Positions 1-64,000 of a DNA stretch of 64,000 bases are shown here, one piece after another. The notes beneath the pieces are model-generated. The model searched no databases and was not told the DNA's origin. It saw only the letters and a program-made list of their open reading frames with translations. How positions within the stretch are numbered: the stretch's first letter is position 1; each line of letters begins with the position of its first letter. Made by a program: the position numbers and the translations under genes. Source of the DNA: Pseudomonas sp. PDNC002 (GTDB taxonomy: Bacteria; Pseudomonadota; Gammaproteobacteria; Pseudomonadales; Pseudomonadaceae); the NCBI RefSeq assembly GCF_016919445.1, contig NZ_CP070356.1:3599502-3663501 (forward strand). Direction: 5' to 3'.

Positions 1-390
1 GCGGGGAATGCGCCGATAGACCAGCCGGCAGACACCGGGACCGCGCTCCAGGCTGACCTGCCCGGAGGTACTGACCACGGGGGAGAAGCGCACCACGCGC
101 TCCAATGCCTCGCCCACGGTCGCACTGCTTTGCAGGGCGAACAGCAGGCCATGGAAGTCCGTGGGCAGGCTGTGCGCGGCGACCTCCAGGCCGAATCCGG
201 GATCGCCCGTGGTGCGTTCGACGGCGCGCCAGAGCGCGCTCATGCGCTCCAGCGGAATGCGCAGGTTGGCGTCCTGCAGTTGCCCCGGATCGATGCCGGC
301 GGTCCGCAGCAGCGGTCTGGGATCGTGCCCGTGGGCCTGCAGGGCGCGGGCAATGACCTGGGCCCAGGTGGCGATGGTGTCGGCGTGCAT
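1..390 (-). CDS. AraC-family regulator, N-terminal part (cut by window edge)
   Basis: The minus strand is open from the window edge to an ATG at 390. It encodes about 130 residues beginning MHADTIATWAQVIARAL and running through a GIDPGQLQDANLRIPLERM stretch. This matches the N-terminal arabinose-binding-like domain of OruR/ArgR-type AraC regulators; the DNA-binding C-terminus lies outside the window. The second AraC gene at 46852-47871 shares this layout (a GLPRERLADPILRIPMHQL stretch at the same place), which supports the call. The target and effector are unknown. The start was chosen as the first ATG before an AT-rich stretch (about 490-535) that could hold its promoter. Confidence 0.75.
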   Translation of the reverse strand, partial: MHADTIATWAQVIARALQAHGHDPRPLLRTAGIDPGQLQDANLRIPLERMSALWRAVERTTGDPGFGLEVAAHSLPTDFHGLLFALQSSATVGEALERVVRFSPVVSTSGQVSLERGPGVCRLVYRRIPR

Positions 391-665
391 GTGCGCTACT
401 CGGCTGGAACGGCCCGGCGCCGGTCTGCGACGGTCGTTTGCGGCGTTCGGAGCGCCATCATGGCGAGTTTCGCTTAGCTCATGAAGGAATTGTTTTTATT
501 ATTTAAATAACTGGAATGACTAAAAAGTAACGCACTTTGTGCTGGCTGCGACGGCGCGCGGGCTGCCTCCAGAGGCTGTCGCTGCGATGCTTTCCCGGCA
601 TGGGAAATATGCCCGCAGGGCAGGGCGGTGCGGTACCCGCCCAGCGCTGGCCGAATCGGCCTCGC

Positions 666-2671
<2,006 letters not shown>

Positions 2672-3451
2672 CTACTGGTTGAGCAGCGCGGTGCCGCGCT
2701 CTTCCGCCCTGAGTGTCAGGACCTCGACGCCGTCGGCGGTTACCGCCACGGTATGTTCGAACTGGGCGGACAGCTTGCCGTCGAGGGTCACCACGGTCCA
2801 CTCATCCGCCAGTGTTTTCACGCCCGCGCGCCCTTCGTTGAGCATGGGCTCGATGGTGAAGACCATGCCCTCCTTGAGCACCAGCCCGCTGCCCGGCCTG
2901 CCGAAGTGCAGGACCTGCGGCGGCTCGTGCATCTCGCGGCCGATGCCGTGCCCGCAATAGTCGCGCACGACCGAATAGCCGTGCTGGCGGGCATGCCGCT
3001 CGATCGCATGGCCGACATCGCCGAGCGTTGCGCCGGGCTTCACCGCATGGATGCCTTTCCACATGGCTTCGCAGGTGACGCGGACCAGGCGCCGGGCCGA
3101 CGGCTCGACGGCGCCCACCAGGTAGGTCTTGCTCGAATCGGCGATGTAGCCGTTCTTCTCCAGCGTGATGTCGAAGTTGATGATGTCGCCGTTGCGGATG
3201 CGCTGGTCGGCGGACGGCACACCATGGCACACGACCTGGTTGGCCGAGGAGTTGAGTACATAGGCGAAGCCGTACTGGCCCTTGCTGGCGGGCCTGGACG
3301 CGAGGTCGTGGGTGATGAAGTGCTCGACCCGGTCATTCACTTCCAGTGTCGTCATGCCTTCCAGCGCCAGGGAGTCCACGAGCTCGAAGACTTTGGCGAG
3401 CAGTTTCCCCGACTGCGCCAGGAGGGCCAGCTCCTGCGGCGTCTTGATCAT
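2672..3451 (-). CDS. map: Type I methionine aminopeptidase (second-copy type)
   Basis: Removes the initiator methionine from nascent proteins. The 259-residue protein is the short type I form with no N-terminal zinc-finger extension. The pita-bread metal ligands are visible in FDITLEKNGYIADSSKTY (Asp pair), CGHGIGREMHEPPQVLHF (His), TIEPML (Glu) and the C-terminal QFEHTVAV (Glu). Its ATG overlaps the stop codon of the ParD-like gene by four bases (ATGA), so the two are translationally coupled. The main chromosomal map normally sits beside rpsB, so this is probably an accessory copy. What it gains from the ParD-like partner is unknown. Confidence 0.92.
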   Translation of the reverse strand: MIKTPQELALLAQSGKLLAKVFELVDSLALEGMTTLEVNDRVEHFITHDLASRPASKGQYGFAYVLNSSANQVVCHGVPSADQRIRNGDIINFDITLEKNGYIADSSKTYLVGAVEPSARRLVRVTCEAMWKGIHAVKPGATLGDVGHAIERHARQHGYSVVRDYCGHGIGREMHEPPQVLHFGRPGSGLVLKEGMVFTIEPMLNEGRAGVKTLADEWTVVTLDGKLSAQFEHTVAVTADGVEVLTLRAEERGTALLNQ

Positions 3452-3657
3452 TTTGCAGCGCCCGCGAGGGGATACGTCACCCCGGCTTCCTGGAGTTCGC
3501 GGGTGACGATTTCATTGAAGCTCAGCGTCGGGTTGAGCTCGCACAGCATGCCGATCTTTATCCAGAAAGCCGCCTGCGCGTTGATCGAGCGGCAGCCCAC
3601 CGTGCTGGCGCGGCGGAGCTGGTCGTGGAGTTCGTCGTCGAGATTGATGATGCCCAT
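3448..3657 (-). CDS. ParD-like antitoxin-family small protein
   Basis: A 69-residue protein starting MGIINLDDELHDQLRRAS. The N-terminal strand followed by two helices resembles a ribbon-helix-helix DNA-binding fold and the ParD_like family, whose members are annotated as antitoxin-like. No ParE-type toxin is adjacent; the only coupled gene is map, overlapping by ATGA. The start at 3657 has AGGA about ten bases upstream. A longer reading from an ATG at 3681 is possible but adds little. An AT-rich promoter region lies just upstream and could be autoregulated. Whether this is a real toxin-antitoxin component or a regulator of map is open. Confidence 0.75.
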   Translation of the reverse strand: MGIINLDDELHDQLRRASTVGCRSINAQAAFWIKIGMLCELNPTLSFNEIVTRELQEAGVTYPLAGAAK

Positions 3658-3673
3658 CGAGCGATGTCCTATA

Positions 3674-3709
3674 TGATTCATAACAGAATATATATTAATC
3701 GTATTGAAT
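3674..3709 (-). promoter_or_regulatory. AT-rich promoter/operator candidate for the parD-like/map pair
   Basis: An AT-rich island in otherwise GC-rich DNA, with ATTCA and TGAAT arms at its ends and an AATATATATT core. On the minus strand TTCAAT and TGTTAT are 17 bases apart, a plausible -35/-10 pair just upstream of the ParD-like start. Confidence 0.4.
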
Positions 3710-3858
3710 GACGCGGGAGGATGCAACGTCAGGCGTCGGACAGCCTGACCTGCCGCGGCGGGGCATAAGGTTATGCGCGAATGTTCTGCAAGATTTTCCT
3801 CGCTCGCTCCACAGGGATTCAGCAGGCACACCTGCCTGAATGTCTGGGAGTGGAGTGG

Positions 3859-4815
3859 ATGGAAGAATCTTCAGCGGGTTGGGACGCGCTGCGTCAGCAA
3901 CTGGAACGGGACCGTTTCGGCCGCGCCGAATGGCCGACATGGGTGCTGCTGGTGGGAGTGCAACTGGCCTGGTTCGGCTTGCTCTGGGCCAGCGCATGGC
4001 TGGGTCGCTGGCCGACCACCGTGCTGCTGGTGCCGGTGGTGACCTTGTGGATGTCGGTGCAGCACGAGTTGCTGCATGGCCATCCCACCCGGTTGAACTG
4101 GCTGAACAAGCTGCTGGGTTATGCACCCTACGCACTCTGGTATCCCTACACGCTGTACCGCGACAGCCATCTCGCCCACCACGACGACGAGGCGCTGACC
4201 CTGCCCGGTGTCGATCCGGAAAGCCGTTATGTCGCCCTCGCGCGCTGGGCGCGCCTGTCGTCGTTGTCCCGTACGCTGCGCTGGGTGGACAAGACTGTGC
4301 CTGGCCGTCTGCTGATCGGCGCGCCGCTGGCGTTGCTGGGCATGGCCGGGGAAGAGGGCCGGCGCTTGCTGCGCGGCGAGCGGCAGGCCTGGCTGATGTG
4401 GGGCACCCACGGTCTGTTGTGCGTGGCGCTGCTGGCGTTCGTCGAGCACTTCAGCACGTTGTCGGCGATGCAGTACGTGGTGTGGGTCAGCGTCCCGGCG
4501 CTGGCGCTGGCGATGCTGCGTTCCTTCTACGAGCACCGCCCGGCTGCCGCACCGCAGCAGCGCAGTGTGCTCAACGAAGCCGGCTGGCCGTGGCGCTGGC
4601 TGTTCCTCAATCTCAACCTGCACTTGGTCCACCACGACCTGCCGTGGCTGCCCTGGTACCGTTTGCCGGCGGTGTATCGCGAGCGCCGGGGATTCTGGCT
4701 GGCGCGTAGCGGCGGCTTCCTCGTGCGGGGCTACGGTGAATTGATCCGCCGGCACGCGCTGCGCCCGGTGGACAACCCGCAACATCCCTTCGCCGGACTG
4801 GAGCGCTCGGCATGA
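3859..4815 (+). CDS. Membrane fatty acid desaturase/hydroxylase
   Basis: An integral-membrane di-iron enzyme of 318 residues that probably introduces a double bond or hydroxyl into an acyl or lipid substrate. The three histidine boxes are clear: HELLHGH (69-75), HLAHHDD (from 104) and HLVHHD near 265. Hydrophobic segments lie at about 27-65 and 190-235. The start at 3859 has a GGGAGTGGAG Shine-Dalgarno; the frame is open 26 codons further upstream without a better site. The next gene overlaps by ATGA, so it is co-translated with a PhnD-like protein, an unusual partner. The substrate is unknown. Confidence 0.85.
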   Translation: MEESSAGWDALRQQLERDRFGRAEWPTWVLLVGVQLAWFGLLWASAWLGRWPTTVLLVPVVTLWMSVQHELLHGHPTRLNWLNKLLGYAPYALWYPYTLYRDSHLAHHDDEALTLPGVDPESRYVALARWARLSSLSRTLRWVDKTVPGRLLIGAPLALLGMAGEEGRRLLRGERQAWLMWGTHGLLCVALLAFVEHFSTLSAMQYVVWVSVPALALAMLRSFYEHRPAAAPQQRSVLNEAGWPWRWLFLNLNLHLVHHDLPWLPWYRLPAVYRERRGFWLARSGGFLVRGYGELIRRHALRPVDNPQHPFAGLERSA

Positions 4816-5606
4816 TCACAGGTGTGGCCGAACTGCCGATGTACCCGGCGCCCGAGGCGATCCACGCCGCCAGCGAACGGTGGATCGCGCGGACCCTGGA
4901 ATTGCTCGATGCACAGCGCAAGCCCTGGCGGGGCGACGATCTTCATGCGTTGTTCCGCGCGCCGGACCTGCTGTTCACCCAGACCTGCGGCTACCCGCTG
5001 ATGACCGCGCTGCGTGGGCAGGTGCAACTGGTGGGCCGGCCGGATTTCAACCTTCCCCACAGTGGCGGCGGCGAGCATTGCAGCCTGCTGCTGGTGCGCG
5101 CCGATGATCCACGGGCCGACCTTGATGCACTACGCGGCTGCCGCGGGGCAGCCAACAACAGCGACTCGAATACCGGCATGAATCTGCTGCGCCATGCCCT
5201 GGCGCCCTGGCAGCGTGATGGACGCTTCTTCGGCGAGTTCGCCTGGAGTGGCAGCCATCGCCAGAGCTTGCGCTGGCTGCGCGAGGGCAGGGCGGACCTG
5301 ATCGCCGTGGACAGCGTGACCTTCGCCTACCTGCAGCTCCACGCCACGGAGGAAACCACCGGTGTGCGCCTGCTGCAGCGCAGCGCGCCAAGTGCCGCGC
5401 TGCCCTACATCAGCGCCGCTGATGCCGCGCAGGCGGCGAGGATTCGCGATGCGCTCAACGCCGCGTTGGAAGCGCTGCCCGAGGTGGCCGCCACGCTGCG
5501 TATCCGCCGGGTCCTGCCGGCCAGCGAAAGCGACTACGAGCCCTTGCTGGAGTACCAGAGCGAGGCCACGGCCCGGGGCTTCGCGGCGCTGCATCCCGGC
5601 GCCTGA
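4812..5606 (+). CDS. PhnD-like substrate-binding-fold protein
   Basis: A 264-residue protein of the phosphate/phosphite/phosphonate ABC-binding fold (phosphonate-bd type). DLLFTQTCGYPLMTAL, the HSGGGEHCSLLLVR strand and ADLIAVDSVTFAYL are typical. Unlike true periplasmic binding proteins it has no signal peptide: it starts MITGVAELPMYPAPEA. No ABC permease or ATPase is adjacent. It is coupled to the upstream desaturase by an ATGA overlap. It may be a cytoplasmic sensor or binding protein, or a displaced ABC component. Ligand unknown. Confidence 0.72.
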   Translation: MITGVAELPMYPAPEAIHAASERWIARTLELLDAQRKPWRGDDLHALFRAPDLLFTQTCGYPLMTALRGQVQLVGRPDFNLPHSGGGEHCSLLLVRADDPRADLDALRGCRGAANNSDSNTGMNLLRHALAPWQRDGRFFGEFAWSGSHRQSLRWLREGRADLIAVDSVTFAYLQLHATEETTGVRLLQRSAPSAALPYISAADAAQAARIRDALNAALEALPEVAATLRIRRVLPASESDYEPLLEYQSEATARGFAALHPGA

Positions 5607-5644
5607 AGGTTTCGCGCTGGTGCATAGCGAAGCTGATATTTGGA

Positions 5645-5650
5645 TATAAT
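5645..5650 (+). promoter_or_regulatory. -10-like TATAAT upstream of the ECF sigma gene
   Basis: A perfect TATAAT inside an AT-rich stretch (about 5632-5680) that stands out from its GC-rich surroundings, 100 bases upstream of the sigma factor start. No good -35 is visible at the right spacing, and resemblance to a Fur box is weak. Confidence 0.3.
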
Positions 5651-5750
5651 AAGCTGCTACAAAGCTATTTTTAAAGAATAAGACGCCTTGCTAGGATGCC
5701 TCCACCGGATCACCGGACTCCCCTGCATCATTCCTGTTCCTGGAGCCGAC

Positions 5751-6257
5751 ATGTCCGGTGCCGACAATTCCCATGGCCACGTGGTGGGCCTGCTGTTCCG
5801 CCAGCACTACGACTGGCTCCAGGGCCGGCTGCGCCGGCACCTGGAGTCCGGCGCCAGCGCCGAAGACCTGGCCGCCGAAACCTTCGTCCAGCTCCTCGCC
5901 AGCCCCGCGCTGGCGCCCATCCGCGAGCCGCGCGCGCTGCTCACCACCATTGCCCGCCGGTTGCTGTTCCAGCTGTGGCGGCGGCGCGACCTGGAGCGCG
6001 CCTATTTCGACAGCCTCGATCCCGATGCGGCGGATGAGCGTTCCCCGGAACAACTGGCCGAGCTGCTGGAGGCATTGCAGCGCATCGACCAGTTGCTCGA
6101 CGGTCTGCCGGGCAAGGTCAAGGCGACCTTCCTGCTGTCGCAGATCGACGGCCTGACCTATCCGGAGATTGCCCGCACCCTCGGCATTTCCCAGCGCTCG
6201 GTAAGCGACTACATGACCCGGGCGCTGCAACGCTGCCTGAAGGCGAGCCTGTCATGA
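5751..6257 (+). CDS. FecI-like ECF sigma factor
   Basis: A 168-residue extracytoplasmic-function sigma factor. Region 2 (HYDWLQGRLRRHL, EDLAAETFVQLL) and region 4 (LTYPEIARTLGISQRSVSDYM helix-turn-helix) are both present. It directs RNA polymerase to the promoter of its partner receptor when the receptor binds ligand. The ATG at 5751 was chosen over the in-frame start at 5688 because it begins the conserved domain. The FecR-like anti-sigma gene overlaps its stop by ATGA and the TonB receptor follows, the standard order of a cell-surface signalling system. Confidence 0.9.
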   Translation: MSGADNSHGHVVGLLFRQHYDWLQGRLRRHLESGASAEDLAAETFVQLLASPALAPIREPRALLTTIARRLLFQLWRRRDLERAYFDSLDPDAADERSPEQLAELLEALQRIDQLLDGLPGKVKATFLLSQIDGLTYPEIARTLGISQRSVSDYMTRALQRCLKASLS

Positions 6258-7210
6258 GCGGCGAACAGGAACAGGCGCTGCTCATCGAGCAGGCCACCCG
6301 CTGGTTGGTGCTGCTGCGTTCCGGTCACGCCAGCCACGAGGATCTGCGTGCCTTCGCGCAGTGGCGTGCGCGGGATGCTCGCCATCAGCAGCTATGCGAC
6401 CAGCTCGAACGCACCCTCGGGGTATTCCGCGTTGCCCAGGAGCAGGGCGTGCGCGGCGAACAGCTGCAGCGCACCCTGAGCGCCGCCGGGGCCAGCCGCC
6501 GTCGTGTGATGCGGGGGGCGCTGGTAGGCGCGGGCGTCATGCTCGGCGCCGGGCTGCTGGCCAACCGGCAACTGCCGTTGGATGAGCTGACGGCGGACCT
6601 GCACACCGCCACCGGCCAGCGCCAGCGAATCAACCTGGACGATGGCAGCGAGCTGGTGCTCAACGCCCGCAGCGCGGTCGATCTCGACTTCTCCGCGCAA
6701 CGCCGGGTGCTGCGGCTGCGGCGCGGAGAAATCCAGCTGAGGGTGGCCGCCGACCGGCGGCCGCTCCTGGTGGTCAGCCCCTTCGGCCAACTGGCCAGTC
6801 AGGGTGGCCGCCTGCAACTGCGGCTGGAGACCGACCGCTGCGCCGTCACCGCGCTGGACGCCTCGCTGGAGCTGGTGACGCTGGCCGGCGAACGCCTGCA
6901 ACTGCCGCGCCGCCAGCAGGTCAGCTTCGACCGCTTTGCCTTCGCCATGCCAGCGCCGTTGCAAGGCGGCGAGGGCGCCTGGGTGGACGGGCTGCTGGAG
7001 GTGCGCAACCAGCGCCTGGGCGAAGTGCTCGACGCGTTGCGGCCATACCGCAGTGGCGTGCTGCGCGTCGATCCGGCGGTGGCGGAGCTGCGCGTCAGCG
7101 GCCTGTTCCGTCTCGACGACAGCGACCAGGCCCTGGATGTGCTGGCGCGCACCTTGCCGATCCGCATCGCGCGCCGCACGGCGCTGTGGGTGAGTGTGGG
7201 GCCTGCCTGA
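6254..7210 (+). CDS. FecR-like anti-sigma regulator
   Basis: A 318-residue inner-membrane sensor. The N-terminal cytoplasmic domain (WLVLLRSGHASHEDL, FAQWRARDARHQQLCDQLER) binds the sigma factor. A single membrane segment follows at about residues 90-110 (ALVGAGVMLGAGLLAN). The periplasmic FecR domain has the family DGSELVLNARSAVDLDF strand, and the C-terminal region (RVSGLFRLDDSDQALDVLA) contacts the receptor's signalling domain. It overlaps the sigma gene by four bases and precedes its receptor by 121 bases. Confidence 0.9.
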   Translation: MSGEQEQALLIEQATRWLVLLRSGHASHEDLRAFAQWRARDARHQQLCDQLERTLGVFRVAQEQGVRGEQLQRTLSAAGASRRRVMRGALVGAGVMLGAGLLANRQLPLDELTADLHTATGQRQRINLDDGSELVLNARSAVDLDFSAQRRVLRLRRGEIQLRVAADRRPLLVVSPFGQLASQGGRLQLRLETDRCAVTALDASLELVTLAGERLQLPRRQQVSFDRFAFAMPAPLQGGEGAWVDGLLEVRNQRLGEVLDALRPYRSGVLRVDPAVAELRVSGLFRLDDSDQALDVLARTLPIRIARRTALWVSVGPA

Positions 7211-7331
7211 GAGGCGCCGCCTTCCGCCGGCGGTTCTAAGGACATAACCAAACGATCTGCAAGTTTCCCGTTCGCCGCTGCACATCCATGACGTGAGCGC
7301 CGCCCCTTGCGGCGCATTGTTTGGGGGAGTC

Positions 7332-9962
7332 ATGTCGCGTCATTCCGTTTTCGTTCGCAAGGCCGGGGCCTTCGCCCTGGGTTCTCTCGCTGCGCTGTAC
7401 CTGGGCTCGGCGCTCGCCGCCGGTCCTGCGCAGGCCTATCACATCGCGCCCGGTCCGCTGGATGAGGTGCTGCTGTCGATCAGCCGGCAGAGCGGCCAGG
7501 TGATTTCCTTCACCCCGGAGCTGGGCCATTACTCGTCGGCGGCCGTGGATGGCACCTATTCGGCGCAGCAGGCGGTGGACGCCGCGCTGCGCGGCACCGG
7601 CCTGCAGTTGCAGGTAAGCGAGGATGGCGCCTTCGTCGTGCGCAAGTCCGGCAAGCCCCAGCGCGCCTCCGGCGCAGCAGTGGATTCGAGCACGCCGACC
7701 CTGGATCGCGTGGTCGCCATCGGCACCCGCCGGCAAGACGCCACCGCGCTCACCAGCAGCGCGCCGGTTGACGTGATCGATGCCAAGGAGCTGGTGCAGA
7801 CCGGCGCCACCAGTCTCAACCAGGCGCTGTTCCAGCTGCTGCCCTCGTTCAACTTCCCGCAGAACCAGAGCGCCACGCGCGGCCAAGACCCGAAAGGCGC
7901 GTCGCTGCGCGGCCTGTCGCCGGACCAGACGCTGGTGCTGGTCAACGGCAAGCGCCGGCACGCCTCGGCGGTGGTGAACATCTCCGGCGGCGTGCCCTTC
8001 ATCGGCGCGCAGTCGGTGGACCTGGATATGATCCCGATCAGCGCCATCGACCACGTCGAAGTGCTGCGCGATGGCGCCTCGGCACAGTACGGCTCGGACG
8101 CCATCGCCGGGGTGATCAACATCGTTCTCAAGGAGCGCGACAGCGGCGGCCAGGCCACCACGCAACTGGGCAAGTTCAGCCAGGGTGACGGCTTCAGCAA
8201 GTCCGCCGATGGTTGGGCTGGCCTTGCGTTGCCGGGGGATGGCTTCCTCACGCTGAGCTTCAACGGGCTGAACAACAAGCCCGACGATATCGGCGAGAAA
8301 TACTACGCCGACGGCGAGTTGCAGGACCCGCGCTGGGGCGGCGCGAGCCGGGAGAAATTCAACCTCGCGGCCAACGGCGAGATCGGCCTGAGCGATGCCT
8401 GGCGCCTGTACAGCTTCGGCACCTTCGGCCGCGACACTTCGTACAACAACACGCCGCCGCTGCTGGCCGGCAGCCCGAACAACGTGCCGCAGATCTACCC
8501 CGAAGGCACCATTCCGCAGTACCGCTACCACTACGAGGACGCCTCGCTGACCTTCGGTTCGCGCTACGAGGACGAGTCCCTCGGGCGCTTCGACCTGTCC
8601 GCCACCTATGGCCGCGACAAGCACACCGAGCGCGCCTCGGACACGGTCAACCCGAGCTACGGCGTGGCCAGCCCGACCAGCTTCGACGTCGCCACCCTGA
8701 TCAACGAGCAGACCAACCTCAACGCCGACTACAGCCGCGACGTGGACGTGGACTGGGCCTTCAAGCCGGTGACGCTGTCCGCCGGCCTGGCCTGGCGCGA
8801 CGAGCGCTATCGCCTGGAAGAGGGCGACTTCGCCTCCTATTCCTTCGGCGGCATCGATGGCGTGCAGGTCGGCGCGGTGCAGGCTTCGGGCCTGATGCCG
8901 GACGACGCGGCCACCTACACCCGCCAGGTTCGCGGGCTTTACCTGGGGCTGGAAAACCAGCTCACCGAACGCTTCCAATTCGGCCTCGCCGGGCGCACCG
9001 AGCACTATTCGGACTTCGGCACCACCACCACCGGCAAGGTCTCCGCACGCTACGAGCTGACCCCGCAACTGGGCCTGCGCGCGACCATCAACAACGCCTA
9101 CCGCGCTCCGACCCTGGGACAGATCGGCACCTCCTGGACCACCACCACCAACGTCGGCGCCGACGGCAACCCGGTGCTGACCCGCATGCTGCCGGTCGAC
9201 AACCCGGCCGCCCGCGCGCTGGGGGCGCAGAAGCTTAAGCCGGAGAAGTCCGACAACTACTCCCTGGGCCTGGTCTGGCGCCCGAGCGAGCAGGCCTCGC
9301 TGACCGTGGACGCCTACCAGATCGATATCCGCGACCGCATCCTCTACAGCGGCGGCATCTACGGGCCGGAGGCCGAGCGCATCCTCACCGAAGCGGGCTA
9401 TGGCCAGTACAGCTGGGCGCAGTTCATGACCAACGCCGCCGACACCCGCACCCGTGGCGTGGACGTGGTGGGCAAGTACAACCTGGAGCTGGGCGCCTAC
9501 GGCAATCTCGCGCTGTCCGCCGGCTACACCAAGACCCGCACGCGGGTGGAGAAGATCCACGAGAACCCCAACGGCTTCGTCACCGTCACCCGCGAATCCG
9601 AGGGCTACCTGGAGCATGGCTATCCCGAGGACAAGCTGGTGCTCGGCGCCGTGCACAGCTACGGCCCCTGGACCTTCAGCCTCTACGAGACGCGCTTCGG
9701 CCGCTACCGCAAGTACGCCTCGGACGCGAGCGCCGCGCAGTACGACCAGACCTTCTCCGCGCAGTGGATCACCGACCTGGACATCAACTACGCGTTCAAC
9801 CGCAGCCTGAAGCTGTCGGTCGGCGCCAACAACCTCTTCGACAGCCACCCGGACAAGTACAACGAGCAACTGCGCCAGACCCCGGCGCAGCAATACAGCT
9901 TCCTCTCGCCGGCCGCTCCCGAGGGCACCTTCTACTACACCAAGCTCACCTACGACTTCTGA
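7332..9962 (+). CDS. TonB-dependent receptor with N-terminal signalling (STN) domain
   Basis: An 876-residue outer-membrane active transporter. It has a signal peptide (cleavage after ALAA), an STN signalling domain at about 38-110 (AYHIAPGPLDEVLLSISRQSGQ), a plug domain (LRGLSPDQTLVLVNGKRR, VEVLRDGASAQYGSDAIAGV) and a beta-barrel ending in the aromatic terminus YTKLTYDF. The ATG at 7332 follows a strong GGGGGAG. Together with the upstream sigma and anti-sigma genes it forms a complete surface-signalling set. The plug and barrel look like the general metabolite or iron-complex receptor group rather than a classic pyoverdine receptor. The downstream quaternary-amine ABC genes may hint at its ligand. 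Confidence 0.88.
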   Translation: MSRHSVFVRKAGAFALGSLAALYLGSALAAGPAQAYHIAPGPLDEVLLSISRQSGQVISFTPELGHYSSAAVDGTYSAQQAVDAALRGTGLQLQVSEDGAFVVRKSGKPQRASGAAVDSSTPTLDRVVAIGTRRQDATALTSSAPVDVIDAKELVQTGATSLNQALFQLLPSFNFPQNQSATRGQDPKGASLRGLSPDQTLVLVNGKRRHASAVVNISGGVPFIGAQSVDLDMIPISAIDHVEVLRDGASAQYGSDAIAGVINIVLKERDSGGQATTQLGKFSQGDGFSKSADGWAGLALPGDGFLTLSFNGLNNKPDDIGEKYYADGELQDPRWGGASREKFNLAANGEIGLSDAWRLYSFGTFGRDTSYNNTPPLLAGSPNNVPQIYPEGTIPQYRYHYEDASLTFGSRYEDESLGRFDLSATYGRDKHTERASDTVNPSYGVASPTSFDVATLINEQTNLNADYSRDVDVDWAFKPVTLSAGLAWRDERYRLEEGDFASYSFGGIDGVQVGAVQASGLMPDDAATYTRQVRGLYLGLENQLTERFQFGLAGRTEHYSDFGTTTTGKVSARYELTPQLGLRATINNAYRAPTLGQIGTSWTTTTNVGADGNPVLTRMLPVDNPAARALGAQKLKPEKSDNYSLGLVWRPSEQASLTVDAYQIDIRDRILYSGGIYGPEAERILTEAGYGQYSWAQFMTNAADTRTRGVDVVGKYNLELGAYGNLALSAGYTKTRTRVEKIHENPNGFVTVTRESEGYLEHGYPEDKLVLGAVHSYGPWTFSLYETRFGRYRKYASDASAAQYDQTFSAQWITDLDINYAFNRSLKLSVGANNLFDSHPDKYNEQLRQTPAQQYSFLSPAAPEGTFYYTKLTYDF

Positions 9963-9970
9963 CCGGGAGG

Positions 9971-9992
9971 GGCGCGCCTGCTGGCGCGCCCG
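9971..9992 (+). terminator. GC-rich hairpin after the TonB receptor
   Basis: A perfect nine-pair stem, GGGCGCGCC/GGCGCGCCC, with a four-base loop, ten bases after the receptor stop. There is no T-tract, so it may stabilise or attenuate the transcript into the ABC genes rather than fully terminate it. Confidence 0.5.
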
Positions 9993-10021
9993 CGACCTGA
10001 TCACACCACGAGGAACCTTCG

Positions 10022-11035
10022 ATGCATCCGATCAAACGCTGGCTGGGAGGCGCCGCTGTCGCCCTCGGTCTGCTCGCCACGGGCGTGCAGGCGGCCGATG
10101 AGCGCGCGCCGATTCATTTCGGCGAACTGACCTGGGAAAGCGGCAACCTGATCACCGAGGTGCTGCGCCTGCTGGTGGAAGCGGGCTATGGCTATCCCAC
10201 CGACACGCTGCCCGGCAGCACGGTGAGCCTGGAGGCGGCGCTGGCGCGCAACGACATCCAGGTCATCGGCGAGGAATGGGCCGGGCGCAGTCCGGCCTGG
10301 GTGAAGGCGCAGGCCGAGGGCAAGGTCTTCGGTCTGGGCGACATCGTGAAGAACGCCGACGAAGGCTGGTGGGTGCCGGCGTACGTGATCCACGGCGATG
10401 CCGCGCGCGGGATCGAGCCCCTGGCGCCGCAGCTGCGCTCGGTCGCCGATCTGCCGCGTTACCGCGAGGTGTTCCGCGATCCCGAATCGCCGGACAAGGG
10501 CCGTTTCCTCAACAGCCCCACCGGCTGGACCTCCGAGATCGTCAACTCGCAGAAGCTCAAGGCCTATGGGCTGACCGACAGCTTCACCAACTTCCGCACC
10601 GGCTCGGGCGCGGCGCTGGATGCCGAGATCGCCTCGTCGATCCGCCGTGGCAAGCCGGTGCTGTTCTACTACTGGTCGCCGACCCCGCTGATGGGCCGCT
10701 ATCAGCTGGTGCGCCTGGAGGAACCGGCGTTCGACGCCGAGGCCTGGAAGACGCTGGCCGATGCGAAGAATCCCAACCCGCGCGGCACCCGCTCGATGCC
10801 GGCGCGCCTGTCGGTGGGCGTGTCGGCGGCGTTCCACCGCGACTATCCGGAGCTGGTGGCCCTGTTCGAGAAGGTCGACATTCCCATCGGTCTGCTCAAT
10901 GCCTCGCTGGCGAAGATGAGCGAATCGCGCCAGCCGCCCCGCGATGCCGCCCGCGACTTCCTGCGGGCCAATCCGCAGGTCTGGCAGGGCTGGGTGGCGG
11001 ACCCGGCGCGCGCCCGGATCGAGGCGGCGCTGTGA
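10022..11035 (+). CDS. Glycine betaine/choline-type ABC substrate-binding protein
   Basis: A 337-residue periplasmic binding protein of the OpuAC/ProX family with a signal peptide cleaved after GVQA. The family start IHFGELTWESGNLITEVL and several tryptophans that could form a quaternary-ammonium aromatic cage are present (GEEWAGR, EGWWVPAY, PTGWTSEI, FYYWSPTP). The start has GAGGAA nine bases upstream. The permease overlaps its stop by GTGA. The gene follows a TonB receptor, so the receptor may supply the same ligand to the periplasm. No ATPase gene follows. Confidence 0.87.
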   Translation: MHPIKRWLGGAAVALGLLATGVQAADERAPIHFGELTWESGNLITEVLRLLVEAGYGYPTDTLPGSTVSLEAALARNDIQVIGEEWAGRSPAWVKAQAEGKVFGLGDIVKNADEGWWVPAYVIHGDAARGIEPLAPQLRSVADLPRYREVFRDPESPDKGRFLNSPTGWTSEIVNSQKLKAYGLTDSFTNFRTGSGAALDAEIASSIRRGKPVLFYYWSPTPLMGRYQLVRLEEPAFDAEAWKTLADAKNPNPRGTRSMPARLSVGVSAAFHRDYPELVALFEKVDIPIGLLNASLAKMSESRQPPRDAARDFLRANPQVWQGWVADPARARIEAAL

Positions 11036-11880
11036 GTTCGAGCTTCCCGCAGGGCCTGCACCATTCCATCGCGGAACCGGTCAACCACCGGGTGGATAGC
11101 CTGGTGCTGAACTATGGCGACCAGTTGCGACAGTTCTCGGAGAGCCTGCTGCAACTGGTCACGTTGCTGGAAAACCTCCTGCGCCTGCCGCCCTGGTGGT
11201 TGCTGCTGGCGGCGCTCGGCCTGCTCGCCTGGCACGCCGGGCGCAGCTGGAAGAGGGCGCTGGTACTGGTGGGGCTGCTGTTCCTGATTGGCGTGGTCGG
11301 TCTGTGGGACAAGCTGCTGCAAACCTGCGCGCTGGTGCTGGTCGCCACCGCGTTGTGCGTGCTGATCGGCGTTCCCCTCGGCGTGCTGCTGGCCTTCCGG
11401 CCCACGCCCCGGCGCGTACTGATGCCGCTGCTGGACGTCATGCAGACGCTGCCCAGTTTCGTCTACCTGATCCCGGTGCTGATGCTGTTCGGCCTGGGCA
11501 AGGTGCCGGCGATCTTCGCCACGCTGATCTACGCCTTGCCGCCACTGGTGCGGCTCACCGACCTCGGCCTGCGCCAGGTCGATCCGTCGGTGCGCGAGGC
11601 GGCCCGCTGCCTGGGGGCCAGCCGTTGGCAGCGCCTGCGCCACGTCGAGTTGCCGTTGGCGCTGCCCAGCCTCATGGCCGGCCTCAACCAGACGGTGATG
11701 ATGGCGTTGTCGATGGTGGTGGTTGCCTCGATGATCGGCGCGCGCGGCCTGGGCGAGGATGTGCTGGTCGGCATCCAGACCCTGGACGTGGGCCGCGGCG
11801 TGGAAGCCGGTCTGGCGATCGTCGCCCTGGCTGTGGTGATCGACCGGGTGACCCAGGGCTATGGCCGGGCGGCGCGCTGA
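11032..11880 (+). CDS. Betaine/choline-type ABC permease (GTG start)
   Basis: A 282-residue inner-membrane permease of the ProW/OpuAB class. A long N-terminal region (SIAEPVNHRVDSLVLNYGDQ) precedes about six membrane helices. The EAA loop for contacting the ATPase is clear (VREAARCLGASRWQRLRHVELP). The GTG at 11032 overlaps the binding-protein stop by four bases. The frame is open far upstream, but that is antisense-like noise over the binding-protein gene. The expected ProV ATPase is not encoded next, nor anywhere in the window, so a remote ATPase must serve it if it works. Confidence 0.87.
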   Translation: MSSSFPQGLHHSIAEPVNHRVDSLVLNYGDQLRQFSESLLQLVTLLENLLRLPPWWLLLAALGLLAWHAGRSWKRALVLVGLLFLIGVVGLWDKLLQTCALVLVATALCVLIGVPLGVLLAFRPTPRRVLMPLLDVMQTLPSFVYLIPVLMLFGLGKVPAIFATLIYALPPLVRLTDLGLRQVDPSVREAARCLGASRWQRLRHVELPLALPSLMAGLNQTVMMALSMVVVASMIGARGLGEDVLVGIQTLDVGRGVEAGLAIVALAVVIDRVTQGYGRAAR

Positions 11881-12022
11881 AGGCGTTCCGGCGGAGCCGG
11901 ATAGCTGCCGGTAGGCGGTCTATTGCGCTGACGGAACAATCGCCATCAGAGTGGATGATGGCGATTGAATATTACTGCGGGTTCGGCGAGCATCGGCGGC
12001 TTTCCCAGACAAAGGACGTCCC

Positions 12023-12718
12023 ATGCACGCATTGAAAAGCCTGTTCCTCCTCGGTGTGGTTTCCCTCGCTGGCTGCGCGAGCCAGCCCGCCGTGCCGCCG
12101 CCGGAATACCCGGGGCTCGAGGTGTCGGACAAGATCGCCATTCACGATCTGCGACCCAAGACCGAAAGCGAGAAGGAAATCTTCAGCCTGCTGCTCACCA
12201 GCGATGCCTACGGCATCTATCGCGTGCCGGACGCAGCCACCAAACCGACCGGCATGCGCCTGCTGGCCCATCGCGCCTACGAGGCCTTCCCGGAGCTGGG
12301 CAGCCAGCCGACGATCGAAGTGGAGCACTTCGTGACCTACGCGAACATGCAGTCGCGGCTGCGTACCAGTGCGGTCCTGGCCGGCCTTACCGGTCCTATC
12401 GGCGTCGCGCTGATGAGCAAGGATCTGCCGGCCAGCGACGTGCGCACCACTCAGGTCGACAGCGCGCTGTTCGAGCAGACCGCCGGCGACGAGGAGTACA
12501 CCCGCGCGTATTTCACGGCCGAGGAAAACCCGGCGAAGGCGCCGGTGAATCTCATCTACATCGACACCCAAATGCTCGGCAAGCGCGTGGCCAGCCGTTG
12601 CCTGGTTCCGCCCGTGGCTGGCAAGCCAAATCTCTACCTGGTGGAAGCGCTCGACATGTGCATCGCCAACCATCTCGCGCTGTACCGCACCAAGAGCGCG
12701 GACACGGCCGCCAAGTGA
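12023..12718 (+). CDS. Predicted lipoprotein of unknown function
   Basis: A 231-residue protein with a lipoprotein signal peptide: a hydrophobic stretch ends in the lipobox LAGC at about residue 20, followed by ASQPAVPPPEYPG. The residues after the cysteine do not suggest inner-membrane retention. I do not recognise the mature domain; it contains a glycine-rich hydrophobic stretch LAGLTGPIGVALM and a paired-Cys C-terminal part (SRCLVPP, LDMCIANHLALY). Shine-Dalgarno AAAGGACG precedes the start. It stands alone, convergent with the siderophore receptor. Confidence 0.75.
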   Translation: MHALKSLFLLGVVSLAGCASQPAVPPPEYPGLEVSDKIAIHDLRPKTESEKEIFSLLLTSDAYGIYRVPDAATKPTGMRLLAHRAYEAFPELGSQPTIEVEHFVTYANMQSRLRTSAVLAGLTGPIGVALMSKDLPASDVRTTQVDSALFEQTAGDEEYTRAYFTAEENPAKAPVNLIYIDTQMLGKRVASRCLVPPVAGKPNLYLVEALDMCIANHLALYRTKSADTAAK

Positions 12719-12784
12719 GGCGCTCGGCAGGACACCCGGATCTGCAGCGTCTGCCGGCGGCCGGCTGAACGCGCGGATCCTGGG

Positions 12785-12814
12785 GCGCCGACAACCGGGA
12801 GCGGTTGCCGGCGC
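12785..12814. terminator. Bidirectional terminator-like hairpin
   Basis: A 13-base stem with one mismatch (GCGCCGACAACCG paired with CGGTTGCCGGCGC) around a GGAG loop. It sits between two convergent genes, the lipoprotein (ending 12718) and the siderophore receptor (ending 12820). Confidence 0.7.
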
Positions 12815-12819
12815 GGTCC

Positions 12820-15360
12820 TCAGTAGGTGGCGCGCACTGTCAGCATGACGTTGCGTGGGTCGCCGTAGACGTTGCCGTAGGTGGAAGTGCCGACGGTCTG
12901 GTAGTACTTCTTGTCGAACAGGTTGTTGCCGTTGAGCGCGACATTCCAGTGCTCGTCCACCTGGTAGTCCACCAGGGCGTTCCAGATCGCATAGCCGCTT
13001 TGCTGGTAGTCGAACGGTACGTTGCTCTGCACCACGTTGCCGTTGCTGTCGTAGGTGGAGGCGGTGCCACTGACCTTGGTTGCGCTCTGGATATCGACCC
13101 CACCGCCGACCCTGAACTTCGACCAGTCGCCGGGCAGGCGGTAGGTGCTGAACAGCTTGGCCATGTGCTTGGGTGTGATGGTGCTCAGCTCGCCACCGTC
13201 GGTGCGGTTCTTGTTGAGGTTCAGGGTGTAGCTGGCCATCAGCATCCAGTCCGGCAGCAGCTCGCCGGAGATTTCCATGTCGATGCCCTTGCTGGTCACT
13301 TCGCCGCCGTTGACGTAGCAGCAGTTGCCGCCGAACAGCACTGATGTGGCGTCGTAGTTCGGGTCCAGCACGGCCTGGTCTTCGCGCTTGGTGTAGTAGA
13401 GCGCCACGCTGGTATTCACTGCGCCGCCGAACAGCTCGCCCTTCAGACCGGTTTCGTAGGTCTTGCCGGTCATGGGGTCGAGGGTGCTGCCGCTGCCCAG
13501 GGGGCCGGCCATGTAGTTCTGCTGCGGCTTGAAGATTTCCGCGTAGCTGGCGTAGGCGGCCCATTCATCGGTGAGGTCGTAGACGATGCCGCCGAACGGG
13601 GTGGTCTTGGTCGGCTCGCGCATGTCGACGCGCGACTGCACGTTCCAGGTGCCATTGGCCAGGCTCTGATACGTCTGGTCGAACTTGTAGCGCTGCACCC
13701 GCGCGCCGAGGATCAGGTGCAGCGGCTCGGCCAGCTGCAGGCGCAGGCTGGAGTAGAGGCCGTACTGGGTCTGGCTGTTGGGGCTGTAGTCGCGGGTAAT
13801 GTCCGGGCGCACGCCGGGGTCGGTCCAGGGCGTGGAGTTCGGGTCGAACACGTCCACCGCGCCGCCGGCGCTGGCAAAGCGGGGGGTGCCTTGCCAGCGG
13901 CTATCGATGTCCTGGTAGTCGCCGCCGACGGTGAGCTGGTGGTTCAGGCCGAACAGGCTGAAGTTGCCCGAGACGTTGGCGTCCCAGAGGTTCTGCTCGC
14001 TCCACTGGGTGATCCAGGTGCCGTAGCGGGTGACGCCGGTGCCGGTCACCGGGTTCACCGAGCCCAGGGTGGTGGCGTTGTTGGTCTCGATGGTGTCGTA
14101 GATGTTGGTGTAGCTGAGGTTGAGCTTCCAGTCGTCGTTCAGGCGCTGGTCGACCTTGGCGAAGTATTCGCGGGAGAAGCCGTCGGCATAGGCCCAGGTG
14201 GTGGACAGCCCGGTGTGGCGCGGCAGGCCAAGGTCGGCGCCGTCGCTGTAGCGCGGCAGGGCGGAAGCGGTGCCGGTCTCGTGGACCTTGTTGAAGCGCA
14301 GGCCGGCGGTGAGCAGGGTCGAGTCGGTCAGGTCGGCTTCCATCACCCCGTAGACCAGCGGCTTGTCGGTGGCGCGGTTGTCGACGAAGTACTGGCGGTC
14401 CTGGTAGGCCACTACCATGCGCCCACGCAGCTTGCCGTCGAGGCCCATGGGGCCGGTGACGTCCAACTCGCTGCGGTAGTTGTCCCAGCTGCCGGCGGAG
14501 GCGCTGAACTTGAGCTGGTAGGTGTCCAGCGGGCGCTTGCGTACGAGGTTGATGATGCCGCCCGGATCGCCGGTGCCGCCGAATAGCGCCGAGCTGCCGC
14601 GCAGCACTTCGACGTGGTCGAACTCGGCCATGTCGTAGACGTTCGAGGAATAGAACGAGCCGGCGGTGGTGCCCAGGGCCATGGGCGCGGCGCCGTCGAG
14701 CTGGATGTTCTGGATGGCGAAGCCGCGCGAGTAGAAGTCCTGGATGCGGAAGGTGTTGCTCTGCACGGTGATGCCCGGCACGGCCTTCATGGCGTCGTTG
14801 AGGTCGGCGATCTGGCGGTCGTCCATCAGTTGGCGGGTGATCACCGAGACCGATTGCGGAGTCTCCTTCAGCGAGGTCGGCGTCTTCGAGCCGACGCTGG
14901 TCAGGCCCGGCGTGTAGCTGCCGGAGTTCTCCGTGGCCTGGCCCATGCCCTGGCCCATGATGGTGGTCTCGCTCATTTCCAGGGCGCTGTCGTCCTTGGG
15001 AATCACCACCAGTTGGTAGCGGTCGCCGTTGCCTTGCGTCGTGCTGAGTCGCGCGGCGAGGCCGCTGCCCATCAGCATCAGGTCCAGCGCTTCCTCGGCG
15101 CTGTAGTTGCCGCGCACGGCCTGGCTGTGGCGGTCGCGGGTCAGCTCGGCGTCGGCGGCGAGCAGCAGGCCGGTCTGCGCGGCGAGCTCGTTGAGCTGGC
15201 GGGCGAGGGGGCCGGCGGGGATGTCGAAGTTCTGCCGCTGGGCTTGCTCGGCGATTGCGGTGGAGGGCACCGAGAGCGGGCCGACGGCGGCGAGGCTCAG
15301 GGCGATGGCGAGAAACAGGGGATGCTTTTTGCTCGGGAAGTGCTGGTCTTGGCGTGACAT
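12820..15360 (-). CDS. TonB-dependent siderophore receptor with STN domain
   Basis: An 846-residue outer-membrane ferric-siderophore receptor. It has a signal peptide (cleavage near STAIA), an STN domain at about 43-115 (QNFDIPAGPLARQLNELAAQTG), a plug (LKETPQSVSVITRQLMDDR, DHVEVLRGSSALFGGTGDPGG) and a barrel with the C-terminal signature DPRNVMLTVRATY. The plug and terminus are typical of the FpvA/FoxA/FiuA group for hydroxamate-type siderophores, most likely exogenous ones. It lies downstream of its own FecI/FecR pair on the same strand, separated by a REP pair. Confidence 0.92.
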   Translation of the reverse strand: MSRQDQHFPSKKHPLFLAIALSLAAVGPLSVPSTAIAEQAQRQNFDIPAGPLARQLNELAAQTGLLLAADAELTRDRHSQAVRGNYSAEEALDLMLMGSGLAARLSTTQGNGDRYQLVVIPKDDSALEMSETTIMGQGMGQATENSGSYTPGLTSVGSKTPTSLKETPQSVSVITRQLMDDRQIADLNDAMKAVPGITVQSNTFRIQDFYSRGFAIQNIQLDGAAPMALGTTAGSFYSSNVYDMAEFDHVEVLRGSSALFGGTGDPGGIINLVRKRPLDTYQLKFSASAGSWDNYRSELDVTGPMGLDGKLRGRMVVAYQDRQYFVDNRATDKPLVYGVMEADLTDSTLLTAGLRFNKVHETGTASALPRYSDGADLGLPRHTGLSTTWAYADGFSREYFAKVDQRLNDDWKLNLSYTNIYDTIETNNATTLGSVNPVTGTGVTRYGTWITQWSEQNLWDANVSGNFSLFGLNHQLTVGGDYQDIDSRWQGTPRFASAGGAVDVFDPNSTPWTDPGVRPDITRDYSPNSQTQYGLYSSLRLQLAEPLHLILGARVQRYKFDQTYQSLANGTWNVQSRVDMREPTKTTPFGGIVYDLTDEWAAYASYAEIFKPQQNYMAGPLGSGSTLDPMTGKTYETGLKGELFGGAVNTSVALYYTKREDQAVLDPNYDATSVLFGGNCCYVNGGEVTSKGIDMEISGELLPDWMLMASYTLNLNKNRTDGGELSTITPKHMAKLFSTYRLPGDWSKFRVGGGVDIQSATKVSGTASTYDSNGNVVQSNVPFDYQQSGYAIWNALVDYQVDEHWNVALNGNNLFDKKYYQTVGTSTYGNVYGDPRNVMLTVRATY

Positions 15361-15486
15361 TCCGGTTCCTTGGCGTCCGGTTATTAGGGGTGTTTCCTAG
15401 TAATCCGAAGCAGGACGGAAAATCGGAACCATTCTCGAAAACTTTTTTCCCAGGGTAAGCCGCCTGGCCTGGCGGACCGCTGGAGG

Positions 15487-15552
15487 TTCGCGAGCAAGCT
15501 CGCTCCTACAGGCTGACTGCGCGCTCTTCGTAGGAGCGAGCTTGCTCGCGAA
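15487..15552. repeat. Inverted pair of REP elements (REPIN)
   Basis: Two copies of the 24-base REP sequence containing GCGAGCAAGCTCGCTCCTAC face each other across 18 bases, between the receptor and the anti-sigma gene. The same sequence occurs at 46753-46839. This is a widespread Pseudomonas intergenic repeat mobilised by REP-associated tyrosine transposases; no such transposase is in the window. Confidence 0.9.
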
Positions 15553-15569
15553 TAGAGGTGCCGGGTCGG

Positions 15570-16544
15570 CTAGCTGCGCGGGACCACCGTCACCCACCAG
15601 TCGAAGCGGCGCTGCACGCGCACCGGCAGGGCTTCTTCGAGCTGCGCCAGGGCCTGGTCGGTGTTGGCCAGCGAGAAGCTGCCCATGACGCGCAGATTGG
15701 CCACGGCCGGATCGACGCCGAGATGCCCGCGCCGGTAACCGCCCAGCTCCTCGATGAACTGCGACAGCGGCATGTCCTCGGCCAGCAGCAGACCCCGGCT
15801 CCAGGACTCGCGGCGGATCTCGGCGGGGGTCAGCGGATCGCTGTCCCGGGCATCGAAGATCACGGCCTGGCCCGCTTGGACGACAAGGCTGCGACCACTG
15901 TCCTGGCAGGTCGTGCGCACGGCGCCCTGGTACACGTTGAGTTGGGTGCGAGGGCCATCCTCGCGCACGCTGAAGCGCGTCCCGAGTGGCTGCAGGAGTC
16001 CTGCGCGGGTGCGCACCTGGAACGGGCGGCTGTCGCCGTGGCCGGTCTCGATCAGCACTTCACCGGCATACAGCACCAGCTCGCGGCGTGAGGCATCGAA
16101 GTCGACGTCCAGCGCGCTGCCGGTGTTCAGCCACAGGCGCGTGCCGTCGCTGAGCTGTTCGCTGCGGCGCTCGCCGATGGCGGTGCGGTATTGGGCGCGC
16201 CAGGCGTACAGGCCGTCGAGGGCGTCGTGTCGCCAGGCGAGCCAGCCGAATACACCCGCGCCCGCCAGCACGCTGAACTGGCTGAGCAGCCGCCGCCGCG
16301 TCTGCTTGCCGGTGCGCAGGGTGGCAAGTGTCTGGTGCGCCTCCTTTCCCTGTTGCTGCAGGTCGCCGAAGCGCTGGCCGATGCGCTCGACGTAGCTCCA
16401 CGCCAGGCGTTGCGCCTCGCCCTGGTCGATCCAGCCGCGCCATTGCGCGCGCAATTCCAGGTCGCCGGGAGCGGCCTGGAGGCGGGCATACCATTGCGCC
16501 GCCAGTTCCAGGGTGGCGTAGTCGAAACCTGCGCGCTCGCTCAC
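15570..16544 (-). CDS. FecR-like anti-sigma regulator (GTG start)
   Basis: A 324-residue membrane sensor for the second signalling set. The N-terminal sigma-binding domain includes AAQWYARLQAAPGDLELRAQ and GWIDQGEAQRLAW. A membrane segment lies near residue 100 (LLSQFSVLAGAGVFGWLAW). The periplasmic FecR domain contains SDGTRLWLNTGSALDVDF, and the C-terminus (LRVMGSFSLANTDQALAQL) is the receptor-contact region. The GTG at 16544 overlaps the sigma stop by GTGA. Longer readings from 17201 run through the sigma gene in another frame and are not credible. Confidence 0.9.
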   Translation of the reverse strand: MSERAGFDYATLELAAQWYARLQAAPGDLELRAQWRGWIDQGEAQRLAWSYVERIGQRFGDLQQQGKEAHQTLATLRTGKQTRRRLLSQFSVLAGAGVFGWLAWRHDALDGLYAWRAQYRTAIGERRSEQLSDGTRLWLNTGSALDVDFDASRRELVLYAGEVLIETGHGDSRPFQVRTRAGLLQPLGTRFSVREDGPRTQLNVYQGAVRTTCQDSGRSLVVQAGQAVIFDARDSDPLTPAEIRRESWSRGLLLAEDMPLSQFIEELGGYRRGHLGVDPAVANLRVMGSFSLANTDQALAQLEEALPVRVQRRFDWWVTVVPRS

Positions 16545-17074
16545 AGCAGCACGCCGTCCAGCTCCGCTTCCAGCAGGGCGCACTGGAACATGCCTTGGGC
16601 GATGTACTTGGTCACCGTGCGCACGGACACGCCCAGGCGCTCGCCGATCTCGGCGTAGCCCATGCCCTGCAGCTGGGACAGGGTGAAGGCTTCGGCGACC
16701 TTGGGTGGCAGGCGTTCGAGCATGTCCTGCAACTGGCCGAGGGTCTCGAGGATGATCGCCTGGTGTTCCTGGGACGGCCAATGGCTTTCCGGCACCATGG
16801 CCAGCGCTTCCAGCCAGGCCTTTTCCAGCTGCTTGCGGCGCCAGAAGTCCACGCACAGATGCAGCGACACGCGGCTCAGGTAGGCCCGGGCGTGCAGGTC
16901 GCTGTCGAATTCCCGTGGCTGCACCAGCAGGCGTACGAAGACGTCCTGGGCCAGCTCCGCGGCGTCGCTGGCGTTGCCCAGCCGGCGCGTGATCCAGTGC
17001 TGGATCCAGCTGTGATTCTCCAGGTACAGGTCGGCCACTTTGGCTCGGTAGGCGCAGGCGATGGGGTGGGTCAT
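16541..17074 (-). CDS. FecI-like ECF sigma factor
   Basis: A 177-residue ECF sigma factor of the iron-starvation class. Region 2 (NHSWIQHWITRRLGNASDAAELAQDVFVRLL is split across two helices) and region 4 (MGYAEIGERLGVSVRTVTKY) are present. It is first in a sigma/anti-sigma/receptor order on the minus strand and should activate the siderophore receptor at 12820-15360. A Fur-like box lies 26 bases upstream of its start, so the set should be repressed by iron. Confidence 0.92.
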   Translation of the reverse strand: MTHPIACAYRAKVADLYLENHSWIQHWITRRLGNASDAAELAQDVFVRLLVQPREFDSDLHARAYLSRVSLHLCVDFWRRKQLEKAWLEALAMVPESHWPSQEHQAIILETLGQLQDMLERLPPKVAEAFTLSQLQGMGYAEIGERLGVSVRTVTKYIAQGMFQCALLEAELDGVLL

Positions 17075-17099
17075 GGAAGGCCAGGCAAGAGGGTTCGGC

Positions 17100-17118
17100 G
17101 CAAATGCGAATTATTATC
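17100..17118 (-). promoter_or_regulatory. Fur box upstream of the ECF sigma gene
   Basis: The 19 bases GCAAATGCGAATTATTATC match the Fur consensus GATAATGATAATCATTATC at 14 positions by eye. They lie 26 bases before the sigma start in an AT-rich patch. Iron-loaded Fur would repress the sigma/anti-sigma pair here. Confidence 0.7.
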
Positions 17119-17288
17119 AAAATAACCGAAGGCCCGGCCTCAGGGCAATAACGCAGGCAGGAAATGATGGCGTGGCGATGTCGCCGGCATAGCGGGTGCA
17201 CCGAGGCGCAAGGGCCTTCGAGCCCTTCGCGACGGCGGTGATCGGGGAAGACCCCGGGCGACGCTGGTCGTCCCGGGAAGTGAGTGCA

Positions 17289-17320
17289 GCGTTGCCCGGA
17301 CGAACCGGGTCGGGCAACGC
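17289..17320 (-). terminator. Hairpin after rpmJ
   Basis: A perfect ten-base stem, GCGTTGCCCG/CGGGCAACGC, with a 12-base loop, 11 bases past the rpmJ stop. No T-tract is seen. Confidence 0.55.
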
Positions 17321-17331
17321 CGGCTTTCGCT

Positions 17332-17481
17332 TCAGCGCTTGATCTTCGGCTTCGGCCGACCCTGCACGCACTTGAAGCGCGGGTTGGACTTGCAGATCAC
17401 GTAGAGCCGCCCACGGCGCTGTACCACCTGGCAATCGCGATGGCGCCGCTTGGCGGTTTTCAGCGAGGCGAGGACTTTCAT
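17332..17481 (-). CDS. rpmJ: Ribosomal protein L36, zinc-independent paralogue
   Basis: A 49-residue L36 of the second type: it starts [20 protein letters not shown] and ends GRPKPKIKR. It lacks the paired CxxC zinc ligands of the housekeeping L36. In zinc shortage such C-minus forms replace the zinc-binding L36 on ribosomes. Its ATG shares one base with the L31 stop (TGATG), so the two are co-translated. It is nearly the P. aeruginosa arrangement of paired L31/L36 paralogues. Confidence 0.93.
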
Positions 17482-17744
17482 CACGCCCCCTTGTTGCCGA
17501 CGAAGCCGGCGAAGCGCTTGTTGAAGCCCGCCACGCGGCCCTCGGATTTGCTCTTGCGCTGTTCGCCGGTGTAGATCGGGTGCGAGGCGCTGGAGACGTC
17601 CAGGGTCATGTAGGGGTAGGTCTTGCCGTCGGTGTGGGCGTGGGTCTTGTCCGTCTGCACGGTCGAGCGGATCAGGAAGAACACATCGGCGGAGGTGTCG
17701 TGGAACAGCACTTCGCGGTATTCGGGATGGATGCCTGGTTTCAT
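17481..17744 (-). CDS. rpmE2: Ribosomal protein L31 type B, zinc-independent
   Basis: An 87-residue type B L31 starting [20 protein letters not shown], with the family segments THPIYTG-like [18 protein letters not shown] and FNKRFAGF. No CxxC zinc knuckle is present, so it is the C-minus form made when zinc is scarce, freeing zinc held by the normal L31. The start at 17744 is preceded by AGAGGAG. Directly upstream is a near-perfect AT-rich palindrome resembling a Zur site. Confidence 0.95.
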
Positions 17745-17766
17745 GACGAATCTCCTCTGTTTGCAA

Positions 17767-17781
17767 TGTAATAATATTACA
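17767..17781 (-). promoter_or_regulatory. Zur-like operator before rpmE2
   Basis: TGTAATAATATTACA has perfect six-base arms (TGTAAT/ATTACA), 22 bases upstream of the rpmE2 start. It resembles gammaproteobacterial Zur boxes, centred on TATAATATA-type palindromes. Zur repression of C-minus L31/L36 pairs is established in other bacteria; binding here is inferred. Confidence 0.7.
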
Positions 17782-17839
17782 CTTTCGCGGAGTCGATTCG
17801 CAACGGGCGCCGTTTCCCGGTGGTCGGATCGGCCCTGGC

Positions 17840-18325
17840 TCAGCGCTCCAGGTCCAGCCGCTGATGCCATTGGGCGATGGACTCTTTCGGGTAGCCGGCG
17901 AACTGAAGATCGTGCGGGCCGGCCTGCACTTCCACCCAGCCGGCCTTCGAACGCAGCAGCAGGTGCGTGTGTTCCGGCGGCACGGGCAGCGCGGTATCGA
18001 TAGCCGAGGCGAAGGGATGGATCAGCTCCGGCCACTGCGCGTCGTACAGCCACAAGCCGCTGCCGCACTGGCTGCAGAAATGCCGTTCGGCGCCGCTGGT
18101 GTGCGTGCGCGCGCCCGGTTCACGGATCTTCGCGTGGTAGATGCTGATGTGCTTGCGCCCGCGCACCTTCAGGCTGGCGGCATCGCCGCCGAGATTGATC
18201 GCATAGCCTCCGCCGCCCTGCGTCTTGCGGCAGATCGAGCAATAGCAGCGCTGGTAGGGATAGGGATGGGCGCTGTGCAGACTGAATGTCACGGCGCCGC
18301 AGTGGCAGGAACCTTCAAGCAACAT
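17840..18325 (-). CDS. GFA/CENP-V family zinc protein
   Basis: A 161-residue protein of the glutathione-dependent formaldehyde-activating (GFA) family. The zinc cysteines are visible: CHCGAV (Cys7, Cys9), CYCSICRK (27, 29, 32) and FCSQCGSG near 84-87. Some members bind glutathione-formaldehyde adducts, but most have no proven reaction, so I assign only the family. It is a single gene with no clear operon partner. The start [12 protein letters not shown] is the usual family start. Confidence 0.88.
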
Positions 18326-18521
18326 CGCAGCTCTCCTGGGGGGATGGTTGAGGGTGGCCCCCGGGAATCTCCCGTTGACTCACTCCGTTCGCCGGATTCG
18401 CCGGCGCGTTTCGGGGCGAAGGCGCATCGCGTTGCCGGAAACAGTGCACGACTCGGCGAAGGACAATGGGTTAGCTTAGCGGCGACAAATCATCCGACGA
18501 TGCATGGAGGCAACACGAACG

Positions 18522-19667
18522 ATGTCCGAGACAGCCATCACCCTGCGTGTGCAGTTCCGCGATGAAGCACGGGCGCAACATGTTCTGGGCAGTCTTGCCG
18601 AAGCGGCCGGCAACCATGGCCACGAGCTGTCGGCGAGCCTCGCCGCCCTGGCGCCGGTGGGGAGCCACGGGCCCGAGCAGACGATCGATATCGAGCACAT
18701 GGAGCGCCAGGACACGGCGCTGGTCATCAGGGCCTACGCCGGGCGCATCGAGACGCCGCTATGGCTGATCCCGGGGCTGGTCGAGCTGGGAGCGACCCGC
18801 ACCGTGCTGAGCGAGTCGCGCGATGACGGTGGCATGCACTATCACTTCATCGGGGCGAAGAAGGTGTCGAAAAAGGCCTTCGAGGCCAGCGCCGCGCTGA
18901 TGCCCAAACCGCCCTTGCAGGCGAGCCCGGACCTGTTCCTGCCGGAAGGCCGCGTGGTGGTGAAAGCCACCCTGATCAGCCATGAGTGGAAGGAGTCGAT
19001 GTTCGAGCGCTTCTGCGTGATGCGCATGCAGGCCGAGGATGGCCGGCACTTTCTCTACAAGGGATCGGCCGGCCTGACGGACATGACGGCGGACGACCAT
19101 GTGAAGACCTGCACCTTCTCGGCCACCTTCGAACTGGGTGAGTACGACGGCAAGACCGTGGCATTCGCCCGCCGGCCGACGCGGATCCAGCTCGGCGAAA
19201 TCAGTCCTGCGAAGGTCAAGAGCGTCAGGTTCAGCGGTCGCAACAAGGCATTCATGGACGATGTGTTCGGCCCGCTGATTACCCATTACCTGCAAGACCT
19301 GAGTGGCAAACCCGACGCATTAATCCAGCGCATGGGCGCGGGGTCGCTGCTGGAGATGGACCTGACGGCGCTTTTCGCCCTGCTGAAGCAGGCTCGGGCT
19401 TACTCCTTCGATGGCTTCGGCCACTATGTCTCCGTGTCCGGTGAGGGCCGCGAAGTCTTCGAGATCTACACGGTCGGCGACGTGGCGGTCGACCTCGACG
19501 CCGCACGCCGGCACCTCGATGCGCTGGATGTCACGGCGACCTACAAGGACGACTCGCCGGCCACCTACACCCTGTATTGGCTGCACGCCGGTATCCGCGT
19601 GCGCTTCAAGGTCTGGGCGAAGGGCTTCGAGTGCTTCCTGGACCGGCAGCAGGCCGCGCTCGACTGA
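18522..19667 (+). CDS. Hypothetical protein, unknown family
   Basis: A 381-residue soluble protein I do not recognise, starting MSETAITLRVQFRDEARAQHV. GGAGG lies 11 bases before the ATG at 18522; the in-frame ATG at 18504 has no such site. The N-terminal half has repeated beta-rich segments (HYHFIGAKKVSKKAFE) and a middle part with a phosphoacceptor-free SHEWKESMFERFCVMRM strand. No signal peptide or membrane helix is seen. It contains two similar-looking stretches about an effect of shape and charge only. It is convergent with yghU and shares a terminator with it. Confidence 0.7.
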   Translation: MSETAITLRVQFRDEARAQHVLGSLAEAAGNHGHELSASLAALAPVGSHGPEQTIDIEHMERQDTALVIRAYAGRIETPLWLIPGLVELGATRTVLSESRDDGGMHYHFIGAKKVSKKAFEASAALMPKPPLQASPDLFLPEGRVVVKATLISHEWKESMFERFCVMRMQAEDGRHFLYKGSAGLTDMTADDHVKTCTFSATFELGEYDGKTVAFARRPTRIQLGEISPAKVKSVRFSGRNKAFMDDVFGPLITHYLQDLSGKPDALIQRMGAGSLLEMDLTALFALLKQARAYSFDGFGHYVSVSGEGREVFEIYTVGDVAVDLDAARRHLDALDVTATYKDDSPATYTLYWLHAGIRVRFKVWAKGFECFLDRQQAALD

Positions 19668-19695
19668 TCCAGCGGCAGGGGAGTCGGCTGTCCCG

Positions 19696-19725
19696 CATGG
19701 CCCCGCCCGGCGAGGTGGGGCCATG
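19696..19725. terminator. Bidirectional terminator
   Basis: A perfect nine-base stem, CATGGCCCC/GGGGCCATG, with a GC-rich 12-base loop, between the convergent hypothetical gene and yghU. Confidence 0.7.
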
Positions 19726-19730
19726 TCGTT

Positions 19731-20573
19731 TCAGCGCGCGAAGTCGCTGGCGTCGTGGCGTTCGGGCAGTTGTTCGTGGGCTTCGCCCCAGGTCCGGTTG
19801 ACCATGACCCCTCGCTGCACGGCCGGCCGCGCGGCGACCTCGTCGGTCCAGCGGCGGACGTGGGTATAGCTCTCGACATCGAGGAACTCGGCGGCGCCGT
19901 AGACCTTGTTGTTCAGCAAGGCGCCGTACCAGGGCCAGATCGCCATGTCGGCGATGCTGTACGCGCTGCCGGCCACATAGCGGTGGTTCGCCAGTTGGCG
20001 GTTCAGCACATCCAGTTGGCGCTTCACTTCCATGGCATAGCGGTTGATCGGGTACTCGTACTTCTCCGGCGCATAGGCATAGAAGTGGCCGAAGCCACCG
20101 CCGAGGAAGGGCGCGCTGCCCATCTGCCAGAACAGCCAGTTGAGGGTTTCGGTGCGTCCGGCGATGTCCTTGGGCAGGAAGTGGCCGAACTTCTCCGCGA
20201 GGTAGAGCAGGATGGAGCCGGATTCGAAGATGCGGATTTCCGGGGTGACGCTGGTGTCCAGCAGGGCGGGGATCTTCGAGTTCGGGTTGATCTCGACGAA
20301 GCCGCTGCCGAACTGGTCGCCGTCGCTGATGCGGATCGGCCAGGCATCGTATTCCGCCTCGGTCAGGCCCAGTTCCACCAGTTCCTCAAGGAGGATGGTG
20401 ACCTTGACGCCATTGGGCGTGGCCAGCGAATACAGCTGCAGCGGATGCTTGCCTCGCGGCAGTTCCTTGTCGTGCGTGGCGCCGGCGATGGGGCGGTTGA
20501 TGCTGGCGAAGGCACCGCCATTGCTTTTGTCCCAGGTCCAGACGCGCGGGGGAGTGTAGGTTTCGTTCGCCAT
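19731..20573 (-). CDS. yghU: Disulfide-bond oxidoreductase, GST family
   Basis: A 280-residue Nu-class glutathione transferase homologue with disulfide reductase activity in E. coli YghU. It starts MANETYTPPRVWTWDKSNGG. The thioredoxin fold includes YSLATPNGVKVTILLEEL and NPNSKIPALLD; the active-site threonine/asparagine TPNG motif replaces a cysteine. The C-terminal helical domain includes ADMAIWPWYG. The start at 20573 has GAG-rich sequence upstream. It sits alone between the hypothetical gene and the catabolic island and is not clearly part of it. Confidence 0.93.
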   Translation of the reverse strand: MANETYTPPRVWTWDKSNGGAFASINRPIAGATHDKELPRGKHPLQLYSLATPNGVKVTILLEELVELGLTEAEYDAWPIRISDGDQFGSGFVEINPNSKIPALLDTSVTPEIRIFESGSILLYLAEKFGHFLPKDIAGRTETLNWLFWQMGSAPFLGGGFGHFYAYAPEKYEYPINRYAMEVKRQLDVLNRQLANHRYVAGSAYSIADMAIWPWYGALLNNKVYGAAEFLDVESYTHVRRWTDEVAARPAVQRGVMVNRTWGEAHEQLPERHDASDFAR

Positions 20574-20813
20574 GTCGGTTCTCACCTCGAATCGAGTGGG
20601 TTGCGGTTCGCCCGCTGACCTGGCGGCGGATTCCCCTTGGGCAAGCGGGGTGGGGCCAGGTCCACGGCGGCAAATGCCAGCCTGGAGAAAACCCCACCGA
20701 CACGGTTCCTGTCCAGCTTTTCCTTGCCGTGGCAGGCCACCTCGCAGGCGCCTTGCCCATCGAGCAGCTGGCTCATCGGCCCGTCGCTGCGGGTGAGTTT
20801 TCGACCTCCCTGG

Positions 20814-20839
20814 GGTGCCCGCCGGGTGGGGCGGGCACC
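20814..20839 (-). terminator. Terminator hairpin of the DUF1302/DUF1329 operon
   Basis: A perfect ten-base stem, GGTGCCCGCC/GGCGGGCACC, with a six-base loop, ten bases past the DUF1329 stop. It marks the end of the minus-strand catabolic transcript. Confidence 0.7.
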
Positions 20840-20848
20840 GTCCTGTGG

Positions 20849-22204
20849 CTAACGAATGCCCTGGTTGCGCAAGGCGGTCGGGGTGTAGTCGACACTGCTG
20901 GCCTTGAAGCCGAACTCCACCTGGGATTTCTCCTGGTTGGTCATGCCCGACACCAGGTAGCGGCCATTGATCAGGTCATAGATTGCTTCAACGCCCAGCC
21001 AGGGAATCTGCTTGTCGTACAGCGGCGTCATGAAGCTTTCGCCTACCCGCCAGAGCGTGCCGCGACCGTCGTAGTGATCGGCGAGGACGGCCTGCCAGGT
21101 GTCCTCGTCGAGGAACAGCACGCGCCGCGCATAGATGTGCCGCTCGCCGGGGCGCAGGGTGCCTTCGACTTCCCAGACGCGGTGCTTCTCGTAGCGCACC
21201 AGGTCCTGGTTGAGATGGCCGGGCTTGACCAGCTCGTCGTAGCGGTGGGTGGTGGAATCGAGGGCGAAGCTGTTGTAGGGCACGTAGATTTCCTTCTTGC
21301 CCACCAGCTTCCAGTCGTAGCGGTCCGGCGCGCCGTTGAACATGTCCAGGTTGTCGGCCACTCGCAGGCCATCGGAGGCCGGGTAGGGGCCGTCGTAGGC
21401 GATCTGGGGAGCGCGGCGGACACGCCGTTGGCCGGCGCTGTAGATCCAGGCCATGCGTGGCTCGCGCACCTGGTCGAGGGTCTCGTGGACCAGCACCACA
21501 TCGCCGGCCAGGCGCGCCGGCGCGGTCACCAGTTGCTTGTAGTAGAAGAGGACGTTGCTGTCCTTGTCGGCGCTGTAGTCGGTCAACTGGTCGCGGTAGC
21601 TGAACTGTTGCTGGAAGTAGGTCGGCGTGTAGCTGCCGGTGGCGGTCGGGGTGGCCTGGACATGCAGGCGCTGGGCGCTGCCGCCGCGATAGCGGGTGAT
21701 GTGGTTCCACAGCGCCTCGACGCCGCTCTGCGGGATAGGGAAGGGGATCGCGGTCTGGAAGTCCTTCAGGCCGTTGCCGCTTTCGACCAGGCTGGCACGC
21801 CGGGCGTTGCCGGCCACCGCCTGCAGCACGCTGGCGGGGTAGGTCGCCGAGCGGTGCGTCGGGTACACGGTGATGTGATAGTCGGCGTAGCGCTTGAGCA
21901 TGGCCTGCTGGCCGGGCGTCAGGTTGGCGGCGTACTGCGCCATGTTCTGCGCGGTGATGGTGAACAGCGGTTTGTCCGCGGCGAAGGGATCGCTCAGGCG
22001 GCCATCCGCGCCGCGGGTGCCGGCGTTGGTCGGCAGGCCGCCGTCCCAGGCGGGAATGCTGCCATCGGCGTTACCGGCCCGCAGTGCGCCGAGCGGCGTC
22101 AGCTCGCCGCCCAGTTTGGCCGCTTCCGATTCGGGAACGGCTGCCTGGAGGCTGAAGGGCAGGGCAAGGAGCAGCAGGGAAGCGCACGCAAGTTTCTTGT
22201 TCAT
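20849..22204 (-). CDS. DUF1329 exported protein (first copy)
   Basis: A 451-residue periplasmic protein with a signal peptide (cleavage after SLQA). Family hallmarks are the PLGALRAGNADGSIPAWDGG start, FPIPQSGVEALWNHI, RRAPQIAYDGPYPASDG and GAPDRYDWKLVGKKEIYVPYN. DUF1329 proteins have a LolA-like fold and nearly always travel with DUF1302 outer-membrane proteins; they are thought to serve uptake or trafficking of hydrophobic substrates, but the reaction is unproven. The DUF1302 gene ends 14 bases upstream. A clear paralogue is at 41135-42502. Confidence 0.9.
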   Translation of the reverse strand: MNKKLACASLLLLALPFSLQAAVPESEAAKLGGELTPLGALRAGNADGSIPAWDGGLPTNAGTRGADGRLSDPFAADKPLFTITAQNMAQYAANLTPGQQAMLKRYADYHITVYPTHRSATYPASVLQAVAGNARRASLVESGNGLKDFQTAIPFPIPQSGVEALWNHITRYRGGSAQRLHVQATPTATGSYTPTYFQQQFSYRDQLTDYSADKDSNVLFYYKQLVTAPARLAGDVVLVHETLDQVREPRMAWIYSAGQRRVRRAPQIAYDGPYPASDGLRVADNLDMFNGAPDRYDWKLVGKKEIYVPYNSFALDSTTHRYDELVKPGHLNQDLVRYEKHRVWEVEGTLRPGERHIYARRVLFLDEDTWQAVLADHYDGRGTLWRVGESFMTPLYDKQIPWLGVEAIYDLINGRYLVSGMTNQEKSQVEFGFKASSVDYTPTALRNQGIR

Positions 22205-22218
22205 CTAATGGTCTCCGC

Positions 22219-24069
22219 TTAGAACGACACGCCAAGGCTCAGGGCCACGAAGTCCCGGTCGGTATTCACGTTGTATTTGCCGCCGAAGAAGTTCGTGTAG
22301 GAAAGGCTCATGTTGTAGGTGTTGAGGTAGGTGCCATCGATGCCGACGCTGATCGCCCGCGCGCCCTGGTTGAAGCCCGGCTCCGGGGCGTAGCCGTGTA
22401 CGTCATGGGACCAGGCCAGGTTGGGGCGGACGGTGGCGCCGTCGATGAGATCGGCGTATTCCCAGATGGCGCGCATCTGGTAGCCCCAGGCGTTGCTGGT
22501 GACGAAGCCGGAATCGTTGCAGTACTGCGGTGTCACGCTGCTGCCGCTGCACAGGTCGTTGTCGGGGTACAGCGCGCCCTGGCCGAACACCGGGCTGCGG
22601 CCGTAGCGCAGCTCATCGTCGCCACCCAGGCCGCCGACGTGGGTCAGGCCGATTTCACCGATCAGGGTCAGGCGGTCGGCGCCCATCACCTGGTCGAAGA
22701 AGTGCGTGGCGGTGACCTGTGCCTGGGTCACTTCCTTGCGCCGATAGCCTTTGAGCAGGGCGTCGTTGGCCGGTGCCGGGGCATCGCCGTAGACCGGTGT
22801 CAGCGCCGGGATGCCCAGGGTGGCGGTAACCAGGTCCACCGGGTTGATCTGCACCGGCATGTTCGGCCGGTAGCTGATCTCGCCGGCCAGGGTGGTACCG
22901 GTGGGCAGGCTGGTGCTGAAACTCAGGCCATAGAGCTGGATGTCTTCGGGGTAGTCGGCGAAGTACTGCGCGCTGCCCAGTCGATAGGCCTGGGTCAGCT
23001 GCTGGCCGGCGCCGCTGCCGATCACCGCACCGCACAGGGCGTTGGGTATGCCGAGGTTGCCGCACAGCTGCGGGGCGAAGCCCAGGTCGGCGGCGTGCGG
23101 CCCGCTGCGTACGCTGAGGTAGGGCTGGCGGCTGTGGTAGTTGATGAAGTAACCGGCGAATTCGCTGTCCAGTTCCGGGGCGAACCAGCGCAGCGCAGTG
23201 CCCCACTGGCCGCTGTCGCGCGCCTCGCGGTCCTTGCCGCGGGGGATGACGATACCTTCGTCGGTCAGGTTGATCCCCGCTGGCGCGAGGGCCTGCACCG
23301 CCAGCGGGTTCTGGTTGATCACCGGGCCGGCGGCCAGGCCGTTGCAGCCGTCGGCCATCACGTCGGTGGTGGAGAAGAAGGTGCCGCAGTTGTCGATCAC
23401 CGTCTTCTGCCATTCCAACTGGTAGAAGGCCTCGGCGGACAGGTGCTCGCTGAAGTTCTGCGAGACGTAGAACATGTTCACCGGGATCAGCCCTTCCTTG
23501 ATCTCCGACCCCGGCCGGCGGAAGGCGGCGACGTCCACCGGGTTGATGGCATTGATGCCGCCCTGGATGAAGGTGCTCTCGCCCCAGCTCACCACCTGCT
23601 TGCCCAGGCGCACGGTGCCGGGCAGCTCGCCGATGCTGTAGTTGTGGTAGAGGAAGGCATCGAGAATCTCCCCGCCGGAGGACTTGGCGCCTTCCTCGCG
23701 GCCGTGGTCGTCGATGTCCTTGAAGTGCAGGTGCTCGTCCTTGAGCTTGAAGTCGTACCAGTATTTCCCCCGGACGAAGGCGCCGCTGTCGCCGTACTTC
23801 AGCTCCAGGTCATGGATGCCCTTGAACACCTTGGAGAAGGTGTCGCCTTCGCGGAAGTTGCGTTTGCCGTCGTCGGAGCTGTGGCTGTGCAGCAGCCGTG
23901 CATCGGCATTGCGCATGGCCCAGCTGGCGCCGACCGACAGGCTGGAATCGAACTGTCCCTCGATTTCGCCGAGGCTGAAGGTGAAGGCCTGGGCGTTGCC
24001 GCCGACGCTGGCGAGGGAGATGGCGGCGGGCAGTGCGAGCAGGCGCAAGGCGGGTGGTTTACGGTTCAT
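22219..24069 (-). CDS. DUF1302 outer-membrane beta-barrel protein (first copy)
   Basis: A 616-residue exported protein. The signal peptide ends near GNAQA and the mature start FTFSLGEIEGQFDSSLSVGASW is the family hallmark. LGKQVVSWGESTFIQGGINAINPVD and FRRPGSEIKEGLIPVNMFY follow, and the C-terminus ends in an aromatic beta strand (FVALSLGVSF). It is likely a porin-like barrel passing hydrophobic compounds with its DUF1329 partner. An AACAACAACAA run overlaps the Shine-Dalgarno region, a candidate Hfq/Crc site. Confidence 0.9.
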   Translation of the reverse strand: MNRKPPALRLLALPAAISLASVGGNAQAFTFSLGEIEGQFDSSLSVGASWAMRNADARLLHSHSSDDGKRNFREGDTFSKVFKGIHDLELKYGDSGAFVRGKYWYDFKLKDEHLHFKDIDDHGREEGAKSSGGEILDAFLYHNYSIGELPGTVRLGKQVVSWGESTFIQGGINAINPVDVAAFRRPGSEIKEGLIPVNMFYVSQNFSEHLSAEAFYQLEWQKTVIDNCGTFFSTTDVMADGCNGLAAGPVINQNPLAVQALAPAGINLTDEGIVIPRGKDREARDSGQWGTALRWFAPELDSEFAGYFINYHSRQPYLSVRSGPHAADLGFAPQLCGNLGIPNALCGAVIGSGAGQQLTQAYRLGSAQYFADYPEDIQLYGLSFSTSLPTGTTLAGEISYRPNMPVQINPVDLVTATLGIPALTPVYGDAPAPANDALLKGYRRKEVTQAQVTATHFFDQVMGADRLTLIGEIGLTHVGGLGGDDELRYGRSPVFGQGALYPDNDLCSGSSVTPQYCNDSGFVTSNAWGYQMRAIWEYADLIDGATVRPNLAWSHDVHGYAPEPGFNQGARAISVGIDGTYLNTYNMSLSYTNFFGGKYNVNTDRDFVALSLGVSF

Positions 24070-24082
24070 CTGACACGACCTC

Positions 24083-24093
24083 TTGTTGTTGTT
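24083..24093 (-). promoter_or_regulatory. Candidate Hfq/Crc motif before DUF1302 (first copy)
   Basis: On the minus strand AACAACAACAA adjoins the GAGG ribosome-binding site of the DUF1302 gene. It fits the AANAANAA catabolite-repression motif bound by Hfq with Crc in Pseudomonas. Confidence 0.5.
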
Positions 24094-24183
24094 CTGTCGT
24101 ATGCCGCGCCTTTTCCGGGCGCAGCCGTTCCCCGCTGGCCCGCGTGGCTCGAGCCAGTTGATGAAGGTGGTTGAGGTGTTGCG

Positions 24184-24339
24184 CTAGAGGCTCAGGTCGA
24201 GGGCGTCCTCCCCGAGCGTGATCTCGCCCGAATACTCATCGGCCATGCCGCTGGCGACGAGGCGCCGGGCGAGGAAAGTCGGGGTGCGAGACCCTTGGGC
24301 AAGCAGCAGGGCAGGGACGCAGGGCAAACGGGAACGCAT
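24184..24339 (-). CDS. Small ORF of 51 residues inside the catabolic operon
   Basis: An intact 51-codon frame lies in the 326-base gap between the ligase and the DUF1302 gene, on the operon strand. It begins MRSRLPCVPALLLAQGSRTP and ends GEITLGEDALDLSL. An AAGGAAG Shine-Dalgarno lies six bases before the ATG, and an AACAACAA motif like those of its neighbours is just upstream, both signs of real translation. I do not recognise the product; the basic/hydrophobic N-terminus and acidic C-terminus do not look like a standard signal peptide. It could be a small functional protein or the remnant of a larger gene. Confidence 0.45.
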   Translation of the reverse strand: MRSRLPCVPALLLAQGSRTPTFLARRLVASGMADEYSGEITLGEDALDLSL

Positions 24340-24357
24340 GGCACTTCCTTCGGATTC

Positions 24358-24365
24358 TTGTTGTT
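24358..24365 (-). promoter_or_regulatory. Candidate Hfq/Crc motif before the 51-residue ORF
   Basis: The minus-strand sequence AACAACAA lies about ten bases upstream of the AAGGAAG ribosome-binding site of the small ORF. Confidence 0.4.
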
Positions 24366-24395
24366 CGGTGCGAGCGGTTCTGGGCGTTGCGAAGA

Positions 24396-26297
24396 TCAGC
24401 TATGCCAGTCCACCACGAAGCTGTAGCGACCCAGTGCCCGGGCCAGCGTCTCTCTGCCGGCGCCGGCGCGAACCTGCGCCACCAATCCACGGCGGGCGTC
24501 CTGCACCACCTCCACGGCGATCCCGGCGAGCCCCTGGTTGTCCGCTTCCTGCTGGATGACTCGGGCGATTTCCCGCTGTTGCAGCGCGGGCTTGAAGATC
24601 TTGCCCACCGGTGTCACCGGCAGCGCATCGAGGATCTCGATGCGCTTGGGCACCGCGGCGCGCTCGCTGATCCGCTGGTTGGCAAAATCCAGCAGCTCGG
24701 TGCTGTCTGCACGCTGGCCGGCGGCCAGTTGTACGTAGGCCACGGGAATCTCGCCGGCATGCGGATCGGGGCAGCCGACTGCCGCGACCAAAGCCACCGC
24801 CGGATGCGCCTGCAAGGCCTCCTCGATCTGCTTGGGATCGATGTTGTGACCGCCGCGGATGATCAGCTCCTTCTTGCGCCCGGTGAGCCAGAAGTAACCC
24901 TGGGCGTCCTGTCGGCCGAGGTCGCCGGTGTTCAGCCAGCGTCGGCCGCCGATGTCGATCCACAGGCCCTTGTTGTGGCTGTCGTCGAGATAACCGAGAA
25001 ACACGTTCGGGCCGTGGATGGCGATCACCCCGACCTCGTCGGTATCGGCGTCGCGCAGGTACGCGCCCTGGTCGTCGAGGATCACCGCGCGCATGTCCTG
25101 GTAAGCCAGGCGCAGGCCGATGGAGCCGATGGGGCGCTCGCCCTCGGGCGGGTTGCTCGACGATACGCAGGCGCCTTCGGTGAGCCCGTAGCCCTCCAGG
25201 ATGCGCACACCGACCTTGCGCTCGAACTCGCGGAACAGCTCCACCGGCATCGGCGCCGCGCCGCACAGCGCGTATTGCAGGCTGGACAGGTCGTGGCCGG
25301 TCGTGGGTTGTTGCAGCAGGGCCGAATAGACCGTCGGCACGCCGGAGAAGAAGTGGATGCCGAAGTGCTGCACCATGGCCCAGAAATTCGCGATCACCCC
25401 ATCGCCACGATAGCCCTGGGGCGTGCCGATGATCACCCGGTCGCCGTGGGTCCAGGGCATCAGCCCGGTGACCAGTTGACCGTTGACGTGGAACAGCGGC
25501 AGGCCGCAGAAGATCACCTGGCCGGGTTGGCGCGGCTGCATGTTGGCGGCCATCGCCCAGGCGTTGAATACTTCCGAGCCGTGGCTGCGCCGGGCGATCT
25601 TCGGCAAGCCGGTGGTGCCGCCGGTGCAGAAGTAAGACGAAGGCTCGTCGGCGCGAATCTGCCGGCCGCTGTTCAGGCGATCACCACTTTCACGGCGCAT
25701 CAGCTGGCGCAGGTCGTGGATACGCAGGTGCTTGTGCCGGCTGCGTTCGCGGCGGGCCATCCAGCGCAGCGCGAGCCCCGGCAGGTTGCCCACGTAGGGC
25801 GCCATGCTCACCCACAGCACATCGCGCACGCTCGGCAGGCCGTCGAGCTGGCTGGCGAGTTTTGGCCACAGGTCGCTGCCCGGTGTTGGCGCCAGGGTCA
25901 CCACCAGGCGAGCGTTGGCGGCGCGCAGCAGGTCGGCGATCTGCGGGGCCTCCAGCAGCGGGTTGATCGCCAGCACCACGCCTGCCGCTTCGCCGCCCCA
26001 GATGACGAAATGGGTTTCCGGCAGGTTCGGCAGCAGGAAGGCGACCACGTCCTTCGGACCGATGCCCAGGCGGTGGAAGGCGTTGGCAGCGCGGGTGATG
26101 TCGGCGAACAGCTGGGCGTAGGTCCAGTCGTGGGTGCGACGGAAGTGCTTCGCCTCGAGAAAGAAGCTCAGCGCCGTCGACGTGGCGTATTCGCCGGCGC
26201 AACGGCGCAGCGCCTCGTAGGTGCTGGCGGGCAGCTCGCGGCGCGCCAGCGGCACGCTCTCCAGCGCCTCGATGTCGGCGAGATTCTTCACGGGCAT
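24396..26297 (-). CDS. AMP-dependent acyl-CoA ligase/synthetase
   Basis: A 633-residue adenylate-forming enzyme that probably makes a CoA thioester of a carboxylic acid intermediate. Core motifs in order: the P-loop-like CTGGTTGLPKIARRSHG, LEGYGLTEGA (A5), LNTGDLGRQDAQGYFWLTGRKKELI (split A7/A8), and the catalytic lysine in TPVGKIFKP. An extra C-terminal tail of about 70 residues (GIAVEVVQDARRGLVAQVRAG) follows the usual end. Its ATG shares one base with the FAH stop (TGATG). It is fourth in the minus-strand operon after TetR, dioxygenase and hydrolase. Substrate unknown; a ring-cleavage or side-chain acid is likely. Confidence 0.9.
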   Translation of the reverse strand: MPVKNLADIEALESVPLARRELPASTYEALRRCAGEYATSTALSFFLEAKHFRRTHDWTYAQLFADITRAANAFHRLGIGPKDVVAFLLPNLPETHFVIWGGEAAGVVLAINPLLEAPQIADLLRAANARLVVTLAPTPGSDLWPKLASQLDGLPSVRDVLWVSMAPYVGNLPGLALRWMARRERSRHKHLRIHDLRQLMRRESGDRLNSGRQIRADEPSSYFCTGGTTGLPKIARRSHGSEVFNAWAMAANMQPRQPGQVIFCGLPLFHVNGQLVTGLMPWTHGDRVIIGTPQGYRGDGVIANFWAMVQHFGIHFFSGVPTVYSALLQQPTTGHDLSSLQYALCGAAPMPVELFREFERKVGVRILEGYGLTEGACVSSSNPPEGERPIGSIGLRLAYQDMRAVILDDQGAYLRDADTDEVGVIAIHGPNVFLGYLDDSHNKGLWIDIGGRRWLNTGDLGRQDAQGYFWLTGRKKELIIRGGHNIDPKQIEEALQAHPAVALVAAVGCPDPHAGEIPVAYVQLAAGQRADSTELLDFANQRISERAAVPKRIEILDALPVTPVGKIFKPALQQREIARVIQQEADNQGLAGIAVEVVQDARRGLVAQVRAGAGRETLARALGRYSFVVDWHS

Positions 26298-27397
26298 CAG
26301 GCTTGCTCCACCACGCGGTTGCGCTGCACGCCAAGGTCGATCACGCCATCGGCGCTGCGGATGCTCGCTTCCACCACATCGCCCGCCTTCAGGTACTGGC
26401 TGCGGCCTTCCTGGGCTTTCATGAAGGCCTGCCACTTGACCCGCTCCGGCAGCAGCGCGGCGATGCGCTGCTTGGCCGGAGAGGGGATCGACAGCGCGCA
26501 ACCAGCCGGCGTGCCGGTGGCGATCAGGTCGCCGGCGACGAAGTCCTGCACGCCGGAGAGTTCGCTCAGGGTTGCCGCCGGGCCGTGCACCAGGTTGGCG
26601 GTGCTGTCGCTCTGACGCACCTCGCCGTTCACCGTCAGGCGCAGGCGCAGGTCCTTCAGGTAGTGCATGTCCGCCCGGCCCAGCAGGCACAGGTACGGCC
26701 CCACCGGGCCGAAGGTGCGGAAGCTCTTGCCCTTGTAGAACTGCATCTGTGGAATCTGGATGTCGCGCGCCGAGTAGTCGTTGACGATCACCACGCCGGC
26801 GATGAACTCGTGCAGGTTGGCGTCGGTCACCGCGACCTTGCCGGTGATCTCGCGGCGCAGCACCAGGCCCAGTTCGATCTCGTAGTCGAGGAAGCGCACG
26901 TTGCGTGGTTTGATCAGGTCGCTGTCGGCGGCAACGATGCAGCTCTGCGCCTTGGTGAAGATCATGTTGAAGTGCTTGGCGTCCGGGTCCATGCCCGACT
27001 CGATCATGTGCTGCCGGTAGTTGGCGCCCTGGCAGACGAACTGCTGGTCGCGGGTGATCGGCGAGAGCAGTGTCACCTCGTCCAAGGCCAGTTCGCCGCC
27101 CTGCCACTGGGCGAGTTCCTCGACGCTGGTCTGGCGGATCAGCTCGCCGGTGCTGGCGAAGCGACCCGGAATACGGCTGATGCGCCCCTGGCGGAGCACA
27201 CCCCAGTGGTGGTCGTTCTGGTGTTCGAAGCGGACTACATGAATGGGGCTGTGGACGGGCATGGAAGCGACTCCTGGTGCAGCGGTTGGCCGCGTCGGCG
27301 CGGCGATTGTCGTTGTCGGTTGCGTATGGCTGGTGCGAGCCAGCAGCACTCCGCCCGCAAGCAGGGCGGCACGGCTGAGCAGGCTGCGGCGGCGCAC
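26297..27397 (-). CDS. Fumarylacetoacetate-hydrolase-family enzyme
   Basis: The core matches the FAH/HpaG-type fold that hydrolyses, hydrates or decarboxylates ring-cleavage products: RDQQFVCQGANYRQHMIESG, the metal-binding YEIELGLVLRR, VVIVNDYSARDIQ, GKSFRTFGPVGPYL and ATGTPAGCAL. Two starts are possible. The ATG at 27262 has AGGAG eight bases upstream and gives 321 residues. The GTG at 27397, ten bases after the dioxygenase stop, gives 366 residues and adds RRRSLLSRAALLAGGVLLA, which looks like a twin-arginine export signal. I give the longer form because it fills the otherwise odd gap, but this choice is uncertain. It acts naturally after the dioxygenase encoded just upstream. Confidence 0.85.
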   Translation of the reverse strand: MRRRSLLSRAALLAGGVLLARTSHTQPTTTIAAPTRPTAAPGVASMPVHSPIHVVRFEHQNDHHWGVLRQGRISRIPGRFASTGELIRQTSVEELAQWQGGELALDEVTLLSPITRDQQFVCQGANYRQHMIESGMDPDAKHFNMIFTKAQSCIVAADSDLIKPRNVRFLDYEIELGLVLRREITGKVAVTDANLHEFIAGVVIVNDYSARDIQIPQMQFYKGKSFRTFGPVGPYLCLLGRADMHYLKDLRLRLTVNGEVRQSDSTANLVHGPAATLSELSGVQDFVAGDLIATGTPAGCALSIPSPAKQRIAALLPERVKWQAFMKAQEGRSQYLKAGDVVEASIRSADGVIDLGVQRNRVVEQA

Positions 27398-27407
27398 GCG
27401 GAGGGCC

Positions 27408-28499
27408 CTAGCCGAACATCCGCGCCAGCGTGACCAGCTTGCGCAGCGTCAGGTCAGGGCTGTGGCGCAGGTTGTGCAGCAGGGCGCGCAAGCTGCGCAG
27501 GTTCATCGGCGGCTTGGTGAAGCTCTTGGGCATGCGCTGGCCCCACTGCGCCATGGCTTCGGGGCTGACCGCGTGCAGGCCGGTGGGACGTTCGGCGGTG
27601 AACAGGTCGCCGTCGCAGTAGTGCTCGTGCTTGTCGCCCCAAGGGTCCTGCCAGTAATCGAAGATCTGGCTGCCGAGAATGTGCCGGCCCATGCCCCAGG
27701 CATGCTTCCAGCCGCGCTCGCGCAGCACCCGTTGGCCCATGCCCACCGCATCGGCGTCCACCACCTCGTAGGCGCTGTGGCTGTAGGCGGCCATGAAGCC
27801 CTGGGCCAGTGCCAGGGTGTGGTGGTCGGCGGGCGTGGCGCCCAGGTCCAGGCGCAGGAAGGCCACCGCGGGGGAGCCGTCGGGCAGTACCTGGACGTCG
27901 CTGGGGATGAAGCCGAAGTGCTCGGTGTACCAGGCGCAGGTGGCCTGGTAGTCGGCGACTTCGAGGACCACGTGGCCGAGCTTGACGATCTCCGGCGGCG
28001 CCACCGGTGGGCGTTGGGTGGCGTTGATCCGCGGGCTCTGGTCGACCTGGTTGAGCGGCAACGCCGAGCGGTGCTCCAGCGCCTTGGTCGGCTGCTGGCC
28101 GAACACCGCTTCGACGACGAAGCCGGACGGGTCGCGCAGGCACACACGCTCACCACCGCCCGGTGTACCCAGCGACTCGATGGCCGAAGCGCCGGGCAGC
28201 CGGGCGACGCGTTGCAGGTCGGCACGAGAAGCAAGGGTGAGACCGAAACCAACGAAGCGCGCCTGCTCGGCCCGCTGTACCCGGTAGCAGTAGGGCGCCG
28301 TGCCGGTGCCGCGGAAGTACAGGCAGTCCGGTTCGCGTTGCGCCAGCAGCAAGCCGAAGTCGTCCAGGAAGCGCTGGGCTGTCTCCAGGTCGGGGCGTTC
28401 GAAGATCAGGTAGGCCAGCGCGCATGCCTTGACCGTCGGCTGCGGATGCCGTGCCGGCTGGGCAGTAGCCAGGGTGGCGGGGGAGTGCTGACGGCTCAT
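27408..28499 (-). CDS. Extradiol-type ring-cleavage dioxygenase (VOC superfamily)
   Basis: A 363-residue two-domain vicinal-oxygen-chelate protein of the catechol 2,3-dioxygenase/BphC type. The probable iron ligands sit in the C-terminal module: His in VKLGHVVLEVAD, His in AAYSHSAYEVVD, and Glu in WGDKHEHYCDGD. The N-terminal module (KACALAYLIFERPDLETAQ) is degenerate, as usual. It should meta-cleave a catechol-like intermediate made by the flavin monooxygenases. It is the first structural gene after the regulator on the minus strand, and AACAACAA overlaps its translation start region. Confidence 0.88.
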   Translation of the reverse strand: MSRQHSPATLATAQPARHPQPTVKACALAYLIFERPDLETAQRFLDDFGLLLAQREPDCLYFRGTGTAPYCYRVQRAEQARFVGFGLTLASRADLQRVARLPGASAIESLGTPGGGERVCLRDPSGFVVEAVFGQQPTKALEHRSALPLNQVDQSPRINATQRPPVAPPEIVKLGHVVLEVADYQATCAWYTEHFGFIPSDVQVLPDGSPAVAFLRLDLGATPADHHTLALAQGFMAAYSHSAYEVVDADAVGMGQRVLRERGWKHAWGMGRHILGSQIFDYWQDPWGDKHEHYCDGDLFTAERPTGLHAVSPEAMAQWGQRMPKSFTKPPMNLRSLRALLHNLRHSPDLTLRKLVTLARMFG

Positions 28500-28501
28500 G
28501 T

Positions 28502-28509
28502 TTGTTGTT
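28502..28509 (-). promoter_or_regulatory. Candidate Hfq/Crc motif before the dioxygenase
   Basis: The minus-strand sequence AACAACAA lies between the GGAG ribosome-binding site and the dioxygenase ATG, where Hfq/Crc binding would block initiation directly. Confidence 0.5.
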
Positions 28510-28579
28510 CTCCGTGGCTTTCGTCAGGCAAGGCTTCGCCCGCGCCCCTGGATCAGGGGCGTTGGCAGGATCGGTTGGA

Positions 28580-29194
28580 TCAGTCCAGCGTGGGCAGGGG
28601 CGGCAGCTCTCCGCTGGCCAGCCTCCGGGCTTCCTCGGCTTCGACGCCGAGTGCGCGCAGCGTCAGTTCGGCGGCGTCGCTACCGGCATCGCGCCAGGTC
28701 CGGTGGCCTTCGAGCACCAGGAACATCGAGCCGAGCACGGTACCGGCGATCATCGAGATGGCCGAGGGCAACTGCTCACCGCGGATGCTGTAGCGACCAC
28801 TGGCGACACCGCTGACCAGGTCGGCCATCGGCGGGCCGAACCACATGCCGCGCAGCGAGTCGTCGCTCATCGCGAAGCGATTGATGAAGGCGCCCCAATG
28901 AGGCTCCTCGAACGCCCGGCGGATGAAGAAGCGCATGCCGTTGGCCAGGCGCAGGGCGGGGTCGGCGTTGTCACCGAAACTCTTCACCACGCGCTCGTGC
29001 ATTTCCGAGGCGAGCTGCCCGGCGACGCGGTGGAACAGGTCGTCGATGGACTGCAGGTTGTTGTAGATGGTGCCCCGCGCCACGCCGGCCTCCTGGGCCA
29101 GGTCACTGATGTTCACCTGGTTGGCGCCTTTCTCGGCGAACAGGCGCAGGGCGGCCTGGTGGATGCGGCGTTGGACGGGGTTGAGGGTTTCCAT
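28580..29194 (-). CDS. TetR-family regulator of the catabolic island
   Basis: A 204-residue repressor-type protein. The N-terminal helix-turn-helix is VNISDLAQEAGVARGTIYNN; the C-terminal ligand domain is diverse. The ATG at 29194 has GGAG nine bases upstream; the longer frame to 29257 would run over the operator. It is divergent from the monooxygenase operon at 29456 and likely controls both directions through the two TTGAAC..GTTCAA palindromes. An aromatic substrate or pathway intermediate is the probable inducer. Confidence 0.9.
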   Translation of the reverse strand: METLNPVQRRIHQAALRLFAEKGANQVNISDLAQEAGVARGTIYNNLQSIDDLFHRVAGQLASEMHERVVKSFGDNADPALRLANGMRFFIRRAFEEPHWGAFINRFAMSDDSLRGMWFGPPMADLVSGVASGRYSIRGEQLPSAISMIAGTVLGSMFLVLEGHRTWRDAGSDAAELTLRALGVEAEEARRLASGELPPLPTLD

Positions 29195-29226
29195 GAACAG
29201 CGACTCCAGAATCAAGCTGAGATCGA

Positions 29227-29244
29227 TTGAACACGCGCGTTCAA
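29227..29244. promoter_or_regulatory. TetR operator palindrome 1
   Basis: TTGAACACGCGCGTTCAA is an 18-base inverted repeat (TTGAAC/GTTCAA arms, near-symmetric centre), 33 bases upstream of the TetR start. It shares its arms and spacing with the second palindrome at 29403-29422. Confidence 0.8.
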
Positions 29245-29402
29245 AATAAGTCAACAAGGTCTATTCCATCCCATTCGCCCGGCTTTTCCCGTGCCAGCGC
29301 CGGTATTCCAGTCCTTGCCTGCACCCTGCGCCAATTCACGAAGGCTCTAGATCGGGGGTTGCCCATGAGGTGATCGTTCCGGGTTGATCTCTGGTTGACG
29401 TA

Positions 29403-29422
29403 TTTGAACACGAGTGTTCAAA
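29403..29422. promoter_or_regulatory. TetR operator palindrome 2
   Basis: TTTGAACACGAGTGTTCAAA has perfect nine-base arms around a two-base centre. It lies 34 bases upstream of the first monooxygenase start, mirroring palindrome 1 on the regulator side. Confidence 0.82.
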
Positions 29423-29455
29423 ATGATTCGGCAATGTCTTGCCTTGGAGCGAGTG

Positions 29456-31081
29456 ATGGAAGAGTCCATAACAACGACAACAACCTGTGACGTGATCATT
29501 GTCGGCCTGGGCCCCACCGGGGCGGTGCTGGCTAATCTGCTGGGGCGCTACGGCTGGTCGGTGGTCGGCCTGGAGCGTGACGAAGACCTGTACTACGCAC
29601 CGCGGGCGGTGCATTTCGACGACGAGATCATGCGGATCTTCCAGTTCGCCGGACTGGCAGAAGAAATTGGCCGCACCAGTGAATCCTTCACGGACATGGA
29701 GATTCTCCAGCGGCCCGGCCGTAAACCGATCTCCCGTTCACGCATCGGCAGCCAGGACCGCCGCTACGGCCACCCCGGCGCCTGGTGGTTCCACCAGCCG
29801 ACCCTGGAGCGGCATTTCCACGACGGCCTCAAGCGCTATCCCAACCTCACGCCGGTGTATGGCTGCCGCGTCACCGGCCTGGAGCAGGACGCCGACCGCG
29901 TGCGCGCCACGGCGGTGATGCGCGATGGCAGCACCCGGACATTTGAAGGCCGTTACCTGATCGGTTGCGACGGCGGCAAGAGTTTCGTCCGCCGCGAAGC
30001 GGGGCTGCGCCTGGAGTCGGCGGATTTCGACGAGGCCTGGGTAGTGGTCGACACCAAGACCCGTTCCGGGCAGAAGGACGCCCAACTGCCGGCCAACCAT
30101 TCGCAGGTCTGCAACCCGGCCCAGCCGGTCACCTATGTGCCCATGGCCGGTCCGTACTACGAGTGGCAGTTCATGGTCACCGGCGGCAAGTCCGAACGCG
30201 AAGCCACTGACCCGGCACTGGTGCGCGAGCAGCTGCGCGACTTCGTCGACCTCGACACGATCGAGATCACCCGCATCGCCTACTACAAGTTCCACGGCCT
30301 GTGGGCCAGCGAATGGCGCAATGGCCGGGTCATCCTCGCCGGCGATTCGGCGCACCAGATGCCGCCGTTCCTCGGCCAGGGCATGTGTTCGGGCGTGCGC
30401 GACGCCCATAGCCTGTGCTGGCGGCTGGACCTGGTGCTGCGCGGCACGGCACAGCCGAAGCTGTTCGACGACTACGTGGCCGAGCGCTCGGCCCATGTGC
30501 GCGAGATCATCAACGGCGCCATGTTCCTCGGCAACATCATCCAGACCCGCCACCGGGGCGTGGCCTTCCTGCGCGACTGGCTGCTGTTCCGCATCGCCGG
30601 CCTGGTGCCGTTCGCCAATCGCGCCTTCACCGAGAAGGCTAATCGCAAGAAGCCGCTGGCTGCCGGTTTCTGTGGCTGGGGCCATCCGCTTTCCGGGCAC
30701 CTGGCCCTGCAACCGCACGTCAGCCAGGGCGAGGAGGGCGCGCGGGTCTTGCTGGATGAAGTGCTCGGCCATGGTTTTGCCGTGCTTGCCCGGCGCGGTT
30801 GCCTGGCCAACCACGGCGCGGTCCTTGAGCGCCTGGCACGGCTGGTCGACCTGCGCGTGGTGGAGTTCGACGAGGAGCCCTCCGGCGCCGTCGTCGGTGA
30901 TCCCACCGGAGCGCTGGCGGACTGGTTCGAGGACGGCGGCATGGACTTCGTGCTGATCCGCCCCGACCGCTATGTCTTCGATGCTGGCCGCGCCGCCGAA
31001 CTGGGCCGCGTTGCCGAGCGCTTCGTCGCCGGGCTCGCGCTGGCTCGCCAATCCATTGCCCTGCAAGGAGTGGCGGCATGA
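29456..31081 (+). CDS. FAD-dependent aromatic hydroxylase (MhpA-like)
   Basis: A 541-residue class A flavoprotein monooxygenase that would hydroxylate a phenolic substrate with NAD(P)H and O2. The FAD Rossmann motif is GLGPTG (17-22). The DG motif (YLIGCDGGKSFVRR) and the GD motif (RVILAGDSAHQMPPFLGQGM) follow, and there is a thioredoxin-like C-terminal domain as in MhpA/PheA. The ATG at 29456 has GGAG seven bases upstream. It is the first gene of the plus-strand operon, directly behind operator 2. The next monooxygenase overlaps by ATGA. Confidence 0.92.
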   Translation: MEESITTTTTCDVIIVGLGPTGAVLANLLGRYGWSVVGLERDEDLYYAPRAVHFDDEIMRIFQFAGLAEEIGRTSESFTDMEILQRPGRKPISRSRIGSQDRRYGHPGAWWFHQPTLERHFHDGLKRYPNLTPVYGCRVTGLEQDADRVRATAVMRDGSTRTFEGRYLIGCDGGKSFVRREAGLRLESADFDEAWVVVDTKTRSGQKDAQLPANHSQVCNPAQPVTYVPMAGPYYEWQFMVTGGKSEREATDPALVREQLRDFVDLDTIEITRIAYYKFHGLWASEWRNGRVILAGDSAHQMPPFLGQGMCSGVRDAHSLCWRLDLVLRGTAQPKLFDDYVAERSAHVREIINGAMFLGNIIQTRHRGVAFLRDWLLFRIAGLVPFANRAFTEKANRKKPLAAGFCGWGHPLSGHLALQPHVSQGEEGARVLLDEVLGHGFAVLARRGCLANHGAVLERLARLVDLRVVEFDEEPSGAVVGDPTGALADWFEDGGMDFVLIRPDRYVFDAGRAAELGRVAERFVAGLALARQSIALQGVAA

Positions 31082-32724
31082 TCGATATCCCCGTACTGAT
31101 CAGCGGCGCCGGCCCGGTCGGCCTGACCCTGGCATTGACGCTCAGCCGCCTGGGTGTGCGCTCGGTGTTGCTGAACGACCGCAAGGAGACCACCCGCCAT
31201 CCCAAGCTGGACGTGGTGAACTGCCGCTCGATGGAAATCTTCCGCCAGCTGGGTCTTGCCGAGCGTATCCGCGCGGCAGGCAATCCGCTGACAGCCAACC
31301 AGTATTCGGCCATGGCGGCCTCGGCCAGCGGGCCTTTCTATGCGCTCATGGCTGACCGCCACCTGATCTACCAGCCGGTGCAGCAGGCCGCGGAAATCAT
31401 CCGCGCCTGCCGCGATGGCAGCCTGCCGCTGGAGTCGATGCAGCGCATTGCGCAAATGCACCTCGAACCGGTGCTGATGGCCGAAGTCGAGGCCGATCCC
31501 AACATCGAATTGCGCATGGGCTGGCGGCTCTACGGTTTCGAGCAGGGCTCCACCGGCGTGGTGGCGATGGCCCATGACGTGGACAGTGGCGAGGCACAGC
31601 AGTTCTTCGCCCAGTACCTGATCGGCTGCGATGGCCCCAACAGCCGCGTGCGCAACTTCCTCAACATCGACTACGACGGCACCCGCGACCTGGTCGGCGA
31701 ACTGTTCATCATCCACCTGCGTTCGGATGAGATCGCCGGCCTGTTCCCCAACCACCAGCCGTACTGGCACACCTGGCTGACCCGTCCGGGCTTCGCCGGG
31801 CTGCTGGTTTCGCCCGATGCCAGCCGCAACGACTACGTCCTGCACCGGCCCTTCGCACCGCGTCCGGGCGAATCGCTGGAGAGCGTGATCGACGCCGCGC
31901 TGGGGGTGAAGCTCAACTACGAGATCGTCCAGTCCGGACCGTGGCGCCCGCAATTCCTGGTGGCTCGCTCGTTCGGCCGGCAGCGGGTGTTCATTGCCGG
32001 CGACGCCACGCACCAGTTCATGCCCACCGGTGGCCTGGGCATGAACACCGGCGTGGCCGAGGCGCACAACCTGGCCTGGAAGCTGGCCGCCTGCCTGGCC
32101 GGCTGGGGCGGTCCGAAGTTGCTGGAAAGCTATGAAGCCGAACGCCTGCCCATCGCCCGGCGCAACCGTGACCACGTGAAGAAGTGCGCCGCGGCCACCT
32201 TCGAGTCGCAGATGCAGAGCAGTGACACGCTGCTTGCCGATGGGCCGGCGGGCGAAGCGGCACGGCGGGCCATGGGTGATGAGTTCGAGCGCAAGGTGTC
32301 GCGGCTGTACGAGTCCCTCGGCATCGAGATCGGCTATCGCTACCACGGCTCGCCGGTGATCGAGGCGGACCACGCCAGCGAGCCGGCCTACGAAGAGATT
32401 CGCTACACGCCGACCACCTGGTCCGGCGCACGTCTGCCCAGCGCCTTCCGTGACGATGGCACGGCGGTGTTCGACCAGTTGCCGCTGGATCGCTTCACCC
32501 TGCTTGCCCTCAACGCTGACGCCGCTGAGTACGAGCCCTTGCTGGCGGCCGCCGAAGAGTGCCGGGTACCGCTGGCGGTGTTGCCGCTGCACGAGCGCCA
32601 CCTGGTCGACCTGTACGAGCGCCGCTTCGTGCTGGTCCGTCCGGACCAGCACGTCTGCTGGCGTGGCGACAGCCTGCCGGTGGATTGCCATTCGTTGTTC
32701 AACCGCCTGCGTGGAGCCCGCTGA
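31078..32724 (+). CDS. FAD-dependent monooxygenase, second copy type
   Basis: A 548-residue class A flavin monooxygenase coupled to the preceding one (ATGA overlap). The FAD motif is GAGPVG (10-15), the DG motif YLIGCDGPNSRVRNFL, and the GD motif RVFIAGDATHQFMPTGGLGMNTG. The TGGLGMNTG form and the long C-terminal domain resemble the PgaE/TetX-like and 2,4-dichlorophenol or resorcinol hydroxylase group more than MhpA. Two different hydroxylases in one operon suggest two successive hydroxylations, or paired substrates. Confidence 0.92.
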   Translation: MIDIPVLISGAGPVGLTLALTLSRLGVRSVLLNDRKETTRHPKLDVVNCRSMEIFRQLGLAERIRAAGNPLTANQYSAMAASASGPFYALMADRHLIYQPVQQAAEIIRACRDGSLPLESMQRIAQMHLEPVLMAEVEADPNIELRMGWRLYGFEQGSTGVVAMAHDVDSGEAQQFFAQYLIGCDGPNSRVRNFLNIDYDGTRDLVGELFIIHLRSDEIAGLFPNHQPYWHTWLTRPGFAGLLVSPDASRNDYVLHRPFAPRPGESLESVIDAALGVKLNYEIVQSGPWRPQFLVARSFGRQRVFIAGDATHQFMPTGGLGMNTGVAEAHNLAWKLAACLAGWGGPKLLESYEAERLPIARRNRDHVKKCAAATFESQMQSSDTLLADGPAGEAARRAMGDEFERKVSRLYESLGIEIGYRYHGSPVIEADHASEPAYEEIRYTPTTWSGARLPSAFRDDGTAVFDQLPLDRFTLLALNADAAEYEPLLAAAEECRVPLAVLPLHERHLVDLYERRFVLVRPDQHVCWRGDSLPVDCHSLFNRLRGAR

Positions 32725-32725
32725 C

Positions 32726-33106
32726 ATGAGCGCCTTCTTCGACTCCCTGAAACTGCGCCTGCTGTTGCTGGCCTCCGTCCCGCTGCTGCGCCGCGCCGAA
32801 CGCCGCTCCGCGCGCTTCAAGGAACTGTTGCACGAGGAATCCTTTGTGTTGCAGGTGCGCACCGCCGACGGCGTTGGCGGTTACTACCAACTGCGCGGCG
32901 GCGTGCTCAGCCTGCATCGCGGCGTGCACCGCCGGCCCGATTTCACCCAGCAGTGGCAGCGCAGCGCCGATGCCCTGCGGGTCATGCTCAGCCGCGATGA
33001 AACCGACATGCTGCGCGCCGTCGAGGCGGGCGAGTGTCGGCTACAGGGCCGCTTCGCGGTCGCCCTGTGGTTCAACGAAGCCATGAAGATCGCGCGGGCC
33101 GCCTAG
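32726..33106 (+). CDS. Small SCP2-like protein
   Basis: A 126-residue protein starting MSAFFDSLKLRLLLLASVPL, two bases after the monooxygenase stop, with GGAG upstream. After a hydrophobic or amphipathic N-terminal helix comes a segment with the sterol-carrier-protein-2 pattern: VRTADGVGGYYQLRGGVLSLHRG, then DFTQQWQRSADALRVML, then ECRLQGRFAVALWFNEAMK. SCP2-like folds bind hydrophobic ligands. The assignment is by pattern only. It may hold a poorly soluble intermediate near the membrane for the hydroxylases. Confidence 0.7.
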   Translation: MSAFFDSLKLRLLLLASVPLLRRAERRSARFKELLHEESFVLQVRTADGVGGYYQLRGGVLSLHRGVHRRPDFTQQWQRSADALRVMLSRDETDMLRAVEAGECRLQGRFAVALWFNEAMKIARAA

Positions 33107-33132
33107 GCCCGCTTCCGGATCACGACAAGGAC

Positions 33133-33140
33133 AACAACAA
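33133..33140 (+). promoter_or_regulatory. Candidate Hfq/Crc motif at the first amidohydrolase start
   Basis: AACAACAA ends on the A of the amidohydrolase ATG, within the GGACAACAACAATG leader, so Hfq/Crc binding would cover the start codon. Confidence 0.5.
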
Positions 33141-34213
33141 TGACGATCCAACAAGGTCGAATCGACGTACACCACCACATCATTCCGCCGGCCTTCGTCG
33201 AGACCATGGCGAAGAAGGGACTCGACATGGTCGCCGGTGCTCCGCTGCCGAAATGGACGCCGCAGAAATCCATCGAGGTGATGGACCTCAACGGCATCCA
33301 GACCGCCATCACCTCGCTGTCGGCGCCCGGCGTGCACTTCGGTGGCGGGGTCGAGCAGGCGCGCGAGCTGGCCATGCGCTGCAATGATTTCGCCGCGCAG
33401 ATGCGCAGTGATCATCCCGGCCGCTTCGGCAACTTCGCCGTGTTGCCCACGCCGTTCACCGAGGCTGCCTGCCGCGAAGCGATTCGCGCGCTGGACGAAC
33501 TCAAGGCCGAAGGCATCGTCCTGCTGGGCAGCACCGACGGTGTGTTCCTCGGCGATGCGCGGTTCGACGAACTGATGGCAGAACTGGATCGCCGGGCGGC
33601 CATCGTCTTCGTCCACCCGAACATGCACGAGACCAGCGAGCAACTGGGCATGGTCGCGCCGGGTTTCCTCATCGAGTTCCTCTGCGACACCACCCGCGCG
33701 GCGGTCAACCTGATCCTCACCGGCACGCTGGAGAAGTACCCGCGCATCCGCTGGATCCTCGCCCACGGCGGCGGCTTCCTGCCCTACGTGGCCTGGCGCG
33801 TGTCGCTGGCCAATGCCTTGCCGCAGTTCCAGGACAAGGCGCCACAAGGCGTGATGACTTACCTCAAGCGCTTCTACTACGACACCGCGCTGTCGCCCTC
33901 GCGTTACTCCATGGCGGCGCTGAAGGAGCTGGTGGCGCCCTCGCAGATTCTCTTCGGCAGCGACTTCCCCTTCGCCCCGGCGCCGGTTACCACCCTGACG
34001 TGCCAGACCCTGGAGGAGAACCCGTTGTGGTCGGACGAGCAGCGCTACGGCATCAATCGCGGCCATGCGCTGAGCCTGTTCCCGCAGTACCGCGAGGCGC
34101 AGGAGCAGGTGGCCGCGGCGCCGATCTTCAGTGGCGAATCCTTCGGCAGCCGGGTGAAACGCAGCCTGACCCGGCCGCTGGGTGCCTATGTCGAACGCGT
34201 GCGCAGCCGCTGA
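33140..34213 (+). CDS. ACMSD-like amidohydrolase/decarboxylase (cytoplasmic copy)
   Basis: A 357-residue metal-dependent amidohydrolase of the ACMSD family (6-methylsalicylate, gamma-resorcylate or aminocarboxymuconate semialdehyde decarboxylases and C-C hydrolases). Metal ligands: the HHH of RIDVHHHIIPP (11-13), VFVHPN, ILAHGGGFLPY and the Asp of LFGSDFPF. There is no signal peptide. It would remove a carboxyl group or cleave a ring-fission product. A close tandem paralogue follows after 15 bases. Confidence 0.9.
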   Translation: MTIQQGRIDVHHHIIPPAFVETMAKKGLDMVAGAPLPKWTPQKSIEVMDLNGIQTAITSLSAPGVHFGGGVEQARELAMRCNDFAAQMRSDHPGRFGNFAVLPTPFTEAACREAIRALDELKAEGIVLLGSTDGVFLGDARFDELMAELDRRAAIVFVHPNMHETSEQLGMVAPGFLIEFLCDTTRAAVNLILTGTLEKYPRIRWILAHGGGFLPYVAWRVSLANALPQFQDKAPQGVMTYLKRFYYDTALSPSRYSMAALKELVAPSQILFGSDFPFAPAPVTTLTCQTLEENPLWSDEQRYGINRGHALSLFPQYREAQEQVAAAPIFSGESFGSRVKRSLTRPLGAYVERVRSR

Positions 34214-34228
34214 TCCGGGGAGAAAAAC

Positions 34229-35422
34229 ATGAAACGCCGAGAATTCGTGATTGGCGCCGGCGTGCTCGCCAGCGCCTCGCTGCTGGCCGGTGAGCTGCCA
34301 GCCCTGCCGCCGGCAGGTGATCCGTCCGACGCCGCCGCTCCTGGGTCGCAGGAGTCGCCGCCGAGGCCCGGTCGCATCGACGTGCATCACCACATCCTGC
34401 CGCCGTTCTACGCCGAGGCGTTGCGCCGCCAAGGGCTGGACCGGGCGGCGGGCGTGCCCCTGCCGGAGTGGTCGGCGCAACGCTCACTGGAACTGCTCGA
34501 TGCGCAAGGCCTGCAGACCGCGATCACGTCCGTATCCTCCCCGGGCGTCTGGTTCGGCAATGAACGCGCTGCCGCCGAACTGGCCCGTCGCTGCAACGAG
34601 TTCGCGGCGGAGCTGGGGCAGCGGCATGCCGGGCGCTTCGGCAGCTTCGCCTGTGTGCCGCTGCCGGCCACCGGTGCCGCTTGCGCAGAGGCGATCCACG
34701 CACTGGATGTGCTCAAGGCGGATGGCGTCGTGCTGCTGGCCAGCAATGACGGCGTGTTCCTCGGCGATCCGCGTTTCGACGAATTGATGGCCGAGCTGGA
34801 CCGACGCGGGGCGACGGTTTTCCTCCACCCGAACCTGCATCCGAGCAGCCAGGCGCTGGGCCTGACGGCACCGGGCTTTCTGCTGGAGTTCGTCTGCGAC
34901 ACCACGCGGGCGGCGGTGAACCTGATCCTCAGCGGCACGCTGGAACGCTATCCGCGCATCCGCTGGATCCTCGCCCACGCTGGCGGCTTCCTGCCGTACG
35001 CGGCGTGGCGGGTGTCGTTGGCCAACGCGCTGCCGCAATTCCAGGAGCAGGCGCCGATGGGGGTGATGAACTACCTGCAGCGCTTCTACTTCGATACCGC
35101 GCTGGCACCGGCGGCGCCATCGATGGCCGTGCTGCGGGAGTTGGTTGGCCCTTCCCAGGTGCTGTTCGGCAGTGACTTCCCATTCGCGCCGCAACCGCTG
35201 GTGGTCGAGCAGATGGACACGCTCGCTGGCGGCGACGTGTGGAGCGCGCCGGAGCTGGTGGGCATTGGCCGGGGACATGCCCTGAGCCTGTTCCCGCGCT
35301 TCGCCCAGGCGGGCGAGACGGTGGCTGCCGCGCCGTCGAATGAACCCGAATCAACCTTGCACTGGATGGGACGCAGCGCCGGCAAGCCACTCGCCGCCCT
35401 GGCCCAGCATCTGAAGGACTGA
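34229..35422 (+). CDS. ACMSD-like amidohydrolase with Tat signal
   Basis: A 397-residue paralogue of the preceding gene, sharing most of its core (FLLEFVCDTTRAAVNLIL, YPRIRWILAHAGGFLPY, VLFGSDFPFAP). The metal triad HHH is kept in RIDVHHHILPP. It differs by an N-terminal MKRREFVIGAGVLASASLL, a twin-arginine signal followed by a Pro/Ala-rich linker, so the enzyme should be exported folded to the periplasm. Shine-Dalgarno GGGGAG. The pair probably arose by local duplication and then split between compartments. Confidence 0.9.
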   Translation: MKRREFVIGAGVLASASLLAGELPALPPAGDPSDAAAPGSQESPPRPGRIDVHHHILPPFYAEALRRQGLDRAAGVPLPEWSAQRSLELLDAQGLQTAITSVSSPGVWFGNERAAAELARRCNEFAAELGQRHAGRFGSFACVPLPATGAACAEAIHALDVLKADGVVLLASNDGVFLGDPRFDELMAELDRRGATVFLHPNLHPSSQALGLTAPGFLLEFVCDTTRAAVNLILSGTLERYPRIRWILAHAGGFLPYAAWRVSLANALPQFQEQAPMGVMNYLQRFYFDTALAPAAPSMAVLRELVGPSQVLFGSDFPFAPQPLVVEQMDTLAGGDVWSAPELVGIGRGHALSLFPRFAQAGETVAAAPSNEPESTLHWMGRSAGKPLAALAQHLKD

Positions 35423-35426
35423 CGCC

Positions 35427-36656
<1,230 letters not shown>

Positions 36657-36660
36657 GGGT

Positions 36661-37302
36661 TCAGCCGTCCTGCGGCAAGGGCAGGGCGGTAATCTTCCTG
36701 GCTTTGGCCGGAGTCGCGCCCAGTGCGCGCAGGACCATTTCCGTGAGCAGGACGTCCTGCCCGGCCGGCGCGCGGCCCTCCAGGGTCGCGCGAATCGCGC
36801 CGGTGGCGCAGGCGACCACCAGGTCCAGGGCGAGGCCTTCGTCCGCGTAGTTCAGGACACCTTCGGCCAGCCCGTCGCGCAGGTCGTTGCGCACATGGTC
36901 GGCCAGGCGGGAGTGCACCGCCTGGTCAAAATGGATCACCCGCAGCAGGGCGCTGGCCCACTGCGGGTCGGTCTGTGCGCGCAGCACGAACATGCGCACG
37001 CCGATGGCCAGCCGCGTCGCACCGCTGCGAACCCCTTCGCTGAGCACCGAGATGGCCTCTGAAAACTCGCTGGCCAAGGCGATGCCGACGGCTTCGGCCA
37101 GCTCGTCACGGGTGCGGAAGTAGTTGTAGATGGTGCCGGTGGAAACGTCCGCTTCCGCTGCGAGGTCCTGCAATGCCGTCGCCGCCACGTCCTGCCGGGC
37201 GAACACGCGCAGGGCGGCATCCAGCAGACCCTGGCGGGTGCGCGCGCGTTTCTTGTGGCCGCGGGTCAGCGGGGCGGCGGTGTCGTCGAGGGGGTCGGTC
37301 AT
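36661..37302 (-). CDS. TetR-family regulator
   Basis: A 213-residue regulator with the helix-turn-helix TALQDLAAEADVSTGTIYNYF after a basic N-terminus (RGHKKRARTRQGLLDAAL). It lies 64 bases downstream of the third monooxygenase on the same strand, so the two are probably co-transcribed or the regulator controls that gene. The likely operator is the TGACGAA/TTCGTCA repeat upstream of the monooxygenase. It is convergent with the OYE gene. Confidence 0.9.
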   Translation of the reverse strand: MTDPLDDTAAPLTRGHKKRARTRQGLLDAALRVFARQDVAATALQDLAAEADVSTGTIYNYFRTRDELAEAVGIALASEFSEAISVLSEGVRSGATRLAIGVRMFVLRAQTDPQWASALLRVIHFDQAVHSRLADHVRNDLRDGLAEGVLNYADEGLALDLVVACATGAIRATLEGRAPAGQDVLLTEMVLRALGATPAKARKITALPLPQDG

Positions 37303-37366
37303 GGCGCGTATCTGGCTGCGGGGCTGCCGCGATGATACGGGAAGCCTTGGGCCGACCGGTACCTGC

Positions 37367-38947
37367 TCATGCCTGCAGCAGCGCCTGGCAGCGGCTCAGG
37401 AGTTCGCCGGCCTGTTCGGGAGCGCCCTGGTGCATGATGACGCGGTCGGGGCGGACCACTGCCAGCGTGGGTTGTGGCCAGGCGTCCAGCAGCGTGCCGT
37501 CCAGCGCCTCGGCGAAGCTTCCATTGCCGTTGCCACGGCCGTGACCGATCTCCAGGAAGTCGCCGCCCAGTTCCTGCCAGCGGGCCTGCTGCGCCGCATC
37601 GAGCCAACGGCGGGGGTCGGTGCCCAGGCCGACCAGTTGCAGACGGTCGCCCAGCAGGTCGTCGCTCAGGCACAGGCGGCCCGCGCTGCGCACCCAGGCC
37701 TGGGGAAAGAGGGCGCCAGTGGCCGCGGAGCGCCGGCGCCGACCTCGGACGAACAACCCCTGGTCGAAGCGGCTCTTCGGTTTGATGTCCAGTTCCTCGA
37801 AGTGCCGGCGCGCCGGCGGGAAGCTGCGCAGCACTTTCATGAATCCGTGGATCGCCGCCGCTGCCAGCGCGTTGCCGGGCATGACCAGGCGCCCCATCAG
37901 CTTGGCCAGGTCGATCATCGCCTGGGCGTGGGGGCGTCGCTCCTCGTCATAGCTGTCGAGAATCCGTGGCGAGGCGTTGCCGCGCAGCACCCAGGACAGC
38001 TTCCACGCCAGGTTGGCCACATCCCGCAGGCCCGCCACCAGGCCTTGCCCGACGAAGGGCGGCGTGATGTGCGCGGCATCGCCAACCAGGAATACGCGGC
38101 CCTGCTGGAAACTGTCGCAGCAGCGGGCATGGAAGCGGTAGACGGCCTTGCGTTCGATGGTCAGTTTGTCGGGGTCGATCCACGGGGCCAGCAGTTCGCC
38201 GATGCGCGCCGGGTCTTCCATCTGGTCCCGCGATTCCCCCGGCCTGAGCATGAACTCCCAGCGCTCGCGGCCGCCCGGCGCGGGCATGTGCGGCGTGGGG
38301 CGGCGGTGATCGCAGAGAAACTCGACGTGATCGATGGCCTGGCCATGGCGGGCGCCGGCGTCGACGATCAGCCAGTCCTCGGAGTAGCTCTGGCCGTTGA
38401 ACTCCTGGCCGATCAGACCGCGAACCCGCGAGCTGGCGCCGTCCGCGCCGACCAGGTAGCGGCAGCGCACGACATGCGTGCATCCCGATTCGTCCTGCAG
38501 CGTGGCCGTCACGCCGGCGGCGTCCTGCACGAATTCGCGCAGCTCCAGTCCGCCCAGGCTGCGCAGGTTCGCGAAGCGCCCCGCCTGGCGGCGCATGGCC
38601 TGTTCCAGATCGGGTTGATAGAAGGTCACGAGCTTGTGGTGGCCGTCGATGCGCCCGCGGGTATTGGCCTGGCCGAACTGGCCGACGATGGGGCAGTGCA
38701 TCTTCACATGGGGGATCACCACGGTGTCGAAGGCGTCCTCATCGAGGCCGGCCAGCTGGAGTATGCGCAGGGCCTCGTTGTCCAGGGCGATGGCGCGCGG
38801 CATGGACAGCACGTCGTGGTTCTTGTCGATGACCAGCGTGTCGACGCCGTAGCGGCCGAGCAACGCGGTGAGCGTCGCGCCCACCGGACCGTTGCCGATC
38901 ACCAGGACATCGACCGATTCGGGGGGCAGATCGTTGTTGTTATGCAT
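37367..38947 (-). CDS. FAD-dependent aromatic hydroxylase, third of the island
   Basis: A 526-residue class A flavin monooxygenase. The FAD motif is GNGPVG (18-23) in DVLVIGNGPVGATL; the DG motif is YLVGADGASSRVRGLIG and the GD motif RVFLVGDAAHITPPFVGQGL. It is of the MhpA/PheA type, like the first one. The ATG at 38947 begins MHNNNDLPPES; AACAACAA falls at codons 3-5, a candidate Hfq/Crc site. It is transcribed separately from the plus-strand operon, together with the downstream TetR. Confidence 0.92.
   Translation of the reverse strand: MHNNNDLPPESVDVLVIGNGPVGATLTALLGRYGVDTLVIDKNHDVLSMPRAIALDNEALRILQLAGLDEDAFDTVVIPHVKMHCPIVGQFGQANTRGRIDGHHKLVTFYQPDLEQAMRRQAGRFANLRSLGGLELREFVQDAAGVTATLQDESGCTHVVRCRYLVGADGASSRVRGLIGQEFNGQSYSEDWLIVDAGARHGQAIDHVEFLCDHRRPTPHMPAPGGRERWEFMLRPGESRDQMEDPARIGELLAPWIDPDKLTIERKAVYRFHARCCDSFQQGRVFLVGDAAHITPPFVGQGLVAGLRDVANLAWKLSWVLRGNASPRILDSYDEERRPHAQAMIDLAKLMGRLVMPGNALAAAAIHGFMKVLRSFPPARRHFEELDIKPKSRFDQGLFVRGRRRRSAATGALFPQAWVRSAGRLCLSDDLLGDRLQLVGLGTDPRRWLDAAQQARWQELGGDFLEIGHGRGNGNGSFAEALDGTLLDAWPQPTLAVVRPDRVIMHQGAPEQAGELLSRCQALLQA
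38935..38942 (-). promoter_or_regulatory. Candidate Hfq/Crc motif in the third monooxygenase
   Basis: The minus-strand sequence AACAACAA begins five bases into the coding region, next to the start codon. Confidence 0.45.
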
Positions 38948-39250
38948 TGGAAGACCCGGCTCGAGTGGAAGGGCCCGGGCGGCGCCCAGGTGTCCGTAAT
39001 CTACCAAAAATGACGAATCATTCAATATTGGATATTTCGTCAAAAAAACTCGACAGGCATTTTCTGCCTGTGACGCGCGGATACTTCCTTGCGGCGGCAT
39101 GCGAGATTGGGTGGGTGTACGGCGTGAGGAGGGGGGAAGGGATGGGCGCGTGACCTGCCCGGCCTGCGCGGGGCAGGACGACGGGACGGTCCCGGCGCTG
39201 TGCGCGGGCCGTCGCGTCCGGCGTTGCTTACGCTACTGCGGCGGCTCGCC
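38948..39250. other. Gene-free control stretch upstream of the third monooxygenase
   Basis: These 303 bases hold the operator at 39011-39042 and the AT-rich promoter zone of the third monooxygenase. The rest (39100-39250) is GC-rich with small dyads, and I see no gene in it. Confidence 0.5.
39011..39042. promoter_or_regulatory. Operator candidate: spaced inverted repeat
   Basis: TGACGAA (39011-39017) and TTCGTCA (39036-39042) form a seven-base inverted repeat around an AT-rich spacer containing CAATATTG, 64 bases upstream of the third monooxygenase start. On the minus strand the far arm also supplies a TTGACG -35-like sequence, so a bound regulator would overlap the promoter. The TetR at 36661-37302 is the likely binder. 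Confidence 0.6.
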
Positions 39251-39517
39251 TCAGAGATGTTTCTTCAGCTCCTTGTCCAGGTGCTTGTCTTCCTTGTGGC
39301 GTTCCTTGTCCAGGTGGTCGGCGCCCTTGTCCAGCTCCTTGTCGTCATGCTTGAGGCCTTTGTCCAGCTCGTCGGCATCGTGCTTCACGTCCTTGTCGAT
39401 ATCGCGGTGATCCTGGCGGACGTCCTTGGCGATGTCGCCCTCGGCCAACGCCAACGGCGCGACGGTGCCGCCGAGCAGGAAGAAGGTGGCGGCCAGGGTG
39501 GCGGTCAGTGTGCGCAT
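39251..39517 (-). CDS. Small exported Asp/Lys/His-rich repeat protein
   Basis: An 88-residue protein with a signal peptide (cleavage after PLALA). The mature part is an imperfect charged repeat rich in D, K, H and E: KDVKHDADELDKGLKHDDKE is representative, and the L-D-K motif recurs (ELDKG, ELDKG, HLDKE, HLDKE). It should form a highly charged helix or coiled coil in the periplasm. The His/Asp spacing could bind metal, but no family is recognised. Neighbours give no function. Confidence 0.75.
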   Translation of the reverse strand: MRTLTATLAATFFLLGGTVAPLALAEGDIAKDVRQDHRDIDKDVKHDADELDKGLKHDDKELDKGADHLDKERHKEDKHLDKELKKHL

Positions 39518-39589
39518 GGGCAGTTCCTCAGCTTCGGGTTGGCGGTCGAGTCGACCCGCGGGCTCCAGCGGAACCCGCAGGTATGCCGG

Positions 39590-39952
39590 TTACCCGGCGT
39601 TTTCGCGTCGCAGTGCGCGCAGTGTCCAGAGGCCGCCGCAGAAGTCGACGGCGCCGAAAAGCACCAGCACCGGCTCGCTCAGCTGCAGGGCAGCGAACGC
39701 CGCGAAACTCGCCAGCACGATGGCGCGAGTGTAGACCGAGGCCAGGAAGAGTTCGCGGGACTCGCTACGGGCGGCGTACCAGTAGTAGACGCCGATGTTG
39801 AAGGCGAGGACGCCGACCACGCGTACCCAGACGTCCGGTGTCGGCGCCATGCCGAACAGGCTCAGCAGCAGGTTGGGCACCAGCACCAGGGCGATGCCCA
39901 GCAGCATCAGGTAGATGGCGAAATACTTCAGCGTCAGTGCGGCACGGGACAT
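39590..39952 (-). CDS. Small integral membrane protein
   Basis: A 120-residue protein with about four hydrophobic helices (YFAIYLMLLGIALVLVPNLLL, VRVVGVLAFNIGVYYW, AIVLASFAAFAALQL, PVLVLFGAVDFCGG). Similar short four-helix proteins are widely conserved without known function. It is 72 bases downstream of no obvious partner; the neighbours on the same strand are small membrane or exported proteins. Confidence 0.8.
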   Translation of the reverse strand: MSRAALTLKYFAIYLMLLGIALVLVPNLLLSLFGMAPTPDVWVRVVGVLAFNIGVYYWYAARSESRELFLASVYTRAIVLASFAAFAALQLSEPVLVLFGAVDFCGGLWTLRALRRENAG

Positions 39953-40046
39953 GGCGGCCTCTCTTCAGGGTGGGGCTGGCAGGCTAGCGCGCCGTGCGCC
40001 GGGCGGCATGTCGGCGGGCGCCAATCGACTTGCGCCAGGCCGCCAC

Positions 40047-40382
40047 TCAGCTGCAGGACATGGCGCAGGCGATGAAGGTGGTGGTCAGCGTGGTGAGCGT
40101 CAGGCCCAGCAGGAACAGCATGTCGGCGATGCGCTCCAGGCGGTGGTTGCGTTGCAGCTTGCGTGTGCGCAGGCCGAAGTAGGCGGTCAGGGTGGTGGCG
40201 AGGTAGATCACCGTGTTCACCGCCAGCATGTCCTGGCCGATCAGGTCGACGCGGTGCAGGCTGACGATGATGCGCAGGATGCCGACCACTGTGAGGCACA
40301 CACCGACCATGGCGCCGGAAGCGGCAAAGATGTGCACGCAGATGTCGTCGTCCAGCTGGGCGGCACGGGTCTTGATGTTCAT
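40047..40382 (-). CDS. Small integral membrane protein
   Basis: A 111-residue protein starting MNIKTRAAQLDDDICVHIFA, with about three hydrophobic helices (GAMVGVCLTVVGILRIIVSL, MLAVNTVIYLATTLTAYFGL, MLFLLGLTLTTLTTTFI). GGAAGGAG lies upstream of the ATG at 40382. No family function is known to me. It is divergent from the TetR at 40502, which might regulate it. Confidence 0.8.
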   Translation of the reverse strand: MNIKTRAAQLDDDICVHIFAASGAMVGVCLTVVGILRIIVSLHRVDLIGQDMLAVNTVIYLATTLTAYFGLRTRKLQRNHRLERIADMLFLLGLTLTTLTTTFIACAMSCS

Positions 40383-40501
40383 GGTGACGGTCTCCTTCCC
40401 GGTTGGCGTGCGGTTCATCCGCTCGCCTTGCCGGTCTCGATGTGGCTGCCATGATAGGAAGGTCGCGCGCGTTGCTGTACTCGCTTTCCCGGAAGACCAA
40501 A

Positions 40502-41158
40502 ATGCCAAGAAAATCTGAGGAAAATCAGCCGGATAGTCGCCGCCTGCCGCGTCAGGCGCGGGCGCTGGAGAAGGTTGAACTCATATTGGAGGCGTCACGG
40601 CGCATCCTGGATCGCCACGGCCTGGAAGGTTTCACCACCAATCACGTGGCGGAACTGGCGGGCGTCAGCGTCGGCACCCTGTACCAGTATTTCCCGAACA
40701 AGGAGCGCATTCTCGACGAGCTGGCCCGGCGCGAGCTGGCGCAATTGTCCGGCGGGATCATGGCGGCGTTGACCGGGCGGCCTCCGGAGACGCCCGGCGA
40801 GCGCATCCGCGCGGTGATCCACGCGGCCGTGAGCGCCTATGGCGGCCGCACCGGCGCGCACAAGGCGCTGATGCAGTATCTGCTGACCCGTGGCGGAGGC
40901 AGTCCCTTGCCGACGCTGCGTGGCAACATCATGGCGCACCTGATCTCCCAGGGGCTGGTCGGCGCCAACCAGCAGCCGCGCGTGCTCGCCGAGGCCGAGG
41001 CCTTCGTCCTTGCCCACGCTGTCAGCGGTGTCCTGCGGGCGATGCTGGATGAGCCCGAGACCCTGGCGCCGGGCCGGCGCGAGGGCATCGAGGAGGCACT
41101 GGTGCAGTTGGTGCTGGGCTACTACTGGCGGCCCTCAGCGGGTACCGCGACGGCGTAG
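40502..41158 (+). CDS. TetR-family regulator
   Basis: A 218-residue regulator. The helix-turn-helix FTTNHVAELAGVSVGTLYQY follows a basic N-terminus (PDSRRLPRQARALEKVELIL). The start at 40502 is preceded only by a weak ribosome-binding site. Its 3' end overlaps the 3' end of the convergent DUF1329 gene by 24 bases. It is a candidate regulator of the membrane-protein gene at 40047 or of the second DUF1302/DUF1329 pair. Confidence 0.88.
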   Translation: MPRKSEENQPDSRRLPRQARALEKVELILEASRRILDRHGLEGFTTNHVAELAGVSVGTLYQYFPNKERILDELARRELAQLSGGIMAALTGRPPETPGERIRAVIHAAVSAYGGRTGAHKALMQYLLTRGGGSPLPTLRGNIMAHLISQGLVGANQQPRVLAEAEAFVLAHAVSGVLRAMLDEPETLAPGRREGIEEALVQLVLGYYWRPSAGTATA

Positions 41159-42502
41159 CGAGGCGGGACTGAAGTATTCGCCGTCGGGAATCGGCTGGGC
41201 GAAGTCGATGCCGGTGGCCTCTTCGTTGTCCAGGTTCATCGCCACGTAGCGGCGGGCCTGCAGGTCATGGAAGACGTCCAGCGAGGTCCAGGTGGTCGGC
41301 AACTCGTAGTAGTTCTTCAGGTAGGCCAGCGACACGCGCCACAGCTCGCCGCGGCCATCGTACTGGTCGACTTCGGCGGCGCCCCAGCTGTCCTCGTCGA
41401 GGAACAGCACACGCTTGGAGTAGATGTGCCGCGCACCCGGCTTCAGCGTGCCTTCCACCACCCACACGCGGTGCAGCTCATAGCGGGTGTACTTGGGATT
41501 CAGGTGGTTCGGCGTCAGCAGGTCCTTGTACTTCACGTCGGCGCTGGACAGCCGGTAGTTGTTGTACGGGATGTAGATCTCCTTCTTGCCCACCAGCTTC
41601 CAGTCGTAGCGATCCGGCGCGCCGTTGTACATGTCGGTGTCGTCGGCAGTGCGCAGGCCATCGGAGGAGGCAATGGGCGTGTCGTAGGCCAGGCTGGGCG
41701 CGCGGCGCACCCGGCGCTGACCGGCGTTGTAGGCCCAGGCCTGGCGCGGCTCCTTCACCTGGTCCAGCGTCTCGTGCACCAGCGCCGCACTGCCGGCCAG
41801 GCGCGCCGGGCTCTTGGTGAAGGCGAGGAAGTAGAACATGCGGTTGCCCAGCTCGGCGAAATTGCCGCCTTGCTGGTAGTACTTGAACAGCGCTTCCTGC
41901 TGGGTGACCACCGGCGAGTAGTCGCCGTTGCGCTGCACGGCGGCCTCGGCGGAGCGGCGCACGATGAAGGTGCCGCGATAACGGGCGATGTGGTTCCACA
42001 CCGCTTCCACGCCGCTCTGCGGGATCGGGAAGGGAATGCCGCCGAAGGCGTCGACGAAGCCGTTGCCGTTTTCCGCCAGCTTGGCGCTGGTGGCGTTCTT
42101 CAGGGTGTTGTCGTACACCCATTGTGGCGCCGCGCCGCTGCGCCGGCTGGGATAGACCGGAATCTGGAAGGTGTCCGGGTAGTTGTTGAACAGGGCGAGT
42201 TGGCCCGGCGTCAGGTTGGCCTTGTACTGGTCGAGATTGGCCTTGGTGATGGTGAACAGCGGTTTGTCGGCCGCGAACGGATCGATATGGTGCTGGCCGG
42301 GCTTGTAGCCGGCCGGCGCCTGGGTGATGCCACCGGTCCAGGCCGGGATGGTGCCGGCGGCATTGCCGGCCTTCTCGGCGCCCAGCGGAGTCAGGGTCGA
42401 TTGCAGCGTGGCCGCTTCCTGCGGGGAAACCGCCGCCAGCGCGCTGCCGGCGGAAAGGGCCAGCGCGATCGCGGCGCTGGTCAGGGTACGGATGTTGCCC
42501 AT
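41135..42502 (-). CDS. DUF1329 exported protein (second copy)
   Basis: A 455-residue paralogue of the protein at 20849-22204, with a signal peptide (cleavage after GSALA). Shared segments include GAEKAGNAAGTIPAWTGG, FPIPQSGVEAVWNHIARY, RRVRRAPSLAYDTPIASSDG and GAPDRYDWKLVGKKEIYIPYN. It lies 13 bases after its DUF1302 partner. Function as for the first copy: probable periplasmic partner of an outer-membrane barrel for hydrophobic compounds. Confidence 0.9.
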   Translation of the reverse strand: MGNIRTLTSAAIALALSAGSALAAVSPQEAATLQSTLTPLGAEKAGNAAGTIPAWTGGITQAPAGYKPGQHHIDPFAADKPLFTITKANLDQYKANLTPGQLALFNNYPDTFQIPVYPSRRSGAAPQWVYDNTLKNATSAKLAENGNGFVDAFGGIPFPIPQSGVEAVWNHIARYRGTFIVRRSAEAAVQRNGDYSPVVTQQEALFKYYQQGGNFAELGNRMFYFLAFTKSPARLAGSAALVHETLDQVKEPRQAWAYNAGQRRVRRAPSLAYDTPIASSDGLRTADDTDMYNGAPDRYDWKLVGKKEIYIPYNNYRLSSADVKYKDLLTPNHLNPKYTRYELHRVWVVEGTLKPGARHIYSKRVLFLDEDSWGAAEVDQYDGRGELWRVSLAYLKNYYELPTTWTSLDVFHDLQARRYVAMNLDNEEATGIDFAQPIPDGEYFSPASLRRRGTR

Positions 42503-42515
42503 GGTGGTTCTCCGG

Positions 42516-44447
42516 TCAGAAGGAGTACTTGACGTTGAAGCCGACGTTGTCGCGGTCGCGGGCGGCGTTTTCCTGCCCGGCGCCGTAGAACTCGGTGTAT
42601 TGCAGCTCGGCTTCCAGGCTGTTCAGGTAGGTCGCCTTGAGGCCCAGGGTGTAGGCCTTGCGCCCGGCGATGAAGTTGCCGGCCTGCTGCGAGTTACCGC
42701 TGAAGTCGTCCTTGTAGACGGCGTAGGGCGAGAGGTTCACGCCGGCGAACACGTCGTTCCAGGTACCACTGAGCAGCACGGTGGCGCCGTAGGCGTTGCG
42801 GTTCACCTGGTCGCTGCGGTCGAAACCGGAGACGTACGCGCCGTTGCTGCGCCCGGAGTAGTAGCGGGTCGAGCCGTCGTAGGCGGTGTACTGCAGGCTG
42901 CTGCCGCGCAGTTGCTCGGCGGCCACTTCCAGCACGCCCATCAGCGAGTCGAAGGACAGCGACGGACCGAAGTTGTAGATGGTGCCCAGCGAGGAGTTGA
43001 AGGATTCGACGCGCTCGTAGTCGTGCACCTGGCCGCCCAGTCCGACCATCTGCCCGCCGACGTTGACCTTCTGCCCGGAGGAGATCTTCCCGGCCTGCGC
43101 CAGCATGTCGCCGAGCAGGTCGTTGGTGGTGGCGATGCCGATGGGCAGGTTGGGGCGGTAGGCGATCTCGCCGAACAGCGAGGCGTCGCCCAGGGTGGTG
43201 TTGAAGCTCAGGCCGTACATGCGGATGTTCTCGACGTACTCGCGGCGCGCGGTGGCCTGGTTGGCCATGTCCACCGCCGCGGCGGCGTTGACCAGGCCGA
43301 GCATCTGCCCGCCGCTCTGCATCAGCGCGTCGTAGGAGGGCGAGCCCACCAGGCGCGCCAGCTGGTCCATGTCCAGCCCGGCATAGTTCTTGTTCAGGTC
43401 GGCGTAGATCACCGGGTCCTTCGCGTGGTAGTTGACGAAGTAGAAGCCGAATTCGGTGGAGTTGAGCTGCTCGGCGATGTAGTGAAACGCCACGCCGAAC
43501 TGGCCGTCGTTCTTCGCGTTGATGTCCTGGCCGATGTGGGAGACCTTGAAGTAGCCGTTCTTGTCCAGGTAGTCGGTGCCCTGCAGGCCGGCGAAGTGGC
43601 TGGCCGAGAGCATCGGGTAGAGGCTCTGGAAGCTCGGATCGGACAGCGCCTTCACCCGCGTGTAGCCGGTGTTGCCGCCATCGGCGAAGAGGTCGGTCTC
43701 GGAGAAGAAGGTGCCGGCCGGATCAAGGCGCGTTTCTTTCCAGTTCCACTGGTAGAAAGCGTCCATCGACAGGTTGTCGGTCAGGCCGATGTTGAAGCTC
43801 GCGGCTTCCACCGGCATCAGCACTTCCTTGAGCTCCGAGCCCGGCAGGCGGAACTTGGCGGCGTCCACCGGATTGGTGGTGTTGACGCCGCCACGGTAGA
43901 AGACGCCTTCGCCCCAGTTGAACACCTGGCGGCCCAGGCGCGCGCTCAGCGGGTGCTCGGCGATGTCCCAGTTGCCGTAGAGATAGGCGTCGAGGATTTC
44001 CGCGCGGTGCCCGGCGGTGTCGCGGGTGGCGTCGGTGAAATGGTCGTTGTGCGGGTAGCTCTGGCTGGGCTGCGGTGGGTCGTTGTGATCGTAGTAGTCG
44101 TTGCGCTTGTCCATGATCTGCGTGTCGTAGAACGCCGAGCCGCGCATGAACAGGCCGTAATTCTGGTAGGTCGCCTCCAGGTCGGAAGTGATCTTGTACA
44201 CCTCCGAGGCCAGGCCCGGGCTGAAGTTGCGGTTGCCGTCGTTGCTGTTGACGTCGTTGTTGGTCTTGTCCTGACCTTGCACGCGCCACAGCGCGCCGTA
44301 GGACACCGTGGTATCCAGCGAACCGCTGAGCTGGTTGTCGAGGAAGCTGAACTCGACGGCCTTCGACTGGCCGCTGAGCATGAAGGGTAAAACGCAGGCA
44401 ATGGCGGACCCGGTCTGCAAGCGACGCTTGCGGGATCTGGTGGTCAT
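42516..44447 (-). CDS. DUF1302 outer-membrane beta-barrel protein (second copy)
   Basis: A 643-residue paralogue of the protein at 22219-24069. Mature start VEFSFLDNQLSGSLDTTVSYG; ARLGRQVFNWGEGVFYRGGVN, FRLPGSELKEVLMPVEAAS and FGFYFVNYHAKDP match the family. The C-terminal beta strand is NVGFNVKYSF. The signal region is long and basic (TTRSRKRRLQTGSAIACVLP). AATAAGAA, an AANAANAA-type motif, lies about 22 bases upstream of the start. Confidence 0.9.
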   Translation of the reverse strand: MTTRSRKRRLQTGSAIACVLPFMLSGQSKAVEFSFLDNQLSGSLDTTVSYGALWRVQGQDKTNNDVNSNDGNRNFSPGLASEVYKITSDLEATYQNYGLFMRGSAFYDTQIMDKRNDYYDHNDPPQPSQSYPHNDHFTDATRDTAGHRAEILDAYLYGNWDIAEHPLSARLGRQVFNWGEGVFYRGGVNTTNPVDAAKFRLPGSELKEVLMPVEAASFNIGLTDNLSMDAFYQWNWKETRLDPAGTFFSETDLFADGGNTGYTRVKALSDPSFQSLYPMLSASHFAGLQGTDYLDKNGYFKVSHIGQDINAKNDGQFGVAFHYIAEQLNSTEFGFYFVNYHAKDPVIYADLNKNYAGLDMDQLARLVGSPSYDALMQSGGQMLGLVNAAAAVDMANQATARREYVENIRMYGLSFNTTLGDASLFGEIAYRPNLPIGIATTNDLLGDMLAQAGKISSGQKVNVGGQMVGLGGQVHDYERVESFNSSLGTIYNFGPSLSFDSLMGVLEVAAEQLRGSSLQYTAYDGSTRYYSGRSNGAYVSGFDRSDQVNRNAYGATVLLSGTWNDVFAGVNLSPYAVYKDDFSGNSQQAGNFIAGRKAYTLGLKATYLNSLEAELQYTEFYGAGQENAARDRDNVGFNVKYSF

Positions 44448-44469
44448 GTGAGGTTACTCCAACGACTGG

Positions 44470-44477
44470 TTCTTATT
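44470..44477 (-). promoter_or_regulatory. Candidate Hfq/Crc motif before DUF1302 (second copy)
   Basis: The minus-strand sequence AATAAGAA fits AANAANAA and lies 22 bases upstream of the ATG, near the GGAG site. Confidence 0.35.
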
Positions 44478-44596
44478 GTGTGTGTCATCAGATGGGGCCT
44501 CGTGGCGGCGCCCCTTCGGATAGTGCTCTGCGAAGGCAAATGGGCGTGTTGCGCTCACGCCGGGTGTGGCTCTCCGGTGGTCGGTGGCGCCCGTGT

Positions 44597-45154
44597 TCAG
44601 CGGGCGAGGGGAGCTGGCGTGCGCAGCAGCCAGCGCGTGCCGCGCAGCCGCGCCAGCGTCCAGCACAGCGTCGCCAGCACTAGCGTGAGGTGGTAGAGGT
44701 CCGCGCGCGGGATACCCAGCCACTCGCCGCGCCCGGCGATACCCAGCCCGGCAAGGACGAACAGCAGGGCACCGGCCAGCGCCAGCGGCCAGCGTTGCGA
44801 GCGGCCCGGCCAGGCGATGGCGATCAGCGCCAGCAGGTTGCCGGCCAGCGCCAGGTTGTCCGGCAGCCAGAGCATCAGTGCGGCGAGGGCGGCCAGCAGC
44901 AGGTGGCGCGCCGCGCCGTGCAGGCTGCCGATAGCGATCAGCAGCAGGCTGATGCGGCCGGAGATGCCGGTCATGAACTGGTGCGCGGGGCGCGCCGTCT
45001 CCAGGCCGCCGTAGACCAGCGCGCCGAGCAGGGCGGTGAAGGCGATCAGGGTGAACCCGGCGACGCGCCAGCCCTGGCCGTTCTTCAGGCTATCCGCCGC
45101 CGCCCAGATACTGGCGGTGCACAGCAGCAGCTCGCAGAACACGCTGGAATTCAT
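44597..45154 (-). CDS. Integral membrane protein, unknown function
   Basis: A 185-residue protein with about five or six hydrophobic helices (WRVAGFTLIAFTALLGALVYGG, LAGNLLALIAIAW, WPLALAGALLFVLAGLGIAG). It starts one base after the sterol-desaturase-type gene's stop codon, so the two are an operon and may form a complex. I do not recognise a specific family. Confidence 0.8.
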   Translation of the reverse strand: MNSSVFCELLLCTASIWAAADSLKNGQGWRVAGFTLIAFTALLGALVYGGLETARPAHQFMTGISGRISLLLIAIGSLHGAARHLLLAALAALMLWLPDNLALAGNLLALIAIAWPGRSQRWPLALAGALLFVLAGLGIAGRGEWLGIPRADLYHLTLVLATLCWTLARLRGTRWLLRTPAPLAR

Positions 45155-45155
45155 C

Positions 45156-46397
45156 TCAGACCTCCAGCGGCTGCGGCTGGCGCAGCGAGCGCAGCAGCAT
45201 GCCGAACAGGGTCAGTGTGGCGGCGAAGAACAGCGCCACCGCCCAGGCGACCGGCAGGTTCCATTGCAGGTGGCCGATGGCCGCCGGAATCGCCAGCGAG
45301 CACAGCCACAGCAGTTGCCAGCGGCCATTGCCGGGCGCGCCTTCCAGGCTGCGGCCGAGTACCCAGAGCGAGGTGATGATCCACACCGCGCCGACCACCT
45401 TCCAGGCCAGCGGCAACTGGTAGGCGAAGGCCAGGAAGCCCATGCCCAGCACCATCATCAGCAGCATCTGCAGCAGGCAGTAGAAGGCGGTGGCGGCGGA
45501 GATGCGCGGGCGATAGATGCGGAACGCGGTGATGTCGTGGGGCGGCTTCGGGTCCAGCCGCTCGGCGGCGGCCGGACGCCAGCCGGGACGGGCGAACCAC
45601 ACGCGAATTTTGTCTCCCCAGTTGTCGGCCAGGCGGGCGTCGGCGAGCAGGTCGCGGTACTTGTGGAAGTTCGCCTTGAGCGGGTCGAAGGTCTTCAGCT
45701 GGCCGTGGATGCCATAGATGATCGGCTCTTCCGACGCCGGGCGCTCCTTGGCGAAGGTGCCGAACAGGTGGTCCCAGAGCATCAGCACGCCGCCGTAATT
45801 GCGGTCCACGCAGTAGGCGTTCTGGCCGTGATGGACGCGGTGGTTGGAGGGCGAGGCAAAGCAGTAGTCGAACCAGCCAAGGCTGCCGATGTGGCGGGTG
45901 TGAATCCAGAACTGGTAACCGAGGATCACCGCGCCGGCGACGATGAACACGGTCGGCGGAATGCCGATCAGCGCCAGCGGCCAGTAGAAGAACCAGTTGG
46001 TGAGAAAGCCCGTGCTGGTCTGGCGCAGCGCCGTGGAGTAGTTGAACTCCTCGCTGGAGTGGTGCACCACGTGGGATGCCCAGACCAGGTTGACCTCATG
46101 GCCCATGCGGTGGTGCCAGTAGTAGCAGAAGTCGTAGCCGAGCAGGCCGATGACCCATACCCACCAGTGCGAGGTGGAGAGGTCGAACAGCGCGAGGTAC
46201 TGGTAGGCCAGCAGGTAGACGCCGAAGTTCAGGGCGCGCACGAACAGGTTGATGACCTGGCCGCTGAGCCCCAGCGATGCGCTCGACAGGCTGTCGGAGA
46301 GGGCGAAGGTCTGGCGCCGCCGCCAGAAGCTCCAGAGCAGTTCCACCAGCAGCAGCACCAGGAATGCCGGCACGGCGTAGACGATCATATTGGGCAT
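45156..46397 (-). CDS. Sterol desaturase/fatty acid hydroxylase family enzyme
   Basis: A 413-residue di-iron membrane oxygenase. Histidine boxes: HHRMGHEVN, HHSSEEFNYS and HRVHHGQN, plus a fourth near RNYGG. Helices flank these and continue to the C-terminus, which is longer than in the shortest family members. Bacterial relatives act on sterols, carotenoids, alkylglycerols or fatty acids; the substrate is unknown. It heads an operon with the 185-residue membrane protein and lies upstream of the second DUF1302/DUF1329 pair. Confidence 0.9.
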   Translation of the reverse strand: MPNMIVYAVPAFLVLLLVELLWSFWRRRQTFALSDSLSSASLGLSGQVINLFVRALNFGVYLLAYQYLALFDLSTSHWWVWVIGLLGYDFCYYWHHRMGHEVNLVWASHVVHHSSEEFNYSTALRQTSTGFLTNWFFYWPLALIGIPPTVFIVAGAVILGYQFWIHTRHIGSLGWFDYCFASPSNHRVHHGQNAYCVDRNYGGVLMLWDHLFGTFAKERPASEEPIIYGIHGQLKTFDPLKANFHKYRDLLADARLADNWGDKIRVWFARPGWRPAAAERLDPKPPHDITAFRIYRPRISAATAFYCLLQMLLMMVLGMGFLAFAYQLPLAWKVVGAVWIITSLWVLGRSLEGAPGNGRWQLLWLCSLAIPAAIGHLQWNLPVAWAVALFFAATLTLFGMLLRSLRQPQPLEV

Positions 46398-46594
46398 GTT
46401 TCTGCCTCCTTATTATGTTGCAGGGAGGCTAACGCGCCGCGCCGAAGCGGGCGTGATGCAGGGCGCCAGTGCGCATGTCGGGTGACGTCAATCGGCGGAG
46501 CATTCGATTGGGTGATGGCGATCCATAGACGCCAGGAGCGGCATTACCTGTAGGAGCAACTGTCTTCTTCTGCGAGTCCGTGCTCGGGGGTTCT

Positions 46595-46735
46595 TCCCTC
46601 TCCCCAGCCCTCTCCCTGAAGGGCGAGGGAGCCGTCCGTGCCGGCTGATGCCGCAGTTTCATCTTACTCCGAACGGTCCCCTCTCCCTTCGGAGCGGGGC
46701 GCGCAGCCAGGGTTAGGGAGAGGGCAAGCCTCCGC
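46595..46735. repeat. CCCTCTCCC-type intergenic repeat
   Basis: Copies of CCCTCTCCC (46596, 46610, 46679) face GGGAGAGGG at about 46717, with GAAGGGCGAGGGAG between. This resembles a dispersed intergenic palindrome seen in many Pseudomonas and Xanthomonas genomes. It probably folds into a long imperfect hairpin. Confidence 0.6.
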
Positions 46736-46752
46736 TGAGGAATCCCAAACTA

Positions 46753-46839
46753 CGTAGGAGCGGGCTTGCTCGCGAACACGGTCGAGTTCTGCACGAAAAT
46801 TTCGGAGGAATGCGGTTCGCGAGCAAGCTCGCTCCTACA
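46753..46839. repeat. Inverted pair of REP elements (REPIN)
   Basis: CGTAGGAGCGGGCTTGCTCGC and its inverted partner GCGAGCAAGCTCGCTCCTAC (the first differing by one base) are separated by about 40 bases, directly downstream of the AraC stop codon. Same family as 15487-15552. Confidence 0.88.
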
Positions 46840-46851
46840 AAGGGTTTGGTG

Positions 46852-47871
46852 CTAGCCGGCGCGCAGGGTCTTGCGGAAATCTGCCGGGGAGATCCCGCGC
46901 GACTGGCGGAAGGCGTGACTGAACGCACTGGCCTGGGAGAAACCGAGCAGCAGGGCGATCTCCATGACGCTGGAGTCGGTGTGCCGCAGGTAGTGATCGG
47001 CCAACTCCATGCGCATGGTTTCCAGCACCTGGGAGAAGCTCTCGCCCTCGGCGGCCAGCTTGCGCTGCAGGGTCCGCGGCGACATGGCGAGGTCGCTTGA
47101 GAGGCCTTCCAGACTCACTTCGCCACCAGGCATGCGCTCCACCAGCAACGTGCGCAGGCGTCCGATCACCGACAGCGGCGCGTAGGAACGGCCCAGTTGC
47201 AGGTCCGCCTCCAGCAGCAGGCTCCTGTGGGTTCGTGCGTCGGCGCCCTGGATGCGCGCGGCGAGCATTGTCTCGGGGAAGACCAGCGCATTGCGGTCGG
47301 CACCGAACTGCACCGGGCAGCCGAAGAACGCTTCATGGTGCGAGGTATCGCCGGGCGCAGCATGCATCATCTGCACTGCCAGCAACGGCGCGCTGCTGCC
47401 GATCAGCCAGCGGCCGAAAGCGGTCCAGCCGGCCAGCACCGCCTCCTGCAGGTAGCCGCTGTAAGGCTCCAGCTCGGTGATGCGGCGGTCTTCGAGCAGT
47501 ACCCGGCCACCGTCGATGGTGATCTGCGTCTGGCTGGACGGGCTGTCGAAGACGATCTTGCCGAAGCGCCGGATCATGCTCATCGACTCGCCCAGGGTCG
47601 CGCTGGTCATCGATACCGCGCCCAGCACGCCGTAGCTGCCGGGGCGCACCGCCGCGCCCACCAGCAGGCCGAAGTGCGGCAGGCCGCCCATGCGCGCTGC
47701 CAGCTCCAGCAGGGCGCGCAGCTGATGCATGGGAATGCGCAGGATCGGGTCGGCCAGGCGCTCGCGCGGCAGGCCGATCTCGCGCAGCAGCAGGTCGCCG
47801 TCGCAGCCGTATTGTTCGGCGACGTCGAGTACGTGGTTGACGAAAGCGGCGCTGGAGGTGGCAGGGCGCAT
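46852..47871 (-). CDS. AraC-family regulator (OruR/ArgR-like)
   Basis: A 339-residue regulator with an N-terminal arabinose-binding-like domain (LREIGLPRERLADPILRIPM) and two C-terminal helix-turn-helix motifs (VSLEGLSSDLAMSPRTLQRK; SVMEIALLLGFSQASAFSHA). It is divergent from nothing; the SDR gene upstream ends 88 bases away on the same strand. Its target is not evident, although the sterol-desaturase operon lies next to it across the repeat region. Confidence 0.9.
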   Translation of the reverse strand: MRPATSSAAFVNHVLDVAEQYGCDGDLLLREIGLPRERLADPILRIPMHQLRALLELAARMGGLPHFGLLVGAAVRPGSYGVLGAVSMTSATLGESMSMIRRFGKIVFDSPSSQTQITIDGGRVLLEDRRITELEPYSGYLQEAVLAGWTAFGRWLIGSSAPLLAVQMMHAAPGDTSHHEAFFGCPVQFGADRNALVFPETMLAARIQGADARTHRSLLLEADLQLGRSYAPLSVIGRLRTLLVERMPGGEVSLEGLSSDLAMSPRTLQRKLAAEGESFSQVLETMRMELADHYLRHTDSSVMEIALLLGFSQASAFSHAFRQSRGISPADFRKTLRAG

Positions 47872-47959
47872 AGGGGCAAGGCGGTCCGGTGGTCCGGTTG
47901 TTATGGGGCGAATCTACCAAGGCGGACGCCGCCGCGGCCAGCGGCGCCCGTCGGTTGGG

Positions 47960-48655
47960 TCAGACCCTGCCGGTGACCGGGATGCCGGCGCCGGTGATGG
48001 CCGACGCGGCATCGCCGAGCAGGAACAGGATCACCCCGGCGAGTTGCTGCGGCGTCACCCAGCGGTCGAACTCCGCATCGGGCATCGCGGCGCGATTCTG
48101 CGGGGTGTCGATGATGCTCGGCAGCACGGCATTCACCGTCACGCCCTGATCCTTGAGTTCCTCGGCGAGGCTCTCGGTCAGGCGCAGTACGCCGGCCTTG
48201 GACGCTGCGTAGGCACCCATCCCCATGCCGGCCTTCGCCGCCGCGCCGGCGCCGATATTGACGATGCGCCCGGCCGCCGAGCGACGGATCAACGGCAGCA
48301 GCGCCTGGCAGGTGTTCAGCGCGGTGCGCAGGTTGAGTGCGTAGAGGCGGTCCCAGGTCTCGACATCACCGCCCTGGATCGGCTCCCAGGCGAAGCCACC
48401 GGCCACGTTCACCAGCGCATCGAGGCGACCATAGTGCGCTTCGATACGGCTCGCCACGGCCTGGCAATCGGCGGCCGAGGTGAGGTCCACGCCCGGCAGC
48501 AGCAGTTGTTCGGGTGTGGAGGGCAATGTCGTCGAGGCGCGATCGATCAGCACCAGGCGCGCGCCCTGGGCGGCAGCCATGTCGGCGAGGGTGTCGCCGA
48601 GGTTGCCGAAGGCGCCGGTGATTGCAATGACACGCTGGGAGAGTGGGTGTTCCAA
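47960..48655 (-). CDS. Short-chain dehydrogenase/reductase
   Basis: A 231-residue NAD(P)-dependent SDR. The cofactor motif is TGAFGNLG; NVAGG, the catalytic Ser region and YAASKAG (Tyr-Lys) follow. I chose a TTG start at 48655 because AGAGGAAG lies seven bases upstream; the in-frame ATG at 48676 has no ribosome-binding site and adds seven residues. Substrate unknown. It may be co-transcribed with the AraC gene downstream. Confidence 0.88.
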   Translation of the reverse strand: MEHPLSQRVIAITGAFGNLGDTLADMAAAQGARLVLIDRASTTLPSTPEQLLLPGVDLTSAADCQAVASRIEAHYGRLDALVNVAGGFAWEPIQGGDVETWDRLYALNLRTALNTCQALLPLIRRSAAGRIVNIGAGAAAKAGMGMGAYAASKAGVLRLTESLAEELKDQGVTVNAVLPSIIDTPQNRAAMPDAEFDRWVTPQQLAGVILFLLGDAASAITGAGIPVTGRV

Positions 48656-48831
48656 GTGGGACTTCCTCTGTTTCATTCAGAGCGCACGCTAAAGAGGCAG
48701 CTGCCCTGCGTCATGTCCCAGGACGTCAACTTGAATGTGTTTACGCGCCAAGCTGCAACAGCAGGTTGCCGGCGTCGCCGATTCAGTCGCCTTGAGCGGT
48801 GGCTGGCGGAGCGTGGTACCGCCAGGCGAGT

Positions 48832-48867
48832 CACCCGGACCGGCGCCGTGCGGCGCGAGTCCGGGTG
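48832..48867 (-). terminator. Terminator after the aldehyde dehydrogenase gene
   Basis: A nine-base outer stem, CACCCGGAC/GTCCGGGTG, with an inner GGCGCC/GGCGC dyad, ten bases past the stop codon. Confidence 0.65.
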
Positions 48868-48876
48868 AAGAACGTC

Positions 48877-50265
48877 TCAGCGGCGGTCCACCCAGACGGT
48901 TTGCGCGTTGCAGAACTCGCGCACGCCGAAGTGCGACAGCTCGCGACCGAAGCCGCTCTTCTTCACGCCGCCGAAGCCGACGCGCGGATCGCTGGCGCTG
49001 TAACCGTTGATGAACACGCCACCAACGTCCAGCTCGGCGGTCATTTGCCGGGCCCGGGCAAGATCGGCGGTGAACACCGTGGCGGTCAGGCCGAAGTCGC
49101 TGTCGTTAGCCAGCTCCAGCGCATGACGCGCATCCTTGGCACGGATGATCGAGGCCACCGGGCCGAACAGTTCCTCGCGGAACGAAGTCATCTGCGGGGT
49201 GACGTCGCCCAGCACGGTGGGCAGGTAGAAGTTGCCCGCACCTTCCGCCTTGCCGCCGCCCAGCAGCAGGGTGGCGCCTTCGGCCAGGGTGCGTTGCACC
49301 TGGTCGTCCAGCTCATCGCGCAGGTCGAAGCGCGCCATGGGGCCGATGTAGGTCTGCGCCTGGGTCGGGTCGCCCATCACCAGTTCACGGGTGGCGGCGA
49401 CGAAGCGCTCGGTGAAGGCGTCGGCGATGCTCTCCTCGATGATGAAACGCTTGGCCGCGGCGCAGACCTGCCCGGAGTTCTGGAAGCGCCCAGCCACGGC
49501 GGCCTTCACGGCCACCTCCAGGTCAGCGTCGGCCAGCACGATGAAGGCGTCCGAGCCGCCCAGTTCCAGCACGCATTTCTTCAGCGCGGCACCCGCCTGG
49601 GAGCCGATGGCCGAGCCGGCGCGTACGCTGCCGGTAACGGTGACGGCGGCGATACGGTCGTCGCGGATGGCCTGGGACACCAGGTCATTGCCGACGTTGA
49701 TCACCTCGAACACGCCAGCCGGGAAGTCGGCCTGCTGGAAAGCCTGCAGCATCAGGTAGGCGCTGCCCATGACGTTGGGCGCGTGCTTGAGCACATAGGT
49801 GTTGCCCGCCAGCAGGGCCGGCACGGCGCCGCGCAGCACCTGCCAGACCGGGAAGTTCCACGGCATCACCGCGAGGATCGGGCCGAGCGGGCGGTACTCG
49901 ATCCAGGCGCGCTCGTGTTCAACGGTGGTGGGTTCGGCAGCGAGCATCTGCGGGCCGTTGGCGGCGTACCAGTCGCACAGGCCGGCGCACTTTTCCACTT
50001 CGCCACGGGCCTGGGCGATCGGCTTGCCCATTTCGGCGGTGATGGTCTGCGCGAAGGTCTCGGCATTGGCGCGCAGGGCCTGGCCGAGGCGCACCAGCGC
50101 GGCGGCGCGCTGCTCCAGCGGGGTGCGCTTCCAGCCGGCGTAACCTTGGGCGGCGCGCGCCAGGGATTGTTCCAGGGCTTGCGCGGATTCGAAGGCGTAG
50201 CTGTCGATCACCTCGCCGGTGGCGGGGCTGCGGGAAATCGCGTGGGTCTGCGGGGTGATGCTCAT
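48877..50265 (-). CDS. sad: NAD(P)-dependent succinate-semialdehyde-type dehydrogenase
   Basis: A 462-residue aldehyde dehydrogenase close to Sad/YneI. Motifs: MPWNFPVWQVLRGAVPAL, TGSVRAGSAIG, catalytic Glu in LELGGSDAF, catalytic Cys in NSGQVCAAAKRF, and FGGVKKSGFGRELSHFG. It oxidises succinate semialdehyde (4-aminobutyrate, arginine or 4-hydroxyphenylacetate breakdown) or a related aldehyde. No aminotransferase is adjacent. It is divergent from a LysR gene across 107 bases, its likely regulator. Confidence 0.9.
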   Translation of the reverse strand: MSITPQTHAISRSPATGEVIDSYAFESAQALEQSLARAAQGYAGWKRTPLEQRAAALVRLGQALRANAETFAQTITAEMGKPIAQARGEVEKCAGLCDWYAANGPQMLAAEPTTVEHERAWIEYRPLGPILAVMPWNFPVWQVLRGAVPALLAGNTYVLKHAPNVMGSAYLMLQAFQQADFPAGVFEVINVGNDLVSQAIRDDRIAAVTVTGSVRAGSAIGSQAGAALKKCVLELGGSDAFIVLADADLEVAVKAAVAGRFQNSGQVCAAAKRFIIEESIADAFTERFVAATRELVMGDPTQAQTYIGPMARFDLRDELDDQVQRTLAEGATLLLGGGKAEGAGNFYLPTVLGDVTPQMTSFREELFGPVASIIRAKDARHALELANDSDFGLTATVFTADLARARQMTAELDVGGVFINGYSASDPRVGFGGVKKSGFGRELSHFGVREFCNAQTVWVDRR

Positions 50266-50372
50266 GGCTCGCTCCTGAAAGGTGGGTGGGCGGAGTGGAG
50301 CCAGTGTCGCGTTGAAATATGCTCATGAAAACTGAATAATAATGACGATTACGCTCTCGTTTGGAGAATGAA

Positions 50373-51257
50373 ATGGACCTGGTCCAGCTGGAAATCTTCT
50401 GCGCCGTGGCGGCCCACAAAAGCATCGCCGCCGCCGCACAGGCCATGCACCGTGTGCCATCGAACCTCACCACGCGGATCAAGCAACTGGAGGCGGACCT
50501 GGACGCCGACCTGTTCATCCGCGAGAACAACCGCCTGCGCCTGTCGCTGGCCGGGCACGACTTCCTTGTCTATGCGACACGCATCCTTGGCCTCGTGGAA
50601 GAGGCGAGGGTGGTGGTATCCGGCAAGGAACCCAGCGGACGCTTCCCCATCGGCTCGCTGGAAAGCACGGCGGCGGTGCGCATTCCACGCCTGCTGGCGC
50701 GTTATCACCAGCAGTACCCGAAGGTGGAGCTGGACCTGTCCACCGGGCCCTCCGGCACGATGATCGACGGCGTGATCGCCGGCGAGCTGATCGCCGCCTT
50801 CGTCGACGGTCCGATCAAGCACCCGGCACTGGACGGCATGCCGGTGTTCGACGAAGACATGCTGGTGGTCGCGCCGTCCCACCACGCGCCGATCCAGCGT
50901 GGGCGGGACGCCGATGGCGAGATGATCTACGTGTTCCGCGACAACTGTTCCTACCGCCACCACTTCGAGCGCTGGTTCGCCGCCGACGGCGCCGCGCCGG
51001 GCGCCATCCGCGAGCTGGAGTCCTACCACAGCATGCTTGCCTGCGTGAGCGCCGGCGGCGGGCTGGCGGTGATGCCACGCAGCATGCTGTCGAACATGCC
51101 CGGCAGCATCTCGGTCAGCGCCTGGCCGATGGCGGGCGACTTTGCCCGCTTGAACACCTGGCTGATCTGGCGTAGCGACACGCGCTCGCGGTCCCTGGAG
51201 CTGTTTCGGAATCTGGTGGAAGAGCAGGCGGCGGCGTTGGATATGGCGGGGGCGTGA
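50373..51257 (+). CDS. LysR-family regulator
   Basis: A 294-residue LysR regulator. The N-terminal helix-turn-helix is [20 protein letters not shown] followed by [13 protein letters not shown]; the C-terminal periplasmic-binding-like domain includes [18 protein letters not shown]. The ATG at 50373 has TGGAG upstream; a TTG at 50361 is also in frame. It is divergent from the sad gene and most likely controls it. A T-N11-A type site should lie in 50266-50372, but I could not fix one. Confidence 0.9.
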
Positions 51258-51348
51258 GTCCGTGGCTGTCATGCGCGCCCTGGGGTGAGCCCCTTCACGG
51301 CCACGACGAAGGAACGACGGACTGAGCGCGGCCCTGGTCCGGACAGGG

Positions 51349-51945
51349 TCAATCGCCGCTGCGCAGGCGCAGGCACTGGTGGCGGTGCAAGCCCAGGCGC
51401 ACTTCGTCGAGCAGCGCTTCGGCGCAGGCCAGGGCCCGCGCGGATTCTTCGTCGGATGCGAGGCCGGCGCGGGTGAAGTCGTCGATGCGCAGCCCTTCGG
51501 GCGTGCCGGGCGCTTCCACCAGGGTCCAGCCCAGGCCGCTCGCCTCCAGGCTGCGGGCGAGGCCGGCGCCGAGCTGCTCGTCGTCGGCGCCAGCGGGCTC
51601 AACCAGCCATTGCCAATGCCCGACCAGGAACAGTCGCGGCACGTCGGCACGCAGGGCGCCATCGAGTAGCGCGCCGCACAGGGGCGGGAGGTTTTCCGCA
51701 GGCTCGTTGCCCAGGAAGGCGAAGATCACATCGAGTCCGGATACCGCTTCGCTGACCGTGATCGACGAGTCCAGGCTACCCAGCTTGCTGCGCAGGCCGG
51801 GACGGGCCTGCAGGGCGTTGAGGTCATCGAGCAGCACCGTCACTTCGTGCTGGCGGTGCAGGGCGCCGGCGATCAGCGCCTGGCCGAGGCTGTCGAAAGG
51901 CTGGAACAGTCCCAGCTTCAGGGTGGGCGTTTCGAGGTTGTGCAT
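51349..51945 (-). CDS. NAD(P)-binding Rossmann-fold protein
   Basis: A 198-residue protein of the NmrA/NAD(P)H-binding type. The Rossmann start is LGLFQPFDSLGQALIAGAL, which lacks the usual GxGxxG spacing; VLLDDLNALQ, VIFAFLGNEP and PRLFLVGHWQWL follow. It has a related DFTRAGL stretch near the end. The reaction is unknown, and the missing glycines make catalysis doubtful. It is a single gene downstream of azlD, across a terminator. Confidence 0.72.
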   Translation of the reverse strand: MHNLETPTLKLGLFQPFDSLGQALIAGALHRQHEVTVLLDDLNALQARPGLRSKLGSLDSSITVSEAVSGLDVIFAFLGNEPAENLPPLCGALLDGALRADVPRLFLVGHWQWLVEPAGADDEQLGAGLARSLEASGLGWTLVEAPGTPEGLRIDDFTRAGLASDEESARALACAEALLDEVRLGLHRHQCLRLRSGD

Positions 51946-51962
51946 GGTGACTCCTGCGCTTC

Positions 51963-51992
51963 GCGTGGGCCTCGATCATTCGAAGGCCACGC
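51963..51992 (-). terminator. Terminator hairpin after azlD
   Basis: GCGTGGGCCT and AGGCCACGC pair with one bulge around an 11-base loop, 33 bases past the AzlD stop. Confidence 0.6.
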
Positions 51993-52024
51993 GGCGCAAG
52001 AGGTTCAGACGGATTCCCCAGCGG

Positions 52025-52339
52025 TCACAGCCACCAGCGCAGCAGGTAGAACGCCCCCATGCTCAGCACCACGCTGAGCAGCACGTTGCGCGTCCACAGC
52101 ACCAGCGCCACGGCGACGACCGCGCCGAGCAGGTAGGGGTTGTCCAGGCGCAGGTTGAGCTGGTGCTCGGGGAGGAAGACGATCGGCCCGCAGATCGCGG
52201 TGAGCATGCCCGGCACCGCGAAGCCGAGGAATTGCCGCACGTTGCTGCTCAGGCGGATCGGCAGGCGCGGTTCGAGGAACACGTAGCGGTTGAAGAACAC
52301 GATCAGGCCCATGCCGACGATCACTGCCCAGACCATCAT
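52025..52339 (-). CDS. azlD: AzlD-type small subunit of a branched-chain amino acid exporter
   Basis: A 104-residue membrane protein with about three or four helices (MVWAVIVGMGLIVFFNRYVFL, LGFAVPGMLTAICGPIVFL, PYLLGAVVAVALVLW). It overlaps azlC by ATGA. AzlCD (YgaZH) pairs export branched-chain amino acids or analogues. Confidence 0.9.
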   Translation of the reverse strand: MMVWAVIVGMGLIVFFNRYVFLEPRLPIRLSSNVRQFLGFAVPGMLTAICGPIVFLPEHQLNLRLDNPYLLGAVVAVALVLWTRNVLLSVVLSMGAFYLLRWWL

Positions 52340-53034
52340 GCGCGCACCCCCGCGAGTTTCTGGCAGAGGAAGCCGGCGAACATTCCCGCCAGCCCCGACA
52401 GCACCAGCGCCGAGCCGACCTGCCAGTAGCTCAGCAGCACCGAGCAGAAGAGCGAGACGGCGACGCAGACCACGGTGGGCACGTTCTTCACCACCGGTGC
52501 GATCAGTGCGACGAAGGTGGCGGCGATGGAGAAGTCCAGGCCCAGGTGTTCCAGTCCTGGAATGCTGCTGCCCACCAGCACGCCGGCGAGGGTGAAGAGG
52601 TTCCAGGCGATGTAGAACGTCAGGCCCACGCCCAGCGCGTACCAGCGGTTGAAGGTCTGGCGGTCGTGGCCGCTGGTCAGCGCGAAGAATTCATCGGTGA
52701 GCAGGAAGCCCAGCCCCGCGCGCCAGCGCCCCGGCAGGCCGGAGATCAGCGGGCGCATGGTCATCCCGTAGAGCAGGTGCTGGGAGGTCAGCAGCAGGGT
52801 GGTGATCATGATCGAGAAGAATCCGGCGCCGCCCTTGAGCATGCCGATCGCGACCAGTTGCGCGGCGCCGGCGAAGACGATGGCGGACAGTCCCTGGCCG
52901 TGCAGCGGCGAAAGCCCCGCGTCGATGGCCAGGGAGCCCGCGAGCAGGCCCCAGGGCAGGACCGCCAGGGACAGCGGCATGATGTCGATGGCGCCCTTGA
53001 GGAAGGCGCGTGAGGGAAGCGTGGCGTGGGACAT
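52336..53034 (-). CDS. azlC: AzlC-type branched-chain amino acid exporter
   Basis: A 232-residue permease with about five or six helices. Family features: LKGAIDIMPLSLAVLPWGLLAG, QLVAIGMLKGGAGFFSIMITT, LLTSQHLLYGMTM and DEFFALTSGHD. It is translated just ahead of azlD. No adjacent Lrp or LysR gene suggests how it is regulated. Confidence 0.93.
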   Translation of the reverse strand: MSHATLPSRAFLKGAIDIMPLSLAVLPWGLLAGSLAIDAGLSPLHGQGLSAIVFAGAAQLVAIGMLKGGAGFFSIMITTLLLTSQHLLYGMTMRPLISGLPGRWRAGLGFLLTDEFFALTSGHDRQTFNRWYALGVGLTFYIAWNLFTLAGVLVGSSIPGLEHLGLDFSIAATFVALIAPVVKNVPTVVCVAVSLFCSVLLSYWQVGSALVLSGLAGMFAGFLCQKLAGVRA

Positions 53035-53118
53035 GGTGATTCTTTGCAGTCGATCGTGGCCACAGCTTGGCAGAGCGGTGCACCCGCTGGCTTGAACAAT
53101 CTTGCTGTTCGCCGTCCT

Positions 53119-55509
53119 TCAGCCCGCGCTGCCCAGCAATTCTTCCAGCGAGCGCGCCAGCTCCTCGTGCTGCACCGGCTTCTGGATCACCAGGCTGCCC
53201 GGCAGCTCCAGGCCCTGCAACTCGGCATAGCCGGTGAGGAAGACCACGGGCAGGTACGGGAAGCGCTCGCGGGCGATTTTCGCCATCTGCGCGCCATTCA
53301 GCTCGGGCATGGCGAAGTCGGTCAGCAGCAGGTCGACGTCTTCGTCCAGCATTTCCAGCGCCTGCTGCCCGCCGTTGGCCTGGCGAACCCGGTAGCCGTA
53401 GAGTCGCAATGCATCGCCGATCAACTCGCGCACCAGGTCGTCATCGTCCACCAGCAGGATGTTGCGGTCGCGGCCGCTGTCCGCCAGCGTGCCGGCGGGT
53501 TCCTGGTCGCCGGCGGCGGGTGCCTGCGAGCGTTCCACCGCCGGCAGGTAGACATTCACCTGGGTGCCGCGCCCCGGCTCGCTGTCGATGTGCACGCCGC
53601 CACCGGTCTGCTTGACGAAGCCGAACACCTGGGCCAGCCCGAGGCCGGAGCCCTTGCCGATGTCCTTGGTGGTGAAGAAGGGTTCGAAGACCTTGCCGAG
53701 CACCTCTTCGTCCATGCCGCAGCCGGTGTCGCGGATCGACAGCACCACGTAGTCGCCGGGCTCGGGGTGTTGCGGGCGGCTGGGCGGATGGCCGATGCGC
53801 GTGTTGTGGGTGGACAGGGTGAGCTGGCCGCCGGTGGGCATGGCGTCGCGGGCGTTGATCGCCAGGTTGAGGATGATCATCTCGGTCTGGGTTGGGTCGG
53901 TCAGCGCCTGCCAGAGGCCGTCGTTGAGCTCCAGGCGCACGGCGATGTTGCCTCCCAGGGAGCGTTGCAGCAGCTCCTCCAGGCCCGCCAGGGTGTCGTT
54001 GAGGTTCAGCGGCACGGGTTCCAGGCGCTGGCGGCGGGAGAACGCGAGCATCTGCGCGGTCAGCTTGGCGCCACGCTCGCCCGCTTCGCGGATGTGCTGG
54101 AGGCGCTTGGTGGCTTTCTCCAGATCGCCCTTGGCCAGGTCGCGCTCCAGGAAGGTGGAGCCGCTGAGGATCACCGTCAGCAGGTTGTTGAAGTCGTGGG
54201 CCACGCCAGCGGTGAGCTGGCCGACCGCTTCCAGGCGCTGCATCTGTTGCAGCGCCGCCTCGATGCGCTCGCGTTCGGCGATCTGCTCGCGCAGGCGCGC
54301 ATTGGCCTCGGCCAGGTCCAGGGCCGATTCGCGCTCGCTGGTGATGTCGCGGGCGACCACGTAGAGCAGGGTGTCTTCCGGCACCACCACCCAGGACAGC
54401 CAGCGCTGCTTGCCGCTGGAGTGGCGGATGCGGCTATCGAAACGCGCACTGGTGTTGCCGTGGGCGAGCGCGGCCAGCTCGGTGAGAAACAATGCCTGGT
54501 CCTGCTCCGGCAGCAGTTGCAGCAGCGACATGCGCGAGAGCATCTGCCGCTTGAAGCCCAGGGCGTGTTCCCAGGCCGGGTTGAGGGCGACGGGGGTGAG
54601 ATCGCTGTTGAGCACCGCCAGCAGGTCCTGGGACAGGTCCCAGGAGCGGTCGCGTTCGCGGGTGCGGCGCTCGACCCGCTCGCCCAGCATTTCGTTGAGC
54701 TGCTCCAGCGCCTGGGTCGCCTTGCGTTGCTGGTGGATGTCCTGCAGCACGCCGGAAAAGCGCACGCAGCGCGTCTCGACGAATTGCGCCTGGCCGCTGC
54801 TGAGCAACCAGCGCGGCTCGTGGCCTTCGGGCTGCTCGATACGGAATTCCACACGGTAGCGGCCGTCGCCGGTCGGCTCCATGGCGCGCTCCACCGCCTC
54901 CCGCACCTGTTCCAGGTCATCGGGATAGATGCCGCCGTAGAACACGTCCATGTTCATCTGGGTTTCCGGCAGCAGGCCGAATAACGTCTTGCAGCGATCA
55001 TCCCAGAGCAGCTCGCCGTCCTGCGGGCGATAGTCCCAGGTGCCCATGCCGGCGGCATCGATGGCGATGCGCGCGCGTGCCTCGACGTCGGCGAGGGCTT
55101 CCTCGGCGCGGCGCCGGCGCTGGCGCTCGCGCACTTCGGTCAGGGCGCGGCCCACCGCCTTGGGCAGCAGCGAGAGGTTTTTCTTCAGCACGTAGTCGGT
55201 GGCGCCGAGGCGGATCATCTCCACCGCGTGCTCCTCGCCATAGATGCCGGAGAGGAAGATGAAAGGCGTATCCGGCGCCAGGCGCTGGGCGATGGCCAGG
55301 ACGTGGGTGCCGGACGAGCCGGGGAGTACGCAGTCGCAGAGAATCAGCTCGAACGCGTGCTCGCGCAGGGCGTGCTCGACGCCGATATGATCGAAGACCT
55401 GATGGGCGTCGATCCGCATCCCGCTGCGCTCCAGGCGTAGCAGGGTCAGCTCGGCATCCATGGCGCTGTCTTCGACGATCAGCAGTTTCAGCGGAACTTC
55501 GGGCATCAC
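53119..55509 (-). CDS. Hybrid sensor histidine kinase (Rec-PAS-PAS-HK-Rec)
   Basis: A 796-residue cytoplasmic hybrid kinase. An N-terminal receiver has phospho-acceptor Asp59 (LILCDCVLPG). PAS domains lie at about 145-260 and 290-400, joined by coiled-coil helices. The kinase core has His438 (GVAHDFNNLL), LNLAINARDAM and DTGCGM, and the C-terminal receiver has Asp731 (LLLTDFAMPE). It is the third gene of an operon: the response regulator gene ends eight bases upstream and the bacteriophytochrome gene precedes that. With a receiver at each end, it can accept phosphate as well as donate it, so a light-driven phosphorelay is plausible. Confidence 0.93.
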   Translation of the reverse strand: MMPEVPLKLLIVEDSAMDAELTLLRLERSGMRIDAHQVFDHIGVEHALREHAFELILCDCVLPGSSGTHVLAIAQRLAPDTPFIFLSGIYGEEHAVEMIRLGATDYVLKKNLSLLPKAVGRALTEVRERQRRRRAEEALADVEARARIAIDAAGMGTWDYRPQDGELLWDDRCKTLFGLLPETQMNMDVFYGGIYPDDLEQVREAVERAMEPTGDGRYRVEFRIEQPEGHEPRWLLSSGQAQFVETRCVRFSGVLQDIHQQRKATQALEQLNEMLGERVERRTRERDRSWDLSQDLLAVLNSDLTPVALNPAWEHALGFKRQMLSRMSLLQLLPEQDQALFLTELAALAHGNTSARFDSRIRHSSGKQRWLSWVVVPEDTLLYVVARDITSERESALDLAEANARLREQIAERERIEAALQQMQRLEAVGQLTAGVAHDFNNLLTVILSGSTFLERDLAKGDLEKATKRLQHIREAGERGAKLTAQMLAFSRRQRLEPVPLNLNDTLAGLEELLQRSLGGNIAVRLELNDGLWQALTDPTQTEMIILNLAINARDAMPTGGQLTLSTHNTRIGHPPSRPQHPEPGDYVVLSIRDTGCGMDEEVLGKVFEPFFTTKDIGKGSGLGLAQVFGFVKQTGGGVHIDSEPGRGTQVNVYLPAVERSQAPAAGDQEPAGTLADSGRDRNILLVDDDDLVRELIGDALRLYGYRVRQANGGQQALEMLDEDVDLLLTDFAMPELNGAQMAKIARERFPYLPVVFLTGYAELQGLELPGSLVIQKPVQHEELARSLEELLGSAG

Positions 55510-55516
55510 CGCTCCG

Positions 55517-55978
55517 TCAGGGGTTGCGTCTACGATTCAGACGTAACGAACCCGGCGGAGGTTCATTGAGAACGGCCCAGAACACGCCCAGGTCGGAGAT
55601 CGCCGTGACGAACTCCTTGAACTCCACCGGCTTGACCACGTACGCGTTGACGCCCAGTTCGTAGGCGGCCTGGAGGTCGGGCTCCTCCCGCGAGGAGGTC
55701 AGCATCACGGTCGGAATGCTGCGCAGCTCCGGGGTATCGCGGACCACCTTGAGGACTTCCAGGCCATCCACCTTGGGCAGCTTGAGGTCCAGCAGCAGGA
55801 CCGCCGGGTTGCCATCGTCACGCTCGGCATAGACATTGCGCCGCAGCAGATAGTCCAGCGCGTCGGCGCCATCGCGCATCACGATGACTTCGTTGGCCAA
55901 CTGGCTGCGCTCCAGAGCGACGAGCGTCAACTCCAGGTCCCTCGGATTGTCTTCGACCAGCAGGATGGGTTTGAGCAT
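55517..55978 (-). CDS. Single-domain response regulator (Rcp1-like)
   Basis: A 153-residue receiver with no output domain. Phospho-acceptor Asp64 lies in LLLDLKLPKVDG; the VMLTSSREEPD and VVKPVEF segments supply the conserved Thr/Ser and Lys. The RRNVYAERDDGNP insertion is typical of phytochrome-associated Rcp1 regulators. It starts 16 bases after the bacteriophytochrome stop and is the likely first phosphate acceptor. Confidence 0.95.
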   Translation of the reverse strand: MLKPILLVEDNPRDLELTLVALERSQLANEVIVMRDGADALDYLLRRNVYAERDDGNPAVLLLDLKLPKVDGLEVLKVVRDTPELRSIPTVMLTSSREEPDLQAAYELGVNAYVVKPVEFKEFVTAISDLGVFWAVLNEPPPGSLRLNRRRNP

Positions 55979-55994
55979 GGTGCGTGTGCTTCCG

Positions 55995-58238
55995 TCATTG
56001 GGTCAGGGGGTGGCGGGGAAGGGCGAAGTGGAAGGTAGCGCCCTGGTCGATGCGGCCTTCGGCCCAGACCCGTCCGTCGTGGCGCTCGATGATGCGGCGG
56101 ACGCTGGCCAGGCCGATGCCGGTACCTTCGAATTCCTCCATGCGGTGCAGGCGCTGGAAGACACCGAACAGTTTGTTGGCGTAGGCCATGTCGAAGCCCA
56201 CGCCGTTGTCACGGATGTACACCTCGATCTCGCCGGGCGTCTGGCGCGCGCCGATCTCGATGCGCGCCGGATCGCGGCCGCGGGTGTACTTGATGGCATT
56301 GGCGATCAGGTTGCGCAGCGCCAGGTTGATGAACGCGGGGTCGCCGATGACCTTGGGCAATGTCTCGACGTCCCAGACGATGGCGCGCCCGGCGTAGTCC
56401 GGCTGCATCTCGACGCGAATGGTTTCGACCAGGGCGTTGAGGTCGACATCCGACAGGCGCAACGCCGAGCGACCCATTTGCGAGAAACTCAGCAGGTTGT
56501 CCACCAGCGTGCCGGCGAAGCGCGCGGCATCCTCGATGTGCTGCAGGAAGCGCCGGCCGCGCTCGGTCAGCGCCTCGCCCTCGATCTCGCCGAGCAGCTC
56601 CGCGTAACCGGCGATGTGCCGCAACGGCGCGCGCAGGTCGTGGGAGACGCTGTAGGAGAACGCCTCCAGCTCCTTGTTCGAGCGTCGCAGGTCGCCGGCC
56701 ATCTGCGCCAGTTCCTCGGCCTTGCGCAGCACGATGCCGAGCACGGCGGTGCGCAGCTCCACTACGCCGTCGATGACCAGCGGCTCCCAGGGGGCGGAGA
56801 AGCCGCGCACTTCCTCCTGCCAGCGCTCGAAGCTGTGCCGGGGGTTGAGATTGCCCAGCGGGCCGATTTCCTTCTCCGGGCGGCCGGCCCAGTTCACCGT
56901 GCGGGCCTGCTCGGGGCGGAACCACACAAGGTAGTGCGAGTGAATCTGCGAGATGGCGACGGCCAGCACACCGGCGGAATGTTCCGCCAGCTCGGGCAGC
57001 TCCTCGATATCGCGGCGCACGTTGTCGGTGTGGAACACCACCTGGTCGTCGTGTTGCGCCAACCAGTGCACCAGCGCGTTGACCCGCGCCGCCGGCGGGG
57101 TGACACCGATCAGGTCGCAGCGCTCGGCGGAAATGATCGCCGCTCCCGTCGCCCCGGCGAAATCGAGCATGACCTGTGGCAGCGCCAGCAGCCCGTCACT
57201 GACGCTGTCGTGGTCGGCCATGGCCGACAGCATCTGCACGATGCGCTGCCGCAGGTCGAGCAGATGCCGGGTGCTGGCGTGGGATTCGCGCGATTCGATC
57301 TGCAGCGACAGCACGCTGGCCAGCAGTTCGCAGGCGGTGCGCGTCTGGAAGCCCACGGCGCGCGGCTCGCGGTGATGGCAGGAGATCAGCCCCCACAGCC
57401 GGCCATCCACGACGATGGACAGGGACATGGAGGCGAGGGTGCCCATGTTGCGCATGTACTGCAGGTGCACCGGGGAGACGCTCCGCAGGGCCGCGAAGCT
57501 CATGTCCAGCGGGCGGCCGGTGCGCGGGTTGTGCGCCGGCACCAGGGGCGAGGGCTGGTACTTCGCGTCCTCGATCACGCGGATGCGATTGACCCGGTAC
57601 AGCTCGCGGGCCTGGCGCGGGATATCCGACGCCGGGAAACACAGGCCGAGGTAGCGCGGATAGCCCGGATCGGCTGACTCGGCGATGACCAGGCCGTTGC
57701 CTTCGGCGTCGAAGCGGTAGGCCTTGACCCGGCCGAAGCCGATGATCCGCTTGATTTCCTCCACGGACCGCTGCAGCAGTTCCTCGATGCTGGCGGCGGT
57801 GTGCAGGCCGCTGACGAAGGTGCGGACCAGCGGGTAGAAGTCGACGCCGGGGGCGCTGTCACGGCTGGGTTCGAATTCGACTATCAGCACCTGGTCATGG
57901 CGATGCACCATGACCGTGGCGCGCTCGCCGGTGGTAGGCCCCAGGCGCAGGCTCAGGTCGCCGATGTGGAAGGGGAAGATCTCGCTGTCGGGCAGGCGCG
58001 CGAGCTGGGCGCGCAGGTCGAAGTCCCCGGCGACCATCGCGGCGAAGTCGCGGCCGAGCAGCTCGCGGGCGGGCAGGCCGAGCCAGCGCTCGGCATTTTC
58101 GCTGGCCTGGAGAATGCGCAAATCGGACTCATCCAGTACCAGCAGGAATCCCTGGGGCTGGATGCTGCCCGGTACCTGGATCGGCTCCTGGGCACAGCGT
58201 TCGATGGCTTGTTCGAGAACGGTCTCGGCGGCGGGCAA
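55995..58238 (-). CDS. bphP: Bacteriophytochrome histidine kinase
   Basis: A 747-residue red/far-red photoreceptor. PAS domain at about 20-110 with biliverdin-attaching Cys15; GAF domain with PASDIP (Asp205) at 202-207; PHY domain with the WFRPE..VNWAGRP tongue at 439-453 and the PRHSF motif near 466; histidine kinase with His533 in SHDLRAPLR. Signature and order are those of P. aeruginosa BphP. Light changes its kinase activity toward the response regulator encoded next. Unlike many bphP loci, no heme oxygenase (bphO) gene is adjacent, so biliverdin must come from elsewhere. Confidence 0.95.
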   Translation of the reverse strand: MPAAETVLEQAIERCAQEPIQVPGSIQPQGFLLVLDESDLRILQASENAERWLGLPARELLGRDFAAMVAGDFDLRAQLARLPDSEIFPFHIGDLSLRLGPTTGERATVMVHRHDQVLIVEFEPSRDSAPGVDFYPLVRTFVSGLHTAASIEELLQRSVEEIKRIIGFGRVKAYRFDAEGNGLVIAESADPGYPRYLGLCFPASDIPRQARELYRVNRIRVIEDAKYQPSPLVPAHNPRTGRPLDMSFAALRSVSPVHLQYMRNMGTLASMSLSIVVDGRLWGLISCHHREPRAVGFQTRTACELLASVLSLQIESRESHASTRHLLDLRQRIVQMLSAMADHDSVSDGLLALPQVMLDFAGATGAAIISAERCDLIGVTPPAARVNALVHWLAQHDDQVVFHTDNVRRDIEELPELAEHSAGVLAVAISQIHSHYLVWFRPEQARTVNWAGRPEKEIGPLGNLNPRHSFERWQEEVRGFSAPWEPLVIDGVVELRTAVLGIVLRKAEELAQMAGDLRRSNKELEAFSYSVSHDLRAPLRHIAGYAELLGEIEGEALTERGRRFLQHIEDAARFAGTLVDNLLSFSQMGRSALRLSDVDLNALVETIRVEMQPDYAGRAIVWDVETLPKVIGDPAFINLALRNLIANAIKYTRGRDPARIEIGARQTPGEIEVYIRDNGVGFDMAYANKLFGVFQRLHRMEEFEGTGIGLASVRRIIERHDGRVWAEGRIDQGATFHFALPRHPLTQ

Positions 58239-58430
58239 GGTAAGGCACTCCGTTTGGGACCGACTACGCGAGCCGGAGTTCTAGGTGCAGGAATTTTCCA
58301 TCTGCACAGTATGAAAGGCCCTCAGTGTGGCCGTCTTGAGCGTTTTTCGCACTGCTGGCCGAGGGCCATTTGTCCATTTTTCCGTAGCCGCCGGAGCGCT
58401 CTGGCCGACTGGCTTGCAGGAGGGGCGCGC

Positions 58431-59447
58431 TCATTCCGTGGAGAGAAAGGCCAGCAGGGTGGCCTCCTCCGCGCTGAGCCCCTTGCGCTTGCGCGCCTTG
58501 CGCAGGTTGACCAGTTCGCCAGCCAGGAAGGCCTCGATGATGCGCGGGTGGATGTAGCACTTTCGGCAGATCGCCGGGGTGTTGCCCAACTCGTCGGCGA
58601 CCTGCTGGATGATCTCCTTGAGCTGGCGGTTGGCGCTCTTCTCGTCCTCCCAGCGGGCCTTGCGGCAGTACTCCAGCGCCAGGGTGCTGCCGGCCCAGGT
58701 GCGGTAGTCCTTGGCGGTGAACTCTTCGCCCGCGTGCTCGCGCAGGTAGGCGTTGATATCGCGGGAATCGATCATGTGGCGCTGTCGCTGCTCGTCCAGG
58801 TACTGGAACAGTTGCTGGCCGGGCAGCTCCAGGCAGCGCCTGAGAATGCGCGCCAGGCGTGGGTGCTGGATATCCACGCTGTGCTTCACGCCGCTCTTGC
58901 CGCGGAAGGCGAAGCGGATGCGCGTGCCTTGCACATCGACATGGCGCGCGCCGAGGGTGGTCAGGCCGAAGGAGCGGTTCTCCCGCCGGTAGCGCTGGTT
59001 GCCGATGCGGATCAGCGTGCAGTCGAGCAGCTCGACCACCGTGGCCATCACCTTGTCCGCGCCCAGGCCCGGCAGCGCCAGGTGCTGCTCGATCTGCGCG
59101 CGCAGCGCGGGCAGGCTGGCGCCGAAGCGCAGCAGGCGTCCGTACTTGGCGGTGTCGCGTACTTCGGTCCAGCGCGGGTGGTAGCGATACTGCTTGCGCC
59201 CGCGCACGTCGCGCCCGGTGGCCTGCAGGTGGCCGAACGGATCGAGACAGATCCACACGTCGATGTACGCCGGTGGAATCGCCAGGCGATTGATGCGTTC
59301 TATCTCGGCCTCCACGCGGATACGTTCGCCGCCCGGATCGAAATAGGCGAAGCGCCCGCGCAACCGGCGCCGGCTGATGCCCGGCAGGTTGTCGTCGACA
59401 TAATGAAGATCGGGTGGCAGGTCCAGCAGCTCCGGCGGTGTGCTCAT
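58431..59447 (-). CDS. DNA topoisomerase IB
   Basis: A 338-residue poxvirus-type bacterial topoisomerase IB that relaxes supercoils without ATP. The catalytic tyrosine is Tyr298 (CRKCYIHPRIIEAF). Pocket residues appear in VDIQHPRLARIL, EEFTAKDYRTWAGS and KYGRLLRFGASLP. AAAGGAG precedes the ATG at 59447; longer readings to 60170 cross the DinB gene and are not credible. It is a single gene. Confidence 0.93.
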   Translation of the reverse strand: MSTPPELLDLPPDLHYVDDNLPGISRRRLRGRFAYFDPGGERIRVEAEIERINRLAIPPAYIDVWICLDPFGHLQATGRDVRGRKQYRYHPRWTEVRDTAKYGRLLRFGASLPALRAQIEQHLALPGLGADKVMATVVELLDCTLIRIGNQRYRRENRSFGLTTLGARHVDVQGTRIRFAFRGKSGVKHSVDIQHPRLARILRRCLELPGQQLFQYLDEQRQRHMIDSRDINAYLREHAGEEFTAKDYRTWAGSTLALEYCRKARWEDEKSANRQLKEIIQQVADELGNTPAICRKCYIHPRIIEAFLAGELVNLRKARKRKGLSAEEATLLAFLSTE

Positions 59448-59666
59448 CTTCAGCTCCTTTCGGCCCTCCCAGAAATGGATCACCGAAGGGCCGTTTGAGT
59501 GCCGAATATTTTTCCTCCGGGTGTCGCCGCGCCGGGCCAGCCACGCCGTGCGTCCGGCGTCGTGGATCAACTGCAAGGCATGGTCTATATCCATCTGGCC
59601 CGCGAAAAAACAGCCCGGAGAAGTACCCAGGGGCGCACATCGACTGCCTGACGGGAGGACTTCCAG

Positions 59667-60185
59667 ATGATCAACGCTGCCACGGCGAACCTGTTCGCCC
59701 AGTACAAGCGCTGGGCCGATCACGCCTTTCTCGAAGGGCTGGCCGGCCTGCCGGCGGGCGAGCTCAGCCGTGAACGCGCGGGGCCGATGAAGACCATGAT
59801 CGCCACGCTCAACCATGTCTATGTGGTGGACCGCATCTGGCGGGCGCACCTGGAAGGGCGCGAGCACGGCTTCCAGTCGCGCCAGGAGATCCCGTTCCCC
59901 AGCTTCGAGGAGCTCCGCCTCGCCCAGGAGGAGAGCGACGACTGGTATGTCGCCTGGGCCGCCATGCAGACCGACGCCTCGCTGAATCGCTCGGTGGACT
60001 TCAGGTTCGTGTCCGGCATGCAAGGCAGCATGACCGCCGGTGCCATGCTCATGCACGTGGTCAACCACGGCAGCTACCACCGTGGCTGGCTGGTGCAGAT
60101 GTGCTTCGAGATTCCCGCGATGCCGGCGATGACCGACCTCTCCATCTACCTCACCGAAGTCGCGCCGCACGCCTGTGCGTGCTAG
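59667..60185 (+). CDS. DinB-family protein
   Basis: A 172-residue four-helix bundle of the DinB/YfiT family. The metal-binding histidines are in TLNHVYVVDRIW and HVVNHGSYHRGWL. Members include thiol transferases and uncharacterised metal proteins; the specific reaction is unknown. GGGAGG lies upstream of the start at 59667. It is divergent from topoisomerase IB. Confidence 0.88.
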   Translation: MINAATANLFAQYKRWADHAFLEGLAGLPAGELSRERAGPMKTMIATLNHVYVVDRIWRAHLEGREHGFQSRQEIPFPSFEELRLAQEESDDWYVAWAAMQTDASLNRSVDFRFVSGMQGSMTAGAMLMHVVNHGSYHRGWLVQMCFEIPAMPAMTDLSIYLTEVAPHACAC

Positions 60186-60229
60186 GGCGCGGTCCGGGCG
60201 GAAAACCTCTCCACCGGGAGTCCGGCGTC

Positions 60230-61135
60230 CTACTCTTCGGCCATGTGCTCGACGATCTTGCTGCGCAACCAGCGCTCGGCCGGATCATTGTCTGTCACCT
60301 CGCCCCAGACCATGCACAGCGGCGAGGTCTCGATGGGGAAGGGTGGATCGTCGGCGCGCAGGCTGGTGCCCTCGATCAGCGTTGCCGCCGCGTAGTCCGG
60401 CACCGAGGCCAGCAGGTCGGTCCCGGCGAGCATCGAGCGCAAACCGCTGAACTGTGGCACCGCCAGCACCACGCGGCGGCAGCGGCCTATCTTGGCCAGG
60501 TCGTTGTCGATGTTGCCGCTCAGATCGCCGGAGAACGACACCAGCGCATGAGGCCGTTCGCAGAAGTCGTCGAGCGTCAGCGCGCCGGGACGGTCATCGC
60601 CGCGCAGCACCTTGACCCGCATCTCGCGCAGCTTGCGGCGCTTGGCATTGGCTGGCAGCTCGGCGGTGTAGCTGACGCCGACGGAGATTTCTCCGGAGGC
60701 CAGCATCGCCGACATCAACAGGAAGTTGACCCGCCGCACCACCAGGGTCACGTCCGGCGATTCCTCGCGCAGTTGCCGCAGCAGCGGTGGGAACAGGCCG
60801 AACTCGGCATCATCGGAAAGGCCGATACGAAAGGTGTCGCGGTTGGTCGCCGGGTCGAAGTCCCGGGCGCGGCTGACGGCGCTGGAAATGGTGTCCATCG
60901 CCGGTTGCAGTTCCTTGAGAATCGCCATGGCGCGCAGCGTCGGCTCGTAGCCGCGACCGTTGCGCACCAGCAGCGGGTCGTCGAACAGGTCGCGCAGGCG
61001 CGCCAGGGCGGCGCTCACCGCGGGCTGGCCGAGGAAGAGTTTCTCGGCGGCGCGGGTGAGGTTTCGTTCGAACATCAGGGTTTCGAAGATCACCAGCAGG
61101 TTCATGTCGACGCGGCGCAGATCGTTACGGTTCAT
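60230..61135 (-). CDS. LysR-family regulator
   Basis: A 301-residue LysR regulator of the NodD/SyrM-like subgroup. It starts MNRNDLRRVDMNLLVIFETL; the helix-turn-helix is NLTRAAEKLFLGQPAVSAAL. The effector domain includes SGEISVGVSYTAEL. No divergent target gene is adjacent: the NADH dehydrogenase gene ends 166 bases upstream on the same strand. Confidence 0.9.
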   Translation of the reverse strand: MNRNDLRRVDMNLLVIFETLMFERNLTRAAEKLFLGQPAVSAALARLRDLFDDPLLVRNGRGYEPTLRAMAILKELQPAMDTISSAVSRARDFDPATNRDTFRIGLSDDAEFGLFPPLLRQLREESPDVTLVVRRVNFLLMSAMLASGEISVGVSYTAELPANAKRRKLREMRVKVLRGDDRPGALTLDDFCERPHALVSFSGDLSGNIDNDLAKIGRCRRVVLAVPQFSGLRSMLAGTDLLASVPDYAAATLIEGTSLRADDPPFPIETSPLCMVWGEVTDNDPAERWLRSKIVEHMAEE

Positions 61136-61252
61136 CGGCGTCCCTCGTGGGTTCCTGTTCTTGTCGGCCCAAGCAGTTAAGCAGCGGATCGAGGGGCCGG
61201 GCGGAGAAATTGCCGAGCGGAACGGCGGTGACGCGCGCCCCATGGCCTGCCA

Positions 61253-61289
61253 CGAAAAAGCCCCGGAGGGCTGGCGCCGACCGGGGCTT
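61253..61289 (-). terminator. Rho-independent terminator of the NADH dehydrogenase gene
   Basis: On the minus strand a seven-base stem, GCCCCGG/CCGGGGC, is followed by CTTTTTCG. This is a classic intrinsic terminator 13 bases past the stop codon. Confidence 0.88.
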
Positions 61290-61301
61290 CATGGCGTCGC
61301 G

Positions 61302-62504
61302 TCAGGCGACGACCGGGATCAGCGGATCGGCCGCGGCCAGTGCGGTAGCGCGGTCCGCCGCCGGCGGGTAGATCCAGACGGTGTTGATCTCGGTCTTGAT
61401 CTTCTTGCCTTCCTCGCGCTGGAAGCGGATCTGGCGGTCCCAGCCTTCGGTGAACAGCGCGCCCCAGGCGCCCAGGTCCAGGCAGGTCACGTACTTCTCC
61501 TGGCTGTAGGGGATTGGCGCTACGCCCAGCAGGTCGGCGGCGGCGTTGTTGCCGGCCGAGCGGCCGAGGGCGATGGCGTGCTGGCAGGTCATCAGCGCGT
61601 AGTTGCCGGCATCGTCGACAGCGGCGTAGGCCACGTCGCCGGTGGCGAACACCGCGTCCTGGCCGATCACCTGGAGGTTGTGGTCCACGTGCAGGCGGCC
61701 CTGGCGATCACGTTCGCCGGCAACCTGTTCGGTCAGCGAGCTGGCGCGCACGCCGGCGGTCCAGATAACGGTCTTCGCTTCGATTCGCTCGCCGCTGGAG
61801 AGGATCACGCCGTTCTCGTCGATGGATTCCACCGACGCCTTCAGGCGCCATTCCACGCCCAGTTCGGCAGAGGCTTCGGCCACCACGGACTGCGAGGTCT
61901 CCCCAAGCGCGCCGCCGATCTCGCTGCCGCGGTCGACCACGATCACCCGCACCTTGGCGCCCGCACCCAGCACTTCACGCAGGCGCGCCGGCATTTCGGT
62001 GGCGGTCTCGATGCCGGTGAAGCCGCCGCCGGCAACGATCACGGTGTGGCGCGCTGCGGATTCCGGCAGTTGGTGCAGCGAACGGATATGGCTTTCCAGG
62101 CGCACGGCCTGGTCGATGTCGTCGACATCGAAGGCGTGATCGATACCCGGCAGGGCGGGGCGGGCGACCTTGCTGCCGCTGGCGAGGATCAGGCGGTCGA
62201 AGCCGAGGGTGGCGATTTCGCCGTTGGCGTCGCGGTAGTCCAGGCTGCGGCCGTCAACGTCGATCTGTTCGGCAACGCCCTGGATGAAGGTTACGCCCAC
62301 GGCGGCGAACAGATCGCCAAGCGGCGCCGCCATCTGGTGCACGTTCGGCTCGTAGAAGCGCGGGCGGATGCGCAGCTCGGCCTGGGGCGCGAGGACCGCG
62401 ACTTCGATGTCGCCACGGTTGTGCTGGTCGAGCAGACGCGTGGCGCTCAGGGCGCTCCACATACCCGCGAAACCGGTGCCGACGATCAGGATGCGTTGTT
62501 TCAT
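61302..62504 (-). CDS. Type II NADH dehydrogenase-like flavoprotein
   Basis: A 400-residue two-dinucleotide-binding flavoprotein. FAD motif GTGFAG (9-14), NAD motif AGGGFTGIETATEM, and the FAD-contact DAVFATGDVAYA. It transfers electrons from NADH to quinone without pumping protons, or acts as a related oxidoreductase. It has no clear membrane-anchor extension. It is divergent from an Rrf2-family gene, and a palindrome 97 bases upstream of its start resembles the palindrome before the regulator. Confidence 0.88.
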   Translation of the reverse strand: MKQRILIVGTGFAGMWSALSATRLLDQHNRGDIEVAVLAPQAELRIRPRFYEPNVHQMAAPLGDLFAAVGVTFIQGVAEQIDVDGRSLDYRDANGEIATLGFDRLILASGSKVARPALPGIDHAFDVDDIDQAVRLESHIRSLHQLPESAARHTVIVAGGGFTGIETATEMPARLREVLGAGAKVRVIVVDRGSEIGGALGETSQSVVAEASAELGVEWRLKASVESIDENGVILSSGERIEAKTVIWTAGVRASSLTEQVAGERDRQGRLHVDHNLQVIGQDAVFATGDVAYAAVDDAGNYALMTCQHAIALGRSAGNNAAADLLGVAPIPYSQEKYVTCLDLGAWGALFTEGWDRQIRFQREEGKKIKTEINTVWIYPPAADRATALAAADPLIPVVA

Positions 62505-62600
62505 GGTGTCTCCGACGAAAAGGGTGATTCGAGTGGTGGCGGTTTGAGTTGGGCCCGAGTGGCTGATAGCGGAGCGATTCGCTTCCCGGCTTGCCTCGGA

Positions 62601-62627
62601 TAACTACGACTATATTTGTCGTAGTTA
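62601..62627 (-). promoter_or_regulatory. Inverted repeat upstream of NADH dehydrogenase
   Basis: TAACTACGAC and GTCGTAGTTA are perfect ten-base arms around the seven-base centre TATATTT. The core CGACTATATTTGTCG has the same spacing as the site before the Rrf2 gene. Confidence 0.8.
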
Positions 62628-62813
62628 TGTGGCGCAACTCATTTCTCTCGAAAACTCCGACCGTTCGTCACGGATTGCCCCCGCAGATTCTCGCCACTTC
62701 TGTTTATGCCTGTAGGTCTTTATGGGGGCGGAAGGTCGGGCTGGGCGCGTGACAGCTCGTCAGATGGCGTGGTTAAGTGCTTGCCGAACGACCCGCGTGG
62801 TCAGAAAATAATG

Positions 62814-62828
62814 CGACTAAGTTAGTCG
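62814..62828 (+). promoter_or_regulatory. Inverted repeat upstream of the Rrf2 gene
   Basis: CGACTAAGTTAGTCG is a perfect seven-base palindrome around one base, ending nine bases before the Rrf2 ATG and overlapping its ribosome-binding region. It resembles the centre of IscR type 1 sites (GACTA..TAGTC), fitting autoregulation by an Fe-S Rrf2 protein. Confidence 0.8.
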
Positions 62829-62837
62829 GAGTTTGTG

Positions 62838-63359
62838 ATGGCTTTATACAGCGCAGGGGTCGAGTACGGCATCCACTGCCTGCTCTACCTGACCGATGAG
62901 AAGGGTGATCCCCGTGACTCCAGCGTACGCGCGCTGGCCGAACTGCAAGGTGTGCCCCAGGAGCTGCTGGCCAAGGTCTTCACCAAGCTGGCCAAGGCCG
63001 GCCTGGTGGCGGCCACCGAAGGTGTGCGCGGCGGTTTCCGCCTGGCGCGGCCGGCGGACGAGATCAGCGTGCTGGACATCGTGAAGGCTATCGACGGCGA
63101 CAAGCCGATCTTCGAGTGCCGCGACATCCGTGGTCGCTGCGCCGTCTTCGAAGGCTCGCCGCCGGAGTGGGCGACCTGCGGTACCTGCGCCATCCATGCG
63201 GTGATGCTCACCGCGCAGAAGCGCATGGAAGAAGCCCTTGCCCAGCACACCGTGCTCGACCTGGTGCGTCGCGTCGGACGCAAGGCGCCGGCCGAGTTCG
63301 GCGAAAAGGTCATGCGCTGGATGGACGCCCAGCGCGACGGCTCCAGCGCCCCGAACTGA
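62838..63359 (+). CDS. Rrf2-family Fe-S transcription regulator
   Basis: A 173-residue Rrf2 regulator. The winged helix spans about 1-70 (YGIHCLLYLT, VPQELLAKVFTKLAKAGLV, VRGGFRLARP). Cysteines 94, 101, 114 and 117 form a candidate [Fe-S] site; their spacing differs from IscR (C-x5-C-x5-C), so it is not IscR itself and may sense redox state, NO or iron. The ATG at 62838 has GGAG upstream; a GTG one codon earlier is possible. It probably controls itself and the divergent NADH dehydrogenase through the two CGAC-N7-GTCG sites. Confidence 0.92.
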   Translation: MALYSAGVEYGIHCLLYLTDEKGDPRDSSVRALAELQGVPQELLAKVFTKLAKAGLVAATEGVRGGFRLARPADEISVLDIVKAIDGDKPIFECRDIRGRCAVFEGSPPEWATCGTCAIHAVMLTAQKRMEEALAQHTVLDLVRRVGRKAPAEFGEKVMRWMDAQRDGSSAPN

Positions 63360-63365
63360 CGGCGG

Positions 63366-63989
63366 TCAGCGCGCGTCGCCGCCGCGCGGCTTGTAGAAGA
63401 CGAACTCGTCGGTTTCCGCCGTGCGGATGTACTCCTTCGCCCAACTCGGCGAGACGTGGCGGTCATGGAAATACATGGCGCCGCGCGTGCGGTCGGCGAG
63501 CTGCTTGTTCAGTGCCTTGCGCGCGATTTCCTTGGCGATGTCGTAGCGATTCTTTTCTTCCACCTGGTCGGAGCGGCCGTCGCACCACCAGGAGAACTGG
63601 CAGTGCTTCTGCTCCTGGCCCTGCTTGACCACACCGCACACGGTGTCGGGGAAACCGCCATGCCCCATGCGGTTGAGCACCACGTTGGCCACCGCTTCCA
63701 TGTCGGCCCGGCCGCCACCCTTGGCTTCCCAGTAGATGGTCCGCGACAGGCAGGTGATGGCGTCGTCCAGCGGCGCCTTGCCGACCGGGTCGAGAGCCTT
63801 CACTTCGGACTGCGTGATCGGCGCCGCCGTGGTGACCGCCGTGGCGGGATGGGCGACCTGCTGTTCCAGGACTTCGCCCTTGGTCACGGCGGCCTGGGCT
63901 TTCTCGTCGGTGGACGTGCCAACTGGATCGGCGATGGAAGGAGATGCCCACAGAGTGAGCAGCAGAAGGGAGAGAATGAGGCGGCACAT
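63366..63989 (-). CDS. SleB/CwlJ-type cell wall hydrolase
   Basis: A 207-residue exported peptidoglycan hydrolase of the Hydrolase_2 family. The signal peptide ends near PSIA. After a Ala/Thr-rich linker the catalytic domain has the probable catalytic Glu88 in TIYWEAKGGG, followed by AVANVVLNRMGHGGFP and FSWWCDG. In Gram-negative bacteria it remodels the cell wall. It is convergent with the Rrf2 gene and begins at the window edge, so its upstream context is not visible. Confidence 0.88.
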   Translation of the reverse strand: MCRLILSLLLLTLWASPSIADPVGTSTDEKAQAAVTKGEVLEQQVAHPATAVTTAAPITQSEVKALDPVGKAPLDDAITCLSRTIYWEAKGGGRADMEAVANVVLNRMGHGGFPDTVCGVVKQGQEQKHCQFSWWCDGRSDQVEEKNRYDIAKEIARKALNKQLADRTRGAMYFHDRHVSPSWAKEYIRTAETDEFVFYKPRGGDAR

Positions 63990-64000
63990 AGCGAACCTAC

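Follow-up and report, generated by a model that had tools for sequence, protein, structure and literature searches.

Does the gene set at positions 20849-38950 of the window encode one catabolic pathway, and if so, for what kind of compound? The window is the whole stretch of DNA analyzed here, 64,000 nucleotides from Pseudomonas sp. PDNC002 (assembly GCF_016919445.1, contig NZ_CP070356.1, positions 3,599,502-3,663,501 of the forward strand), and all coordinates are window positions (Table 1). Profile matches recovered every enzyme and transport family that the initial annotation had named in this region. Its further proposal, a single pathway for a hydrophobic aromatic compound, is supported by conserved gene order, by the co-occurrence of the dioxygenase EDO with the hydroxylase FMO3, by an operator-like site that tracks the regulator TetR1 and by the exchange of outer-membrane partners. 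Because order, co-occurrence and operator point the same way, we favor one modular aerobic catabolic pathway over chance neighbors. The term "island", in the sense of acquired DNA, was not supported.

Table 1 Genes and sites of the cluster, in window positions
Feature	Position	Strand	Basis
DUF1329 partner of the outer-membrane pair	20849..22204	-	PF07044, E 2.5e-152
DUF1302 outer-membrane barrel, proposed hydrophobic-substrate uptake	22219..24069	-	PF06980, E 4.6e-172
Remnant of MBL-fold lipoprotein hydrolase gene, 51 codons	24184..24339	-	sequence read
ACS, AMP-forming acyl-CoA ligase	24396..26297	-	PRK07529
FAH-family hydrolase, Tat-like N-terminus in this strain	26297..27397	-	PF01557, E 2.3e-46
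EDO, VOC (type I) extradiol-type ring-cleavage dioxygenase	27408..28499	-	PF00903
TetR1 regulator (TetR_C_40); ORF runs on to 29257	28580..29194	-	start set from conservation
Operator-like palindrome TTGAAC-N6-GTTCAA, copy 1	29227..29244		conservation
Operator-like palindrome TTGAAC-N6-GTTCAA, copy 2, ahead of FMO1	29404..29421		conservation
FMO1, class A flavin monooxygenase; ORF from 29414	29456..31081	+	PRK06183.1-3
FMO2, class A flavin monooxygenase with Rng_hyd_C	31078..32724	+	PRK06126
SCP2-fold small protein, proposed lipid-tail carrier	32726..33106	+	fold match
AH1, ACMSD/resorcylate-decarboxylase-like amidohydrolase	33140..34213	+	family match
AH2, tandem AH1 paralogue, Tat-like N-terminus	34229..35422	+	63% identity to AH1
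OYE-family ene-reductase	35427..36656	+	family match
TetR2 regulator (TetR_C_40)	36661..37302	-	family match
FMO3, class A flavin monooxygenase, core hydroxylase; ORF runs on to 39100	37367..38950	-	PRK06183.1-3
Conserved box TCAATATTGG upstream of FMO3	39022..39031		conservation

EDO and FMO3 were found together in 23 of 198 Pseudomonadaceae genomes, always within 16 kb of one another, while EDO alone was found in 2 and FMO3 alone in 1; these figures come from separate searches posed alike, with the same genome draw taken for granted. The order of the cluster genes is kept in ten relatives (in one of them DUF1329 fell outside the stretch compared), with AH2 present in three and the MBL gene in nine. 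In the window EDO adjoins FAH and FMO3 lies 9 kb off; in B. multivorans FMO3-EDO-FAH-ACS are contiguous, and in Cupriavidus sp. KK10 the order is EDO-FAH-ACS-FMO3 at 46-54% (our own comparison, the record carrying no annotation). Gene calls in these comparisons were made by codon-position GC rather than with a trained gene finder. The MBL remnant is what an in-frame internal deletion has left of a ~338-codon gene; all 9 other full clusters examined in the genus keep a near-full-length copy, as judged by matches that were not all checked as open frames. The metallohydrolase gene is lost in the window strain and kept by nine relatives.

The palindrome TTGAAC-N6-GTTCAA stands ahead of both divergent operons and has three copies in the 6.39-Mb genome. 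It was present at 40 of 41 loci with TetR1 versus 5 of 39 others, and at other loci it precedes AH1, OYE or FMO3, whichever module is present. FMO3 of this genome has no TetR1-type palindrome, which counts against the reading that we prefer below. Upstream of it lies the box TCAATATTGG, a candidate piece of the TetR2 operator.

The family matches place the core enzymes within meta-cleavage chemistry. The candidate metal ligands of EDO (H176, H226/227 and E292) are invariant across 10 sequences; the protein misses the strict form of a PROSITE-style type I extradiol signature by one inserted residue and matches the relaxed form at residue 271. A steroid-type reading was rejected, the HsaC model scoring 35.9 bits versus a cut-off of 450. 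With the MhpA-type model PRK06183.1-3 (cut-off 390 bits), FMO1 scored 457 bits and FMO3 428 bits; the nearest solved structures to FMO2 are RebC and 2,4-dichlorophenol 6-monooxygenase. Feruloyl-, coumaroyl- and fatty-acyl ligases are all among the solved-structure neighbors of ACS, so its likeness does not establish a fatty product; for FMO3, too, the solved structures pointed to no single specificity. The Tat-like N-termini of FAH and AH2 sit uneasily with cytoplasmic EDO and ACS, another point against the preferred reading; the Tat scan of FAH was crude: of 104 loci, among which some genomes are entered twice, it flagged 42, and L027 at least looks like a false hit.

The initial annotation had called the small protein SCP2-like, and the SCP2 lipid-carrier fold was borne out for this stand-alone protein of 126 residues; among 16 aligned members, the Pfam SCP2 model matched a single one (E 0.013), and it did not match the window protein. 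In sister clusters an SCP2 homologue is fused to a molybdoenzyme of the transhydroxylase family (MoL), forming an extra domain at its N-terminus. MoL matches AhtL (4v4c) at E 6.6e-273 over residues 138-983 as well as Pfam AhtL-like_1st, and its gene comes with a 4Fe-4S partner gene. No MoL orthologue was found in the window genome. MoL is present at 21 of 80 EDO loci, which were the most similar among at least 563 and so over-represent Pseudomonas; 19 of the 21 show no FMO3 in view, but with 10-kb flanks that cut FMO3 off. All 4 MoL genomes among the 198 Pseudomonadaceae have FMO3 in the same cluster. A whole-genome FMO3 search (E ≤ 1e-90) covered 16 of 17 Burkholderia-type MoL loci (L110 was left out, and the 4 Pseudomonas MoL loci lay outside the set) and returned FMO3 for 4 of the 16 and none for 12; the FMO3-bearing comparison loci L107, L076 and L087 returned it as expected. 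Simple replacement of FMO3 by MoL was rejected, since those 4 Pseudomonadaceae genomes and 4 Burkholderia-type loci keep FMO3. With no MoL in this genome, and with MoL added beside FMO3 in Pseudomonas, the enzyme bears on the substrate only indirectly.

Across related loci the EDO-FAH-ACS core is accompanied by DUF1302/DUF1329, FadL or OmpW outer-membrane proteins, all of which have been linked to hydrophobic compounds. None of the three was found at 18 of the 80 EDO loci (best 80 of at least 563), a finding that counts against the preferred reading. The P. putida pair PP_0765/PP_0766 is required for Tween20 metabolism (PMC10866462), and a Betaproteobacteria regulon study lists DUF1302/DUF1329 as possibly serving toxic-aromatic or solvent stress and terms PF07044 an exporter (PMC6449761). 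The pair may therefore not act in import, a point against the proposed uptake role.

Collectively, the enzyme families, conserved order, co-occurrence, operator-like sites, SCP2 fold and molybdoenzyme-fused homologue form the basis of our main reading, to which we give a probability of roughly one half: breakdown of a phenolic lipid through meta-cleavage, the likeliest substrate having a resorcinol- or resorcylate-type ring and a long alkyl (or prenyl) tail. From these features we infer all of the reactions, the type of substrate and the repression. The DUF1302/DUF1329 pair would carry the compound over the outer membrane, and SCP2 would hold the tail and offer the head group to FMO1 and FMO2. 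AH1 and AH2 would take off a ring carboxylate where present, and FMO3 would finish the ring into a form that EDO can cleave. Cleavage beside the tail would yield a polyketo acid, in which FAH would break a C-C bond, setting free a small keto acid along with a fatty acid or its 3-oxo form; ACS would convert this fatty product to its CoA thioester for beta-oxidation. OYE may reduce an enone along the route. TetR1 would repress both divergent operons through the palindrome until an inducer arrives.

An unlikely alternative is that the cluster degrades a short-chain plant phenolic (the ring of a coumarin, phenylpropanoid or flavonoid), the substrate of ACS being an aromatic or short side-chain acid in place of a fatty acid. 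The enzyme trio is of the kind found in HcdABC, which acts on 3-(2,4-dihydroxyphenyl)propionate (PMC6222606); the scores of FMO1 and FMO3 above the MhpA-type cut-off are consistent with this, a double bond in the side chain could be the target of OYE, and ACS is as close to feruloyl- and coumaroyl-CoA ligases as to fatty-acid ligases. However, this leaves the SCP2 fold and the FadL, DUF1302 or OmpW partners unaccounted for, and no ifc-type cupin and no MhpB- or MhpC-type enzyme was seen among the cluster genes.

Somewhat less probable still is that two linked pathways share TetR1 only, with FMO3-EDO-FAH-ACS serving one aromatic and FMO1-FMO2-SCP2-AH1-AH2 forming a separate hydroxylation and decarboxylation unit for another. 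FMO1-FMO2 is missing from 78 of the 80 EDO loci (best 80 of at least 563), which argues for such a split and against the phenolic-lipid reading; FMO3 comes with a separate regulator and box, and FMO2 has relatives in many other bacteria. At 60-77% identity, among the best 120 of 7363 matches, their hosts include Paraburkholderia, Myxococcus, Leptospira and Rhizobium. Six plasmid relatives (37-41%, E ≤ 1e-80) were also found; context was read for two, and on pRW412a of Sphingopyxis granuli FMO, VOC and FAH genes are consecutive. By contrast, FMO2 is confined to this cluster type among 298 family genomes. A search of 369 class-level genomes at E ≤ 1e-120 returned FMO2 from the strain's own genome only. 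The operator, too, stands ahead of module and core genes alike, including FMO3/EDO at four loci (L042, L143, L145 and L108). It seems improbable that the pathway breaks down or recycles prenylated quinones or phenols (the ubiquinone, tocopherol or plastoquinone class) instead of alkyl phenols: the decarboxylase-like AH1 and AH2 and the transhydroxylase-family MoL better suit carboxylated, polyhydroxylated rings, and the cluster in the window showed no PhyH gene.

Under the phenolic-lipid reading, we tentatively propose a previously undescribed bacterial mineralization of phenolic lipids, such as alkylresorcinols, that would mirror ubiquinone synthesis in the catabolic direction. The tail would be held by a soluble SCP2 protein while class A flavin hydroxylases (in sister clusters alternatively the SCP2-fused molybdoenzyme) act on the ring, and a fixed dioxygenase-hydrolase-ligase core would then free the tail and activate it as a fatty acid. 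Cereals and some bacteria commonly contain alkylresorcinols and related phenolic lipids; no type III polyketide synthase was found in the strain's own genome. If correct, the cluster supplies genes, an inducer-sensing regulator and an operator for phenolic-lipid breakdown, and thus a ready biosensor. It would also mean that a lipid-carrier protein serves ring-hydroxylating enzymes in catabolism and that, for phenolic lipids, DUF1302/DUF1329 belongs to a set of three outer-membrane partners that can replace one another.

The cluster differs, as the initial annotation had held, from the phenylpropionate, homogentisate and biphenyl sets, and in open-access papers we found no homologous cluster with an assigned substrate, no description of a matching pathway and no gene set for bacterial breakdown of alkylresorcinols or phenolic lipids. 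In the mhp 3-(3-hydroxyphenyl)propionate pathway, MhpB is a class III dioxygenase and MhpC an alpha/beta hydrolase. FMO1 and FMO3 share the MhpA-type family, but membership was rejected because EDO is a PF00903 VOC protein and the hydrolase a PF01557 FAH protein; no MhpDEF-type gene was seen in the cluster. Resorcinol hydroxylase belongs to the pyrogallol-phloroglucinol transhydroxylase family, which is matched through MoL of sister clusters only, where MoL adjoins aerobic ring-cleavage genes.

The hydroxylases of the Ubi metabolon are class A flavoproteins. As in the present cluster, an SCP2-fold protein accompanies aromatic-ring-modifying enzymes: the SCP2 domain of UbiJ is proposed to bind the hydrophobic tail of ubiquinone intermediates (PMC9499169). 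That system is biosynthetic, whereas the SCP2 protein here stands alone within what looks like a ring-cleavage operon, and nothing UbiK-like was seen in the cluster. The fde/ifc flavonoid and isoflavone clusters likewise pair an FAD monooxygenase with a glyoxalase-fold (VOC) ring-cleavage dioxygenase, but ifc has cupin proteins (IfcD1/D2) and an alpha/beta hydrolase gene where this cluster has FAH and a CoA ligase (PMC11069340); membership was rejected, no cupin being found among the cluster genes scanned. The likeness to the 7-hydroxycoumarin pathway of Pseudomonas mandelii 7HK4 is one of enzyme family: the three-gene operon HcdABC (MH346032-34) encodes a class A flavin hydroxylase, a type I extradiol dioxygenase and an FAA-family hydrolase in series, for a substrate with a short propionate side chain (PMC6222606). 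These three families are encoded together here as well, and HcdABC opens a trihydroxylated ring beside the side chain (PMC6222606), a chemical logic that the proposed pathway would have in common with it. Beyond that trio, the present cluster has a CoA ligase, two further flavin monooxygenases, the SCP2 protein, decarboxylase-like amidohydrolases, OYE and an outer-membrane pair.

The initial annotation described two divergent operons and a third unit, and the families that it listed are all present in the window (see table), which lies in a single-contig genome of 6,393,486 bases and has a uniform GC level throughout. The few-base gene overlaps of FMO1/FMO2 and FAH/ACS resemble those in translationally coupled operons. 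A second DUF1329/DUF1302 pair in the window, sharing 52% and 32% identity with the first pair, adjoins a fatty-acid-hydroxylase-family gene and a TetR gene, and is possibly another lipid-handling unit.

Features and their coordinates (window positions unless a contig or locus is named; cluster genes from left to right)
Feature	Strand	Position
DUF1329, DUF1302	minus	
MBL-fold gene remnant	minus	24184-24339
ACS (AMP-forming acyl-CoA ligase)	minus	
FAH (FAH-family hydrolase)	minus	26297-27397
EDO (VOC extradiol-type dioxygenase), TetR1	minus	
FMO1, FMO2 (class A flavin monooxygenases), SCP2 (small SCP2-fold protein), AH1 (ACMSD-like amidohydrolase)	plus, divergent from TetR1 side	
AH2	plus	34229-35422
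OYE (ene-reductase)	plus	
TetR2, FMO3 (right end)	minus	
Further TetR gene		40403-41158
Stretch with second DUF1329/DUF1302 pair and fatty-acid-hydroxylase-family gene		41135-46397
Fatty-acid-hydroxylase-family gene		45156-46397
Weakly SCP2-like open frame (L135)		G000:C1:925240-925578
Third palindrome copy (L148)		G000:C1:1533016-1533033
Window in its genome		G000:C1:3599502-3663501
MoL locus in L094		14971-18832

The genes were co-conserved when whole genomes were searched. EDO matches (E≤1e-3) occurred in 21 of 37 genomes, the window's own and 36 relatives, and close EDO relatives were Pseudomonas-named. Among 15 stretches compared from 14 of these 21 genomes, eight had the complete order from FMO3 to DUF1329 (only two of them with AH2), two had EDO-FAH-ACS with TetR1 and TetR2-FMO3 (one, L031, also matching OYE and AH1), one had EDO-FAH-ACS with TetR1 only, and four had distant EDO/FAH relatives only. 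In two of the eight (L021 and L029) the DUF1302/DUF1329 pair was of a more distant type, at 36-49% identity. Searching with FMO2 yielded two further full clusters, in G037, where DUF1329 falls outside the compared stretch, and G146; FMO2 (E≤1e-90) was present in 11 of 298 family genomes, every copy inside this cluster. Of 198 Pseudomonadaceae genomes, 25 had EDO (E≤1e-140) and 24 had FMO3 (E≤1e-160); the 23 that had both always carried them on the same contig, 1.4-15.7 kb apart. The exceptions were G023 and G166, with EDO and no FMO3, and G162, with FMO3, FAH, ACS and TetR1 and no core EDO. Two genus relatives without this cluster (L032, L033) carry a different EDO-FAH pair, whose EDO shares 44% identity and whose operon has another set of companions.

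Conserved operator-like sites agree with the shared control signals named at the outset. Alignment of 11 clusters revealed two conserved palindromes between TetR1 and FMO1, ahead of both divergent operons. The pattern TTGAAC-N6-GTTCAA, one mismatch allowed, has two copies in the window, both in this intergenic region (0.03 expected), and three exact copies genome-wide, with none of the reversed control; around the third, visual inspection of a 3-kb stretch picked out no catabolic gene. Among the best 80 of at least 563 loci, it occurred, again with one mismatch allowed, in 40 of 41 with TetR1 (at least 45% identity) and 5 of 39 without, and the control in 1 of 80. When the set was widened to 104 loci, in which certain genomes count twice, the figures became 62 of 64 and 5 of 40. 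Depending on the genome, the palindrome lies ahead of TetR1 and ahead of FMO1, AH1, OYE or FMO3/EDO; in the window, another conserved box precedes FMO3. This distribution is the strongest sign that the cluster genes serve one process.

The same best 80 of at least 563 loci separate a core from exchangeable parts. FAH was found with EDO in all 80, ACS was present in 72, FMO3 (at least 40% identity) in 56, some flanks stopping short of it, and FMO1-FMO2 in two. The outer-membrane partner varied between FadL-family (28), OmpW (22, some assigned at 32-35% identity) and DUF1302 (13) proteins; a single locus had two of the three, and in 18 none of these families was detected. In Burkholderia multivorans the core reads TetR, then FMO3-VOC-FAH-ligase-OmpW. 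The exchangeable stretch, from TetR1 to TetR2-FMO3, holds OYE alone in L142, L146 and L147, and FMO1-FMO2-SCP2-AH1-(AH2)-OYE in the window's genus and L130. In L137-L140 it holds MoL-MoS, with OYE in three of the four and a second EDO-FAH pair after MoL-MoS in L137, L139 and L140. AH1-AH2-OYE adjoin the core in another arrangement in L143 and L145. MoL, in L094 and L137-L140, is an SCP2-fused pyrogallol-transhydroxylase-like molybdoenzyme with a 4Fe-4S partner (MoS), located by aerobic ring-cleavage genes. A PhyH-family oxygenase gene adjoins FMO3 or EDO in L130, L146, L147, L105, L061, L043 and L044.

Within the genus, each of the other full clusters, nine in number, has between DUF1302 and ACS a near-full-length lipoprotein MBL-fold hydrolase gene (70-100% identical to the L022 copy; nearest named model GntH, 144 bits against a cut-off of 333). 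G146, from another genus, has a full cluster without it. In the window an in-frame internal deletion leaves the first and last codons, 51 in total. The remaining cluster genes are all open, so the enzyme may be dispensable to the rest, or the strain's range altered.

Class A flavin monooxygenases hydroxylate phenols, and FAH enzymes cleave keto acids. EDO retains its candidate metal ligands, and AH1 and AH2 their metal-site motifs; the best solved match of the latter two is 2f6k, named just "metal-dependent hydrolase", with resorcylate, carboxyvanillate and ACMS decarboxylases ranking next. ACS homology fits fatty and aromatic acids alike. Support for the proposed substrate class is indirect and comes from three lines: the outer-membrane partners, SCP2 and the sister molybdoenzyme. 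Breakdown of a phenolic lipid is the reading with the best support, its odds being roughly even. Several observations count against it. In a regulon study, DUF1302/PF07044 proteins are suggested to serve under stress from toxic aromatics or solvents (PMC6449761), to which P. putida Tween20 data on a DUF1302/DUF1329-type pair run contrary (PMC10866462). A search of the window genome detected no MoL orthologue; an open frame of 160 residues there is weakly similar to MoL's SCP2-like domain (E 9.6e-7). In a crude scan, a Tat-like N-terminus was seen on FAH in the window strain and many fluorescens-type loci and not in Burkholderia or Alcanivorax loci or several close relatives; AH2, a tandem AH1 paralogue (63% identity) that 3 of the 10 relatives with a full cluster also carry, has one too. 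FMO3, finally, has a separate box in the window.

Searches of the open-access literature yielded neither this gene combination, nor a homologous cluster with an assigned substrate, nor a gene set for alkylresorcinol or phenolic-lipid breakdown, of which a paywalled description may exist; the early view that no described pathway obviously matches has held to that extent. A close parallel is HcdABC, which hydroxylates a resorcinol-type propionate, cleaves it extradiolically and hydrolyses the product with an FAA hydrolase, yielding in the authors' proposal a small keto acid and succinate (PMC6222606). By analogy, a long tail in place of the propionate would release a fatty acid, which would account for the ligase and outer-membrane partners. 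Alkylresorcinols or resorcylates are the first substrate candidates. Judged from sequence, the cluster is real, conserved, apparently co-regulated and catabolic; its general type, aerobic meta-cleavage, is familiar, and the combination of genes is new.
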